From Anaspis maculata (Eukaryota; Arthropoda; Insecta; Coleoptera; Scraptiidae), in contig OX421961.1 in the NCBI GenBank assembly GCA_949128115.1, positions 121,833,050 to 121,897,049 on the forward strand: DNA of 64,000 nt, read 5' to 3'. The notes beneath the pieces are model-generated. The model was not told where the DNA came from. It made no database searches and saw nothing but the letters and a program-made list of their open reading frames with translations. A program made the translations under genes and the position numbers. Shown one piece after another: positions 1-64,000 of the stretch (positions within the stretch are counted from its first letter, which is position 1; each line of letters opens with the position of its first letter).

Positions 1-399
1 CTTCAAGCTGTTCCCGCAGTTGAACGAAGTATCCGATCGATATTAGATAGGTTTCAAATGAACGAGAGAGATTTGTTGTTTGTGCTAAAGTGTGTAGGGG
101 AACCTTCGTAACTCTGCCGATGAGTGAGTGCTGCGGGAAAGGCGGTCGAGTGTGAAGTTCTCGCCCGGATATTTCAGGGAAAAAAAAGTGTGAAAACCTT
201 AAGCATTGTCGCACAAAGTTGAATATTGCTATATTACTGGGATGTTCCCTACGGAAGAACATAACATTCTAACATTATAAGGTGGGTCTCAAACGAAGCA
301 CGGTAGTTGTTACCTATGAAGAGCTCCTTTGCATGTCTTGATTTTTGGTCTTCAACCTTGCAGACATCTTAAAAATCGGAGGTTATAAGTAGTTCCAAG

Positions 400-1069
400 A
401 AAAAGAAAGGTTACGAACTCCTGAGAAGAAACAATAACTTGCGGTCGGAAATCACAAACACATTCAATAATCAACATACTACTTCTGACGAAATCTGCCA
501 AGTTGGGGAAAAGTTCATACGATTGTTGTATCCTGGTGGCGATTCTTTCGGTAACATTGATAACCTGAGATTACACTTGTATAACAGCGCGATTTCTACG
601 GAGCCAGTGACGGTCACCTTTGACCTCGCAACTCTACTCCCGATCCGAGCAGCTACTTGTCAGCAATCTTTGCGCACCTATCTCCAGGTGTTTGAACTCC
701 TCGAATAATAATAATATTCAATAATCAATGATGAATGAAATCATTTGGGGAGCTATTATGATCCAGAATCTTGAATAAACGTTGTTCCAGGTTCCAGAGT
801 GGTTAAGAAAAGAACTGCCCCCAACCAAATGAGATGGTACTGCACACAAAGAACACTATTCCTCTTCATGTCCTAATGTTCGGCCAGCATCAGAAACGCT
901 TTTAAAACTCATCTCCTGCGAATGCAAGCGGGATTGTGGCATATGGAACAGACATATGAGTATTACCTGTTCAGAATTATGCGCGCACTGTAAAGGCTGC
1001 AACTGTTCTAATACCCCTATCCTCGAAACAGACCTAACGAACGAAGTGATGACTTTGACCTACTTTTGA
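400..1069 (+). pseudogene. Fragment of multi-copy LPPT/TGCDT-type invertebrate family, C-terminal part
   Basis: I read a broken C-terminal segment of a large uncharacterised protein family that I know from arthropods and cnidarians. The first block (about 439-708) shows a run of the form EKFIRLLYPGGD, then LRLHLYNSA, then LRTYLQVFELLE; this matches the family layout in which an LYGG-like box is followed by a HSLRxYxQxxxW box. After stops, a second block (about 820-1069, reading to TGA at 1067) contains PEWLRKELPPT and then a cysteine cluster, CECKRDCG followed by CSELCAHCKGCNC, the position where the family carries its Cys-rich tail. No ATG-initiated frame spans both blocks, and the usual WGW box is lost. 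Three other copies lie at 21936, 48386 and 57266, each preserving a different portion. Function is unknown; the copy number suggests a mobile-element gene (inference). Confidence 0.6.
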
Positions 1070-1408
1070 GTCCCGTTACGAAAACTCCATCTCTTAAATG
1101 TTATCGAAAAAAGTCACAAACCACTCAGAATGGTGTCTAGAAAGAAAGATATGGAATAAAAATTGCAGACCATCCTTGCAGTTTCTTGTTCTCAAGTATT
1201 TACTGTGATAGTAATAGTGATAACCCGTCTGGGCAAGGAGGGAGCAACTAGAGGAAGGGGGAAGGGGAATACTTATTAACAATCCAAACGTTGGTCAAAC
1301 ATTTCAAAGTCTTGGGGCATCTGAACATGATTTTTTTTCCATCTACGAGCCCCGTCTCACATTAGCTGGTCCAGATGCGGAAATTTCACTTTTCTTATCC
1401 AAATAATA
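1070..1408. other. Intergenic, nothing recognised
   Basis: Apart from a T-rich run near 1330 I see no coding, RNA or repeat signal before the left end of the next foldback. Confidence 0.5.
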
Positions 1409-3438
1409 GCCCAGCCATCCTAGCATTCGGAATTTCGGAATGGTCGGAATCGCTCCCATAAAGCTGGATTTTTGCATACATGTCCAGTAAACAGCCCTCT
1501 TTCAATTAGTGATGAAAAAAATCTCTGAAGCCCGGAGCGTTTCCACCATTTTGAAAAATCTGTAAACTTTGGCAGTTTTCCTTATAACTCGGTGATATTC
1601 AACTTCTTGGAATGAAAATTTTTGCAGTAATCGGAGCTTGAAATTCTCCAACTAATATTGTCAGTAAGATTTTTTCAAGATACATGGTTCCTGACAAAAA
1701 TGTCAAATGAGTAAAGCGACTTCACTTCTATCATCTCAGTTGACCGGTTGGAAAAAAAACTGAGCTTTTAACGGATCTGCACTTTTTTGCACCCGAGTAT
1801 ACATAAAAAGGGCTTTCAAAAAACAAAAAGTTTATTGGTCGGTCTCTTGAATTTTGTGCTCAACTTGATTCCCAAGCCGTTCAACCAATCGCGGCCACAT
1901 TTGGTACAGTCGTCAGTGACAAGGTCTGAGTGGGAAAATATGATTGTTATCTTGACCTGTCACTCGGAAGTGTCACTACAAAAAAATTAAAGAAAGTCTA
2001 TCTTACCGAATACAACTTGTCAAATATCATTTCAAAGTCGCCATAAAACTACATTCAAAATTGTTATCAAAAACCTCGTTAAAAACTTCCAATATTGCGC
2101 CTGTTGAAAAATCACATGCTGTCAACCTTTCAATTTTCACTTTTTATAACTCATGAAGTACCTAACGGAATTGAACAAAATTTTATTTCCAACTAGAGTG
2201 CCTCACAGTTATTTGATGGATCATGAGAAGTACGGGCAGCAGACAGGGATGCAACCTCAAAAAACAAAAATAAAACTGTCAAGTCCTCCGAGAGACTAGA
2301 ATTTTAAATCACTTGGATCAAGCTCGACTTCTGTACACATGTACAAAGATATCCTCACACTCATTACAAATTTCTGGGATCCGAAGAAGGCAAAGCCTGG
2401 TATAGGTGTCTAATATTGGTTATACAGGGCACTCAATCAGGTAGTTACTGCAAAAATGGAAAATTCGAACAGCTCCCATTTGACAAAAAAAAAATCGTTT
2501 CGTTTCTTCTCAAGTGTTTTAGGTGAAACGTTGGACCCATACCTCAAGTCGATTTCAAGTATTGTTTTGTCTATCTCCTATAATTACATGGTGATCTCAA
2601 AAAATTCAATCTTTTTGTCTTGCGGATACAAATCTTTTCGTTGTTGGCCGATTCTGAAAAATTAGGGCTCTTGTTGGACCTGAGCCTCTAGCCTAGAGCC
2701 CAAAGAGCCTAGCCTCGAGCCTCTAGAAGCCTAAAGCCTAGAGGTACAATTTGAATGTTGAGGGCTTTGGAATGATGTAACACAAGTTGCATTATTTGGT
2801 GAGATAGATTTTCTGTAACTTTTTTTGTAGTGAAACTTCCGAATAACAGGTCAAGATGACAATCATATTTTCCCGCTCGGACCTTGTCACTTACGAGTGA
2901 ACCAAATTTGGTGGCGATTGGTTCAATGGCTTGGGAATAAATATGGGCATGAAATTCAACAGACCGACCAACAGACTGACCGAAAGACCTGCAGACTGAC
3001 CAATAAACTTTTTGTTTTCTGGAAGCACTTTTTATGTATACTCGAATGCAAAAATGTGCAGATCTGTTGAATGCTCAGTAATTTTTTTTCTCAACTGGTC
3101 AACTGAGATGAGAAAAGTGAGAAGTCGCTCAACTCATTTGACATATTTGCTCAGGGACCATGAATTCTAAAAAAAATTACTGAAACATTAGTTGGAGAAT
3201 TTCAAGCTCTAATCACTGCGAAAGCTTTCATTCCAAGAAGTGAATATCCACAGAGTTATTTGAGGAAAACTGCCAAAAATGACATATTTTCTCAAAATGG
3301 CGGAAAACGCTCCGGGTCTCAGAATTTTTTCTATCACTAATTGGAAGAGGGCTGTTTACTGGACATGTGTATGCAAAAAATGAGCTTTATGGGAGAGATT
3401 CCGACCTCAGGTCCTAGAATGAGCTAGGATGACTGGGC
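1409..3438. repeat. Giant foldback element (about 2.0 kb), TA-flanked
   Basis: The left end GCCCAGCCATCCTAGC and the right end, which reads as its inverse with a few changes, are each bordered by TA (1407-1408 and 3439-3440). Inverted arms run roughly 1409-2045 and 2760-3438 with scattered mismatches. The loop contains a degenerate AGCCT/CTAG-rich minisatellite near 2675-2745 and a lone TACAGGGC end near 2423. The right arm alone carries a locally expanded CAGACTGACC repeat near 2970-3003. No transposase is present, so this would be a non-autonomous element. Short ORFs in the arms are by-products of the palindrome. Confidence 0.85.
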
Positions 3439-3558
3439 TATAAATGCAGGGTGCCCTGGAGTTCAAGTGCGGAAACTTGTCAATCGATAAAGATTAAAAA
3501 AAATTAGCAGATTGATCCCAGAAAAAATAAATTTCGGAAAAGTAAAATAACGGATATA

Positions 3559-4730
3559 CAGGGTGATTCATGAGTGACCTTACATAGGCTAATGGGAGAT
3601 AGAGGGCTTCGAGGCGAGTCAGGATCCACTGAAGAAATTTTATTTTCTCCGATGGTTACGAAGATACAGGGTGTTTTGTGTGTTTCGTATGAAACTTTGA
3701 TAAGCGATATTTCTGAAACGGCCAAAGGTATTTTGTTGAAATTCACCAGTAATAGTTTTCTGTTGGAACTCATCCCGAAGCCATACCGGGTAAGTCAAAA
3801 TCCAGGGCCGGGCTAGAAAAAAGGTGCCCCTTTTTTGTTTCATCAAAAAGTACATTTTCTGACCGCTTTTTTAAAAAACTGCTATCGGATTCAAAAAGCT
3901 AAGGAAAAATGCTTTAAGAATCACTCTTCAATTTAGATGGCACACCTAAACCGTTTCGACAATAAAATTAAAAGTAAAATTTGTGGGTGAGTTCCCATTT
4001 TCGACCGGACATAATCGACTCATTGTTTGATCGAATTCATTAAAATTCATTTTTTGGCTTGTCTCTGTTGGATAGAAGGGCTTGGTTGAAAAAAAATTTT
4101 CAGAGCTGACAATTTTTTTTTTGACAAAATCGAGAGCGAAACTGAAATTAGACTCGATTTGATCGTCAAAAAAAAATTTCCGGCTATGGAATTTTTCTTA
4201 CTACCAAGCCCTTCTGTTCCACAGAGACAAGCTAAAAGATGAATTTTAATGAATTCCATCAAACAATGAGTCGATTATGTCCGATCAAAAATGGAAACTT
4301 ACCCACAAATATTACTTTTAATTTTTTTGTCGAAACGGTCCAGGTGTGCCATCTAAATTGAAGAGTGATTCTTGAAGCATTTTTCCTTAGCTTTTCGAAT
4401 CCGATAACAGTTTTTCAGAAAAGCGGTCAGAAAATGTACTTTTTCAACAAATAAAAAAGGGGCACATTTTTTCAATTCCGGCCCTGGATTTTGACTCACC
4501 CGGTATGACTGCTGGATAAGTTCCAGTAGAGAAATATTACTGGTAAATTTCAACACAATATCTTCAGCCGTTTCAGAAATATCGCTGATTAAAGTTTCAC
4601 ACGAAACACACAAAACACCCTGTATCTTCGTAACCAATGGAGAAAACAAAATTTCCTCAGTGAATCCTGACTCGCCTCGAAGTCCTCTATCTCCCATTAG
4701 CCTATGTAAGGTCACTCATGAATCACCCTG
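3559..4730. repeat. Foldback element with CAGGGTGATTCATGAG ends and a second nested pair of ends
   Basis: Outer termini CAGGGTGATTCATGAG are inverted at both ends and sit between TA dinucleotides (3557-3558, 4731-4732). A second inverted pair, CAGGGTGTTTTGTGTG, lies inside at 3667 and ends at 4622, again TA-bordered. If the inner segment is collapsed to one TA, the flanks form a perfect 24-bp palindrome (GGTTACGAAGA-TA-TCTTCGTAACC). The centre, near 4140, is a further near-perfect hairpin. Both arms encode the same short peptide beginning MTLHRLMGDRG, which is a mirror effect and not a gene. Confidence 0.9.
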
Positions 4731-4732
4731 TA

Positions 4733-5300
4733 CAGTCCTTCGAGATTGGGTTAGAGAATCGATTTTTGCTCAACTCAAGAAGAGACATTTCAGACATAAC
4801 CTACTATGGCTAGAAACCGAGTTAGCTAGGGAAAAACCATTTGGGGAGAGGGTTCCATTTTATCACCAACTTTTCTACTCCGCTGGCGCTGGAGATTTAA
4901 TCCTAGAATATAATGTTCAAAGGTACTAACATGTAGTGAACATGAAGAAAGAACAGTCTTTCAAAATATTTTCACATTCCCATCATCAGTTTTCTATAAA
5001 TTGCATTTTTACTGAAGGGCCAACTGATGTGGGACGGTGCTCGTATATAAGCTACAGGGTGTCATTTATGCATTTAGAATGGCAATATTTAGATCCCCCC
5101 TTACAATCAATGACGCACAAATGTGTGTCACCGGAGTATTTTGTTATGTTATTCCTTAGGTCTTACAAGGCCCGTATACCAAATTTCAGCTTTGTGGGAA
5201 TTCGTTAAAACCTAACATTCCAGGGCTAAAATATGGTGAGTTCATTTTGAACATAGGTGCTGTTACAAAAACCGTAACTAACAGGCCCGATTTTTCAAAG
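4733..5300. other. No recognised gene; one solo element end
   Basis: There is a lone TACAGGGTGTCATTTATGC terminus near 5053 with no inverted partner in reach, which suggests a truncated foldback. An open stretch ends at 4929 but has no recognisable domain. Confidence 0.4.
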
Positions 5301-6530
5301 CTTCATTTAGATTGAAGGCTCCCAGTTTTTACTTTGAAATTTGATCTGAGCCGGGCAAATGTGCTTGATGTGCTCTTCAGATCCTGGCTGCACCTTGATT
5401 GACGGAAGGGATGAAAATGTGAAATTAACGCGTCCGGGCGTTCCGTGCAATTACAGGGCGGCCACGCAGGGACGTTTTTGCCCGGAGGCTGGAAGGTCGA
5501 TGGGGGAGGCGGCGGTCTGCTATAGGTCATGGCGCCCAGCGTGGCGCTGATTGATAATTGGATTTATTTCCGTCTGGCCGCTCTGGTTTCCCTCACGAAC
5601 TTGGCGCTGCTGCTGCCGCTACAGCTATAGTGGGCGCCTTATCCTTGGAAACAATTATTACTGGACTGGAAGCAGGAAGACCGGAAGACCAAAGAAGTTT
5701 CAGGTTACTCTACACCAGCAGCATTCTATACTTGGTATAAAAGCGCGCCGCGCGTCCGACCTGCTTCGAATTAAGTGCTGATCATTGGCAAACACAGCAA
5801 GGGCATAACTTTTATTGTTACTGCCGCGTTCGGATGAACATCGGGAAAGCAGTTTGAATTTCCCTTACTGTTCCTTGATTAACTCCCGCCGAGGGCTTCA
5901 CTTGGCTTTCATTGGAAAATAACGTGAAAAACCGACGACGGGGGGTGCGTGATGCGTTTTTCTGGATCGCCGGCTCTCATAAAACGTGCGGCAGGGAGTC
6001 TTGGGGGAGTGAGAGACAAAAGAGTTCCTCTTCAGTCGTCCGATGATACTGAAGAAGCCCGACGCGACGACGACTTCCTTTTATACGAACTCGGCGTGAT
6101 GACAATTTAATTCAATTTAAATTAAATTAATTTTGCACCCCGGTTTAGTGCTTTTAAAAGTGGGGTAGTTCCATATACCTACATGGAAGAGTTGTAAAAT
6201 TTTACAACGTTGCGTCCGGAACGGTTAAGCAAAACGTCTTTAAGTATAGCTTAGTGCTCTGGGGGGATGTCGTAATTTGTAAGCATTATTTTATGTTGCG
6301 GAATTAAATTACGATCTTCTGTACAAAACCTTTTGTTCGGATTTAAAAGTAACGCATACACAGTAAGGGATCTAGCACTACCGAACAATAGTTGCCAACA
6401 TAATAGTATTTTGTTTTTGTTTCGTATGGCACTTGACATTTGGGGATTTCAGAATTAATAAAACTCATGTGGAGAATAGCGAAGAACCGACGTACATGAT
6501 TTAGCCATTATTCACTGAACAATCACCTTT
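5300..6530. other. Low-copy, GC-richer block with a TATA-like box
   Basis: This stretch lacks inverted repeats and is richer in CpG than its surroundings (for example 5440-5640 and 5740-5760). TATAAAAG at 5736-5743, directly followed by a GC-rich run, resembles a core promoter, but no initiator or downstream coding exon can be supported. It could be regulatory or an untranslated exon of a host gene. Confidence 0.3.
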
Positions 6531-6534
6531 CTAA

Positions 6535-6679
6535 CCTCGGGTTCCACCAAACCTTTATCAACGCGATAACTTTATCACTCTGATAGTAACTAGGCAACTG
6601 GCCATCTTATTGGCTGGTACATAGCAACTATCAGCGTGATAGATTTAATCTGCTCTTAAAGTTTTGGTGGAACCCGAGG
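6535..6679. repeat. Short hairpin MITE
   Basis: The ends CCTCGGGTTCCACCAAA at the left and its exact inverse at the right enclose an imperfect stem (ACTATCAG/CTGATAGT further in). Length is about 145 bp. No clear target duplication was found. Confidence 0.75.
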
Positions 6680-8300
6680 TCAGGCATATAGTAACATTTT
6701 CCAATAAATATATACGTCAGATTTCTACGAAAATATTCTACAACTTTTCATCTCTTTTAACATTCATTTTTTGGTACGTACTGTTATATTTTTATACCAT
6801 TTGCATTGTTATATTTTATTTCTTATGTAGATACTCTAACGAGGAGAGGATCAGAGGCCCTCGAAAGCGGTCAGTAAAAACAAATGATTATCTTTGCAAA
6901 AAATTTGTGGGAACTCTAAGAAAACCAAAAATTCATATGATTTAGCCAGGACGGAATGGCCTCGCAAACTCGACGTGCCCCAAAACAAGTCGAAACTCGT
7001 ATTATATTACAAGCAAAAAGAACTGTGTGCGACAGAAAATGCTGAATGCGGAGACAGCGAAATGACGGAGTTCATACCCGCCGTGGTATGCCGGGTTCAC
7101 CAGCACCCAGGAAGGTGAACCAATTCCAATTCCATTGGTCGACGGACGTCACCAGTGGCACTATAAAGTCAAAAGAAGCCAACGCTTCCAGGTCGAGGAA
7201 AAATGTTATTGATCATCGCAGTTTATGGGAACTAGCTTTCGCCGGGCCCGCTTTGCGACTCTCGAAAGCGTCGTCGTGAAGTTTATCCATAGGACTCAAC
7301 GACTGATGGTGGACGGGTGGCCATGGGATGGTTGCGATGATGGTGTTTGTCTTGGGAAAATACACACTGTGACCTTGAAAAATACCACAAAGATAGATGT
7401 GACAGATGCATCTTGATAATTGCCTTCCAGGAATATATGCAAATTTAGAAATTTAACTAAGAAAAATGCTGTTAGAGTCGCCATGGCCAGGCCGTACGCA
7501 GGTTGTTTTGGAGGTCCATGGCCAGGGTATCTTGAGAATCAGAATAAATCGTCAGCAAAGCAAGATAAATGGCGCCTCAGGTGCACATTTCCTTTTTCTC
7601 AAAAAAAGTGGGACTTCCTTCGCCATAGAGCTGCAGTTTCCAACAAACCGCAACAAATTGAAACTGCCTGATTACCAGAAACGCGTTCAGTTTTGGTGGA
7701 AAGTCGACTGAGAGCTCTCATGTGTTCAGAAAAACGATCTCCACCCCTCAAACTCGAAGTTTGGTTTGACATGTCTCAGGTTAGATTATTCGGGCTAATT
7801 TAGCTAAATTTTTACTTCATCTGCAATCGGGAAGTACGAAGCTCTTGAGCATTATATTATACAATATATTATTCGTTTACTTCCTTGTTTATTTTTGTAA
7901 TTTTGATTCAGCCAACCATTATCTGGAATGATTTTCATTCAAAAATAGAACACGTGTAATTTACGGCGAGATGTTGAAAATTTACATGCAATTTACAAAG
8001 GTCTAATCACGTCTAATCAATAGTGGTTGAGTTACAGGTATATCATTTCATCATGTTTCCATAGTTTTTCATACACTTTTACACCTTCATACCTTATGAT
8101 ACCTTTATACACATACACACCTTTATACACCTCTACACCACTTTTTTGTAAAATTGTTCTTGTGTGGTTTTATTGTTAGATTTTTTAATTTGTCAGTTTT
8201 TATTATATGTCAGGAAATCTTCACCTCTACAAATTTTTACGGTGATTCCATACATTTTCAGTTCCCTATTATATGTTCTATTTATGTTTAATTGTTTACA
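6680..8300. other. Low-copy stretch, no recognised gene
   Basis: Several overlapping short frames lie between 6664 and 7711, but none shows a family motif and the frames compete. Near 8095-8145 there is a degenerate repeat built on CCTTTATACACA. Otherwise nothing is supported. Confidence 0.4.
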
Positions 8301-8337
8301 GCCTAGATAATGTCTTAATAAAAGACGAAACGTCGGC
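8301..8337 (+). ncRNA. Hammerhead-like stem-loop, degenerate copy
   Basis: A stem GTCTT / AAGAC closed by a short AT loop is followed immediately by GAAACGTC, then GGCAAAAGAA. GCC at 8301-8303 can pair with GGC at 8335-8337 as an outer stem. The core that should read CUGANGA is TAGATAA, so catalysis is unlikely. The architecture matches four other copies in the window (11246, 38810, 40556, 61708) while stem sequences differ. Confidence 0.45.
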
Positions 8338-8429
8338 AAAAGAACAAGAATTTTATTACCTCGATCACGCTTTAACACCTTCCTGTAATTGGGTCATCCG
8401 TTCAAGATCAAAATTACACAATTATATCA

Positions 8430-9690
8430 AGATAAGATAAGATAAGATAATGTTTATTCCAATGACCATCTTTACAACAATGTCGGAAGCTTGTCAATGT
8501 TTAGTTTGTCCAACAAACATCAGTTTTCACTATAACAGGGTGTCCATAATATGTATACCAGCTTAAGATTAAACAATATATAACAGATAGATATAACAAT
8601 CTTTGTCACAAAAATTACAACAATAACAATATGTGCAATATGTACATAACAAATAGAAACTTTAGAAAAAAAAAATAAAAAAATCTTGCAGCTTATATCA
8701 GAAACTCATCCACAGTGTAGAAACAACCACCGATCAACATTTTTCTTACACTTTGTCGAAATGATACATAACTACCAATGTTTTTCATCTCCAAGGGCAG
8801 GTGATTGAACAACTTTACTGACATTGAATGAGGACCATTTTTGGTTTGAGTGTACTTATGTAGGGGGATAAACAATCTGGCGGCACCTCTGGTCTCATAA
8901 GCATTGACTTTTCTGTTTGTTGTGAACTGATCAAAGCTTCTGCGAACGTGGCAAACGGATTCCAAGATATAGATGGAGCAGACAGTGAGCAGCCCGTGGC
9001 TCACAAAGGATGGGCGACAACTAGTCCTTGGCGACAGGCCAAACATGTGGCGAATAACACGCTTCTGGGCTGTGAAAACTCTTCGAGAACCAGGACTGTT
9101 GCCCCAGCAGAGAACCCCATAGGTTAAAATTGGCTGAATGCACGCAAAGTAAAAGGTTAGGACAGTCTCGTAGTTTACAATGTTCTTCAACTGCATGATG
9201 GCAAACGCTTTAGATGACAGCGCCCTCACGATCCTTCGAGTCTGGGATGACCACACCAGGTGAGAATCCATCAAGACCCCTAAAAATTTCGTTTCACATA
9301 TTTGTGGTAAAGATTTGTTGTCCGGTGTTCTGACAAGCAGACTCAAGTCCGCTCGATTCATATTCGGACTGAATAGAACAAAACCCGTCTTGTCAGAATT
9401 CAGAACAAGTCCGTTCTCGTCACACCAGACTGAGACCTGAGACAAAGCAGCCGAGAGCTTTGTCTGCAATCGCGCGTAGCTGTCTGCAGAGAAAACAGAC
9501 GCAATGTCATCAGCGTAAAAGGTGCAAAAAGCATCGGTCAGTGACAGATCGTTAATAAATATAATAAAGAGAATTGGACCGAGGATACTACCCTGAGGAA
9601 CCCCATGGCGCAATCCGAGTCTAGATGATATTATACCAAACAATCAGGACGATTTCTACGGTAAGACGATTTGGAATAAGATATGAGGTT
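8430..9690 (-). mobile_element. 5'-truncated CR1-like non-LTR retrotransposon
   Basis: The element runs on the minus strand: reverse transcriptase remnant, about 250 bp of 3' untranslated sequence, then a 3' terminus made of tandem TTATC units (read as GATAA on the plus strand at about 8430-8450). Short tandem repeats in place of poly(A) at the 3' end fit CR1/L2-type elements. The 5' side stops within the RT domain near 9690, as expected from incomplete reverse transcription. Confidence 0.8.
8693..9643 (-). pseudogene. Reverse transcriptase, C-terminal part (CR1-like LINE)
   Basis: This frame encodes the second half of a non-LTR reverse transcriptase. In order: GVPQGSILGP (RT motif 4), the catalytic FYADD box (motif 5), LNSDKTGFVLF (motif 6), FLGVLMDSHLVW (motif 7), and the C-terminal region ending YTVDEFLI, with LTYGVLCWGN and RVFTAQKRVIRHMFG as family-typical anchors. 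The catalytic aspartates are present. The upstream RT fingers and the endonuclease are missing. Just before the present frame, about 20 more residues of RT-like sequence (SYLIPNRLTVEIV) can be read in another frame up to about 9690, so there is at least one frameshift near 9625. The annotated start is only the limit of the open frame, not a real initiation codon. Confidence 0.85.
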
Positions 9691-11058
9691 TTCCCAGGAT
9701 ATTCAAATTTTCCTGACAAAATTTTCAATTTCCTGCAAATTATTTCCAATTTTTCCCTCTAGTTCCAACTTCCCACCCGGAAAAACGTTTCGAACAAAAT
9801 TTTCTATAAGTTCCTGGATACAAGTCGGAAAAGTATTGGGGTGACATAACCGATTTTCATTATTATTATTCTCCCAGTTGTGGAATAAAACGACCAGTTC
9901 AAGTGATTTGACATAGGGACGAAGGATATGGTCTTCCGTCTCTGAACAGACTCGTCGGACTAATTTTTTTGTAGCACACTGTAGGTGTAAATTTATCAAA
10001 ACATAAAAATGCCGCCCCAGCGGCAGTTATAATTCTTATTTCCTCTGGGATCTGCTACCGACATGCGTTTGTGTATGTATATGTAGTGTGTGCTGCAAAA
10101 GCAATAATTCCGAAACGATACCGATTTCCCATGGAGCGAACTTTTTAATTTCAAATTTATATTTTTCGTTTGTTTCGGGTGAGCAAGTGTCACTTGCCCG
10201 CGAGTTCGATTAAAAACAGCCGAACGGGTTGTATGATTTTTCTACGGACACGCTCTGTGAATATGCGAAAATCAATTTTGTTTATACTCACCCACACCCC
10301 CCCGGTACTACACACGTCATGCATAGGTATTACACGTTGATTCTGTTGCAATACATTTAATTGGCCTCCGTCAGTCACTCCGAAAATGCGCTACCATTTC
10401 CCATTTCCGTTTTTAATAATCGTGTTTTTTTTGTAGTTGACATTTCAATGGTGACAAGTACATGAAAAAAGTTCTGACATGACAAACGTCAAAATTATTG
10501 AAAAAGTAGAAAATGAAAAATTTGCACATCGTGCTCGAATGACCAATAAATTTGTCCAATTGAAATCAAAAAAAGAATTACGACTCTACCTCTATTCGTT
10601 TAGGAGATATGACTTCTGGAAATTTTCAGTGACTTAGGCAGTAACAAAATCACCCATGATGGGACTAATTAGTAACCATGGTAATTTTGATGCAACGTAT
10701 GGTTACAAGTCTTGCATTTTTATTCATGCTGGAGTCAAAAAGTGCCAATGTGATGTCGCAGCATGCTTCATTGGGCATCTCCCTGAAGAGGTCCAGAGGA
10801 TAACCTCTTCTGGGGGCTCATGAGCTCAAATTTTCTCATGGTATAATTCATCCAGCAATTGTGTACGGTTCTGTGAATTTTCAAGAAAAAGCAACAGCTC
10901 TAACAAATTCTGTATCAAAAAATCCAAATTTCACAAAAAAAATCAAGAACTCTTTGAAGAAACAAAATACGATCAAACATATGTTCCGAGATATTGATAT
11001 CCCCTTTTTAAAACTGGAGAAAAAAAATCCGAAATGTTTCATAAAAAAGTTTCACGAC
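9691..11058. other. No gene recognised; one weak dispersed repeat
   Basis: Short frames here show no domain. About 10640-10770 is loosely similar to 29545-29665 inside another MITE: both contain CACCCATGATGG, then TTTTGATGCAACG/TTTTAATCCAACG, and end near CAGCATGCTT. This suggests an old dispersed repeat. Confidence 0.4.
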
Positions 11059-11071
11059 TTGAAAAATTAAT

Positions 11072-11345
11072 TCGTTTGTAGTTTTGTCCTATTGGATGAT
11101 ATTATAGTTCCGCGAATTTTGAGGGTTGAAGGACAATGAGTAAAAAATTCAATTCAATCAATCAAACATATTTCTATTCCTTCCAATGTCACTTTTTCGC
11201 CTTTTAAATCAAAATTTTCATAAAATAACAATCATCGCTAACCCACCCGAGGAAGCCCCAAATTAGGGGCGAAAAGTTGTGCGTTAACAAAGAAAAACTT
11301 TTTACTTATTGTCCTTAAACCCTCAAAATTCGCCGAACTATAATA
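11072..11345 (+). mobile_element. Small retroposon-like element with 13-bp direct repeats
   Basis: The segment is bracketed by an exact 13-bp direct repeat, TTGAAAAATTAAT (11059-11071 and 11346-11358), a target-duplication signature of retroposition. Its two ends are inverse to each other for about 45 bp (TATAGTTC, GCGAATTTTGAGGGTT, AAGGACAATGAGTA). A hammerhead-like stem-loop lies inside at 11246. A 5'-truncated relative occurs at 38730-38905. Penelope-like elements often have an inverted partial copy at their ends and carry hammerhead motifs, so a derivative of such an element is a reasonable inference. There is no ORF. Confidence 0.6.
11246..11285 (+). ncRNA. Hammerhead-like stem-loop
   Basis: The order is CCGAGGA (compare CUGANGA; the second base is C instead of U), one spacer base, stem GCCCC / GGGGC, then GAAA, and a possible short third stem ACG / CGT followed by TA. 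One core substitution argues against full activity in this copy. The second copy at 38810 keeps the stem but reads GGAAC. Confidence 0.45.
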
Positions 11346-11668
11346 TTGAAAAATTAATCAACACTTTTGACACTCTTTCCTGTAGCATCCTGTATATCGT
11401 GGACAAAGTCGATGGTGACGTAAGTCGACATAGCGTCTTGTAGCTGAAGGAAAGTCCTACCAGGCACCATAATTTTTTTTCAAATCAGATATCTTTCCCC
11501 GAAGAAATAATTGCTTGAAACTGGATCAAATTTTGGTCTACACTCAACTTTTGACGAGCAGTTTATAACTGAAAATGACATTTGGTGGAGTATTAGATAT
11601 GGATCATGTAGCATTCCAATAATCAAACTATTTGCTTAATGGTGGTAGAATTTGTAGATAATAGTATA

Positions 11669-11998
11669 TTATTCAACAACCGGGTAATGATTGCTTCTTA
11701 CTCATGAGGATGCAGTTTGCCGACACGAGCCTTGGCGAGTGTCGTGAAGCATCCGAATGAGTAATAGCCATTACTCGCGAGTAAAATACTATGCTTTATC
11801 CAGTCTTATTGAAAAATGCAGGCATGTATGCGCGTTATAATGCGTGCATTATCCAATAGGATTGGATAAATCATAGTATTCTATTCTCGTGTAATGGCTG
11901 CTACTCATTCGAATGATTTCCGCCACGAGCTCAAGCTCCTGGCGATAAACTCTTCATTCTCCTGAGTAACAGCCATCATTACACGCTCATTGAATAAT
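11669..11998. repeat. Foldback MITE (about 330 bp)
   Basis: Inverted arms from ATTATTCAACAACCGGGTAATGAT to the matching right end TTGAATAAT. Inner matches include GAATGAGTA(A/G)(T/C)AGCCATTAC and AATCATAGTATT. The stem is imperfect. No transposase. Confidence 0.75.
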
Positions 11999-12119
11999 TT
12001 ACTTTTATTGTTCTTGTTATTATTGTTCAGTTTATTCACTGTTCATTTATTTGATATTATTTATTCACTTCTGGCTTCCGCTGCACAAAGATGTCGATGT
12101 CATCATTGTCTTCGATTAG

Positions 12120-13440
12120 TGACGAGGAGCATGTTGAGCCCATCCGTAGACCACGCGTCTCTTCTATCTTCCCCGGCAAGACTATTTCGCCTTTCTCAAC
12201 GATGCGGAGTTCAAAGCCCGTTACAGATTTAATAAGGCAACTGTCATGGAAATGCTCCACACTTTCGGGCCAAAACTTGAAGCACCAACTCCCAGGAGCC
12301 AGCCACTCTCACTCCACTGAATCAAATTTTGATTGCCTTGAGGTTTTATGCTACTGGGGCCTTCCAGCAACTGCTGAGGGACCACAACAATGTCGCCAAG
12401 TCCACCATTTGCAGAACCATTCACCGTGTTTCAAGGTGCATCGCTGCAAGGAAGCCCCAATACATCTACATGCCAATACCGGACAAACATACAGCCGTGA
12501 AGAGTGCTCTTTATGAAATTTGGCAGATGCTTAACGTGATTGGCGCTATCGATTGTACACACATCAGAATCCAGTCCCCTGGAGGTGATACTGCCAAAAC
12601 GTACAGAAACCGTAAAAGGTACTTTTCATTAACGTTCAATCAGTATGTTATGCTAATTTGAAAATCCAGAACACTGTCGCGCTCTGGCCCGGTTCCGTTC
12701 ACGACAGCACCATCTCTAAGAGGTTTCTGATGCGACTAAAAAAGTTTTTGACGGGAATCCGTTTCATTTCATTTTTTTTTCCAAGAAGAAACTCCTCCGA
12801 AGAAAAAATACGAGCATCAAACTTCCTAAATTTACAAAAAAAAAATGAAAATTTTTGATTTTGACTCTTGAAAATTTAAAAACTAGATAGAAACGCGCAT
12901 ACATCTTTCTTCAAGAAAGTTACATGCCAAATCTGAACTTTTTATTTTCAAAAAAAAAGGTGCCAAAAATGATTTCCCGTAGACATGGAAAAGCGAATTG
13001 GTAGAAACCATTTTTGGTACTTTTTGTTTTGAAAAGATCCACATTTGGCATGCGACTTTCTTGAAGAAAGATATACTTGAGCGCGTTGCTATTTAGTTTT
13101 CAAATTTTCAATAATCAAAATCAAAAATTTTCAAAAGTTTTTAGAAATTTTGAAATTTTGATAGCAATATTGCCTGTACAATTTCTCCCTGGAGGAGTTT
13201 CTACTTGAAGAAAAAAATTAACCGATTCCCGTCAACAACTTTTTTAGTCGCATCAGAAACCCCTTAGATAACGACTGTCCACTGCGGGTGGACCCTGGAA
13301 CATGGCAAGTACCAGAACTGGTACATCCTGGGAAATGATGGCTATCCTTGCAGGAAATAGCTCCTAACACCATTTATCTCCGTCCCAAAGGTCCTTACAA
13401 TGTGGCCAAAATCGCCTACAAAAACCCCATCGAGCGTCAA
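12120..13440 (+). pseudogene. PIF/Harbinger transposase, fragmented (element A)
   Basis: Harbinger-type nuclease (DDE_Tnp_4 family) that would cut and paste its element. The reading proceeds in pieces: DYFAFLNDAEFKARYRFNK (N-terminal part), then TIHRVSRCIAARKPQYIYMP, then GAIDCTHIRIQSPGG with RNRKRYFSL (first catalytic D in IDCTH), then VALWPGSVHDSTI (second D in VHDST), and, after a foldback at 12719-13264, NDCPLRVDPGTW, ILGNDGYPC and GPYNVAKIAYKNPIERQ (candidate third acidic residue in IERQ). Stops and frame changes lie near 12325, 12658, 12720 and 13355. A few more residues, FGLQKRRA, follow a second insertion at 13443-13714. The element cannot encode an active enzyme. Confidence 0.8.
12719..13264. 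repeat. Foldback MITE inside Harbinger A
   Basis: TA-bordered (12717-12718, 13265-13266). Terminal inverted repeats are AGAGGTTTCTGATGCGAC at the left and its inverse with one change at the right, continuing through TGACGGGAATC. The middle is strongly A/T-rich with long homopurine runs. It lies between the second and third parts of the transposase. Confidence 0.8.
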
Positions 13441-13442
13441 TA

Positions 13443-13714
13443 GACCATTTCCACATGACGTCACACGCACGTGTCGAACGGCTGATTCGGGGCAACGTCA
13501 ACATGATGTCAACTATACGTGCCAGTTTGTCACAACTTTCTGACACCAGTGACTTTCACACCGACACCGACTGACAGAATGACATACTACCAATCTGACT
13601 GACGCACATGACTGACGTAGCCCACGTGCCCCGTAACAGATAATGCACATCTGACTGACGTTGCCCCGAATCAGCTATCCAAGACAGAGCTGCGTGACGT
13701 CAGTGGAAATGGTC
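13443..13714. repeat. MITE with GACCATTTCCAC termini inside Harbinger A
   Basis: TA-bordered. The inverted ends are GACCATTTCCAC followed by TGACGTCA; inner sequence holds repeated TGACTGACG-type motifs and the pair GCTGATTCGGGGCAACGTCA / TGACGTTGCCCCGAATCAGC. It interrupts the transposase immediately after the IERQ motif. Confidence 0.85.
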
Positions 13715-13760
13715 TATTCGGGCTTCAGAAAAGACGAGCTATCAATCTCAGACCAACATA

Positions 13761-14819
13761 CAGGGTGTTTCAAAAATTAGTGCCATCCTTTCCACCCTAG
13801 ATTCAGATTTTCAAGATAATGAAGATTGTGCTATTTTTTATTTTTCAAAAGTGTCCCTGAAAAAAGTTACAGGCCTTCAAAGTTCAATTTTTTCATTAGT
13901 TTTTTATTCATAACTTCAATACGGCTGGCCGATTTTGTACAAATTTCAACCAGAGTGTCCTGAAATACGTCTCTATTGAACAATGATGGTGTATTTGAAC
14001 AAAAATGCCCAGTGGTGCAGATAGTAGGGGGTAGCCCCCTTTTTTTCCCCCCACTTTCTACGCCTCTCAAGATTTTCCAAAACTGACTACATTTCTAGAT
14101 TCCTTGTTTAATTTGCAAAAAAAGTTACTCTTGCAAAATTTTGATTCGAGGCTTCAATCTCGAGATATTTGGGTTTGAAACTTTGAAAAACATCTTGGAA
14201 TCGCCACTTTCCAGGGCCCAAATTTTTTTCAACAAAATTAAAAATTGAAATTCAAGAAAACTCATGATTTCTCAACTGAAATAAGTGTTTTAGGTGTTTC
14301 AAGTTGATAAACCAGTATTTTTGCTGTGAGACATGGATTTTTTCAGGAAAAAACAATTTGGGCCCTGGAAAGTGGCGATTTCGAGATGTTTTTCAAAGTT
14401 TCAAACCCAAATATCTCAAAAATGAAGCCCCTAATCAAAATTATGCAAGAGTAACTTTTTTTGCAAATTGAACAAGGAAATGAATCTAAGGATGTAATCA
14501 GTTTTGGAAAATTTTCAGGAGTGTAGAAAGTGAGGGGGGAAAAGAGAGCTACCCCCCAGTATCTACGCCACTGGGAACTTTTGTTCAAATACGCCATCAT
14601 TGTTCAATAGAGACGTATTTCAGAACACTCTGGTTGGAATTTTAGCAAAATCGGCTCAGCCCTATGAAAGTTATGAATAAAAAAATTAATCAAAAAATTG
14701 AACTTTGACCTTTAACTTTTTCAGGGGCTCTTTCAAAAAATAAAAAATAGCACAATCTTCATATTTTGAAAATCTGAATCTGGGGTGGAAAGGATGGCAC
14801 TTATTTTTGAAACACCCTG
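13761..14819. repeat. Foldback element with CAGGGTGTTTCAAAAATTAG ends
   Basis: TA-bordered (13759-13760, 14820-14821) palindrome with arms of roughly 450 bp. The arms include TGGAAAGGATGGCAC near the ends and an inner block (TTGGGCCCTGGAAAGTGGCGAT against its inverse). No ORF of interest. Confidence 0.88.
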
Positions 14820-15036
14820 TAGACGTGTTCTCGAACGTAAGTAATATTGAGCGGAACGTTTTCATTCCTTCAGTTGCGTTTTTCAAAAAGTGCGTGGCTA
14901 CATAACATCAAATGCAGGATTTTTAGGTTAACCTATTTACCAAATTTTACATATAGGTAGGCTTAACCCCAATTTGGAAAATTCTCGAAGATATATCCAT
15001 TCCATGTAAGGACCTTTTGCATATTTTCAGCTTTAT

Positions 15037-15174
15037 AGTGCTATTCTGTGAAAAAAAATAACATTCCATAAACACTCTGTTATGTAAAAATTCGTGTCGG
15101 CCATTGGCTGTTGCCTAGGTCATAACAGCGTAACAGAGCCTATATGGAATGTTATTTTTCATAGAATCGCACCA
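15037..15174. repeat. Short hairpin MITE
   Basis: AATAACATTCCATA and its exact inverse form the stem, and CTCTGTTA/TAACAGAG continues it toward the loop. The AATCGCAC-like outer end is imperfect. Confidence 0.7.
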
Positions 15175-15279
15175 TGAGTGCATATTTTTTGCCTAAAATG
15201 CACTTTTTTCTTGTTCAATCTTTCTATTTCATTCTTATTAAAATCAAAAATTGCGCGCCGCCTATTTTCAGTTAATTGT

Positions 15280-15722
15280 CCCAATGTCAGCTTGATTATC
15301 CAGACGGGACAAGACAATTCCAATTCACAAAAGATCTGTGTGTCGCCCGCAACATTGTGGAAAGATTCTTTGGTGTTTTCAAGGGGGGATTCAGGTGCCT
15401 GTGGTACCAAAGAGTCTTGATGTATTCGCTTGCCTTCGCTGGACGAGTTGTGAATGCATGTGCAGTCCTGCACAATATGAGGATCCATGCGAACTTGACC
15501 CTAGAGGATGTTGAAGAACGTGTGTTTGTAACTTTATCCCTAATTCATACTTATTAATCACTTATAACTTTTTTTAGATGAGCAAATTCTACCTTCCAGT
15601 GGAAGTATTCAAATGATGGAGGGAGCATTGGCGCGGGATGACACAAGGAGGCACGGACAAGAGATCCAAAGAGCACTAATAGCTGCTCGGTATCCGACCT
15701 CGCCCGATGATGCTCTTTTGTT
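15280..15722 (+). pseudogene. PIF/Harbinger transposase C-terminus (element B), with a probable intron
   Basis: A different Harbinger copy. It begins after a plausible 3' splice site (TATTTTCAG near 15272) and reads DGTRQFQFTKDLCVARN, then the acidic catalytic box RNIVERFFGVFKGGFRCLW, then VVNACAVLHNMRI, all typical of the transposase C-terminus. The frame stops at 15557. The C-terminal tail resumes after TTTTTTTAG at about 15570 with DEQILPSSGSIQ and ARDDTRRHGQEIQRALIAARYP, so roughly 15520-15576 looks like a short GT-AG intron. Because VERFFG overlaps the part held by element A (IERQ), these are two separate elements. The N-terminal half is missing. Confidence 0.75.
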
Positions 15723-15724
15723 AA

Positions 15725-16042
15725 GTGTTGACGTTTCTGACTATCAAGGACGGAGTCCAAAATTTTCCCCATTCTGACACATTTTCACTCGATTCGTTTA
15801 CCAAAACAGTAGAACGACGGGTGCAAACAACAGCTCCTGAAAAAAAAGTGCACGACTACTTGGCAATGAAACCACGAATTGCGCTGAGAGTTAAATGTCT
15901 ATTGCAGCCCACTTCAATGCTGGAAAGCGCCCTAATTTGGCATCCAGAGGAACTAGCATTTAAAACCTTGGCAGACCTTAACATCGAAGAGCTTAAGGAA
16001 AAGTTTGGAAGCATACATGACCAGAAAAATGAGATTCTATGA
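15725..16042 (+). CDS. Open frame of unknown nature
   Basis: A 105-codon frame (MLTFLTIKDGVQ...) directly follows Harbinger B. Its last third is charged and helix-like (FKTLADLNIEELKEKFGS). I recognise no domain. It may be a fragment of an element-encoded accessory protein or chance. Confidence 0.2.
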   Translation: MLTFLTIKDGVQNFPHSDTFSLDSFTKTVERRVQTTAPEKKVHDYLAMKPRIALRVKCLLQPTSMLESALIWHPEELAFKTLADLNIEELKEKFGSIHDQKNEIL

Positions 16043-16269
16043 AATGAAAAGGCGCATAAGAGATTTTTTGAGGGTGATTTTAGGTCAACCAAGGCCTGAG
16101 AACAATGTAACGTTGTTTCCTTCTCACGTGAATTCTAACAACAGATAATAGAGAGTTGAAGCAACGCTGGCGACGTATACGTATCCGCATAAAATGACAG
16201 ATAAGCATTGAAATTGGTACGAAAACGTACGTTCACGTTTACGGATGACGCAAGTTCAGGTAAACGTAT

Positions 16270-16438
16270 GTATAGACAATACAAATAGAAAAGACCATAT
16301 GTTGTCACGGATTTTTACGGTTGCGTAGAAACCAGGCGAGTCCATCATTCAAAAAAAGGTTGGCTGATTTTTGATGCCCCAATATCCGTGACGACGGTGG
16401 TGATAACATATGGTCTTCTCTATTTGTATTGTCTATAC
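16270..16438. repeat. Hairpin MITE
   Basis: GTATAGACAATACAAATAG and its inverse form the termini. CATATG and CCGTGACG blocks continue the stem. Confidence 0.85.
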
Positions 16439-16440
16439 TT

Positions 16441-16705
16441 AGTTCAAGAACGCAACCGTATCGCTGCGGTTCCAAGACCAAGCAATTCCAAACGTGTCCA
16501 TTTTTCAGCGGAGGATGATTTACATTTGGCAAGAAGAGTTGTGGGCCACAATCCTTACGAAGACCCTAATAGCTGGAGTTTCATTCAAGTGCATCATTCA
16601 AATCACTGGAAAAAACATTTCCATCCGAACTATGAAAGACAGGATGAAAGACATTTGGTAGAGAAGTTTTTGGCAGAAGACAAGGCAGCAAAATTCAAGT
16701 GAGTG
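16441..16705 (+). pseudogene. Myb/SANT-like DNA-binding protein fragment
   Basis: The frame reads KRVHFSAEDDLHLARRVVG then HNPYEDPNSWSFIQ and, after a slip, RHLVEKFLAEDKAAKF. That order (F-S-x-E-D-D ... NPYEDPxxW ... FxxED) is the trihelix/Myb-like domain found in transposon-associated proteins of arthropods, including the accessory proteins of Harbinger elements. The neighbouring Harbinger pieces at 15280 and 17547 support the association. The open frame is entered directly from the hairpin MITE at 16270-16438, so its true start is lost. The segment in the middle (HHSNHWKKHFHPNYERQ) does not match the expected helix, suggesting frameshifts. Confidence 0.55.
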
Positions 16706-17546
16706 TTATAATTATGCTGACTTTCAATAAAAGTGCAACCCCTGCTTGTTGAATGACGTTTTAGAAAAACAAAGAGCCAGTACCGGCTTGGCCATTGAAG
16801 ATGCCTGTAGATCTCCGATTACTGCCGAAAACCCGGCCCCATTAGCAGACGGGTGACGGCAACCTCCGCTCCGAGAGGGGGAGGAAGCACAGGAGGTCGA
16901 CTAGCCAAAACTGGGCTCCTGCATCCATGACAAGAACAGCGCTTCAACCGACCTCTACACAATGCACAAGGCAGCACTCTGGGCACGACCAGGAGAGCGA
17001 AATGAGTAACTCTTCAAGAACACGGCGAATACACGCCTGCATGGGACAACAGAAACAAAGCTGTTGAGAAAAGTGAAGGCGTACCAGCACCAAAGTGTAC
17101 ACAATCACCAGATCGAAGAAAAGGTCCATGGGTCCAGCTCCAGAGGCAGAGCCACTAACGAAAAATTCCAGTGCTATTATTGTGAAAGCACACAAGCAGA
17201 GGAGAGACGAAGAAAAACGGACAATATAGAATAATATTGATTGAAACAGGAAGTGTAGTGTAAAATTGTTATTGTTGAACTTTTTTTGGATTGTATGACG
17301 ATTTTGGGACAAACTAGAGAGTTGAAGCAAGGCATAAACGTATCTCATACGTGTATACGTAAGATAGATACGTTCTTACGTATCGATTGATGTATAAACA
17401 GTAAAAGCAACAGCAACGTCAAGCGTCAGGACATAACGTATCCGTGGGTCAACACTGTCAGAATCGATTGTGACTCCTTTTGAAGTTTCAACGATTTCTT
17501 CGCCGAATAATCCAAACTCGTTGCGGCCTTGCTTGTGGCACGAGCA
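16706..17546. other. Possible Harbinger untranslated/terminal sequence
   Basis: GAGAGTTGAAGCAA occurs twice in direct orientation, at about 16151 and 17319, each followed by ACGTAT/ATACGT-rich sequence (CGTATACGTATCC and relatives). These look like subterminal repeats of a Harbinger element end. No open frame here has a recognised domain. Confidence 0.4.
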
Positions 17547-17626
17547 ATGGAGGAAGTTCTTGTTGCAGCTCTTTTCGATAATAGCGATGACGATGATATG
17601 GATGAAGAAATTGCAGTAGGCATTTA
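17547..17626 (+). pseudogene. N-terminal stub of a Harbinger-type transposase
   Basis: The peptide MEEVLVAALFDNSDDDDMDE with its acidic stretch resembles the usual start of PIF/Harbinger transposases (MEE followed by an acidic run). A GTAGGC right after GAAATTGCA could be a splice donor. Nothing further of the enzyme follows, so it is a remnant. The match is short. Confidence 0.4.
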
Positions 17627-17996
17627 CCTACATTTTGTCACGTATAGGTTTAAGGTCTGGGCCCTGCTATGCCTACGTATACGGCTTTGTGATGTGCTAG
17701 AAGGGCTGATCCCTTTACATTGATCCCAGAAACATCAGATTTTTTTGTTGTAATTACCCGATTGCGCGAAGGTTCGCAGTTTTCATTCATGCATCGTTCA
17801 TATTCGTCCATTATTTTTCAAATTAGTACAACACAAAATAGTAATACACAAAGATAAGTAATAAAATTATCTCACGTAACTATGTAACGAAGCAACGTAA
17901 CGTAGAACGTAAAAATTCCTCAGCAAACTAGCAAATGCCATTTTCCTCGTGGCGTTGCATTGTTGATATATCCCGTTCACTTATTATCTTCAGTTG

Positions 17997-18152
17997 AATC
18001 ACTTTTTGGAGCAAAAATAAAGTGACAAGCTGGGAGGATGGGGATGATGGCCGCTGATAGTTTCGCTCCAAAACTTTGCAGATGCCATCAGCCGTAGCCC
18101 TAGCCCCTAGCCTCCCAGCTTGTCACTTTATTTTTGCTTCAAAAAGTCATTC
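17997..18152. repeat. Hairpin MITE
   Basis: GAATCACTTTTTGGAGC at the left and GCTTCAAAAAGTCATTC at the right are inverse with two changes. The next 20 bases (AAAATAAAGTGACAAGCTGG) are exactly inverse. Confidence 0.9.
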
Positions 18153-19047
18153 CATTGAATTTACAACATGAACGGCATATAGGTGACTACATGAGCACTC
18201 AAACTTTCTATTATAAAAAAAATCAACCAACTAACTTCAAATATTCATTTTACACAGGCGGCGAAGGATCCAGAGCGGTTTTTTTTTAAATTCCAGCCAC
18301 AGGATGGTGTTTGAATTTTCCGTCATTTCCTATATTTTCGGAGTAATCACAAAAATATCCTTTTCGGTTTTGAATTGGCTCATTTTTTGCTTTTTCGATT
18401 TTCAGCGATTTTCAAATCTAACCCCCGGTCGCACCAAGAAATTGATTCATGAAATAACTAATTGACTCAAATTCAAAATTCTCTAATGTTATTGAAAAAT
18501 GTGACGCCGTAATTGGTCTTAATTTGCAGCTTCCCATCCCTTGTCGTATACTATCCTGCTCAATACTTACCAAAAATCATATATTGGTCGAGCTTGCGGT
18601 ACATTGGGAGGCTCAGGAGCTCTGAGAAATTAGTCCTGCTGTTGTCCAGAGAATGATCGAACATGGCAGAAGAAAACTGAGAGCCATCAAAGATGATCGC
18701 CCATCTTCAATATGTTAAATATGAATTTGAAATTGTTAAAGATGATGCTAGTTTCTGCAATATTAAGTTACAAAATTAAAACTATTCAAAAAAGTTATTA
18801 GCTTTTAAAAAAATTCCCAAAACTTCCGGACCATACGTTTTGCATACTCCCAATTGTTCCTATACAAGTCAAGGATTTTCGGAAAAGGAGCTCAACTACA
18901 AACTGCATGTTTTTAAAGGACCAGGCCACTTCACGATGGGACGATGGCGACATCATAATTGCCAGTCCAAAATGAGGATGAATCCGAAAGAATTCAGCAG
19001 CCTAAATCGACTTATAAAAGTTGAAATTTAAAATAATTTTTTTTTTA
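18153..19047. other. No recognised gene
   Basis: A/T-rich sequence with short frames only, none with a recognisable domain. Confidence 0.4.
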
Positions 19048-19049
19048 TA

Positions 19050-19746
19050 GACCGGAGAAGTGATGACGCCACAACATGGCAACATGGCCGACGGTTGACA
19101 TTTTCGGAAGGCAAACAAACGTCACATGAACGTGACGTTTCTATGTTTGGTTGTGTTTGGCATGACATTTTCTGGAGTTTCACAACAAAAGTCACAAGAG
19201 TCAGTGCAAAATGGCAGTGAGCATTGCTGAAATTGCCAGTTCTTTTTTTCGGATGAAAACACCGTGTTGAAAAAAGGAGAGAACAGCTTTGATAGCGGAC
19301 ATGTGGTGGCGGCTGAATTTGTGCATGGTTTTTTGAAGGGGCAAGTGAAGGCAAGCATGAAAAGAAAGCATTTACAAAGTTGGGGTTATTGCTTTGAGCT
19401 CAGTCAGTAGAGTTGACGGCACACCAGAGGAACCTGTGGCCCGGGGCTGAACAGAAAAACCAAAATCGTTTCGGACGAATCCGTGTGTTGAAATAGGGAA
19501 AGCAACACCGTCAGCTGGAGTACGCTACGCCCTGCTTGCAATTTGAGGAAACAAGCCTAGGAGTGCCCACCAACATCAGCATCCCAAAAAAACAAAAATG
19601 TGACAAACACATGACAAACCCGAACCCAAACGTCACGTGCATGCCACGTGCATCCCACGGTCATGTCACGTTTGACATTTATTTGCCTCCAGAAAATGTT
19701 AACCGCCGGCCATGTTGCCATGTTGTGACGTCACACTTCTCCGGTC
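19050..19746. repeat. MITE with GACCGGAGAAGTG termini
   Basis: TA-bordered (19048-19049, 19747-19748). Inverted ends GACCGGAGAAGTG; the arms continue with GACG(C)CACAACATGGCAACATGGCC and AACGTCACATGAACGTGACG-type matches for about 110 bp. The core is unique sequence without a supported gene. Confidence 0.88.
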
Positions 19747-19748
19747 TA

Positions 19749-20315
19749 TTGTATCCTCAACTTATTTTCCGTAAGCGATGGACTAAATTCAATTTAGGAA
19801 TTTAACAACTAAAGTCAATTCAAGAATGCGCGTTCAGTCGCACCTATCTCTTATGTTACCTAACATAACATGACCATTAGTGACAGCTAGGCTAGCGCTT
19901 CATCACAGATGAACGCAGCCAATCATCGGCCGGTAAAGACTGCGTCAAGTTGACACGGACAGAAAATGACTGTATGATGGTTTGGAGTTCGTCTTCAATC
20001 ACGTTGCTCAAACTGCTTACCACGTTCACGTGCTTCCTTTCCACGCTAGTCTGTGCTTCTACGTTCCGCTTAGGTATGCCTGCTTATGGCACAATCATGT
20101 CGTCATGAGACCAGAGATAGAGAGGTAGGTGAAAAACACCCATCCCAGACAACACGAAATGTTTTGAAAACATTAGGTAAAATAGGTCCTTCTGATGGTG
20201 TTGTTGTTGACAACAGTTCGTGTTTTTTTGTTTTGTCGTTAGCAATAATAGACGCGGAGCAAGTTGTCAAATTCAGAAGCTACATGAGTAGGAACTCATC
20301 AGGAGATAGGAATCT
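19749..20315. other. No recognised gene
   Basis: The longest frame starts at 20086 but has no recognisable domain and runs into the next hairpin. Confidence 0.35.
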
Positions 20316-20460
20316 ATCGTGTGATCAAATGAATTCTTATTTTAGGTAGGCTGTGGCCTGGGCAAATTCAGGAGTGCAAAGCTGCGTTTGACTAGGCCTA
20401 AAATAGTCTAGAGTTTTTTAGTTTGACTACCTAAAATAAGAGTTCATTTGATCACACGAT
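20316..20460. repeat. Hairpin MITE
   Basis: ATCGTGTGATCAAATGAA and its inverse with one change form the ends, and TTATTTTAGGTAG/CTACCTAAAATAA continues the stem. It shares GGCTGTGGCCT with the hairpin at 28190-28266. Confidence 0.85.
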
Positions 20461-21935
20461 ATCTACCTACCTACAGTATGCAAGGACGTGGTCGGGAAGC
20501 AGCAATGAAATCAGTGGCGGCGCAGCTTTTCTGCTTTTCCAACTAAATTACATTTCGTATTTATTCGCCTGGAGTTCTCGAGCAATTCATTTTGTGGACT
20601 AGAGGAGGATCTTTTGAGCTATGCAGCTTTGGTTAGCGCCAAGCACTCATCCGACAAATTGGCCACTTTTCATTTTCAAATCTGCTTTCGCACCTATAAA
20701 CATCAAAACATTCAACCAAGTTTTGCTCGGCAATAGCGGCAATTAGAAATAAAATATGCATACATGACGACGGGTGGGGAGCTCCTTGTGAACAGCAATT
20801 TTGCTGCAGCTCAGGGCAAGTTTTTTGCTCTCAGTTCAACTTTGTCGTCATGGATTTGATTAATGCAACAATTGTTTCTCCAGCAACAAATTAAGAAAGA
20901 AGCGAAAACTGGCACTTGGAGGACAAGACATTGCAAAATCGCCGTCGGCATTAATAAGACGTACGAGACTGTGTGTAGAGAGTTTTTGTATGCTGAACTC
21001 TGGGAATGTTGATGCCATGCGACCGGAGCCATCGAGCGTAACCCCCCAAGACACTTTGTGCGTTCATGCGCCAGTCCTCGGAGACCAACGAAAAACCTCC
21101 CAAAAGTACACAAGCAGGCGATGCTGGAAATAAATTATAGACAAAGCACGGTCTCTCGGTTGGTGTCTCTATCCCACCCGTCGCGTTCGTCTGGAATTGA
21201 ACCTATCTGCTGTGAACTGCCGTCTCTAGGCTTTTCTCTGCGCTGGGATTTAGCATTTTTTTAATTCTCCGTGATGCCGCAGAGCGTGCTGCTTTAAATA
21301 AACTTATTTCGAGTTAAATTCCGGAATAGGATTTTTTGCTTTTCGTCTCGACTCGGCACAAATTGCTTTCATATTGGCTCTTGGTTTTTTTTATTAAAAA
21401 CTACAGCAAGAACACTTCCTGTATATATTTTACATCTTTTTTTTTTCATAGCTTGCGGGAAAAATCGAGGAATCCAGGCTCGCACACATGTGTGTGTGTG
21501 CGTATATGTGCGCTGGCTTTTACGGAAATCAGTTTTTTTTCCAACCAAGACTCCCACAACTGCTGTTGGCCTTGTTCAAGGATTCACGGCACCTCGAAAT
21601 GTTCTAATATCCCCTCGTCCTTTTCACATATTCCGCGTTTTGCCTTTTGCAGCCTTCTCCTGTGTGCCTCACCCGAATATATTCGCCTGGCACCAGCAGA
21701 ATTTCATCCTCTTTTTATATGAGGGTTTTCTGGGCGTTTCGACTGGGAGTTCATTAGTGCTCGTGTACTTCATAATATTTGGTTAAGGCGTAATATTTGG
21801 TTAAGGATATAAGAAGCCTCGTGCGTTTGTCTGACTCTCAAGATACGCCCTGAATAGAGCAGAGACAAGCTATCTGTCAAAGATTTACGCAAGCTGCTGA
21901 CGTAGAGTTTTGCGTCTTGATAACTACACTGGACT
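20461..21935. other. Low-copy stretch
   Basis: No inverted repeats or domain-bearing frames were recognised. There is a short TG/CA microsatellite at about 21484-21512. Confidence 0.4.
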
Positions 21936-21999
21936 TTCAAATTCTAAAAAACCGATGGTTGTAATACTACGTCAGCAGCATTCCGAATAAGAAAAGCTG

Positions 22000-22240
22000 T
22001 GGTGGAACCACGAGCACTCGACAGTTGTCGATCTCGACAATTTTCCCTTTCCCCTCTGCACCCCTCACCCCAATTTCCCCTTTCCCCTCTACACTCTCCA
22101 CCATTTAGAACAGGGGAAATTGTCGAGATCGACAACTGTCGAGATCGACAACTGTCGAGATCGACAACTGTCGAGATCGACAACTGTCGAGATCGACAAC
22201 TGTCGAGATCGACAACTGTCGAGTGCTCGTGGTTCCACCA
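22000..22240. repeat. Hairpin MITE with 3-bp CTG duplication
   Basis: Ends TGGTGGAACCACGAGCACTC and its exact inverse. CTG flanks both sides (21997-21999, 22241-22243). Length 241 bp. It sits in the LPPT-family frame. The right arm holds a 16-bp tandem array that the left arm lacks. Confidence 0.88.
22122..22217 (+). repeat. Tandem array, 6 x 16 bp
   Basis: Six exact units GTCGAGATCGACAACT. Each unit contains GTCGAGATCGAC, itself an inverted repeat (GTCG/CGAC), so the array is palindromic at two scales. It is not a CRISPR: there are no variable spacers and the genome is eukaryotic. Confidence 0.95.
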
Positions 22241-22757
22241 CTGGTTTCATCAAACTACATCAACAACACCCTGATAATCGCAGAGCCTCTTTTTCACCAA
22301 CTGAGGTGGCAGCTAAGCAGCATTCCTTCATAACGTATCACCAGGTCCAACAATGGTTAGGAAACGAGCTGTCGCCTGAACTGTGGGGATGAGAACACAA
22401 GCCAGGTAACCATCAATAATTGACTCTCATACCAACCAAGGACCCCGCCGCGTGTTGCGGTGTTGCGACAGTGGCAAATGTGGATCCAGGGAAGCATCAA
22501 TGAAGTTCTCCTCTTGCCGTCAGAAATGCAAGGAGGAACTGTTTCAATGCCGCATCCCAGTCTTAAGACACGATGATGACGATGCCAAACAAGTGGTGCC
22601 CTTTCCCACATCCGAAGAAATGGAAGACGAGATGGAAGCGAACGTAGACAAATGATGTGATTTACATTACATATCAGTTTTCGTTATAGTACAGGAATTT
22701 TAGACGTTCAAGGGGTGGATAGCGGGCAAAAATGAAACCCAGGCGGTATTTTGTATA

Positions 22758-23211
22758 CAGAGTGGCCCAACGAAAACGAAACAGAGAGATTTTCGGACAT
22801 TTGCCATCATTTTCAAAATGAGTCCGGACAGATTAACTTTGTTTTCAAAAGGGACATTCAACTGCTATTAATTTAACCGTGGAGGTTCACCCCCGTAGTC
22901 AGGGCGACAGCCCCTTCTAAAATTTCAAATGACAATTGGGGTCAAGTGATACATTATTTTGAAGCTGCGTCAATTGTCTTTACAACGATGTTATAATTTT
23001 TTTTACGATTCGATGCAAATTTTTCAAGATGTTGCTCATTTTAGTGTTTTTGGAGGGTTACAGCCCCTTCCAGGACTCGAAGGCTGGCTCGAAGTTGCTG
23101 AACCTATGACGGGGCTTATAGTAGTCCTTCTAGTATGCATGTTACAGTATATAAATAAATAAGGTCAAGTGCCCGAAAATCTGTCTGTTTCGTTTTTGTT
23201 GGGCCAGCCTG
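22758..23211. repeat. MITE with CAGAGTGGCCCAACGAAAAC ends
   Basis: TA-bordered. The right end reads the inverse with a few changes (CGTTTTTGTTGGGCCAGCCTG). Terminal repeats are about 45 bp, through AGATTTTCGG. The core is non-coding. Confidence 0.85.
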
Positions 23212-23219
23212 TATGTATA

Positions 23220-23440
23220 ATTTCAGTAAAGCATGTATGTAGTTCAACATTATGAAAATCTTCAAGGACACACTGTGTGCTTCCGTCGTTGTGGCCTCTT
23301 TGAGTTTTATCTCGTAAACGATGAAATGAAAGTGCTTCATAAAAATTCTTGCAAGGTTATTTTCTACAAAAACAGCCTTTGCAAATTCCATCACTAGTCC
23401 ACTCTTTCTTTCTCAAAATGCAAAGGAGGTTTTCATCCTC
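23220..23440 (+). repeat. One-armed partial copy of the 37298 foldback family
   Basis: The order AAGCATGTA, GTAGTTCAACAT, CTTCAAG, GTTGTGGCCTC, then a long related stretch to about 23440, matches the left arm of the element at 37298-38727 (for example 37378-37580). No inverse arm is present here, so this is half a palindrome. Confidence 0.6.
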
Positions 23441-23809
23441 CTACTACTACTGTAATGCCCGATCAGGATTCCCAAGAATCTTAATATTTTTTGAAAAAGG
23501 ACCCCACACATTCCTTATGGGATTTGGCTCAAACTTTGATATGTTGTAGCCCTTGTTGAGGTGATCAAACTTTATCATTGCGCAAATCCTCTAAACTCAA
23601 CGGTCCACCCCCCAGAAAACTAATTCATTGCAATTATGGGCTTCAATGAGCAACAGCTGGATCTATTTTGACGCCACGAGGTGGTTCTAAGATTATACTT
23701 GCCATAACTTTTAGCTGGTCAAAATATCCCATAGACCCCTATTTTTGGAACCACCCCTAGCATTTCGAAAAATGACTGAAAATTCAATGTTGAATAACGA
23801 CCAAAATAA

Positions 23810-24028
23810 TTTTTTTTTTCTTTTATTAACATCCAAATTTAATTACAATCTGTCACGGGTGACATTCAATAATTTATACGACACTTAACACTCTGGAAGG
23901 GGAGAGACCACTGTCTGCTCCCCCAATGCATTGACTATGTACATGACATGTTGAAAATCTTCAATTAATATGAATAAAATCAATGTCAAGACACAAACAC
24001 CTTAACAGACTTAACAAACATAAATAAT
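23810..24028 (-). mobile_element. Short poly(A) retroposon (LINE 3' end or SINE) with 8-bp TSD
   Basis: On the minus strand this is a 219-bp insert ending in AATAAAAG plus poly(A), seen as poly(T) at 23810-23819. It is bracketed by CAAAATAA (23802-23809 and 24029-24036). The uninterrupted opposite arm of the palindrome (near 24640-24655) shows the empty site. The body could be the 3' end of a truncated LINE; no ORF is present. Confidence 0.8.
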
Positions 24029-25012
24029 CAAAATAAATGGGGAATTTTTTTGAATTTCTGACACAGTATGTTCAAAGTGATGCTGATTCATTATTTCTTG
24101 CGAACCAACCCCTAAAATCTGACGTTCACCCTCCACTGAATTATCAACTTCTGCTCTGCCCTATTAGAAATAAATTGTTTCTTGATAAGTTTAAATAAGT
24201 TTCTACGACTGTAACATGTTATGTGTTGGGAAAAGTTGGTCCATATTGATCTCTTATGTCTACCCCTTACCCCTATAGCCCCTATACCCTAATAGTTTCT
24301 CCCAAATTGGCAGTGGAAGCACTCGTTGCACATTTTCTAGTTGAATGAGTTGAACTAATCATTTCTGGAAAAACTGCCAGGGTATAGGTGTTATAAGGGC
24401 AAGGGTGGGTAGACATAAGGGATGAGTATGTATCATATATCACCCTTTCTTAGATATGGTGCTAAAATAGTAGAAATTCATTTTAACTTAACAAGAAACA
24501 ATTTTTTTCCAGTGCGCAGAGCAGAAGTTCATAATTTATTGGAGGGTGAACGCCAGATTTTAGGAATTGATACGGAAGAAATACTTGATCAGCGACACTT
24601 TGAACATACCGTGTCAGAAGTTCAAAAAAATTCCCCGTTTATTTTGGTCGTTATTCAACTTTGAATTTTCAGTCATTTTTCGAAATGCTAGGAGTGGTTC
24701 TAAAAATAGGGGTCTATGAAATATTTTGACCACTACAAGTTATGGCAAGTATAACCCTAGAACCACCTCGTGGCGTCAAAATAGATCCACCTTTTGCCCA
24801 TTGAAGCCTATATTTGCAATAAATTAGCTCTGTGACTACCGGCATTTCACCCCCTCTAGAGGGTGAACCGTTGAGTTTAGAGGATTTGTGCAAGGATAAA
24901 GTTTGATCACCTCAACAAGAAGGGCTAGAGCATATCAAAGTTTGAGCCAAATCCCCCGGGGAGCCAAATCCCATAAGGAATGTGCGGGGTCCTTTCTTCC
25001 TACGACTCGGAT

Positions 25013-25102
25013 CCGGCAATGATGTTGAGACTGCTCCCCTGGAACCAAACTTAGCACCATCGCAGTTTTTTCCGGAGAAGCAAGTTTCAACATCATTGCC
25101 GG
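25013..25102. repeat. Short hairpin
   Basis: CCGGCAATGATGTTGA and its inverse (TTTCAACATCATTGCCGG) about 55 bp apart. Confidence 0.8.
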
Positions 25103-25364
25103 GATACTGAGTTGTTGCAAGCAAATTTTCAAAAAACTATTTGAGGTTCTTGGGAACCACCGTCCAGCATTGCAGGGGTACGTTCCAAAAGCCCACCCAA
25201 GCACCCCAGTTGGTGTGTGACGTGTGACGTCACTACTTTTGCTGGAAGTTACTGAACGGGGTCGGCGGTACAGTGTCATGCTGTCATCACAGTCAATTTG
25301 ACGTCATTTCGTCATCGTATGCTTGGAATAACGCTCCCTCGGTTTCAGCCAAACTTTTTCAAAA

Positions 25365-25690
25365 TGGCAGAGTTGGTAAACATTGAGGAAGTGACTAGTG
25401 TCAATTACACTACAATTATCGACGACGCCCAACGTTCAATAGAGGAAAACTTCTATTATATATGATGAAATTCAGTCCATAGATCAAGACTCTTCGACCA
25501 GTACCGCACCAGCGAGAGCCACTGTGGAGAAAATGACGTTGCGTATAATTTCGACGAAAACCACACAGAGTTTTTGTTGTATTTGTGGCAATAATGCCAC
25601 AAGAACTCGAGTTCAATAATTGGCTAATGCCGATGCTTTTTGACAGGAACAAGAAATCATCTTGCCAAACAGAGGAAAATACGCAGTTTT
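25365..25690 (+). pseudogene. Decayed open frame of unknown family
   Basis: An ATG at 25365 opens MAELVNIEEVTSVNYTT and IIDDAQRSIEENFYY, then meets TGA TGA. A one-base shift continues YDEIQSIDQDSSTSTAPARA and then FCCICGNNATRTRVQ, where CxxC could start a zinc-binding motif, before a stop. The single frameshift followed by protein-like sequence suggests a former gene. I do not recognise the family. About 25178-25340 upstream has loosely inverse ends (GGGTACGTTCC against GGAATAACGCTCC) and could be another MITE. Confidence 0.35.
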
Positions 25691-26063
25691 TATATGTCAA
25701 TAGAAGAAAATAGTTGTTGAAAAAAAAAGTCAAAAGAATTGTCAACCATCAAAACATGTAAAAAAAAGTAATGTCACCAACAGATCCGCAATAATGAAGA
25801 TCGTTATACCTCTTCAAGGAATTTTCTAAGGAAGTGCCAGAAAACAAATTATGGAGGTGATTCCACTACTCTAGGACACTCTGTATACATTCAAAAACCT
25901 CCCAATCTAGAACTGCAGCGGCTCACTTTACTCAAGTCATAAGAATCGCAACCTAATGAAGCCCCGTGAAGGCGGTCACAACGAAGGAATACATCGTAGA
26001 TGCTCTTGGCATTTCCCATGCTAATTATGAAAACAATGACTCTCCTCGATTTTGGACTATTTA

Positions 26064-26993
26064 CAGGTGTTTCAATGGAAACGAGCCACACTTGATAAAT
26101 TTATGCCAGGTGAAATAAGAAAACTTTCCGAGACCCGTCGATTTTTGTTTCGAGGGGGACACTTAAAGCATACATTGGCAAATTTTCATCTTCAACCCCC
26201 TCATTACCACTTCGAAATTTCAAATGACACTACCTACTTTGCCATGCATCAGATTAAAGAGAATTTAAATCTCTTTTTAAATGAAATATTTCTCAACTTT
26301 TCAACCTCACCTTCCGTCTTCCTAAAATTCTGTAATTGTCCAATTTGATATTCTTGACCTCTCAATTCTCTCCACTGCAGTCAACGTCATCCTGCACAGC
26401 ATCGAGGGAGAAAATTTTCCGTGGAAAAAGTGCCACCCAAATTCACCTGTTCGCTCCCCCCACTCCAACACAAAATTCTAAAATGACACTACCTAGTCTG
26501 TGATACTTCACATTGGAGAGAATTGAATTCTTTTTAATCCGATGCACAACAAGTTAGATGGTATCTTGGTTAATTTAAAAGTTGGAGTGGGGGAGAGCAA
26601 AGGGGTGAATTTGAGTAGCACTTCTTTCGCCAAAAACTCTCTTCTTCGATACCATTTAGGACGAGACTAACTAAATTGAAGAGAACTTAGAGGTCGAGAG
26701 TGATTAAATTGGACCCAAGAGAATTTTGGGAGAAAGAGAGGTGGGGTTGAAAATGATTGAAATATTTTTTTCAGAAAGAGAATTCAATTCTCTTAAATTT
26801 GATGTATCGCAAGGTGGGTAGTGTCATTTGAAATATCAAAGTTGGGGTGGGTGGAAGTAAGGGGGGTAAAGATAGAAGATTGCCAATGTACCAATGCTTA
26901 AGTAGATGTCCCTCTCGAAACAACAATCGACAGGTCGACATTTCCTGAATTTCACCTGGCAGAAGTTTATTCAGGGTCCATTGAAACACCCTG
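26064..26993. repeat. Foldback element, family shared with 46202-47286
   Basis: TA-bordered (26062-26063, 26994-26995). Ends are CAGGTGTTTCAATGG (left) and its near-inverse with CAGGGTG (right). Arms carry GCCAGGTGAAAT, TTGTTTCGAG(G/A)GGGAC and TCAAATGACACTACC. The inside repeats a unit with a recurring CTACCTACTTTG-type box in alternating orientation, so the arms are internally repetitive. Confidence 0.8.
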
Positions 26994-27224
26994 TATAGGC
27001 TGAAGGGCCTACATTGCAGTATGCAAAGAAGTGATACGCTCGTACGGACCGAGGATTTCGTGACGTTCGGATAACATTGGACGAACACGAAATAGTCTTT
27101 CGAATGCTTAACTGCTCAGCAAAAAAAAAACAGACTCAGTTTAAAACTGCCGGAGCCAACGAGTCTAGATTACTAACCCTTATGCGATGAATAGCTATCA
27201 TGGAGAAGTTATCAAAAAAGAAGT

Positions 27225-27440
27225 TCAAGTTTCTAGACGCCGCTGTTGAGGCTTTGTACATTCCGAAACTCGATTCATAAAGTAGCGTGTAGCCTCATGA
27301 ATGCCTTTTGCCCACCCATTTATAGCGACTCAGAAGAGAAAGAAAACCGAATCGATATGGCTCTCAGAAGATTAGATAACGTCAACGATTTGCAAAAGCT
27401 AGTCGATTGACAAGGACTGAATAAGAAAAGGGTCATTTGG
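27225..27440 (+). pseudogene. ISL2EU-type transposase C-terminus, copy 1
   Basis: Reads KKFKFLDAAVEALYIPKLDS, stop, then NRIDMALRRLDNVNDLQKLV, stop, and QGLNKKRVIWAAD. This is the end of a DDE_Tnp_4-type transposase of the ISL2EU/Harbinger-related group, where a helical tail (xxLQxLVExxxLxxRxVxW) follows the nuclease. Several stops. Copy 2 lies about 1 kb downstream and is better preserved. Assignment is from pattern memory of the family and should be read with that in mind. Confidence 0.5.
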
Positions 27441-27459
27441 GCAGCCGATAATAATGCTG

Positions 27460-27716
27460 CCGTGGTAAGATGAAGGGCAGTAAGTGGAAAATATTGAAGT
27501 ACGGTTACAGCGATTCTAATGGCGAATTTACTTGACTGCTCCAGAGCTGTTCGGCCGCTCTCATTGTCAGGGGACTAGATGATTCTATTGAAGTTCCCCT
27601 GATAACGAGAGTGGTCGAGCATCTCCGAAGCAATGAAGTGAATTCGCCATTAGAACCGCTGTAACTTCACTTCAATATTCTTTACTTACTGCCCTTTACT
27701 TCAACACGGCAGCATG
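27460..27716. repeat. Hairpin MITE following ISL2EU copy 1
   Basis: GCTGCCGTG near the left edge matches CACGGCAG at the right; AGGGCAGTAAG ... CTTACTGCCCT and AATATTGAAGT(A/G)... and GGTTCTAATGGCGAATT-type blocks complete the arms. Confidence 0.8.
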
Positions 27717-28189
27717 CTAGCCCGTGAGGAAGAACTCAAGAAAATAACACTGGAATAAATCGACAATTATATAATTTGTTGAATAAAATTGCTACTTATG
27801 TAAATACTTCACATGATGGTGGTCAGCCAAGAGTAACCTTGAACATTTGTTGTGCTCATTTTATCAAAATAATAATAATCTGCCAAGATGTTGATGAAAT
27901 GCGGACGAATAAGAGAAAAAAAACAGTCCTTCAAATACTGGTTGGGATCAGTCTTTACTATGTCATCGTCATACGAAGTTCAAATTCGGTTTGAATTTTG
28001 ACAGATGACAGTTTTTTTTGACATGTTTTCGACAACTTTTCTTTAATATAGCAATAAAAACTATGTATTTTCCTCCGTATGGTAACATAATTGACTTACT
28101 CAAGTCATGAGAATCGCAACACACTGAAGCCCATGTGCCCTCAGCAGTAATGATGTATTTCCCGTCTCGGTATGTAATATACTATTTCT

Positions 28190-28266
28190 CCTCTAGGCAG
28201 GCTGTGGCCTAGCCAAAATCAGCCTCGTTTGCCTGCCAATGACCAGACCACAGCCTGTCTAGAGGA
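28190..28266. repeat. Small hairpin
   Basis: CCTCTAGGCAGGCTGTGG against ACCACAGCCTGTCTAGAGG, loop about 35 bases. Confidence 0.8.
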
Positions 28267-28269
28267 GGG

Positions 28270-28500
28270 AAGTTTTTGATCATGAGTTTCGGTACATTCC
28301 GAAACTTGATCCATACGTGAAAGTAACGTGTAGTCTCATGAATGCCTCTTGCCCACCCATTTATCGCGAGTCGGGAGAGAAAAGGAATCGGATTGACATG
28401 GCTCTCACAAGAATGGATAACGTCAACGATTTGCAAAAGCTAGCCGAAGAACAAGGACTGAATAAGAAAAGAGTCATTTTGTCAGCGGGCAATGCTATAG
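28270..28500 (+). pseudogene. ISL2EU-type transposase C-terminus, copy 2
   Basis: The frame reads FRYIPKLDPYVKVTCSLMNA, then CPPIYRESGEKRNRIDMALT, then NVNDLQKLAEEQGLNKKRV. It lacks the stops of copy 1 and ends in the hairpin at 28499. The VKVTCSLMNASCPP part corresponds to the (R)IxxALxNxxxPP box after the last catalytic acid of DDE_Tnp_4 transposases. The upstream nuclease core is missing. Direct repeats upstream of both copies (TTACTCAAGTCAT(A/G)AGAATCGCAAC at about 25928 and 28098) suggest both stem from the same element family. Confidence 0.5.
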
Positions 28501-28606
28501 GCTGTCTGATTTCTACATGATTCTAGTGGGCTGCGATTCAGGCCGCGATCGGCCGATGGCGACCAGTTACACAGCCCACTCGAATCATGTAGAAATCAGA
28601 CAGCCT
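28499..28606. repeat. Hairpin MITE following ISL2EU copy 2
   Basis: AGGCTGTCTGATTTCTACAT and its exact inverse; ATGATTC(T/G)AGTGGGCTG continues the stem. It enters the frame at almost the same codon region as the unrelated hairpin after copy 1. Confidence 0.85.
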
Positions 28607-28609
28607 TAT

Positions 28610-29150
28610 TCGCTCCGTGCACGACGCCAGCGTCACCTAGCGTACGCAACTTTGTAGGCGCAAAACGTCACTCATGTCATAAATTACAGATGGCTGAACT
28701 GTCATAAATGACAGATCGCTGGCCTGGACTGTCATTATTTTGTGGTTAAGTGCTTTGTCAACATAGACTTGGTCATTGACAAATTGTCAGTCAACCACGT
28801 GGCATCTGTTGTGACCCATGGTTGTCAATTATTTTAATTATTTCCACGGTCAAATTGACATCAATGACATCAAACATCAGAAGATTGGCAGCCCAATCAT
28901 GCAGCGCCGAGCCATCAATGTTGCTCTTTTTGTCCACATAAAGCGCTGTGATCGGTTTCGTTACCCCCACTCTGTACTTCGCACGGGGCGAATAGCTCGG
29001 TGCCGGATTTTCCTCATGTTAAAGAGGCACTTGCTGTCACATCACGTCTTCAATGTGGTACCTGGGTTATGCACAACATTATTTGCAGCGTATACCAAAG
29101 CGAACCTGGCTGCTGGCATTTTGGACGCAGCATCGAGATTTGCGCAGACG
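28610..29150. other. No recognised gene
   Basis: An open frame from 28818 to 29246 exists but has no recognisable domain and ends within a repeat arm. 28670-28800 is rich in TGTCA/TGACA motifs. Confidence 0.35.
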
Positions 29151-29330
29151 ATAGAAAGTGAGGCTGAATATCCACCACTTCAGTCCACCCCGAAATTTTG
29201 CCTCGGTAAAAATGGGGATATCTTGAGAAAAAATGTCCGATTCTGAAAATTTTTGTGATGTTCGATAAAGCAATCTTTCGACTACCAGATACCACCTACA
29301 ATTACTTGATTGTTCATCTTATGTAGGATA

Positions 29331-29797
29331 TACAGGATGACAATGGAAGAAGCGCAAAAGAAACCTGACTTTAGCAAGATCCTGTTTTAAGAAAACAAGT
29401 CGCAGAATCTCGTAGGTCACATTTTTGGTAAACATAATGTCAATATCTCGAAACTGTTTGGCACTTTAGATAGTCATTTGTCTTTTTATAGAGATATTGT
29501 TTGTTTTGTGATTTATGGAGTGAGAATTGAGCAGCAAAACAGGCACCCATGATGGTACAACCTGGTGACGACGGCAATTTTAATCCAACGGATACTTGCC
29601 ATTGATGTATTTTGAACCATTCTGGGCCATCTAGCATGTGATGCAATGTCACAGCATGCTTGATTTGCCACGGTCCCACAAGCGGTCTAGGTCCTCACCA
29701 CTTCTGCCAAAATTCCAAAATTCTGCGACTTGCTTTCTTGAAATGGCACCTTGCTGAAGTTAGGTCATTTTTGAACTCCTCCCACTGCCACCCTGTA
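29331..29797. repeat. MITE with TACAGGATGACAATGG / TACAGGGTGGCAGTGG ends
   Basis: Bordered by TA (29329-29330 and 29798-29799). Terminal repeats of about 80 bp include CAAGTCGCAGAAT and CTTTAGCAAG/CTTCAGCAAG. The core around 29545-29665 resembles 10640-10770. Confidence 0.8.
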
Positions 29798-29929
29798 TAT
29801 TGTATACAGGGTGAGTCATTGATATGGGCAAGCTCGATTGCGCCTACACCGTTGATGATATCGAAATGAACCAAACGGTTCTGTAAATGGGAGGTCAGAG
29901 TGCACTTCGTGAAATTATTTTGCCATATA

Positions 29930-32319
29930 CAGGGTGTACCAATTTTGCAGGGCCACCCTCAACTTAATTTTTTCAAATGGCACCCCCTGTTTATTTTTAC
30001 ATATTCGAATTTGTCCTTTTTCAGGCTTTGTAAATATATTTAGTTTTTGCAATTCGATTCAACCGTTCAAAAGTTATTAATTTTTTTCTTAAAATTAATG
30101 CGTTTGCAGGCACTCATTCAAAAAATCGCAGAGCACTTGGTTTTTGAGATATCAAGTTGGGATTTTTTTCTATGTCTAGACAACTGTCTGGGGTATCTTT
30201 TGGCGGTAAGACCGTCAATTTTCATTGCGGCATTACTTTACTGTGACACATTGATTTTGGTGAGCTTTGAAGGGTCATAACTTTTTTTTTTTTCAAATGG
30301 CACCCCCCATATTTTATTACTTGGTCGTATACAGCATCTTATTCTGCATTTTTTCACCTCTTATGTTTTTTTCCAAAAGTTGATAGTTTGGGAGATAATC
30401 TGGTTTTTCTGATAAATGAACACAAATCACATCAATTATTAACATAGCGTGCCATGAAAAACATAAAAATTTGACATACCAAAGTCAAAGTGACGTTTAT
30501 TGTACATCACTCTCAAATTTTGACGTCCGATTCCAATTTCCTCGTGAAAATGAATTTCCCTCGCAATGAATTAGTGGATATGGTTTACGTGCTGGGTGAA
30601 AGTGAACGGAACCCGTTGCTGGCGACTAGAATTTATGCCCAAAGATATCCGGGTAGGAGGCATCCAAGGCCGAGGGATTTTCAAAATGTTCAGGAGAGAT
30701 TTGAACGTACTGGCAGTGCACTTTATGAAAAACGTATTCGCGGAAGACTAGTGACCGAAGGTGAAAATGAAAACTTAGTACTTCAAAGTGTTGTAGAAAA
30801 CCCGCACACAAGTTCTCGGGCCTTAAGTCAAGAGCTGCAGATTTCCCAAACCAGCGTCTCCAGAATAACCCGTAAAAATAAGTTTCATCCGTACCATGTT
30901 CAGTTGGTGCAAAACTTAAATGAAAATGACTTTATCGAGAGGCAAAATTTTTGTTTATGGGCCCGAAATATGGAACAACAAGAAAATTATTTCTTTAATA
31001 ACGTCATGTTCACTGACGAAGCTACATTTAAGAAAAACGGTAAAATCAACACCCACACCTTCCGTTATTATGACAACCAAAATCCCCATTTCATTCGAGC
31101 ACTTGACCACCAACATCGATGGTCTCTTAATGTTTGGGGAGGTGTGGTGGGCCATAGAGTTGTTGGCCCGTATTTCTTTGACGGCCCACTAAATGGACAA
31201 ACTTATCTGGATTTTCTCCGCAACGATTTTCAAGTGTACCTGGATGATTTGCCCCTGGATCTTCACAGAAGACTATGGGGTTTCAGCATGATGGTGCGCC
31301 TCCACACAATAGTCGAATTGTCAGGCGATATTTAAATGAAGAATTTGAGGGTCGCTGGATTGGCAGGGGAGGTCCTGTGCCATGGCCTGCGAGGTCACCT
31401 GACTTGACAAAACCCGATCTTTTTCTCTGGGGCTTTGTACACGATCGGGTGTACGAAACTGAGGTCACTACGATAGAAAATATGAAAGAAAGAATTAGAA
31501 ATGCATTCCGTAGCATTGACTATGTTACACTTGAAGCGGTGAATGATTCATTTTTAATAAGGGTTGACGAATGTATCCAACAAGAGGGCCGTCATTTCGA
31601 ACAATTTTTGAAGTAATTGTTATTTAGATATATATAGCCATTGATTGTTCAATAAATAATGTTTCAATTTCTTGTTCCGACATTCTGTTTCTTTAGTTCT
31701 TATTTTCTCAGTTCATAATTTCTCGTCAAAATTTTCAGAGTGATGTACAATAAACGTCACTGTGACGTTGGTATGTCAAAAATTTTTGTTTTTCATGGCA
31801 CGCTATGTTAATAATTGATGTGATTTGTGTTCTTTTATCAGAAAAACCAGATTATCTCTCAAACTATCAACTTTTGGAAAAAAAACATAAGAAGTGAAAA
31901 AATGCAGAATGAGATGCTGAATACGACCAAGTAATAAAATATGGGGGGGTGCCATTTAAAAAAAAAAGTTATGACCCTTCAAAGTTCACCAAAATCAATG
32001 TGTCACAGTAAAGTAATGCTGCAATGAAAATTGACGGTCTTACCGCCAAAAGATACCCCAGACAGTTATCTAGACATAGAAAAAAGTCTCAACTTGATAT
32101 CTCAAAAACCAAGTGCTCTGCGATTTTTTGAATGAGTGCCTGCAAACGCATTAATTTTAAGAAAAAAATTAATAACTTCTGAACGGTTGAATCGAATTGC
32201 AAAAACTAAATGGATTTATAAAGCCTGAAAAAGGACAAATTCGAATATGTAAAAATATACAGGGGGTGCCATTTGAAAAAATTAAGTTGAAGGTGGCCCT
32301 GCAAAATTGGTACACCCTG
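29930..32319 (+). mobile_element. IS630/Tc1-mariner superfamily transposon, DD41D type, with long TIRs
   Basis: A 2.39-kb element with TA on both sides (29928-29929, 32320-32321), ends CAGGGTGTACCAATTTTGCA, and unusually long inverted repeats of roughly 590 bp (29930-30525 and 31734-32319) with few mismatches. The single gene starts about 25 bp inside the left repeat and ends about 120 bp before the right repeat, with AATAAA near 31651. Long TIRs make this element itself a large palindrome. It is complete apart from one frameshift in the transposase. Confidence 0.88.
30550..31616 (+). pseudogene. DD41D transposase, one frameshift from intact
   Basis: Cut-and-paste transposase. I chose the ATG at 30550 (MNFPRNELVDMV) because the open frame before it lies in the inverted repeat. 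The N-terminal region has NPLLATRIYAQRYPGRRHPR and FQNVQERFERTGS, the helix-turn-helix pattern of the DUF4817 type, followed by a second HTH (HTSSRALSQELQISQTSVSR). The nuclease then shows VMFTDEATFKKNG (first D), a tryptophan-rich HRWSLNVWGGVVG, QHDGAPPHNSR (second D) and WPARSPDLTKPDLFLWG (third D). Counting between the second D and the D of KPD gives 41 residues. At about 31278, in a run of four Gs, the frame changes (one base lost or two gained); the rest continues to the stop at 31614-31616. Otherwise no stops, so the copy is young. Confidence 0.88.
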
Positions 32320-33603
32320 TATATGGCAAAATAATTTTACGAAGTGCACTCTGGCCTCCCATTTACAGAACCGTTTGGTTCATTTCGATATCATCAACGG
32401 TGTAGGCGCAATCGAGCTCGCCCATATCAATGACTCACCCTGTATAAGGTCGACAATCAAGTGATCTGAGATGGTGTATTGTAGTCAAAAAACTACCCTG
32501 TCGAGCATCACAAAAATTTCCAAAATCGGGCAATTTTTTCTCTCAAGATATCATAATTTTAACCGAGGCAGAATGGTGGTCCACTTCAATTTATGCCCAC
32601 TTGATTTCAATTTCTGGTCGTCTGAACGAGAGTCATTTAAACAAAAAATTCACAAGTAGCTTCAAACTCTTCGTCTTCAACTACAGATTGGAAAGCTCAA
32701 ATTGGGAGAACCCTCAACTAGTCATTTGGGTGTACTACTAAAGAGACGAACGAAGCTTTCTTAAAACTAATACACGGCTTCATTTTAGCCTGGAAAAACC
32801 TTCAAACGCATACTTTACGCCCAACACAACTGGAGGTTCTGGCGCACTCTGAGGACCAGATTTCTTTTAAGATGAAGACTTTCTCCAAAGACGTTCAAGC
32901 TATAGCGAAAATGGCTTCTGAGTCAGTCAGTGTTCGCGTAGAAACTTCTGATAAGGGCGTAGCTACAGGAAGGTCGAATTATGTGCCAGAGCCATCTCTC
33001 GCCTTCTCAAAATTCCAGTCCAGCAGTTCGGAATCATTTAATTCGTCCGAATCTCAGCAGTCTTCCAGCATATTCAGCATATCAATAAGTTGGAAACGCA
33101 GAGTAAGTTTCATTTGGGTTTGCCCTCCGATGTTTATTTTCTCATCAACTTGTTATCATGCCAAGTATTGCCAAGCACAGCTAAATTACACTAAAATATT
33201 AACAACATTGGAAAAAATACAAGGCTTTCCGAGTGGCGGTTCCAAAAATGTCGGCAGTTTTGTCTCAACTGATATTTTGGTCAGACAGAAATAAGACGAA
33301 GCAACTGATTCCTAACCAATTTCAAGCGTATCTATTATCGTAACGTCGGAACTAGAATCGACTGTTTTGAAATAGAAATTCAAAAGTCCTCAGTTCCACT
33401 TCAGCAGGCTCTTACATGAGCTTATAATAATAGTTGTAGCACAGCAAAATATCTTGTCTCATGTACTCCAAATGACTTAATCAATTTTGTACCGCCTGGA
33501 TTTGGTGACCGCGCTATCAACGTCGAAATAGTACAAAAATCTGTTTGTTTTTCTTGGATGTCATTCCTGAAGGTAGTGTCGTTATGGCTGATCGAGGCTT
33601 TAA

Positions 33604-35131
33604 CCTATTAGTGGGCAAAGTTATTTTTTTCAAAAAATATATGTTTCTCTATCATATTTAAGTAAAAGAGTCTTAAAGAAACACAGCAGAGGCAAAATTT
33701 TTAAAATCAATTCATAGGTCTTTTGTATTTTGGGCGTCCCTTATAAGGGACGCTGCTCATTGTGGATCAAGTTAGTGAAAAGTGAGAAAATTATACAACT
33801 GTAGAATGAAGAAGAATATTTATTGAATAATATCAGTTATAATATATGGGGTAACATCAATAATCTATTTGGTCCTTTATTATCCTTGAAGCACTGCTTG
33901 GGGTGCAACCGCTCAAACCTCCATGTTCTCTGGAGTTCTTGTTGAGCTTCTCGATGAGGGGCCTAATTTTGTGAAGCCAATTCTCTCTGAATTGAAATTA
34001 ATATATTTAAAAAAATAATCAAATCTTTTTAGCCGCATGCTGTTCTGCACTATTTTCTGGACGTCATCGTCGCTGGACCAAAACAGCCTTCTGTTGGGAT
34101 ATTTCCCATACCCCAATAGAAGAAGAATTCCTAAAGATACATATAACTCATTTAGAGTCAATTCCAAGTTGTCGTTTCTTTGTTGAGCATATCTGTTATT
34201 CTCCTTATAATCAAGCTGAGCAGCTATTCATTTGAAAAAGTTTGAAATATTCATATGTAGACTAGAGGCATTAGAGCTGGTCCAAAGATGGTAGTTTGGG
34301 ATCACATTCTATGCATATGTCATTATCTGGGACTTCCGTAGGATTCTGTAGCCATTTTATTTTCACAAGATTCATCTGTGTTATTAGTTACAAAGAGAAA
34401 AACCAGGGGAGAAGTATAAATAGGAAAAATATGTATTTCGATTTTATTGTTAGGCTACCTTCTGGGCGCCCTTGTAGCTCAGATTATGGCAATAAGTCTT
34501 CATTGTCATAGTCATCATGATAATCATCTCTCTCTTCTTCTTTGTTTATCAATTCCACAAGGCTGATTCAAAATACCACGTGGTAAGTGGTAAGTGGATA
34601 TTTCCAACATGTTCATCGTCCGAATGATCACTATCAATGGGTGGCAGAATAAAAATTCGATCAGGAGGTACCACATCGTCATCATCTATGATGTCCAGCA
34701 GTTATGCGAGTGTCAACTTGCGAAAATGTAGACTACAAAATAGTAGTCACAGTGGGCGGCGTCCCTTATAAGGGACATCACATTATTCCTAATATTTTGT
34801 GAAAACTGTACTTCTAAATCACCGTCCAATCAACCGAATCTATCCACTATAGTTATTTTCAAGTAATTCATATGAAAAAACCGCCAAAAGTAGGATGAGA
34901 TTACCCTATAAAGCAAGATACTTACCCTCCACGTTGCGAGGAATAAATTTCAGAATCCATTTTATTGCTGAAACACCAGTTACACTTTTTTACAACAAAC
35001 AACCGCTGAAAACACTTGCCACAAGTCTAGACAATGATATTCGGAGGCGTGCGCTCTGATAAACCCCCATTTATTGAAGTTATTAAAACAAATGGCGTCG
35101 TCCCTTTAAAGGGACGTTGTCCACTAATAGG
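33604..35131 (-). mobile_element. Defective piggyBac-type transposon in ISL2EU transposase
   Basis: TTAA flanks both sides (33600-33603, 35132-35135), the hallmark target of piggyBac. The ends CCTATTAGTGG and CCACTAATAGG are inverse. Subterminal palindromes of the form GTCCCTTATAAGGGAC (near 33735 and 34762) and TCCCTTTAAAGGGA (near 35101) occur at both sides. At 1.53 kb it is internally deleted compared with full piggyBac elements, which are usually larger than 2 kb. Coding remains are on the minus strand. Confidence 0.88.
33913..34700 (-). pseudogene. piggyBac transposase, N-terminal remnants
   Basis: On the minus strand, about 34700-34530 gives an acidic segment, LDIIDDDDVVPPDRIFILPP followed by DSDHSDDEHVG, like the acidic N-terminus of piggyBac transposases. 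Further along, 34167-33913 gives MELTLNELYVSLGILLLLGY, then KYPNRRLFWSSDDDVQKIVQ and SMRLKRFDYFFKYINFN, the typical start of the DDE_Tnp_1_7 domain (GILLLMGYxxLPxxxxYW ... NAMxRxRFxxIxxxLHFND). The catalytic part is absent, so it is non-autonomous. Confidence 0.75.
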
Positions 35132-35469
35132 TTAAACACGTGGCTGCGAGCCTTAATGAAAAACAATGCCAGCTAGTACGACCACTTTCAGTAAAAAAGG
35201 GCGAACAAAAAATTACCAAAACCGAAGTCGAAAAAACAGAAGTGATCGCCGCCTTACGAATTCATGTCGAAAGACTTATTCGAAGAATAAGAGAATTTCA
35301 AATGGTCAAACCACATGCAGTTGTACACCATGATATGATTGGGACAATCGACGATGTTGTCATTATTGTATTTGCTTTGGTAAAGGACCCCGAACACATT
35401 AATACTATGCTTGATCTACGACAATTCAAGAGTAAAAATAATTTTGTTGGATAAACCTCCATTATTAAT

Positions 35470-37297
35470 TTGTCAAATAATGAAGTTTCTAACACGTAAA
35501 CCGTTCAATGATTGAGACGCAGGGCACTGAATGACCACCTGAAAAATTATTTTGCCACTGCGGCTGCAAAAAATTGCAGCACCGCGTTGGTGGATAGTGG
35601 ACGAGAGCCCGCCAAGAAGACAGCCAACCTGCCGTCAACACAAATCGACTTATGTCGAGACTTTTCCGGTTCAGGACCACTGATTTCGCCGCTTCTAAAA
35701 TTTCTGGAGGTTCATACTCGACGTTTTCATAGGAATTCATTCCGGCTTCGTGAATGTAGAAAAATAGAAATTTACAGTGACAGGTACCTGATACATTTTA
35801 TTTGACATCTGACTAAAAATCAAAAGTCATCTCATAAGTCTCCTTGATATGTTGCATTTACGGAAATTGCCACTTCTGGTTGGTTGGAGCCATTGGGTTA
35901 TGAGCTCATAACCCACAGGACGGGGCTTTGGCAGTAAGTTATGAATGCCATTAATTAATCAGAAACGCATAGTTATCATCAGAATTATTTTATAGAAGTA
36001 GATAAAAGCAGTATTGATCTGTGCCATGATCTATCTATACCGAAACTGACGCTCCAAAAATACCGAAAGCGTTGGCAAACAAACCGAGGTCCGGGGCTCC
36101 GCCGATTTAATGAACCCCTAATTATCAAACTTGGCTATAATTTCAGACACCCCGCCCTGGCTGTTCTCCCGCAGTTCATTTTTCAATCGGGTCTCAATTT
36201 TTCACCGCGGAGCCTGTCGTCGTCGCCCCCGAAGAAAGGCGGCGGCGAGCTTTTTTCGACGGATTAAGTCGGCCCGAATTCCCCGGGCTGTTTGGGCAAT
36301 TACCCATACACTAAGAGAAAACCTTTTTTGTCCCCTACACCGACCCCCCGGCACACAATTCGACGGCGTACAATGCATTTTTCAAACCTCGAGTGTACCA
36401 CCATCAACTCGAGTTTTTGCACACCACCAAGCACAAGACCGAAATGATTTATTGCCGGGACGCACCTTGAAGTTCCATCGTTTTTTTATTCGCTTTTCAC
36501 TTTTATCCTTTGGCTGAGCTGCTAGAGCTGACCGTCCGATGCCAACACCGTACAACAATTTTAATAACGACAAGGTGCGGAGGGAGCAGCAGAAGCGATG
36601 AAAATATGTTTCTCGAAGGCTCTTAACGCCGATATTGAGTGGAATTAAACCGTTTCTCGTCCTCTTCTCTCCATCAGGAATATTAATAGGAACGCAACCG
36701 CCAGCCGTTGGGACGATGCTATGCTTTCGGCATTCTCTCCTCTGTTATTTTCGTGCCTTATCAATATTCCACTACTTCACTAAATGCTTCAGGACTAATT
36801 CTACTTCATTTACTCACTCTCTTGCCATTCTGCTACATTTGTTATTAAGCTCTGGGGTGTAGGGCGACGTAATACAATGCGATCTCGTTGGTGTACGTTT
36901 CGCCATCCGTGGTGATGGTGTTAATAAAATTTTCAGCTTGCCAACAACATAACGGGGCGGAAATTTATATTATTTGAATAATTCCGAGAAAATGAGGACG
37001 ACAGGAACGTTTATTGTGGTAATAACAACGAGCGTTGTGTTTTCCATGTATGGAGGGGTGTCGCGCGCGAGGACAATAGATGTGTTTGAAATCAGACTCG
37101 CGATAACTGCTTTCGGAGTTCAGCGTCAAGCACGTTATCCATAAATTTGATCAAAAAATGAACTTCCACATGGATCAATATTCGAAACAAACTACTAACA
37201 CACTGCCAAAATCAATTAACTTGATTGTTTAACTGTTCCCAAAAATTCCGTACTAGAAATTGAATGCTGTAATACAAAACTCAAAATAATCAAACTA
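35470..37297. other. Low-copy stretch, partly GC-rich
   Basis: No transposon arms were seen. 36140-36480 is distinctly CpG- and GC-rich for this window; a 128-codon frame at 36131 there has low-complexity arginine/serine content and no domain, so I do not call it. The stretch may hold regulatory or host intronic DNA. Confidence 0.35.
35894..35915. repeat. 22-bp perfect palindrome
   Basis: TGGGTTATGAG followed directly by CTCATAACCCA, with no spacer. Isolated, in low-copy DNA. It could be a protein-binding site or the collapsed centre of a former foldback. Confidence 0.8.
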
Positions 37298-38727
37298 GTC
37301 CAGGAATTTCAGCTGTTTAAATCGCAAATAGAGGATAAAAATGATAACTAGCCGGATTTTTGTATATAAGCTCAGTTAAGCATGTAGTTCAACATAGTAA
37401 AAGTCCTCAAGAATCCGGAGTCAGCTTCGGCCGTTGTGGCCTCGAGAAGAACTTGAGGGTCAGTTTTTCGCGTATATCTCATGAACAATAGCACTTGGGA
37501 AAAAAGTTCCTGGAAAGAAATTGTTGGAAATTTTATTGTCTACAAGAAAGGTCCAATTTCATCGTCAGTCATCTCCTTCTCCGTCAAAACACAAGAAAAT
37601 AAAAATAATCCAGATGCTCGATGCTGGAGACTGGCATGGACCTTGAGTTTTATGATGGCGGAGTGCCACCTTGTAGAGGTGTTGTTTGATCCACTCTCTT
37701 TCGGTTGAAACTTGAAGCCATCAAGACGAACTATGCCGGCGGCATATACAGGGTGAAATGAAAATAAAAAGTCGAACATTTGTACCTCGAGAACCAAAAT
37801 AGGTGAAGACATGTAAATCGCCATAAATAATTCTGATTTCATGGTCATGAAGTCGTCGTAAACTTGAATTGAATATCTTGAGCCGTTCTTGAAATATCTT
37901 CAAAAGACTGAAGTTGTTACCAAAAAAAAAATATATTTTCGTCTACTTATCAGAAAAAAAGTTGAGTGTGTTTTTTCTAAAATTAGTTGGCCTAGAGAGG
38001 GCTTTTCACTGTAATTTCATTTTAAATGTAATTTATCATTGTTTCGATTCAAAACACCAAGTTTCGATTCAAGATCTGAAGAATGACTGATATACGGAAA
38101 ACTATTTTTTTTCGTAACGACTTCAGTCTTCTGAAGATATTTCAGAAACGGCTCAACATATTTGATTTAAGTTCACGACGACTTCATGGTCATGAAATTA
38201 GAAATATTTTTGGCGATTTACATGTCTTCACCTATTTTGGTTCTTGAGGTACATTTGTTCAACTTTTTATTTTTATGTCACCCTGTATATGCCGCCGGCA
38301 TAGTTGGTATTGATGGCATTAAGTTTCAATCAAAAGAGAATGGATCGAACAACACCTTTACCAAGTGGCACCCTACCATCATAAAACACAAGGTCCGTAC
38401 AGTCTTCGGCATCAAGCATCTGGACTATTTAGCTTTTCTTGTGTGTTGACGAAGGAATGGACTGATGATGGAATATGTAAGGACCTTTCTTGTAGACAAG
38501 ACAATTTCCAACAATTTAGCTCCAAGTGCTGTTCCTCCAAGTGCCATCGTTTACGAGATAAACACGAAAAACTGATCCTCAAGTTCTTCTCGAGGCCACA
38601 ACGGCCGAAGCTCACATCGGATTCTTGAGGACTTTTACTATGTTGAACTACATGCTTAACTGAGCTTATATACAAAAATCCGGCTAGTTATAATTTTTGT
38701 TCGCTATTTTTTCTATAATTCCTGGAC
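37298..38727. repeat. Foldback element with a second nested pair of ends
   Basis: TA-bordered ends GTCCAGGAATT. Arms are inverse through ATAACTAGCCGGATTTTTGT, CATGTAGTTCAACATAGTAA and AAGTTCTTCTCGAGGCC. A second pair, CAGGGTGAAATGAAAATAA, lies at 37749 and ends at 38285. Collapsing it to one TA gives CTATGCCGGCGGCATA-TA and the exact inverse. 23220-23440 is a one-armed relative. Confidence 0.9.
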
Positions 38728-38729
38728 TA

Positions 38730-38905
38730 AACATTTTTCTATTCTTTTCAATGTCACTTTTTCGCCTTTTAAATCAAAATTTTCATGAATCAACAATCAT
38801 CGCTAACCCACCCGAGGAAGCCCCAAATTAGGGGCGGAACGTTGTGCGTTAAAAAAAAATTCTACTCATTGTCCTTAAACCCTCAAAATTCGCCGAACTA
38901 TAATA
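38730..38905 (+). mobile_element. 5'-truncated copy of the 11072 retroposon
   Basis: Matches 11167-11343 nearly base for base (CACTTTTTCGCCTTTTAAAT, ACAATCATCGCTAACCCACC, CAAAATTCGCCGAACTATAA) but lacks the left end, as in retroposition with 5' truncation. It starts just after the TA closing the 37298 foldback. The hammerhead-like loop lies at 38810-38850, with GGAAC for GAAA. Confidence 0.7.
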
Positions 38906-41670
38906 ATAAAACTCATAGTAACCACTAAACCATTCCCACTTTATTGGTGAATAATTGAATAGATGTATTAACAGCCAATAGGAGAGCGATAGAGCGAATA
39001 AAAATATACTGGATGAAAAAATTAAATTGAGCGTCCAGCCAGTAAAGGTCAATTGATCAGTCTCTTCGTAATTGTCGCATATCAACTGATCAATCTTTTC
39101 GAAATTCCCGCATCACCGGTGTAGCAGATGGAACAGATCCCCCAGCCAAGTTCCACAATGATAAATTATTTCGGTTCCAATGCTCTTTACAAAAGGTATA
39201 AAATAAATCTCATTCGAAAATATCCCCGGGAACACTTCAGCACTGTCTCTGTATACTGGTGCGGTTCCCGCACTAATTCCGTTTCAATATAAAAAGTGTT
39301 GATGCAATTCCAATCGCAAGATTGATCCGTTCTTTCTTCCCACTTCCCACACAGTTCCCACACACACACCACCTCACACCAGCAGCATCCTATCGAATTT
39401 CCATTTGTCCAAATTGGGAATGCCGAACCGAGAACGAAATACAAAAAAAAATAAGCATTCAAATTAGATTTTGTGCGACGCTGCTCTGAATGAAATATCG
39501 CAATCATGTCAATATTCCGGGCCAATAATGTCGGCATATTTTGGGATTTATTGCATTCCGACATTGTACCCACACATGCTGCTGATGCTCGAGTGAGTGC
39601 TTATATAGTGAGTGCCGTGATGCGGGGAGCGGGAACATTGGGCATGCAGCATGGAACAAAAAACCAGGAAAAATATTTTTGTGGAATGAGAATGGGAATG
39701 GCACATTTTTATTATACCTTTTCCGGCGGCGAGACGATGGCATCAAAATGTTGCGCCGGAAGTTATACACCGCATATCTCGTAAAACTCTCCGTAAAAGT
39801 CATAAAATACGAATGTATCTCTAAACTATACACTTACACACACCATCTTTCCAGGATTCCAGGACGCAATCGGCATTCTGGTTACGGTGCTTTATTACGG
39901 TTTTATTTACTCGCAGAGTTGACAGCCCAGCGCTGCTAAGAGGTTTCAAGAAATAATAATCTGGGAAATGCGCGTCTTTGGCAGCCGTTCTTCCGAGGAT
40001 GACGATGGTGTCGTTCTTGGAAATATTGCGATTCCACCCCAACTTTCGTCGCGTTTGTGAAGTATTTATGCCTATTTATTATTAACCAATATAACGCTGG
40101 CTTCCGCGGGGAGAAATCAAAAGGAGCCGACTATTCCAAAGATTTCTAAACAACTTCATCTGTTACTCCTTCAAGTTTTATGGCTTGCGACCTCCGAGAA
40201 CCCAGTGCTTTGTTGCTCAAAACCGAAACGATTTTTCAACTTCGACCCTTCCACTCTTGTCAATTAATTAGCCTATAGCAACAGCACAAGTCATTTAATC
40301 GGGGCGTTTATCCGCTTCTGACTAAGCCGTACTCCTGCCTAAAAATCTTGAAAAATTTATACATATTCAAGAATGATCTATTAAGAGACAAATTGATTTT
40401 TCTTTAATAATTTTACCCCCAAACCGGATTTCAGGGGTGATTCACATGCCGGTTACTTTTCATTGAGCCTTATTCCTTTCTAAACTTGAGTCAATTCCTA
40501 ACCTGAAGCTCAGCTTCAATATGAAACTCAACCATTCAAAATCAGGAAACTTTTTTCGGAGATCGTCTTGTTATCAGAAGACGAAACATTTGCAAAACGT
40601 TTTGAGCAATAAGTAAGCATACAACGTCTTCCATGAACGAACAATTTTATTACAATATTCTTCCACGTTGGTTGTGCAAAAAACTCACCCTAAGTACCAC
40701 CGTAAATTTCCATTATTTCGAATATGATATTCGAATGGTCGAAAGGGTGATAACTGTGTGTGTTGGATGTGCCTGCTGCATGAGTGAATTTCCTAATTAG
40801 GTCACTGTGCACTGTGATGAGATGTCACATGATGGAAAAGTACACACACACATGTCGTAGACTCTTTGGCCAGTCATCATCACGTAAAAATTTAATTTGC
40901 TTCGTGTCAGCTACACTTATCTGCAAGTAACATGTTGCGCTATCAATCCCAGCGGAGCCTGGATTGGGGTTGCAATTCCCCTAATGTAGCAATTCACAGG
41001 ACAACAGGAAAGTTTTTCCCAATTTGTGTTGGCAGGTAGCCACAATCTCATGCGGTTGTGCATTTTCCTATTGGCTGCTCTACGTAAATTTGTCACCTAA
41101 TCTTCAAGCTATATTTGCTTTTTCTAATGAGCAAAGTAAGTTCAACTGTGGTGAAGAAATAAGACGAACAAATGGTGGAAGGACCAGACTAACAAGTACA
41201 AGATGTTGAAGGACAAGAACAAGAAATACTATGGTTTGGAAAAAGTCATGAAGAATATAAAAGGTTCGTAATTTAAAATATCATTGGAAATAAATGAAAA
41301 GTCAAAAGGGCCGTCTCCTTGAAAGGTCTCGAGAACAGCAATATTAGAGAAGTTCCTGCCATTTATCAAGACCGACTTCTGTCCCTGACGAATTCTGAAA
41401 TCAAGCTACTCCCCTGAAAGTAAAAGATCAGCCCTTGGATTACTTCTTTTCACTGAAGAGTAAACTCATGGTGTGGAGACTGGTGAGCAAAAAAAAAATC
41501 ACGTCACTGTCATGTCAACATCAGAAAACGATTCCTTAGGAGATGAGTACATCCCAGCACTTCTTCGGTATTAGCACCACCTAGTAGAGAACTCCTAAGA
41601 AAACTATCGTCCTGGGATATTGGTAGTCAAGACAAAAGGGACGCGGGATCGTCTAACGTCTAAGTTGCTA
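38906..41670. other. Low-copy stretch with one hammerhead-like loop
   Basis: No large inverted repeats or recognisable domains. Competing short frames at 39187-39940 overlap on both strands and have no domain. A degenerate copy of the GAAAC stem-loop sits at 40556-40595. Confidence 0.4.
40556..40595 (+). ncRNA. Hammerhead-like stem-loop, degenerate copy
   Basis: GTCTT / AAGAC stem, then GAAAC, followed about 55 bases later by CAATTTTATTACAAT, which parallels the sequence after the 8301 copy (GAATTTTATTACCTC). The upstream core reads CGGAGAT rather than CUGANGA, so it is probably inactive. Confidence 0.35.
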
Positions 41671-42776
41671 GTTTTTTCAACAAAAAACTGCTGATGTCAT
41701 TTCTCGCAACTCCGAAGACACCTGGCGACGTTTACTCACAATGTCATATTCTATTCAATCAGTCCCTAAAAAGTCCAACGAAGTGTTGAACCCCAGTACT
41801 TGGGTAAAGAAGAATATTTTCAACACAAACAACAAACCTTGGGAAAATTTCGTTCAAACAGTGAGGAATCCTTCAAAGTTGCAGTCAGTCAATCTTGGAA
41901 AGAAAATTGAAGCTAAGTTAGTTGACGCTGATACCCGTGGGCCTCTGAGACTTTTAACATCAGAAGACAGTATTACGCCTAATGATCAACCAACTCTCAT
42001 TTCTCTCCGAGACCCGCCCCATCCGGAGCCAACCTTTCACCCCGTTGCACCACAACCGTCCCCCGTAATCATCACAGAAGAACAACTCCAAAGATGTATT
42101 TCAACTTTTCCACCTGGTTCGGCTGGTGGGTTGGATGGTCTTAGGCCACAAATTTTGAAAGATTTCATTGCTAAGTCAAAAGGCAATCCAGGAAGTATTC
42201 TCCTTAAAACAATAACTGAATTTGTTCAACTCGTTGTTAAAGGAAAAGTTCCTGAGATCATACGTCCAATTTTCTACGGAGGATCCTTAACAGCTTTGAA
42301 AAAGAAAACAGGTGGAATAAGGCCGATTGCTGTTGAAGCCGCAGAATTGTGGCTAAAAAACTAGCTGCCCAAATTATTCCATCTTTGGCAGTAGACCTCG
42401 CCCCTCATCGATTGGGAGTTGGAGTTTGAGTCAGAGATGGAGCCGAAGCTGGAGCACACGCTGCTCGATTTTATTTCAACGCTCGCCACACAACAAAAGC
42501 ATTTTCAAAATTAGATTTTTCTAATGCCTTCAACGAATTGAGACGAAATTCAATCATCACTGCAGTCAAAGAATCCAACCCAGGGATGATACCGTTCATC
42601 AGTCAAGCCTTCAACTCTATTTTTTCAAGAACACCTCATCTCTTCCCGATGTGGTATTCAACAGGGTGATCCTCTTGGGCCAGGCCTATTTACAATCGCT
42701 GATGAGCCCGACGTCGTCCTGCAGATCTTACAAAATGTGTCAGAGGCTGCTCGCAAACTTGGACTGAAGCTTAATA

Positions 42777-44364
42777 GCCCAGGCGCCAGGGAAAACAATA
42801 AGGAAATAATTGTTTCCTGGCTGGAAACTAGCTTAAAACGATCTGTGTAGCTTAGGTTTTGACATACTAGTTTCCCCCCTTCCGGAAATGTCGGCGTCAT
42901 GTCGCCATCATCAACAAGAAGTGCACCAGCGTGATTTTTGCTGAATATCATAATTTTGGGTCATCTGACAGCAAAAGATGTAAGGAGTCATTTTGAAGCC
43001 TATGAAATTCCCTACAGTTTGGTTTTTCAATCAATTCTCTGCGACCTATGGTCTTTGAGATAGAGCTTCTGGAAGCGAGAGTCATTGTCGTGAAAGCTCC
43101 ATGGCCACTTGACTCGAAAAACTAAAATGTCGATGTGACAAAAAAAATTTCAAAATGAGATTACTCGAGAATTCTTTATGCTATAGTTGCGGTGATGGTC
43201 TTAAACTCTTCCACTTGAACCGTAGATTACGAATATTGAATAGTCAAAAACGTCACATTGTACATATACAGGGTGTACTACGGGAATCAAATCAGAACAG
43301 AAAAGTTTGACATATTTCTTCGATATAGCCTATGCGAAACTCCAAGCACTTATCACGTGTCCAATATCAATATGCATTGCTCTGTAAGCTTTACTTGATA
43401 CACTTAAGAAGTGGTCAGCTCACAGCTTTCCTGTAAAATGTTTTGAAGGTCCTCTGAAATCATCAAAATTTACAGTAGCAAGAAATGTATGTAACAGTAT
43501 ATTATATACCAAGGAACCAAAGTGAATTTTTGATCCCTTGGGTGAAGTTTGTTGCTCGAGGGCTTTTTGGGCTCAAATCCTCAAATCAAAAATTCACTTT
43601 GGTCCCTTGGTATATAATATACTGTTATATACATTCCTTGGTACTGAATTTTTAATATTTTGATGATTTCAGAGGGCCTTCAAAACATTTTACAGTAAAG
43701 CTGTGAGCTGACCACTTCTTTAGTGTCGTATTAGGTGAAGCTTATAGAGCAAATCCATATTGATATTGGACTCGTGTTAGGTGCTTAGAGTGTCGCATAT
43801 AGGCTAAATCGAAGAAATATGTAAAATTCCTCTGATCTGATTTGATTCCCTCAGTACACCCTATATATGTACAATGTGACGTTTTTGACTTTTCTATATT
43901 TGTAATCAACGGTTCAAGAGAAAGAGTTTGAGACCATCACCGCAACTATAGCATGAAGGATTCTCGAGAAATCTCATTTTGAATTTTTTTTGTCACATCG
44001 ACATTTTAGTTTTCCGAGTCAAGTGGCCATGGAGCTTTTACGACAATGCCTCTCGTGTCCAGAAGCTCTATCTCAAAAACCATAAGTCGCAGAAAGGTCA
44101 TTTAAAAACTATTCCATAGGGAATTTCATTGGTTTCAAAATGACTTCCTATATCTTTTGCTGTCAGATGGCCTAAAATCAAGATATTCGGCAGAAACCAC
44201 GCTGATGCACTTCTTGTTGATGATGGCGACATGACGCCGACATTTCCGAAAGGGGGGGAATTAGTATGTCAAAACCTAAGCCACACAGATCGTTTTAAGC
44301 TAGTTTCCAGACAGGAAACAATTATCTCCTTATTGAGCTGATTTTTGCTCCCTGGCGCCTGGGC
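42777..44364. repeat. Foldback element inside the RT gene, with nested second ends
   Basis: TA-bordered (42775-42776, 44365-44366), ends GCCCAGGCGCCAGGG. Inner pair CAGGGTGTACT at 43269 with its inverse ending at 43863. Collapsing the inner part gives TTGTACATA-TA-TATGTACAA, a perfect palindrome. Shares a subterminal box, TCTGCGACCTATGGT...GAGCTTCTGGAAG, with the foldback at 62891. Confidence 0.9.
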
Positions 44365-44963
44365 TATAACTCCTCAAAGTGCGAATTGGCCATTTTAGGT
44401 GGAGAACTCAAAGACGATGATATAATTGGAAATTTTCGGAATATTCTCCCTGACCTGAAGCTGATCGACAAAAAATCTGCAAGTTTATTAGGAGCTCATC
44501 TTACTGATGAAGCCATATCAACAGTTTTTGAAACTAAGTCTAATAGAATTTGTGGTGTAACTGAAAGCAAAATAAAAGTACCTAAGTCGAATCAACTCAA
44601 AATCTTTGCATCCAGGTTGGAATGGATCTCATCTCATTCTGCATATTACCTGCTGAAAGTGTCACTTTCAACACCACGTCTGGTGTATTTCCTACGAGTT
44701 TCGCCATCTTGGAGAAAACATGATTGTCTTCAGCACTGTGACTTTCTTCTAAAGTCTAGCTTGGAAAATATCTTCAATTGTTCACTTATCCTAGACACAT
44801 GGAAACAGTCTTCTCTCCCGATTAATATGAGCGGGATGCTATAAGACACGTAGAAGACACTGCGCTCCCAGCTTTCTTATCTTCGTTCCATTCCAGTCAA
44901 GATCCGATAACCCTACTACTACCACCAGGAGTAACTGATGCCGACTTAATAGTGGGGGCACTA

Positions 44964-46060
44964 GGTGAAAGAACCTTGCAAATGGTGATGAAAGCATGAA
45001 CATCGGTACACATACTCAAAATGAGCACCTCTCTTAGATAAGAGGTGGAGCCACGCCTAATTTTCACCGGAAGGGGGCTCGGGGGGCTCCTGAAAGTTTA
45101 AGGTGCTAGGGCTCCCACCAAACCGCTCATCAGTTCGTTTTATCAATTAAAAAGTAAACTCATGATTATATCGTAAAAATTAACGACGTTTATCGCCTTG
45201 TCCCGCGAATTTTTCATGATGAAAAAAAATAAGTTCCTGAAACACTATCAGAATTTTTCTTCTGTGATGCTACTATCCACTCTCGACTGGGGCAATTAGG
45301 TTCCTACACAGCATGCGCGGAGTGTATACACGTTATTCCAATATTATGACACAATTTCAATAATCAAAAATTTGACTGAACCGAGAAAATACCCTGCATC
45401 GTGTATACACTCCGCGCATGCTGTGTAGGAACCTAATTGCCCCGGTCGAGAGTGGATAGTAGCATCACAGAAGAAAAATTCTGATAGTGTTTCAGGACTT
45501 ACTCCACGTTCAATCGCACGCGTTACTTCTAAAGAAGGGTTCAGGGTATGCATTGCTGGAAGGAATTCAGTCATTTCGATTCAGAACATTGGAAAAATTC
45601 TGTTTGAACTTAGTGTTGAAAATAGCTTACTCTTTGGAATGCCCCTGTTCAAGAAGATACACCATCCAAATTTTGACTCCACAAACGAATTCAGAGGATA
45701 CGAATTTGTGGGAAACAACGTGTTGCACATCTCCTTATTAATTCTTTGTAGGTGAAAATAAAATAAAACCAATTTGTGTGTTCTGCCGAAGAACTTATTT
45801 GTTTTCATCATGAAAAATTCCCGGGACAAGGCGATAAACGTCGTCAATTTTTACGATATATTCATGAGTTTCCTTTTTAATTGATAAAACGAACTGATAA
45901 GCGGTTTGGTGGGAGCCCTAGCACCTCAAACTTTCAGGAGCCCCCCGAGCCCCCTTCCGGTGAAAATTCGGCGTGGCTCCACCTCTTATCCAAGAGAGGT
46001 GCTCATTCCGAGTACGTGTACCGAATTTCATGCTTTCATCACCATTTGCAAGGTTCATCC
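44964..46060. repeat. Foldback element inside the RT gene
   Basis: TA-bordered (44962-44963, 46061-46062). Arms (about 260 bp) are inverse: CCTTGCAAATGGTGATGAAA, GAGGTGGAGCCACGCC, CCGGAAGGGGGCTCGGGGGG. The middle is not palindromic: it holds a smaller foldback at 45232 and about 290 bp (45502-45790) with an open frame (RVTSKEGFRVCIAGRNSVIS ...) of no recognised family. Confidence 0.88.
45232..45499. repeat. Small foldback inside the 44964 element
   Basis: TA-bordered. AGTTCCTGAAACACTATCAG at the left and its inverse at the right; the stem is almost perfect through GTGTATACACTCCGCGCATG, about 98 bp per arm. Confidence 0.92.
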
Positions 46061-46201
46061 TAATTTTGGCTCTTAGCGTCCGCACTATAATCATCGACGA
46101 AGCTTTGGAACTATGGAATCAGTGTGAGTTGGCAATTTGTTGGAGCTTCGTTGATTATTATTAAATTAGATATCAATCCATCTACTATTGTTACATATAT
46201 A

Positions 46202-47286
46202 CCGGGTGATCATTTGAAAACTATCCACCTGCAATAACTCCCGATTCCTCGGTAATATTTCTTTGAGCAAAATCAGGTCGATTTTTATATCGAGGGGGAC
46301 ATCTAAAACATACAATATCAAATTTCTATATTCAGCCCCCTCGCCCCCACCTATCCCAAAAATAAAATTTCAAATTACACTGCCTACCTTGCGATACACC
46401 AAATTGGAGAAAATTAAATTCGCTTTTTATCAGGGGTATTTTCAAAAAATTTCAACTCTGCCCCCCCTTCTCCCTAAAAATTCTCTGAGTGTCCCTTTCA
46501 ATATCCTGGAAGCCTAAATTCTTTTTAGTTTAGTCAGCATCATCCTGAATAGCATCAAAGAAGAGAATTTTCGGTGGAAAAAGTGCCACCTAAATTGACC
46601 CCATTGCTCTACCCCACCTCAACTTTAAAATTCAACAAAATACTACCCACTTTGTGATACATCAAATTTAAGGAAATTAAATTCTTTCTAAAAATAATTT
46701 TTTTGAAATTTTCAACCCCTTCCCCATTTAATTGGACATTTGGAGTACTTTAGTAGGAAAACGGGGGGTTTTAAAAATTTCGAAAAAATTGGGTTCAGGG
46801 AGAGATTTCAATTCCCTTTTATTTGATGTATCACAAAGTAGGTATTGTCATTTTAGATTTTTAAAGTGAGGAGGGGGAAGCGAAGGGGTGAATTGGGTGG
46901 CACTCGTTCCATAGAAAATTTTCTCTTCCGATATTGTGCAGGATGACGTTGACTGCATTGAAGAGAATTGAGAGGTCAAGAATATTTGATTGGACACTCA
47001 GAGAATTTAGGGGGGAAGAGGGATGAGGTTAAAAATTTTAAAAATATTTTTCCAGAAAGAGAATTTACGAGTAGTTCTGTTGAATTTGATGTATCGCAAA
47101 GTAGGTAGCGTCATTTAAAATTAGAAAGTTGTGGTGGGTGGGGGCGAGGGGGCTGAAGATAGAGATTCGCTAATGTATGTTTTAGATGTCCTCGTCGATA
47201 TAAAAATTGACCTGTTTTTGCTCGAAAACATTTTCACTAGGAATCGGGAGTTATTGCAGGTGGATAGTTTTCAAATGATCACCCGG
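46202..47286. repeat. Foldback element, relative of 26064-26993
   Basis: TA-bordered (46200-46201, 47287-47288), ends CCGGGTGATCATTTGAAAAC. Arms share CGAGGGGGACATCTAAAACA, CAGCCCCCTCGCCCCCACC and the TGATACATCAAATT box with the 26064 element, but the termini differ. Arms contain internal repeats of roughly 270 bp. Confidence 0.85.
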
Positions 47287-47289
47287 TAT

Positions 47290-48090
47290 TGTTACCTAAA
47301 TGTCATAATTTATGTCAAATTTATATTTTTACTTTTACATTTACTTTTGGAGAATGGCTACGTATTGATTAAAAGCCGAAACTGCAGTCGAAAGAAGAAG
47401 TTTTTTACTGTTGGAGACGACAATTTACATCCCCCTTTTAATATTATTATACACTCCAACTAAAAGATTATATGGATCCCTACAAGAAATACAATCAATT
47501 GAGCATAACATGATCTGACTTATATCATTTGTATCACCCGAGGTTGCATGGTAGAGCAGCTTATAGCTGAATGTCGCCTCGTAAAATAAGACAATTAAAT
47601 TTGAAAAACATGGGAAACCGTCATTCGAACGGTTCCAACGCCTTCGATACCACCGATGATGGTATGGAACTTTTATAGTCCAACGACGTAATTTCAACAC
47701 GACGCTGTGCTGAGCCACCGTTGTCTGATGGCCGGCAAGCAGGCATACAACTTTTCGTATTCGGCTCCACCTTCGAAATAAACTGGAACGAGAATGAAAT
47801 GAACCATCCTGAAATGTGTCCTAACCTAGGCCAAAATGAGGATATCTCAGAAAAAAAATCAAAAGATTATGCAAGTTTTAGTCAGGCTCGGTAGAGTAAT
47901 CCGAAGAGTAATCGTTTTCGCCTGTCGCACCTTTGAAACAAAATTGAATAGGATGTGTCAAAAAAAAAGGTTACCTAATTCTGAATATGCATAATCCTGT
48001 TGTAAATGCACCTGCGAAACCATAAAAAAAACCGGAACCTTGATTTTTTATGGTTTCAGATGTGTTTAGTGTAGATCTTTGCCCGGTGTA
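47290..48090. other. No recognised gene
   Basis: A small hairpin, CTG(C)GAAACCATAAAAAA / TTTTTTATGGTTTCAG, lies at 48010-48061. No domains recognised on either strand. Confidence 0.4.
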
Positions 48091-48096
48091 ATAATA

Positions 48097-48300
48097 GGCC
48101 ATCCACAATGATGTTAATGTTAACGTAATGTTATCGGCGATGGTAATGTTAGCATTTCAAAGCAACGAGTTTCAATGGTAAATGCTTACCATTGCCACTA
48201 ACATGATTGTGAACGTCACCATTTGAAACTCATTGCTTTGAATGCTAACATTACCATTGTCGATAACATTACGTTAACATTAACATCACTGTGGATGGCC
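48097..48300. repeat. Hairpin MITE
   Basis: TA-bordered. GGCCATCCACA(A/G)TGATGTTA and its inverse, then GTTAACGTAATGTTATCG(G/A)C and AAAGCAA(C/T)GAGTTTCAA. Nearly perfect hairpin of 204 bp. Confidence 0.93.
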
Positions 48301-48385
48301 TATAATTCCCATCTAAAATGTTGAAATCCCATCTAAGCTTGAAGTTGACCGCTAGGGAAAGTAGGGGAATGGTTCTCGTCGGCAG

Positions 48386-49220
48386 ATGGCTGAGAATTCT
48401 GTGGCTGAGACCCTTCGTCTACAATCCAGTTGGAGAGAATTCTTACGAAATGACGACATTAAGAGCAACTTTTTCGACCTACTAGCCCTTTACTCCTTGA
48501 AGAATTTCGAACAATTACATATAGTGACCACTGTTCGTGACGTGATAGAATCAAACTCGGCAATAGGGACAACCCTAGCCGGCCAACTCTGCACTGTCGA
48601 ATAAGCAGATGGACGCATCATTGGTTATGCAAAGATATGACTTTTCTTGAAGCTACATCGATAATTGTTTGTACTGTTGATTTCGATGTGATTGTAGTTC
48701 TGGTGTATTTTCTTTTCTTCCATCTTTGGCTAATTGCGAAGACCTGCCACAGGGTCTTCGAGAGCTTTCGGTTTTTTTTTCTGCGCTGCGGACAACCTCG
48801 CCGAGCCACGGAGAAAAGAAATGGCACTTGGACTCCGGGGATTTCATGCAATCACTGGTTGTGATGCCATGTCAAACTTGGCACGGAAAGGAAAGCGTTC
48901 AGCCTGGAACACATGGAAAAGAGACTGATAGACAACGTCCGCTTTTCAAAAAGTCACCAAGCCATGTCACGCTTTGGATAACGACACTGTGAACATCCTG
49001 CGGAGCGCCTCATGGTATACTCCTTTATCGTGGCGAAGGTTTTTTCATGGATGAAGTGACGCTTCATTTATTCACCACGGAAATTAGAGCATTGGAGGAT
49101 CTCCCACCAACGAAGGCATCCTTTTTGCAACACATTTTACGAGCAGTGTACCAGGCTGGATACATGTGGAGACAAGTAGCGGAAACGATGAACCCCACTG
49201 TTCCATCACCTGCTTGAACT
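48386..49220 (+). pseudogene. LPPT/TGCDT-family fragment, central to C-terminal part (copy 3)
   Basis: The longest surviving copy. Pieces in order: SSWREFLRNDDIKSNFFDLL (matching a WxxFLRxDxNKxELF box), then IIVCTVDFDVIVVLVYF (compare a VDTDVVVLAV box), then LGLRGFHAITGCDAMSNLAR followed by KGKRSAWNTWK (compare FHAFTGCDTxSxFxGxGKKxAWxxW), then ERLMVYSFI, and ALEDLPPTKASFLQHILRAV with YQAGYMWRQV to PTVPSPA. Frame changes occur at each junction, and the HEEADTRML stretch is lost. The D-rich boxes recall the acidic residues of XPG/PIN-type nucleases; that link is my inference. Confidence 0.7.
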
Positions 49221-49413
49221 GTAGTAACCTTTACAAAAGAAGTTCTCATCAAAATAGTGGGTGGGGATTCTGATCGTTCTGTCTGATTCTCATGCTTCAA
49301 TTTTCTTTTTCGGGTATTAATCCACGTTTTATGTAATTATGTATGTTCTGCTTACTGTTTACTGGAGAAATATATAGCGGAGGCAAGCATAGAAACGGAA
49401 GAATAACAAGAAA

Positions 49414-49607
49414 TAGTAGTTTTCATCAGGTCTAGAGCGCATGCTCACGTTCCTTGCCGGTCGGCAAGAATCGACCTTCGCGTGCTTGCTAGACTCACAC
49501 AGTTCTGTAATCATTCTCCCCACTCTTATACCTCTGGTGCTAGCCGACCCGAACTGTCAAATCTTGCGCATGCCCACTGAAACACAAAAATGTCATGAAA
49601 ACTACTA
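49414..49607. repeat. Short MITE
   Basis: TAGTAGTTTTCAT and its inverse form the ends; GCGCATGC(T/C)CA recurs inverted farther in. No clear duplication of the target. Confidence 0.65.
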
Positions 49608-49609
49608 CT

Positions 49610-51790
49610 GAGACAACGAGGTATCGTCAAGACGGATGTGAAACCAGAGCACTCCAGAAGCCGATTTAGTAACATTACGAACGTGAAAGAACAGCAATAG
49701 TCATAGGCAATCAGGGTTATCCTAATGTAAAACCTTGCGCGAATTTTAGAAATCGATGAATGAAGTGTTGCATAGTTAAATTTGCAATTATTACCAATAA
49801 ATAGGTACGCATTGAAAAGTACGAGGATTCGTCACCTGCAGTCTAACACTCATCTCTATGACTTCATCAAACGAATAGCGCAGCTCTCTTCACACCTGTA
49901 CAGCAAAAAGAGCAGGGAAAACCCTTATTACGGGGCGTTTTCGGTACGTGTTCATTTTTCACGCGGCACAGTCCCATTCATTTTATTTTCTCCATCTACT
50001 TGCCGGCTTTGTCGAAACAAATAACGTATTCAGCTTGCGGGATGATGCAGCAGCATACCCGTGGCGCATATCAAGCTTTCATCAAACACAGAGGATGATT
50101 ATTTCAGAGCAAAACTGGATTTATGACTTTCCGAGATATATATTTCAATCCCAGCGATGAAATTTTCCATGTATTCAAATTCCGCACAGGATTTTTCCGT
50201 ACAAGCTACCAACAATTACTGTTCTTCATAAATTCAATAAGCATCTCGCGGCAATTTCGCGGTATATACGTATTTCTTTTTGTGTTCCGCCGTCTCCAGT
50301 CTGAATCCGGCGGCATTCAAACGAGACGAAAGTTTTCAATCGAACATAATTTTTTTCCTGGCGGATCACATACACGCGCTAGCGCATACCCATACCACCA
50401 GCACTTTATTACAAGGAAATCATTTTCGTCCTTTAGAGCCGCGAGAAAGCTTTTACTCGTTCGGGTGCCGGGGTGCGTCATCATCGTCGCGTCGTCTACT
50501 ATATATACTTTTATAAAGAGGGACGCGTCGCGACGCCCGGCGACGCAAATTAAATTGCGAATGGGAGCTCGGCATTTAGGCCTTTTTTTTTTTGGTCGGT
50601 TATTTTCTCAGGAAACAGGCCGTTGTTTAATTAAAAGGAAATAAAAATAACGAGAGCTCGAATCCCGAATGGCGCGGTGCGGCGGCGGAACAAAACCGGA
50701 GAAAAAGACGCTTCTTTCAATTACTCTCCGCCAGATTAAACGGGCTGAATCGACAATCAGCGGTAATTGTCGGGTCATCTGGTAATTTCTTAAAAAGTAT
50801 TACGTCCCCGGTCCCTCGGATCCGCCGCGTCGATCAATCGGTCCCCCTAGCTTTCCTGGATGCGATTCTCGGCAAAAATTAATTGAAATTGCAAGTCGGA
50901 TTTATCCTCTTGGGTATGTGAGGTACAACGTTCATACAGGGGGGCCGCATCGAAATCAACGCAATATTAAGAAGAAATCGAGTTCTTCGCGAATCAAAAT
51001 TCACAGCGTTCATGTTCCGACTGTTCCTATTGTGATTGTACCCCCTTTCCCTAAATTAAACGTAATACCATTGACCCTTACGTTGTGTGCATTTTTTGTG
51101 CCGTAGATTTCGTAACCCTTTTACTTTAGTCATTTACATGAATCCCCAAATTCCTTTTGATTCTCAAAGTCCCTCAATTTCCCAGGTTCTACAGGAAGAG
51201 GACAATTAAATAAATATTGCGGTTATACTAAGTTTTTTTTTTAACCACACCTCTTTTATTTACCGATTAATCAATGATCGCTAATTTGATTTAGTGAACC
51301 TCAATTACTTCATTTAAGTTGATTGTCAATTTCCTAGTTTCTAATCGTGCTGAGTCCAGCCAACGATAAGGAATTTCTTTGGTTGATTTACAATCAGTTT
51401 CCGAAAGATTAAATACATCCTAAATGCCTGCTAAGACCCGCGCATCATTTGTTCCTCTCTCACAAATTGATCACCATTTCCGTATTCTTCCTGATTTGAA
51501 GAGACATAGATGAGCTAAGTTTCATAACACACACGAGTTTGATTTCTTGCCAATTATCTAATACCTTGCTGATTCCAATCAACCCTTTAGTTAACTTAAA
51601 TGAACTCCTTTTTGTCGTCTAGCCCATATTTAGTTGTACTTGGAGAGATATCTAGCTTACTCCCATTCTTCCGCTTAGAGAGAGATTATTATTTTCAACC
51701 CATTAAGTATGATTTCTGTATTCCGAAATTTTTGCCATTATTCTTATTGCCGATTTACATAAAAGTTGGGTGTCTTAATTTGATCAATTT
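49610..51790. other. Low-copy stretch with a GC-rich block
   Basis: No palindromes or element ends. 50440-50850 contains CpG-rich sequence (GACGCGTCGCGACGCCCGGC), a TATA-like run (50502-50515) and long T runs. Frames up to 173 codons here lack domains. This could be a conserved non-coding or promoter region of a host gene; comparison with related genomes is needed to tell. Confidence 0.35.
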
Positions 51791-51819
51791 ACGTCCAGCT
51801 GGAACTATGTTCCCAACTT

Positions 51820-53541
51820 ACAGACTTATCCATCAGCTCTGTATCAATTTGTCAATCACTTACTCACGTGTTGGGATCCTGCGACTATGGTCAAACTGCT
51901 CGAATCAAGAGACATAACGATATCAGGACCATTCTAGCAAATCATTTGCGCGACAAAGACTTCGAGACCCATGAAGAAGTTATCGGAGTTTCACAGCAAG
52001 ACAGCTTGAGAAGAATTGATATAATTGCCATATATAGAGGAAAAAATGCACCATGCATTATAGACCCAACCATTCGCTTTGAAGATACTTTAGATCAACC
52101 AAATTTTGTCAATGATGAGAAAAATCAAATTTATAAACCCACCATTCCTTATTATATGTCGAAGTTTAATGTCAAAAATATTTCCATAATTGGCTTACTT
52201 TTTGGTTTTTGCGGTACTTTAACAAACAATTACATAGAATTCCGAAAAACGTTTAAATTGCCAAAAACTTTAGATAATGAAATCGTCTCGAAAATTCTCA
52301 AATCATACAGGGTGATTCACCACCAAATGGACATAGCCTAAGGGTAGGTCCAGTTTCACCAGGCGAACTAGGATCTGGCTTTGGAATTTTTCTAACACTG
52401 TTTGTTTCGAAGTTACAGGGTGATTCATGTATTTTGTCGAATTCTTTGACAAGCGTATCTTCAGAACGACCGAATGGATTGGATTGAAATTTTGTGAGTT
52501 GATTCTTCTATTGATATCTGACACATCGCTTTATCAAACAGTTTCAAGTTTCCAGGGCCGGCCTTGTGAAAAAAACTTCAAAGCTTTTTTCAAAAAAAGA
52601 CATTTTGTATGCATATTTGTCAAATTTCATTTCCAAATTCGGAAACTGCATCAAACATGCTAATAATATAGCCAAAAAATTGCTTGGCACCATTGAGCTG
52701 TCAAGAAAATTTTGACAATCGTAATGATTTTTGAGGTTAGGATTTTTTCTAAATTAATATTTTCAAATATTTGCAAATGATCTATTATGGCCCTGAATTT
52801 CAGCCGTTCCGTTAGAAAAATGAGACTGACATTTTTCTCGTTTTCTCAAAAGTAACAAAAAATTTCATCAAAATTTTCAAAAATTTTTTTATACGTTCCT
52901 CAATTTCAGCTCAATTTGGGATAGAAGTGAAGCTGAGGGACGTAACAAAAATTTTTTGAAAATTCGACTGAAACGTTCTGTTACTACTGAGAAAATAAGA
53001 AAAATGTCATTTTTATTTTTATGACGGAACGGCTAAAATTTGGGGCAATAATCAATCATTTGTAGATATTTGAAAATATTGATTTACAAAAAATCCTAAC
53101 CTCAAAAATCATTGAGATTATCAATTTTCTTTTGACAGCTCAATGGTGCCAAGCAATTTTTTTTGCGATATTGATGGCATGTTCCATGTAGTTCCTGAAT
53201 ATGAAAATGAATTTTGAATAATATGCATACAGAGTGTCTATTTTGAAAAAAGCTTTGTAATTTTTTTTTCAAGGCTGGCCCTGGAAATTTTGAACTCTTT
53301 GATAGAGCGAAGTGTCAGATATCAATAGAGGAATAAACCCACAAAATTTCGAACCAATCTGTTGGGTTGTTCTAAAGTTATGGCTTGTCAAAAAATTCTA
53401 CGAAATACATGAATCACCCTGTAGCTTCAAAACGAACAGCGTTAGAAAAATTTCAAAACCAGATCCAGGTTCGCCTTGAAAAACTGGACCTACCCTTAAG
53501 CTATGTCCATTTGGTGGTGAATCACCCTGTATATTACATAA
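51820..53541 (+). pseudogene. Restriction-like endonuclease domain of an R2-type LINE
   Basis: This is the C-terminal part of a site-specific-type LINE protein. It reads CQSLTHVLGSCDYGQ, a remnant of the zinc knuckle before the nuclease, then IKRHNDIRTILANHLRDK, and the catalytic PD-(D/E)xK-like core: SLRRIDIIAIYRGKNAPCII followed by DPTIRFE. The rest, KKQIYxPTIPYY-like (KNQIYKPTIPYYMSKF) and SIIGLLFGFCGTLTN, with EFRKTFKLPKTL, is typical of the family tail. The open frame continues into the left end of a foldback at 52308. Removing that element to one TA gives ILKSYIT and a stop at 53539-53541, so the natural end of the protein is recovered. No stops in about 155 codons: the domain itself is well kept. 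Confidence 0.75.
52308..53529. repeat. Foldback element with nested second ends
   Basis: TA-bordered, outer ends CAGGGTGATTCACCACCAAA; inner pair CAGGGTGATTCATGTATTTT at 52416 with its inverse ending at 53421. Collapsing the inner part leaves TTTCGAAGT-TA-GCTTCAAAA, an imperfect palindrome. Outer and inner ends share their first 12 bases, and the inner ends share 14 bases with the outer ends of the 3559 element. Confidence 0.88.
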
Positions 53542-53543
53542 TA

Positions 53544-54452
53544 CCGTCCGTTTTTTCTTCTAGGCCCCAGCGCGTAGCGCCTTTATTATGGGTTCCACAC
53601 CCAACATAATATATTTTTGAAATCAGAAGAACAAAATCTTTCGATTGATAGTATGTCAAATTATTTTTGACAGATGTCATTTTTGACAATTGACAGAATA
53701 GTACTTGTGATACATCATTTTAAAGCCCATTAAATTCTGAGGAAAACCGTGTCTTCATTTTTGGAATAGGATGTCCTTCACAGCTTCTGGAGGTCTTCAA
53801 ATAGGAAGAATTGTTGAAATTCAGAAATACTCAATAAGTACGTAAGAAGGAAAAACAGGTATTTTTAATAATAACTAATGATAATAATCAATAAATAATC
53901 ACAATGAAACGAACAATGTCCTGAAGAAGTTATTTGAAATACCCGTCTCCTTGTTCCTTGAATGAGAGATTCAACGACCGGTAATTGGAACTGCCAGCCC
54001 AACGCGATAGTATCCGAGGTGGCCAGGTATGACCCCCTCGATTTTTTTATGAGCCTATCTGAAAGATGAGGTGTTTATAGAATCTCCCGCTAATTTGGAC
54101 GATTTAAAATCAGAATATTATCATCAGTTGATATAAAAAATACCTATTAATTATTGAGTAGGTATTTCTGAATTTTAACAATTTTTCCTATTCAAAGACC
54201 TCCAGAAGCTGTTAAAGACATCCTATTCTAGAAATGAAAACACAGTTCTCCTAAGAATTTCATGGGCTTTAAAATGGTGCTTCACAAGTACTATTCCGTT
54301 GATTGTCAAAAAATGACACCTGTCAAAAATAATTTGACATACCATCAATCGAAAGATATTGTTCTTCTGATTTCAAAAATATATAATATATTGGGTGTAA
54401 AACCCATAATAAAGGCGCTATAAGCTGGGGCCTAGAAAAAAAAAACGGACGG
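53544..54452. repeat. Foldback element with CCGTCCGTTTTTTC ends
   Basis: TA-bordered. Arms are inverse through GGCCCCAGC, AAAGATTTTGTTCTTCTGAT-type, AATTATTTTTGACAG and GACCTCCAGAAGCTGT blocks. Centre near 54000. Confidence 0.88.
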
Positions 54453-54456
54453 TATA

Positions 54457-55525
54457 CAGAGGGGTGCATAAAAAACGGCCACCGCTGTAGCATCGTTATC
54501 CCTTATCCAATCTTCAGAATTCAAAAACCTGTTCAAATGGTGTGATGTCTCCTATAACTCAGTATGACAGTAAAAAATATTTTTTCTATCATTATGCTTC
54601 TGAGCACTGACAGTCAACTTTTGTTTTTCAAATGACAACTATATTTTTTCAATTTATTTTTGGAGTTTTTACGCTTATCTGAATATAATGATGCATCAAT
54701 ATCACCCTTTTTGTTATCAAACACGAAGAAAAAAAAATAAACTGCGAAATTTTTACACATCACAGTAGCATCAAAACACCCACGATATGCACACAATCCG
54801 GTAGGCTGAGTGCAAAATGATGTTCAAAAGCATAAAGTAGGTCAGGCGTTTGGTATTTGAAAACGCAAATATCAAAATATTTTCTATTTAGTTAAAAAAA
54901 AAGCCCGTCTCTAAGACGTCTTTATTCTCTATTTTCAGCTCACTGTTTTATATCTTCCTGAGTATGTATTGTGGTCAGGAAACAATGTCTTATTGATTCT
55001 TCATTTTAACAACACATACCCACCTAAAAAATATAAAATATTAAACTAGAAATATAGAATAAACAAGTCTTAGAGACGGACAGCTTTTTTTGAGCTAGAA
55101 AACATTTTGACATTTACGTTTTCAAAATAAATACCAAACGCCTGACCTACTTTATGCTTTTGAACATCATTTTGCACCCAGCCAACCGGATTGCGTGCAT
55201 ATCGTGGGTGTTTTGATGCTACTGTGATGTGTAAAAATTTCGCAGTTCAATTTTTTATCTTCGTGTTTGATAACAGAAAGGGTGATATTGATGCATCATT
55301 ATATTCATATAAGCGTAAGGAATCCAAAAATAAATTAAAAAAATATAGTTGTCATTTGAAAAACAAAAGTTGATTATCAGTGCTCAGAAGCATCATAATA
55401 GAAAAAATATTTTTTACTGTCGAGTCATAGATGACATTACACCATTTGAACTGGTTTTTGAATTTTGAAGATCGGATGAGGAATAACGATGCTACAGCGG
55501 TGGCCGTTTTTTATGCACCCCTCTG
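54457..55525. repeat. Foldback element with CAGAGGGGTGCATAAAAAAC ends
   Basis: TA-bordered, directly abutting the previous element (its left TA follows the other's right TA). Arms match through CGGCCACCGCTGTAGCATCG and CATCAATATCACCC. Both arms hold a mirrored 60-codon frame (YRGCFDATVMCKNF, minus at 54614-54796, plus at 55191-55373), which follows from the palindrome. Confidence 0.9.
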
Positions 55526-55754
55526 TATATTACGTTATCATTAATTTTGTTCTCCAAAAAATTTAAAAAAACTTGTTATTTGATAATTTTACCTTAGTTA
55601 TGAGTTTTTAACATGTATGTGTATAATGATTGTTTTACTTGAATTTCTTTTCAATTTTATGTTAATTTTAGACTGTGTCTTAATGGAAAACTGTTTTTTT
55701 TTATGACAGTCAGTAATGTTATCTTTTAATAAAGTACATTTTATTATTATTATC

Positions 55755-57265
55755 AAGTCAGATGTGCAATTAGATGCAAGGCATCAACTTGGAAAATCAT
55801 AATATTTTTCAATGTCTTGCAGCCATCTCGAAGCAACACTGTATTTCTGGGCATGTCTCAAGCGGTTCGCTTTCTAGGAACTCAACCTGAATGCTCGTGA
55901 AATCCTTTGTCGTTGCGAAAGGTTTAAATATATTTCATTTTATGGGGAAAGTGTTCGCAATATTGTAATTAGCCCAGGTATGTTGCATATATGATGCAGC
56001 GCTTTGTTCTCAGCAGATAGAACCTACAATCACTCGTCGGAGGCTATCTTTTTGCAGAAGGGTTATTGAGGTCTCCAGCATTTACCTGGTGACTCGAGGT
56101 TAACTGAACACAATATATTTTAGAAGCTCACAGCTATTTGCGGAATAGTATCCCGGTTTGACACTGCCCGTGGCAGCTCGAAATACACAGAGACAAACTT
56201 ACTAAACGTTATAAACAAAACAATTACTTCCACCCCTTTGAACAAGTCTCATTTGATTACATGGAAGGCAGACCTGCCTCGGTGCTTTCTTCTCTTGTCA
56301 CTGATGCACGGCAATTGTTAATAACTAGCTTGGCATTCTTGTTTATCAATATTGTCGGAAAGTGCATGTGGACACACCCGGTATGGCTCGATGTAACCGA
56401 CTTACGGCACACTCGTTGTGCTCTAATAGATGCACAAAAAGTGCGATTCTGCAAGATTGCAGAAAGTGGAGGAGTAATCAATGAATAGTTGCAGCATGAA
56501 AAGCAATAGGGAAAAAAGTACCAAAAGGCTGGGAAGCGGCTCAACAGGTTCGATGAACGTTGATTTTTCCGATGACAAAATTACAGACATATTTTCTTGA
56601 CTCATAGTGATTGACACAATCTATGATTTTTTTTGGGCCAGCAGTGCTGGTTGCAACATCGCACCATCACCAAGAAGAAGCTCTAGGACGGCTAACCGAG
56701 GACCGTAAAACAGAATAAAAGCAAGAAATATTGTCAGAATACGGGACACCTCCTCATGGTCTGAAAATTTGACAAAATAAGCTCTAGTTTGACGATAATA
56801 GATTACAGGTTTTCCAGAAGTTCAGAAGAAATTCCTGAGAACAAAGAAATGAAAATAGCCTTACTTCGAAAATTATTCTTAATAGTCTGCAAAGTGGTGG
56901 AATATGATTCCAGTAATGCAGACAGAATACATCGTACCTGTTCTCCACCCAACGGCGATGACGGCACCATGACGCCATCGTTTACCAAAAATTATGGAAT
57001 TGCAATAAACTTCAGGAGAAAAAAATAGCATCGTAAGAAAAGTGAAGTCTATGCAGAGGTACGGCAGCCTAACACATGGCAGAGGAATAACAAAGTGTCC
57101 TGGCTAAGAGGGTGACTTCAACTTCGACGCTGGTGGAACTAACCCAAAACATCGACGAGTTTTGTCAACTGAACTTTTCTTCCAGTGAGCAGCCAGAAGC
57201 TCAAGAGTTTTCGGGGACAATCTAGCGCCTGACAAAATTATGCAGTGGTTTTTTGTGCATCCGCT
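55755..57265. other. No recognised gene
   Basis: Short frames only. There is no large repeat. Frames near 56261-56544 lie opposite each other and lack domains. Confidence 0.35.
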
Positions 57266-57610
57266 TGTTTCAGTAATATATGCGGCCATGTCACTGGGCA
57301 CTGGGTTGAAAGGAGATGAAAAAGTGCATTGCTATAAAGCGCAGGAAGCTTTGCCATGGAAGTTATTGTTGGTCAAGACTTCCAGGAGGTCAAGTTCCAA
57401 CGCAGAAAACGGGTCGTTTCATCGCAACACATCACTTCGACGATTAAAATACATGACGAGACGATCCCAGTTAACACTCGTGACATCATTTCAGCGTCTC
57501 AACTGGCGAGAAAGTCAGATGAAGAGCTACGTGAGTATTTCGAATACGGACTGGCCCCGTATCCACTTGCTCTATTTTCCGGTACGACAAACCGAACCAC
57601 CGGAGGAGCA
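57266..57610 (+). pseudogene. LPPT/TGCDT-family fragment, N-terminal to central part (copy 4)
   Basis: Reads LGTGLKGDEKVHCYKAQEAL, shifts frame, then MEVIVGQDFQEVKFQRRKRV, SQHITSTIKIHDETIPVN (compare a IKVHDETVPVNP box), then SDEELREYFEYGLAPYPLAL followed by FSG. This is the part of the family that lies well before the VDTD and TGCD boxes. Together with copies at 400, 21936 and 48386 it covers most of the expected protein, but no copy has it all. Confidence 0.65.
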
Positions 57611-60035
57611 AGAGTGAAGAGGGAACAACAGCAAGAGGGGACAAAACGCACTAAAACATCGCTGTGTTTTCCTGCAACCTTCCATTTGGCTTGCACTTGA
57701 AGTAAATGCCTTTCAGGCGGCCATGAAGGATGGGCCATCAGTCCTACAAAACCTTTTATTTGGCAATATCAATGTCCTGAGATTAGGTGAGTGTGATCAG
57801 CGTCTCTTAGCCTGAAAACCTTGGTTAAGTAGATAATGAAGTTTGTCAAGCTTCCGTTTACAAAAATTAAAATATACAAACAACTTACAATTACGTAAAC
57901 ATATATGACTGGTTACAGCATGTGAACACTAATCTATGGAATCAAGCCGTGGAATATACAATTTGGTTTGAATAACAACAAATTCCCCAGACAAACTTTG
58001 CATTCTCAGTTTACACTCCGAATGACGCAAATTGCATTTCGGCTTTGATATAATGCGGTGACAGTATTCAAATGCAGTGAGTGCGTCGTCACCAAAGGGA
58101 AATTTCGAATCGAATTGTGAAAAGTACTGGAAACTTTGCAATAGCCGGGTTAATGCGAATACATAACGATTGTGCGGGCACAGGTTATACGGTGCCACTT
58201 TCATGAAGTCGTTTGCAACTACTACGGTAGGTACAGCTGGACTGTCACATACAAATCTCATAGACTCTATGCTCATAGTTTGAAACATGAAATGATAACG
58301 TAAATGTTTAACAAGTATGTGCTTGAGTTGGATACGGCCAATAACGAGCTTTTATAGCTATTTGCAGCTTATCACCTTCTGGTGTGGGTGCCCGATGCCC
58401 GAATCATGCGCCATAGTACACGAAGTTCGTACAGATGAAAGCATCATCAACATCAAGTTGATCGGTATTTGCGAAATTAAATTGTGTCTAGGTATCCTTT
58501 CCCTTTCCATAAGCTCACACATGATGACGGTATTGTGCGACCAGCTCCAAGACTGCGGTGGTGTACACCGGAGTTTTCTCGTAATTAAGACTTACTGTGC
58601 AAACAGACGGGCGGGGTTGCAACGTTAATTTTACACTTCGTCTAATTTCGTAGAGCTTTTTAGCTTTCTAGCAGCCAGCCCGCTTTATTAGCGCTGTTTG
58701 TGTACTGGCTTGATGTCAGTTAGCCAGCTAGCTAGAGCTTTGGCGGTTGCTTTGCTGTAGAGCAAACTAATATAATTGCGGGCATAGTATATGCAACCAC
58801 GTCGCACCTCTGGACCATAGGCGACACACTCCATTTTAATTGGCCAACGTAAATTTGCACTGCTTCTGGTCTTGCCGCAGGTGGAGCAGAAGGCACTCAA
58901 CTTTAAAACATAGGCAGGTATAATGTACTACAAACACGAACTTCCCGCGTGACACAAACATGAGAGAGTATTTATTTACATCCATGGATTTGGCTCCCTT
59001 AAGCGAAGCTAAACAGATGACGTAAATAGAACAAGACGCTGAGCAATAAGACTTGAATTCGCCGAACTCGTTAGGGTGGTTTGATTCCAATTATTGTTTA
59101 CAAAACAGCATAGAAGCTATTATTGCATTGCCTAAACGTCAAAGAATCGCACCAGTGGAAAACTTGAAACGGAGGAGGTGTGCTTGTCTGGCATGCCTCC
59201 GCGGCATCGATCCAGTAATTGCCACCAACTTCACTAGAATTACTTTGATTCTAATTAACGTCATTTCAATTTTCGTCTGTAACAAGTTCATTTAAATTAA
59301 CATTAAAATTGTGGAACCGTCGCTCTGCTGAGCACGCAATTTCTTCGCAGTGTCTTTGACGTTATTCTGCGCTTTTAATCAAGGACACTTTATTAAATTT
59401 GTTCTTTCGCAAATTGTATGAGCATTATTATTTTCTTCTAAGTATATTGTTTTGCTGCATGCTAAGTGCCAGACAGCGCAGGGTTTTCTTCATTAAAGAC
59501 GCCCGCGATGCTTTGTTGAAGCTCACAAGTTGTTAGGCAAAAGCATCCATAATTTATCATCATCGTTCTATGCAGCAAATTATCAACTAGCAGCTCGGTA
59601 ATAATAGACGGTTACTATAGCGAGCAGCAAATAAAAGACTAATATCTACGTCGACTACTTAATGTAGCATTTAATGCTAGCTTATCGTGCAACGTGTCGA
59701 AAAAAAAAACAAATCCAGTTTATTTCCTGTTTATCGCTCAATTTCAATATTTTTCAATAGTCTTTTCTTATGGATGTCATCATTTTAGAAGTTTCTCACG
59801 AGAAAAGTATTCAACTTATCAATGAGAGAATAATTACATCATGTAGCTTAAAGTTTCGAGTTTTGTTTAACATAACAATCAAGTTTGTCAGTAATAAACT
59901 TCGTATGCACGACATGACAGAAGGAAATGCTGCAAATCTGAGATATTTTCATTTAAAATTCAAAGTTTCTCGTCAATTTCAAACTCAATTTTATTGATAT
60001 TGATGACAGACAACGCCTAAATGTAGGTTTAGCCC
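57611..60035. other. No recognised gene; one conspicuous minus-strand frame
   Basis: 57929-58288 minus is a 119-codon frame (APYNLCPHNRYVFALTRLLQ ... SGEFVVIQTKLYIPRLDSID) with balanced, protein-like composition, but I recognise no family. The rest of the stretch shows no repeats or domains. Confidence 0.3.
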
Positions 60036-60039
60036 AATT

Positions 60040-60405
60040 CTACGTGGTGGTCACCATTTTCTTGAAGAGTCTGTACAGCCTCAAAAGAAGTTCCCGCCAA
60101 GTGTTCCGCAGCATCTCGGGCGTAACTTCATTGCAGGCATTGATTGTTCTAAGATGATCGAAGTCCCTGATCCTTTCTGAATACACCCGATCTTTGATGG
60201 AACCCCAAAAGAAAAATCACAAGGGGTAATATCAGGTGAACGAGGTGGCCAAGAAATTGGGCCCCCTCTTCCTATCCAGCGATCTCTTCTCCATACATCC
60301 GAAAAGTTTCGAACAGCTCGGCTCCAATGAGCAGAAGCGCCGTCTTGCTGAAACCACCAGTCATCAGCAGGTCCCTCCATTTCATTTACTAGCAAGTTCT
60401 GCGGA
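60040..60405 (-). pseudogene. DD41D transposase, C-terminal fragment (second lineage)
   Basis: On the minus strand: DWWFQQDGASAHWSRAVR (second D), then RWIGRGGPISWPPRSPDITP followed by CDF (third D). Counting gives the same 41-residue spacing as the intact element at 29930, yet residues differ widely, so it is another family. A frameshift near 60190 moves the tail (RDFDHLRTINACNEVTPEML, RLYRLFKKMVTTT) to a different frame, which ends at a stop at 60040-60042. The first D and the DNA-binding half are missing. No termini were found. Confidence 0.8.
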
Positions 60406-60769
60406 CCTTTGTTATTTCAAAAAGTACACACGTCACGACGTTGTCTCATTCTTTGTTTCTCGCTAATTCCTATCGAATCCCTCTCTATCACTGTTTAAAA
60501 AGTTGTGTTCGTTCCATTCTGCTTGTTATTCTACGTCTTCGGAAGACGTTCTTTATTTCGTCTGTTTAGTTCAGTAAAGTGGAAAATGCCGAGGAGCCAT
60601 TGAAAAGGACGAAAGAGATGCATCAGGTTCAAAGCTATTACACGTAGTTGGGATAAGAGACAAACTGTGTAAGTTTCACACGAGTGTAGTTGTTACTTCT
60701 ACCTACTGAACTATTGAAATGATGATTATTTTATTGAAAATTCTCATATTTTTCAGTTTGCCTGAGAGA

Positions 60770-62060
60770 TTTGGTTGCAATGTTGCAGTTGCAATGTGTG
60801 CACTAAAACTTACTCATGTGATACTGAGAACTCCAATGGACAAAAGTCTATCATACAAAACTGGGGCTGTTGGGGGCACGATCGCCACTGGAAGCACATT
60901 TGGGCACATGGACGAGTTTTTGAGCTGTATGGATGTACCAACTCTGACACACTGCAACAATTTGATGAGATAGAAAACGAACGTACTTGGGAAGGTAGGT
61001 AACGAGACACTAAACTCGACAATATTTGAGGCGCCTAGAAGCCAAAGGGTACAAAAATATTCGTTTTGATTTTATAAACTTCTGGTTTTTTTTTTGTCCC
61101 CACCTTTACAGAAATTCACTTATACCATTTTAAGCGCCCCAAGCACATTTTATTGAGATTTTACAAATACATTTTTTTAGAAACGGGAAACCTCTTCGTG
61201 AGAATCTATAGAAGCTGCTGGAAAGAACAAAAGGCAGCATGCCATAGAAAATAATCATTTGTGTGAGAATGGCACCTCATCGGTTATAGTTTATTTGATG
61301 GATAGTGGAGCAAAAGATCGTATGGAACAAATTTCAGTGCCCGTTCAGGAGTGATAGGAGTAATTGGAAAACACACTGGGGAACTGCTCTTTGTTGAAAT
61401 AAGAGAAAAATTCTTCAAAGAAAGCCAAGTGCTCGATCTATGAACATGCAAAAAAGACCATTCGTGACGTCCTGAATGTTCGATGTTCTGCGAACAGGGC
61501 ATATGTAATAGTCCAGGGGATCAACAATTTAATCTGATACCACCCATCAGGCTGAAGTCTACAACTCTGCACAATCATTCGCATCGCAATTGCTAATTTT
61601 TCATAGAAATGAAAAGTCTATAAACAGTTCCTCAGGTGCACTGAATCAGTGGATCTGCTTGTCAGAAAAGCACATATCCTTATAACAAACTAAAATAATA
61701 ATAATGAGCCCTGACGATGCCAAAAGGCGAAACCGGTTGGCAAAAGAAAAACACCACTACAAGACTAAATGGATTTTTACTTTACTTATTTATAAAATAA
61801 TAATCTTGCCGAACGTTAAATGAACATTGTTGCACGATTCAACGAAGGTGAAATACTGAACGTGTGATGGGAGTTAGTCCTGGGAAGCACTTCAAGAAAT
61901 TCATCCAGAAGAATATGCAACAACGACTGGACATGCAAGAAAGGACTTTCCGTTACAGTAATTATGACAATAATAGGGCCAGAAAAAAAATGTAAACTGA
62001 GTTCGCGCTCAAAAAAAAATGGAGACTATGGTCCTAAGCGGAGCAAGAAGAGAACGCATC
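60770..62060 (+). pseudogene. Mutator-like transposase-domain protein, decayed
   Basis: Fragments in the order expected of the arthropod/cnidarian Mutator-like domain family: CNVCTKTYSCDTENSNGQKS (zinc-type CxxC), then in the next frame TGAVGGTIATGSTFGHMDEF and MDVPTLTHCN, ENERTWEG with a GTAGGT donor right after, then near 61310-61430 WSKRSYGTNFSARSGVIGVI followed by GKHTGELLFVEIREKF, and near 61870-61990 MGVSPGKHFKKFIQKNMQQR with ERTFRYSNYDNNRARKK. The last pieces match WxKRSYxxxxxxxSGxxxIIG and (M)GIxPGxxxxxFxxKxNxxR patterns. Between 61520 and 61860 unrelated sequence with a hammerhead-like loop intervenes. Many stops and frame changes. Confidence 0.55.
61708..61741 (+). ncRNA. Hammerhead ribozyme-like motif, best-preserved core
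   Basis: The core CTGACGA fits CUGANGA exactly. It is followed by a spacer T, stem GCC / GGC with loop AAAA, then GAAA, CCGG, TT and GGC; the last GGC (61739-61741) pairs with GCC at 61708-61710 as stem I, and cleavage would fall after TT at 61738. The T between core and stem II would bulge, and stem III is minimal, so activity would depend on dimerisation or on tolerance of that bulge. It lies inside a decayed Mutator-like gene in sequence that ends AAAATAATAATC. Confidence 0.5.
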
Positions 62061-62890
62061 CATCTTAGAGATGATGAGAAAAATCCTGAACTGATTCGTT
62101 TGTAATAAGCCATCTTTTGAGGGGATGGCTGAATTATGACTGTCAGAATCTCCTCAAAAATCAAAATAGTTCTCGTGTCTGTTAGGCGTCGTAACTACTG
62201 ATACTCGGTGCTCAATATTTTAGTAATATGATGCCTTGTACTCAACTTAGAAGTTGAGTAGAGTAAGTTGAGTAGAGTTGAGTAATTCTCTGTCCGTTCA
62301 GTGAATGAATTTCGATAACCTAAGTTTCACATAAGTGCTTTTGTTATGTTCATAAGCAGACCAAAAAATTCAGCGATAATCCTTCAACCCCTTCCTCAAC
62401 AATTGTTCCTTCGCTGAATGGTGTCATTCTATCACAGAAAATAGTAATGAAGATAGGGGACATCCACCAAAAAATTAAAGCCCACCTATCAAGTTTTTTT
62501 TGAATCTCTGTCTTGATGTTCTTTTTTTAAACAGTTAATTCATACTACCTCACTGTTGCATTTGAAAGAGACCTGATAGTGGACGTGGTACAACCGAAAT
62601 AGGGAACATAAGTTGCAAATGATGATAAAGGCAAACCACTTGGCAGGGTTACAACTGAGACCTAAATAAACGATTTGACCCGCAGTGCTTTTCTTTTCGT
62701 CCCTTAGGATTTGAATAGCGCCCCTTTTTCAAAATGGTGGATATTATCTAGGGGCAGAAGGTATCGAATAGCCTGGTGATGTCCAGCTTAGAAGAAATAT
62801 ATGGAGCTATGTCTCAATCGAGTTCTGGGACATCAAAAACACTAATTAAAAAAATGGTGGAACATTGCCATCAACCGCAGGCAAATTTGG
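62061..62890. other. No recognised gene
   Basis: A short tandem GTTGAGTAGAGT array lies at about 62254-62284. Nothing else is recognised. Confidence 0.4.
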
Positions 62891-64000
62891 TGGAGGCGCC
62901 AAAAGGAATTTAGTACTGTCATAAGAAAATTGCTGTAACATTTTTATTTTTCAACGAATTTCAACACAAAACATTTCATTTTGTAGAAAAGTGAATTCTT
63001 CTTGTTACCTTATACCTTCCATTGAAAAAAGAGAATGAGAATGTTGAAAAATAATAATAATAATTTGAAGAAAAAAAAAGATTTTGAACATTTTTTTTAT
63101 TTTTATGCAATTTGCCCTATTTGTAGACTTTGATGTGCCCTTTCTAAACTTCCACTTTTCCGATTTATATCTTTGCAGTACGCGCCGCCATATTGAAAAA
63201 ATGATGTCTGAAAAGAAGTTTTTGACAATATCTAAATTTTGGTCCTTTGACATTGAAATGTTCCCTAACATATGAAAGCATATTTAATCCTCCACAGTTT
63301 GACATCTGAACCAGCTCTGTGCGACCTACGGTTCTTGAGCTAGACCTTCTGGAAGTATCAATTTTCGGTTCCAAAATAATTAAAAATCACCTCTTGGGGC
63401 TGTGCCAGGTCCACCAATATCCATGATTTGAGATAAGTGACGATGCGTTATTGATGGGTAACTTGACTAAGACATGGTGGTAATCCAGTGGTGAAATCCG
63501 GAAGGCGCGGTCACTATTTAACACCGAAAATTGATATTTCCGGAAGCTCTAGCTCAAGAACCCCGAGTCGCACAGAGATGTTTCAGGTGTCAAATCGTGG
63601 AGAATAGAATGTACTTTCATACGTATATAAACATTTCAATCTCGCATGGACTTGAATTTGGATATTGTAAAAAACTTCTTTTCAGATATCATTTTTTCAA
63701 CATGGCGGTGCGCACTGCAAAGATATAAATCGAAAAAGTGCAAATTTAGAAAGGGCACATTAAAATCCACAAATAAGGCAAATTTCATGAAAATAAAATG
63801 ATTGAAAAAATCTTTTTTTTTCAATTTATTTTTTCTTTTTTTCGTCAACATTCCTCAATGTCTTTTTTATGGAAGGTGAAAGATAACAAGAAGAATTTAC
63901 TTTTCTACAAAATGAGATACCTTGTGTTGAAATCAGTTGAAAAATGAAAATGTTATAGCAATTTTCTTATGACCGTACTAGATTCATTTTGGCGCCTCCA
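62891..64000. repeat. Foldback element running to the window edge
   Basis: TGGAGGCGCCAAAA at 62891 meets its inverse in the last bases of the window. Arms of about 480 bp are inverse through TTTTGTAGAAAAGTGAATTC, AAAGGGCACAT/ATGTGCCCTTT and TATTGTCAAAAACTTCTTTT-type blocks. Outer termini may lie beyond the window. It shares a box (GCGACCTACGGTTCTTGAGC ... CTTCTGGAAG) with the 42777 element. Confidence 0.88.

Follow-up and report, generated by a model that had tools for sequence, protein, structure and literature searches.

Families of concentrically nested transposon ends in Anaspis maculata move as units and may have arisen by mirrored growth

A stretch of 64,000 nucleotides from the genome of Anaspis maculata (contig OX421961.1; hereafter the window) raises the question of why palindromic elements should carry a second pair of transposon ends around their centre. 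To our knowledge, the origin of the long foldback arms of DNA transposons is unsettled. All five nested palindromes of the original prediction are present (E1–E5, Table 1). In each, the alignment of the two arms begins at the outer end, passes the inner end and continues within the inner element, and the inner TA takes mirrored positions in the two. As had been claimed, collapsing the inner part to a single TA closes the outer arms of E1 (GGTTACGAAGA-TA), E2 (GCCATA-TA), E3 (CTATGCCGGCGGCATA-TA) and E4 (TTGTACATA-TA), and closure is imperfect in E5. Left and right differ at 6/108 positions in the outer and 49/436 in the inner arms of E1, and at 3/123 in the outer arms of E2. The description of the ends as CAGGGTG-type was borne out for the inner pairs but not for the outer ends of E3 (GTCCAGG) and E4 (GCCCAGG); the right inner end of E4, TATAGGGTG, has one mismatch. 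The motif TACAGGGTG occurs 20 times in the window versus 0.22 expected from shuffles, and is therefore not there by chance. E1, E3, E4 and E5 have TA-flanked inverted arms and contain no open reading frame of at least 150 aa, as expected of MITEs or foldback elements, and E1, E3 and E4 also occur in many copies (1873, 3288 and 2483 candidate places, respectively, at first look). One open reading frame overlaps the first 36 bases of E5.

Table 1. Features of the five nested palindromes, with positions in the window
Feature	Position	Strand	Remarks
E1 outer left arm with its TA	3557..3664	+	mirror 4625-4732; arm alignment
E1 inner foldback	3665..4624	.	bounded by TACAGGGTG ends
E1 outer right arm with its TA	4625..4732	-	arm alignment
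Older palindrome enclosing E2 and a 473-bp element, left arm	29195..29327	+	right arm 32447-32574
E2 outer left arm	29805..29927	+	mirror 32322-32444
E2 inner segment	29928..32321	.	arms ~600 bp and core with broken transposase
E2 transposase, N-terminal part	30490..31335	+	DUF4817, Tc3-type HTH (HTH below cut-off)
E2 transposase, C-terminal part, other frame	31248..31616	+	41 residues, second to third Asp
E2 outer right arm	32322..32444	-	arm alignment
E3 outer left arm	37298..37746	+	end GTCCAGG; mirror 38288-38727
E3 inner foldback	37747..38287	.	TACAGGGTG ends
E3 outer right arm	38288..38727	-	arm alignment
E4 outer left arm	42777..43266	+	end GCCCAGG; mirror 43866-44364
E4 inner foldback	43267..43865	.	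ends TACAGGGTG and TATAGGGTG
E4 outer right arm	43866..44364	-	arm alignment
E5 outer left arm with its TA	52306..52413	+	mirror 53424-53531
E5 inner foldback	52414..53423	.	TACAGGGTG ends
E5 outer right arm with its TA	53424..53531	-	arm alignment

The original argument was that chance insertion would rarely hit the exact midpoint of a palindrome, let alone five times. This fails, since many TAs in each left arm close equally well: exact closure over at least 6 bp was obtained at 12/30 TAs in E1, 30/44 in E2, 11/33 in E3, 18/51 in E4 and 8/30 in E5. Such closure arises because the arms are mirror images, paired continuously through the inner ends; within a palindrome, being exactly central carries no information. 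Nor do E1–E5 represent five independent events, since E1 and E5 are homologous in both layers, with local scores of 41 for the outer one, where the best of 300 shuffles reached 29, and 118 for the inner one, where the best shuffle reached 73. The likeness of the E2 outer arm to those of E1 and E5 was not above that of shuffles. Five independent coincidences are thus rejected on two counts, the homology of E1 with E5 and the 8 to 30 TAs per element that close equally well. The point needing explanation is the presence of TACAGGGTG inside the arms, not exact centring.

Further nests were present in 20 random 10-kb pieces taken from two contigs, namely L003, L006 (which has three layers), L011 (a copy of E1) and L019 (inner ends TACGGGGTG). 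Another candidate, L010, was dropped because its outer similarity spans just 16 bp, and L050 was excluded from one alignment. The analysis then covered the best 40 scored genome matches for each of E1, E2, E3, E4 and L019, where matches are arms rather than copies, so that both arms of one copy can count. Outer and inner parts were both covered in 40/40 scored matches for each of E1, E4 and L019, and in 40/41 rows for E2 and likewise for E3, the odd rows in these two being a 229-bp outer piece, which lies 105 bp away from a match already counted, and a piece of 70 bp. Since the scored matches cover the two parts together, each of E1–E4 and L019 is one family that moves as a unit. The outcome named beforehand as speaking against nesting, that inner segments are never found apart from their outer arms, is largely what the scored matches of E1–E4 show, and these families, as they are at present, can therefore be described as single elements that bear two sets of terminal motifs. 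For E4, 2031 outer ends were found; among the 100 listed, 95 are followed by an E4-like inner start and self-closure occurs in none. Empty outer copies with a central TA, for which a search had been suggested, amount for E4 to two places, C2:19415329 and C5:23327411, with two mismatches each, versus these 2031 ends. Six of the 43 listed E4 inner starts had no partner among the listed outer ends.

How, then, did the families begin? At non-nested insertions a further ta precedes the TA on the left side in 11/14 cases (p 1.7e-10) and on the right side in 6/14, against a background of 1270/16428 TAs (7.7%). The same signature was found at the inner junctions of 5/9 nests (p 2.7e-4), E2 among them, and is lacking at 4/9; this count comprises E1–E5, L003, two L006 junctions and L019. 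Its presence at inner junctions suggests, from sequence, that the families may have begun by insertion. A second count of nine, comprising E1–E5, L003, the outer two layers of L006, L019 and the older palindrome around E2, concerned the order of the layers; the E1 copy L011 and the E5 relative at L006 5590 were left out of both. In 8/9 nests arm mismatches were less frequent in the outer layer than in the inner one, as expected if the outer arms were mirrored last. In L019 the difference was clear (25/661 outer versus 41/373 inner, p 1.4e-5), and in the other nests, taken singly, it was not significant. The order was reversed at L006 5590 (outer 18.5%, inner 12.3%). General inward decay of repeats would yield the same order of layers as mirroring.

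The explanation that we put first, giving it close to an even chance, is that each nest is a compound foldback family, formed by insertion of the inner element into the outer one, snap-back mirroring and subsequent spread. In each founder, a CAGGGTG-type foldback would have inserted once into an outer Tc1/mariner-type element. On breakage of the outer element, or during repair of an excision gap, the inverted inner ends could fold into a hairpin, and synthesis from this hairpin would copy the outer arm back to its end. The product would read arm-TA-inner-TA-mirrored arm; its two outer ends would be identical and mobile, and it would then multiply, mobilised through these outer ends while the inner ends travel along within it. 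Exact centring thus most likely reflects how the elements were first built, not repeated precise insertion. In yeast, foldback inversion primed by a hairpin is well established: much as in the proposed step, an inverted repeat pairs with itself, serves as primer and yields a mirror copy of its flank, although this has been described there for chromosome rearrangements and not for the founding of transposons (PMC7467729). The alternative offered at the outset, inverted duplication starting from an inserted element, fits better than targeting of a palindrome tip, but it is inferred, and for none of the outer arms did an ancestor without a palindrome come to light. One candidate for such an ancestor, a lone E4 outer arm in L005, decides nothing: at its TA it abuts an LTR retrotransposon, on the far side of which no second arm is seen. 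An origin by insertion also predicts that solo inner elements exist or existed, and none was found among the scored matches of E1–E4 and L019, which counts against it.

The main rival, which we regard as rather unlikely, is that these are single elements whose inner TACAGGGTG is a second, subterminal transposase-binding site, no insertion or duplication ever having taken place. It would account for the joint coverage of outer and inner parts in the scored matches of E1–E4 and L019 and for the homology of E1 and E5 in both layers. The spacing from outer to inner end, 108 bp in E1, 108 bp in E5 and 123 bp in E2, suits a functional subterminal repeat, and E1 and E5 share theirs despite deep divergence. 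So does conservation: among 12 retrieved sequences related to the outer arm of E2, the inner motif stands at the same place unchanged in 10, with one mismatch in one and a base short in one. Both observations also weigh against the insertion origin. IR/DR ends, moreover, are known in the superfamily: in Sleeping Beauty and Bari the terminal motif is described as directly repeated inside each inverted repeat, as here (PMC7827188, PMC4877112). Unlike those ends as described, the repeat here takes in the TA, the likeness does not reach past the motif and the spacing ranges from 108 to 661 bp. Against a subterminal site, the outer ends of E1, E2, E5 and L006 resemble the inner ones over the 9-bp motif and no further: beyond it, 65, 406, 106 and 421 of 500 shuffles, respectively, scored as high. 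The inner motif includes its TA, with another ta before it in 5/9 cases, which is the pattern of real insertions, and in E3, E4 and L019 the outer ends are of another type than the inner ends and lie 449 to 661 bp from them.

It was also proposed that, where a palindrome is extruded, CAGGGTG transposons insert preferentially at the TA of its tip and so land in its exact centre, which we think improbable. The 5/9 inner sites that read ta-TA-ta, a palindromic target liked by these transposons, would favour it; palindromic AT targets are described for Sleeping Beauty (PMC4877112), and plant LTR retrotransposons are reported to target palindromes (PMC6911290). However, outer and inner parts move as one unit, empty E4 places are nearly absent (2 versus 2031 outer ends) and, by a coarse measure of loops, 0/48 self-palindromes in 264 kb were zero-loop and TA-centred. 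Some empty sites could have escaped notice if empty palindromes are unstable and were lost. The copies of E2 themselves give tip targeting no support. Three of the nine with both flanks lie within a larger, older palindrome (the window copy, L026/L032 and L034/L031), as targeting might predict, yet none of the eight others sits at a mirrored centre with arms starting right at the element, and two of these eight, like the window copy, are off-centre; nine copies exclude a strong preference only. Counting a small element together with E2, the three enclosed copies lie 6 to 9 bp from the left arm of the larger palindrome, and in all three E2 adjoins another element or sits in a one-sided loop. 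Of 500 random TA sites, 113 were flanked by inverted matches and 66 were no more than 15 bp away from the edge of an arm; 3/9 is thus no clear excess (p 0.33 and 0.10). The arms of the palindrome around the window copy differ at 24/124 positions; a true dyad insertion of E2 into it was rejected, since the alignment places E2 beside the 473-bp element at the arm border.

A mixture, with functional subterminal repeats in E1/E5 and E2 and true composites in E3, E4 and L019, would match the division between short spacing with like ends and long spacing with unlike ends, but we consider it very unlikely, the insertion signature being present in E2 too.

Returning to mirrored growth, a broader version, which we entertain but lean against, is that foldbacks here grow outward in layers, nested inverted ends priming snap-back copying of the host arm. 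If so, a larger palindrome with two identical mobile ends would arise at once, nested ends would always be concentric, and repeated rounds, as the three layers of L006 might represent, would provide a general origin for new high-copy families. With hundreds to thousands of candidate places per family at first look, concentric double-ended families would make the origin of arms readable from sequence, the ages of layers, junction signatures and missing empty sites serving to tell mirrored growth from targeted insertion. None of the open-access papers listed by our literature searches pointed, in its title or the opening of its abstract, to a rule of concentric nesting. Ends of CAGGGTG or TACAGGGTG type, as here, are listed in Rhodnius for a mariner, a deleted mariner and a MITE table row, where the accessible text describes internal deletion and not mirrored inner ends (PMC4678618). 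The foldback-like Galileo of Drosophila is similar in its long inverted arms, in repeats extended by rearrangement and in its preference for a short palindromic target; it differs in belonging to the P superfamily and in its 7-8 bp target duplication, and the accessible account describes no second complete end pair (PMC4168063).

A domain search of the two pieces of the E2 transposase returned DUF4817 above and HTH_Tnp_Tc3_2 below cut-off, with no DDE family match for either, and a sequence comparison of the first piece with solved transposases gave no match. The inverted repeats of E2 are 721 bp long, where long-TIR (LTIR) elements have about 460 bp or more, and the second and third Asp, which we take to be catalytic from their motifs, are 41 residues apart by count in a broken frame, where LTIR elements have 40 or 41. 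The aphid LTIR (Lsra) DD40/41D Tc1/mariner elements have in common with E2 a TA target, an overall size of 2.3-2.6 kb, inverted repeats that extend over hundreds of bp and 41 residues between second and third Asp; E2 differs in the second end motif within its ~720-bp repeats, none being mentioned in the accessible part of that report (PMC5490172). Consistent with a TA target duplication, TA is present at both ends of E2 in the window copy and in eight further copies.

Aligning the arms confirmed the five nested palindromes of the window (C1:121833050-121897049, in a genome of 758 Mb and 50 contigs) as originally observed. In each of them, E1 to E5, pairing of left with right arm starts at the outer end and carries on past the inner one. 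The window contains 20 copies of TACAGGGTG, against 0.22 expected. The five are compound members of the known Tc1/mariner and foldback kinds, and at most a new variant of these.

Nests and mismatches between left and right arms, by layer
Nest	Coordinates	Outer layer	Inner layer	Innermost layer
E1	3557-4732	6/108	49/436	
E2	29805-32444	3/123	21/570	
E3	37298-38727	53/416	21/183	
E4	42777-44364	40/455	26/262	
E5	52306-53531	12/108	70/462	
L003		11/112	7/45	
L006, three concentric layers	L006:8308-9693	13/112 (11.6%)	22/155 (14.2%)	59/328 (18.0%)
L019		25/661	41/373	
Older palindrome around E2	arms 29195-29327 and 32447-32574	24/124	18/81	

In a palindrome, removing the middle gives exact closure at any TA that is matched in the opposite arm. 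Indeed, closure with at least six exact flanking bases was obtained at 12 of the 30 TAs in E1, 30 of 44 in E2, 11 of 33 in E3, 18 of 51 in E4 and 8 of 30 in E5. Since so many arm TAs close equally, exact centring is weak evidence. Nor are these five independent cases, because E1 and E5 are homologous in both layers (outer score 41, highest of 300 shuffles 29; inner score 118, shuffle maximum 73); no relationship of the E2 outer arm to those of E1 and E5 was detectable by alignment against shuffles. The original argument, that five exact midpoint matches would be too great a coincidence, therefore fails, and what has to be accounted for is the presence of an end motif within the arms.

We searched the genome for families E1 to E4 and L019 (a nest outside the window), scoring the best 40 of 631 to 3288 candidates, a sample in which both arms of a single copy may count and infrequent exceptions may escape. 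All best 40 matches spanned the outer arm and the inner start, with identities of 98-100% (E1), 81-100% (E2), 95-100% (E3), 97-100% (E4) and 96-100% (L019); the E3 and E2 searches each gave one extra row, for E3 a stretch of 229 bp of outer sequence lying 105 bp away from one of the counted matches, for E2 a piece of 70 bp. Judging from these matches, each family appears to be a moving unit of outer and inner parts together. The E4 outer end occurs at 2031 exact places with a 35th base other than C. Among 100 of these listed, 95 by our own count continued as a slightly altered E4-like inner start, one as a different CAGGGTG-type start two bases later and four as other sequence, and none closed on itself. 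Empty outer elements, which the original prediction suggested looking for, were nearly absent for E4: collapsed closure was found at two places, with two mismatches, against the 2031 outer ends. Conversely, 37 of 43 inner starts listed in the same C1 stretch could be matched by eye to a listed outer end of the same or partner arm, leaving six that could not be paired. The E2 outer arm gave 16 matches at 86-88% identity; in the 12 fetched, the inner motif was unchanged in 10, had one mismatch in L048 and, in L050, lacked one base and was followed by unrelated sequence. Behind this motif the longer matched pieces were only about 70-81% alike.

Three places touching these families deserve mention. 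At C1:39754837 the sequence after an E4 outer end is CCGTCCGTTTTT, which resembles the ends of the window element at 53541-54455 and may reflect insertion of another family next to the junction. At L005:3300-4691 a single E4 outer arm stops at the inner TA, abutting an LTR retrotransposon (LTRs about 82% alike) with no second arm beyond. Two identical 861-bp L019 matches lie 9.9 kb apart (C1:115868075 and C1:115877968), perhaps through local duplication.

The junctions carry a possible record of insertion. In non-nested CAGGGTG elements ta precedes the TA in 11 of 14 cases, with the mirrored right-side reading in 6 of 14; the nests show it in five of nine (five of eight by lineage, the related E1 and E5 both being without it), and the background at 1270 of 16428 TAs. 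This mark would be the trace expected from real insertion into ta-TA-ta targets, and it weighs against the motif being just a functional subterminal repeat. Such a repeat is the main rival, in which the inner motif is a subterminal transposase site, as described for IR/DR elements (PMC7827188, PMC4877112). It is strongest for E1, E5 and E2, with their similar outer-to-inner spacing (108 to 123 bp), and we consider it plausible, though less likely than an insertion origin. Once past the 9-bp motif, the outer ends resembled the inner ones no more than shuffles did.

Of the two mechanisms originally offered, inverted duplication fares better than targeting of a cruciform tip. We infer, for every step from insertion through mirroring, that an inner foldback would insert into an outer element at a TA; that, on breakage of the outer element or during repair of an excision gap, the inner inverted ends would snap back on themselves and serve as the primer from which the outer arm is copied out to its end; and that the product would be mobile, with two identical outer ends. 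In yeast, foldback inversion primed by a hairpin has been documented (PMC7467729). No ancestor of the proposed compound elements was found. The outer layer was less diverged than the inner in eight of nine comparisons (one-sided sign test, 0.02; L006 entering with its outer two layers), although L019 was the only nest with a singly significant difference (p 1.4e-5), and an E5 relative at L006 5590, left out of the nine, had the reverse order (outer 18.5%, inner 12.3%). Outer arms of equal or lesser age fit a mirroring that took place once the inner element was present; the rivals are also compatible with them.

Tip targeting, meaning insertion at the dyad of a palindrome, is improbable: among eight E2 copies with both flanks, besides that of the window, none was bordered immediately by mirrored flanks (scores from 0 to 3). 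Two of the eight, L026/L032 and L034/L031, are enclosed by larger palindromes, whose left arm stops 9 bp from E2 and whose right arm begins 185 to 315 bp past it; in L034/L031 this right-hand interval opens, directly after E2, with a second element with a CAGGGCG-type end (CAGGGCGAGTCATGA). The window copy adjoins a 473-bp CAGGATG element, and both lie within the older palindrome; a first look gave 945 candidates for the arm family of that palindrome. The palindromes around these three copies showed no mutual relationship. Among 500 random TA sites, 113 lay between inverted matches and 66 at most 15 bp from an arm edge, so that three of nine E2 copies in palindromes does not clearly exceed what random sites give (p 0.33 and 0.10). 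As far as nine copies can tell, E2 has no clear palindrome preference and no centred landing. The older arms bear a weak likeness to the outermost L006 arms. Paired inverted-repeat elements side by side within one outer-arm pair, as around E2, also occur at L011:585-3298, L009:4326-5840, L018:4715-6112 and L003:8304-9521.

The transposase of E2 is broken and spread over two frames; it has DUF4817, and 41 residues separate what we take to be its second and third Asp. These features suggest that E2 belongs to the DD41D long-repeat branch of Tc1/mariner, which is known from aphids (PMC5490172).

Elsewhere in the window, an ORF of 316 aa at 8693-9643 contains a reverse transcriptase (RVT_1). A stretch of about 35 bp starting with TACAGGGTG is repeated on C1 and C2 (for example C1:20322132-20322210), with another TACAGGGTG coming after it at many of the listed places and in tandem at some.
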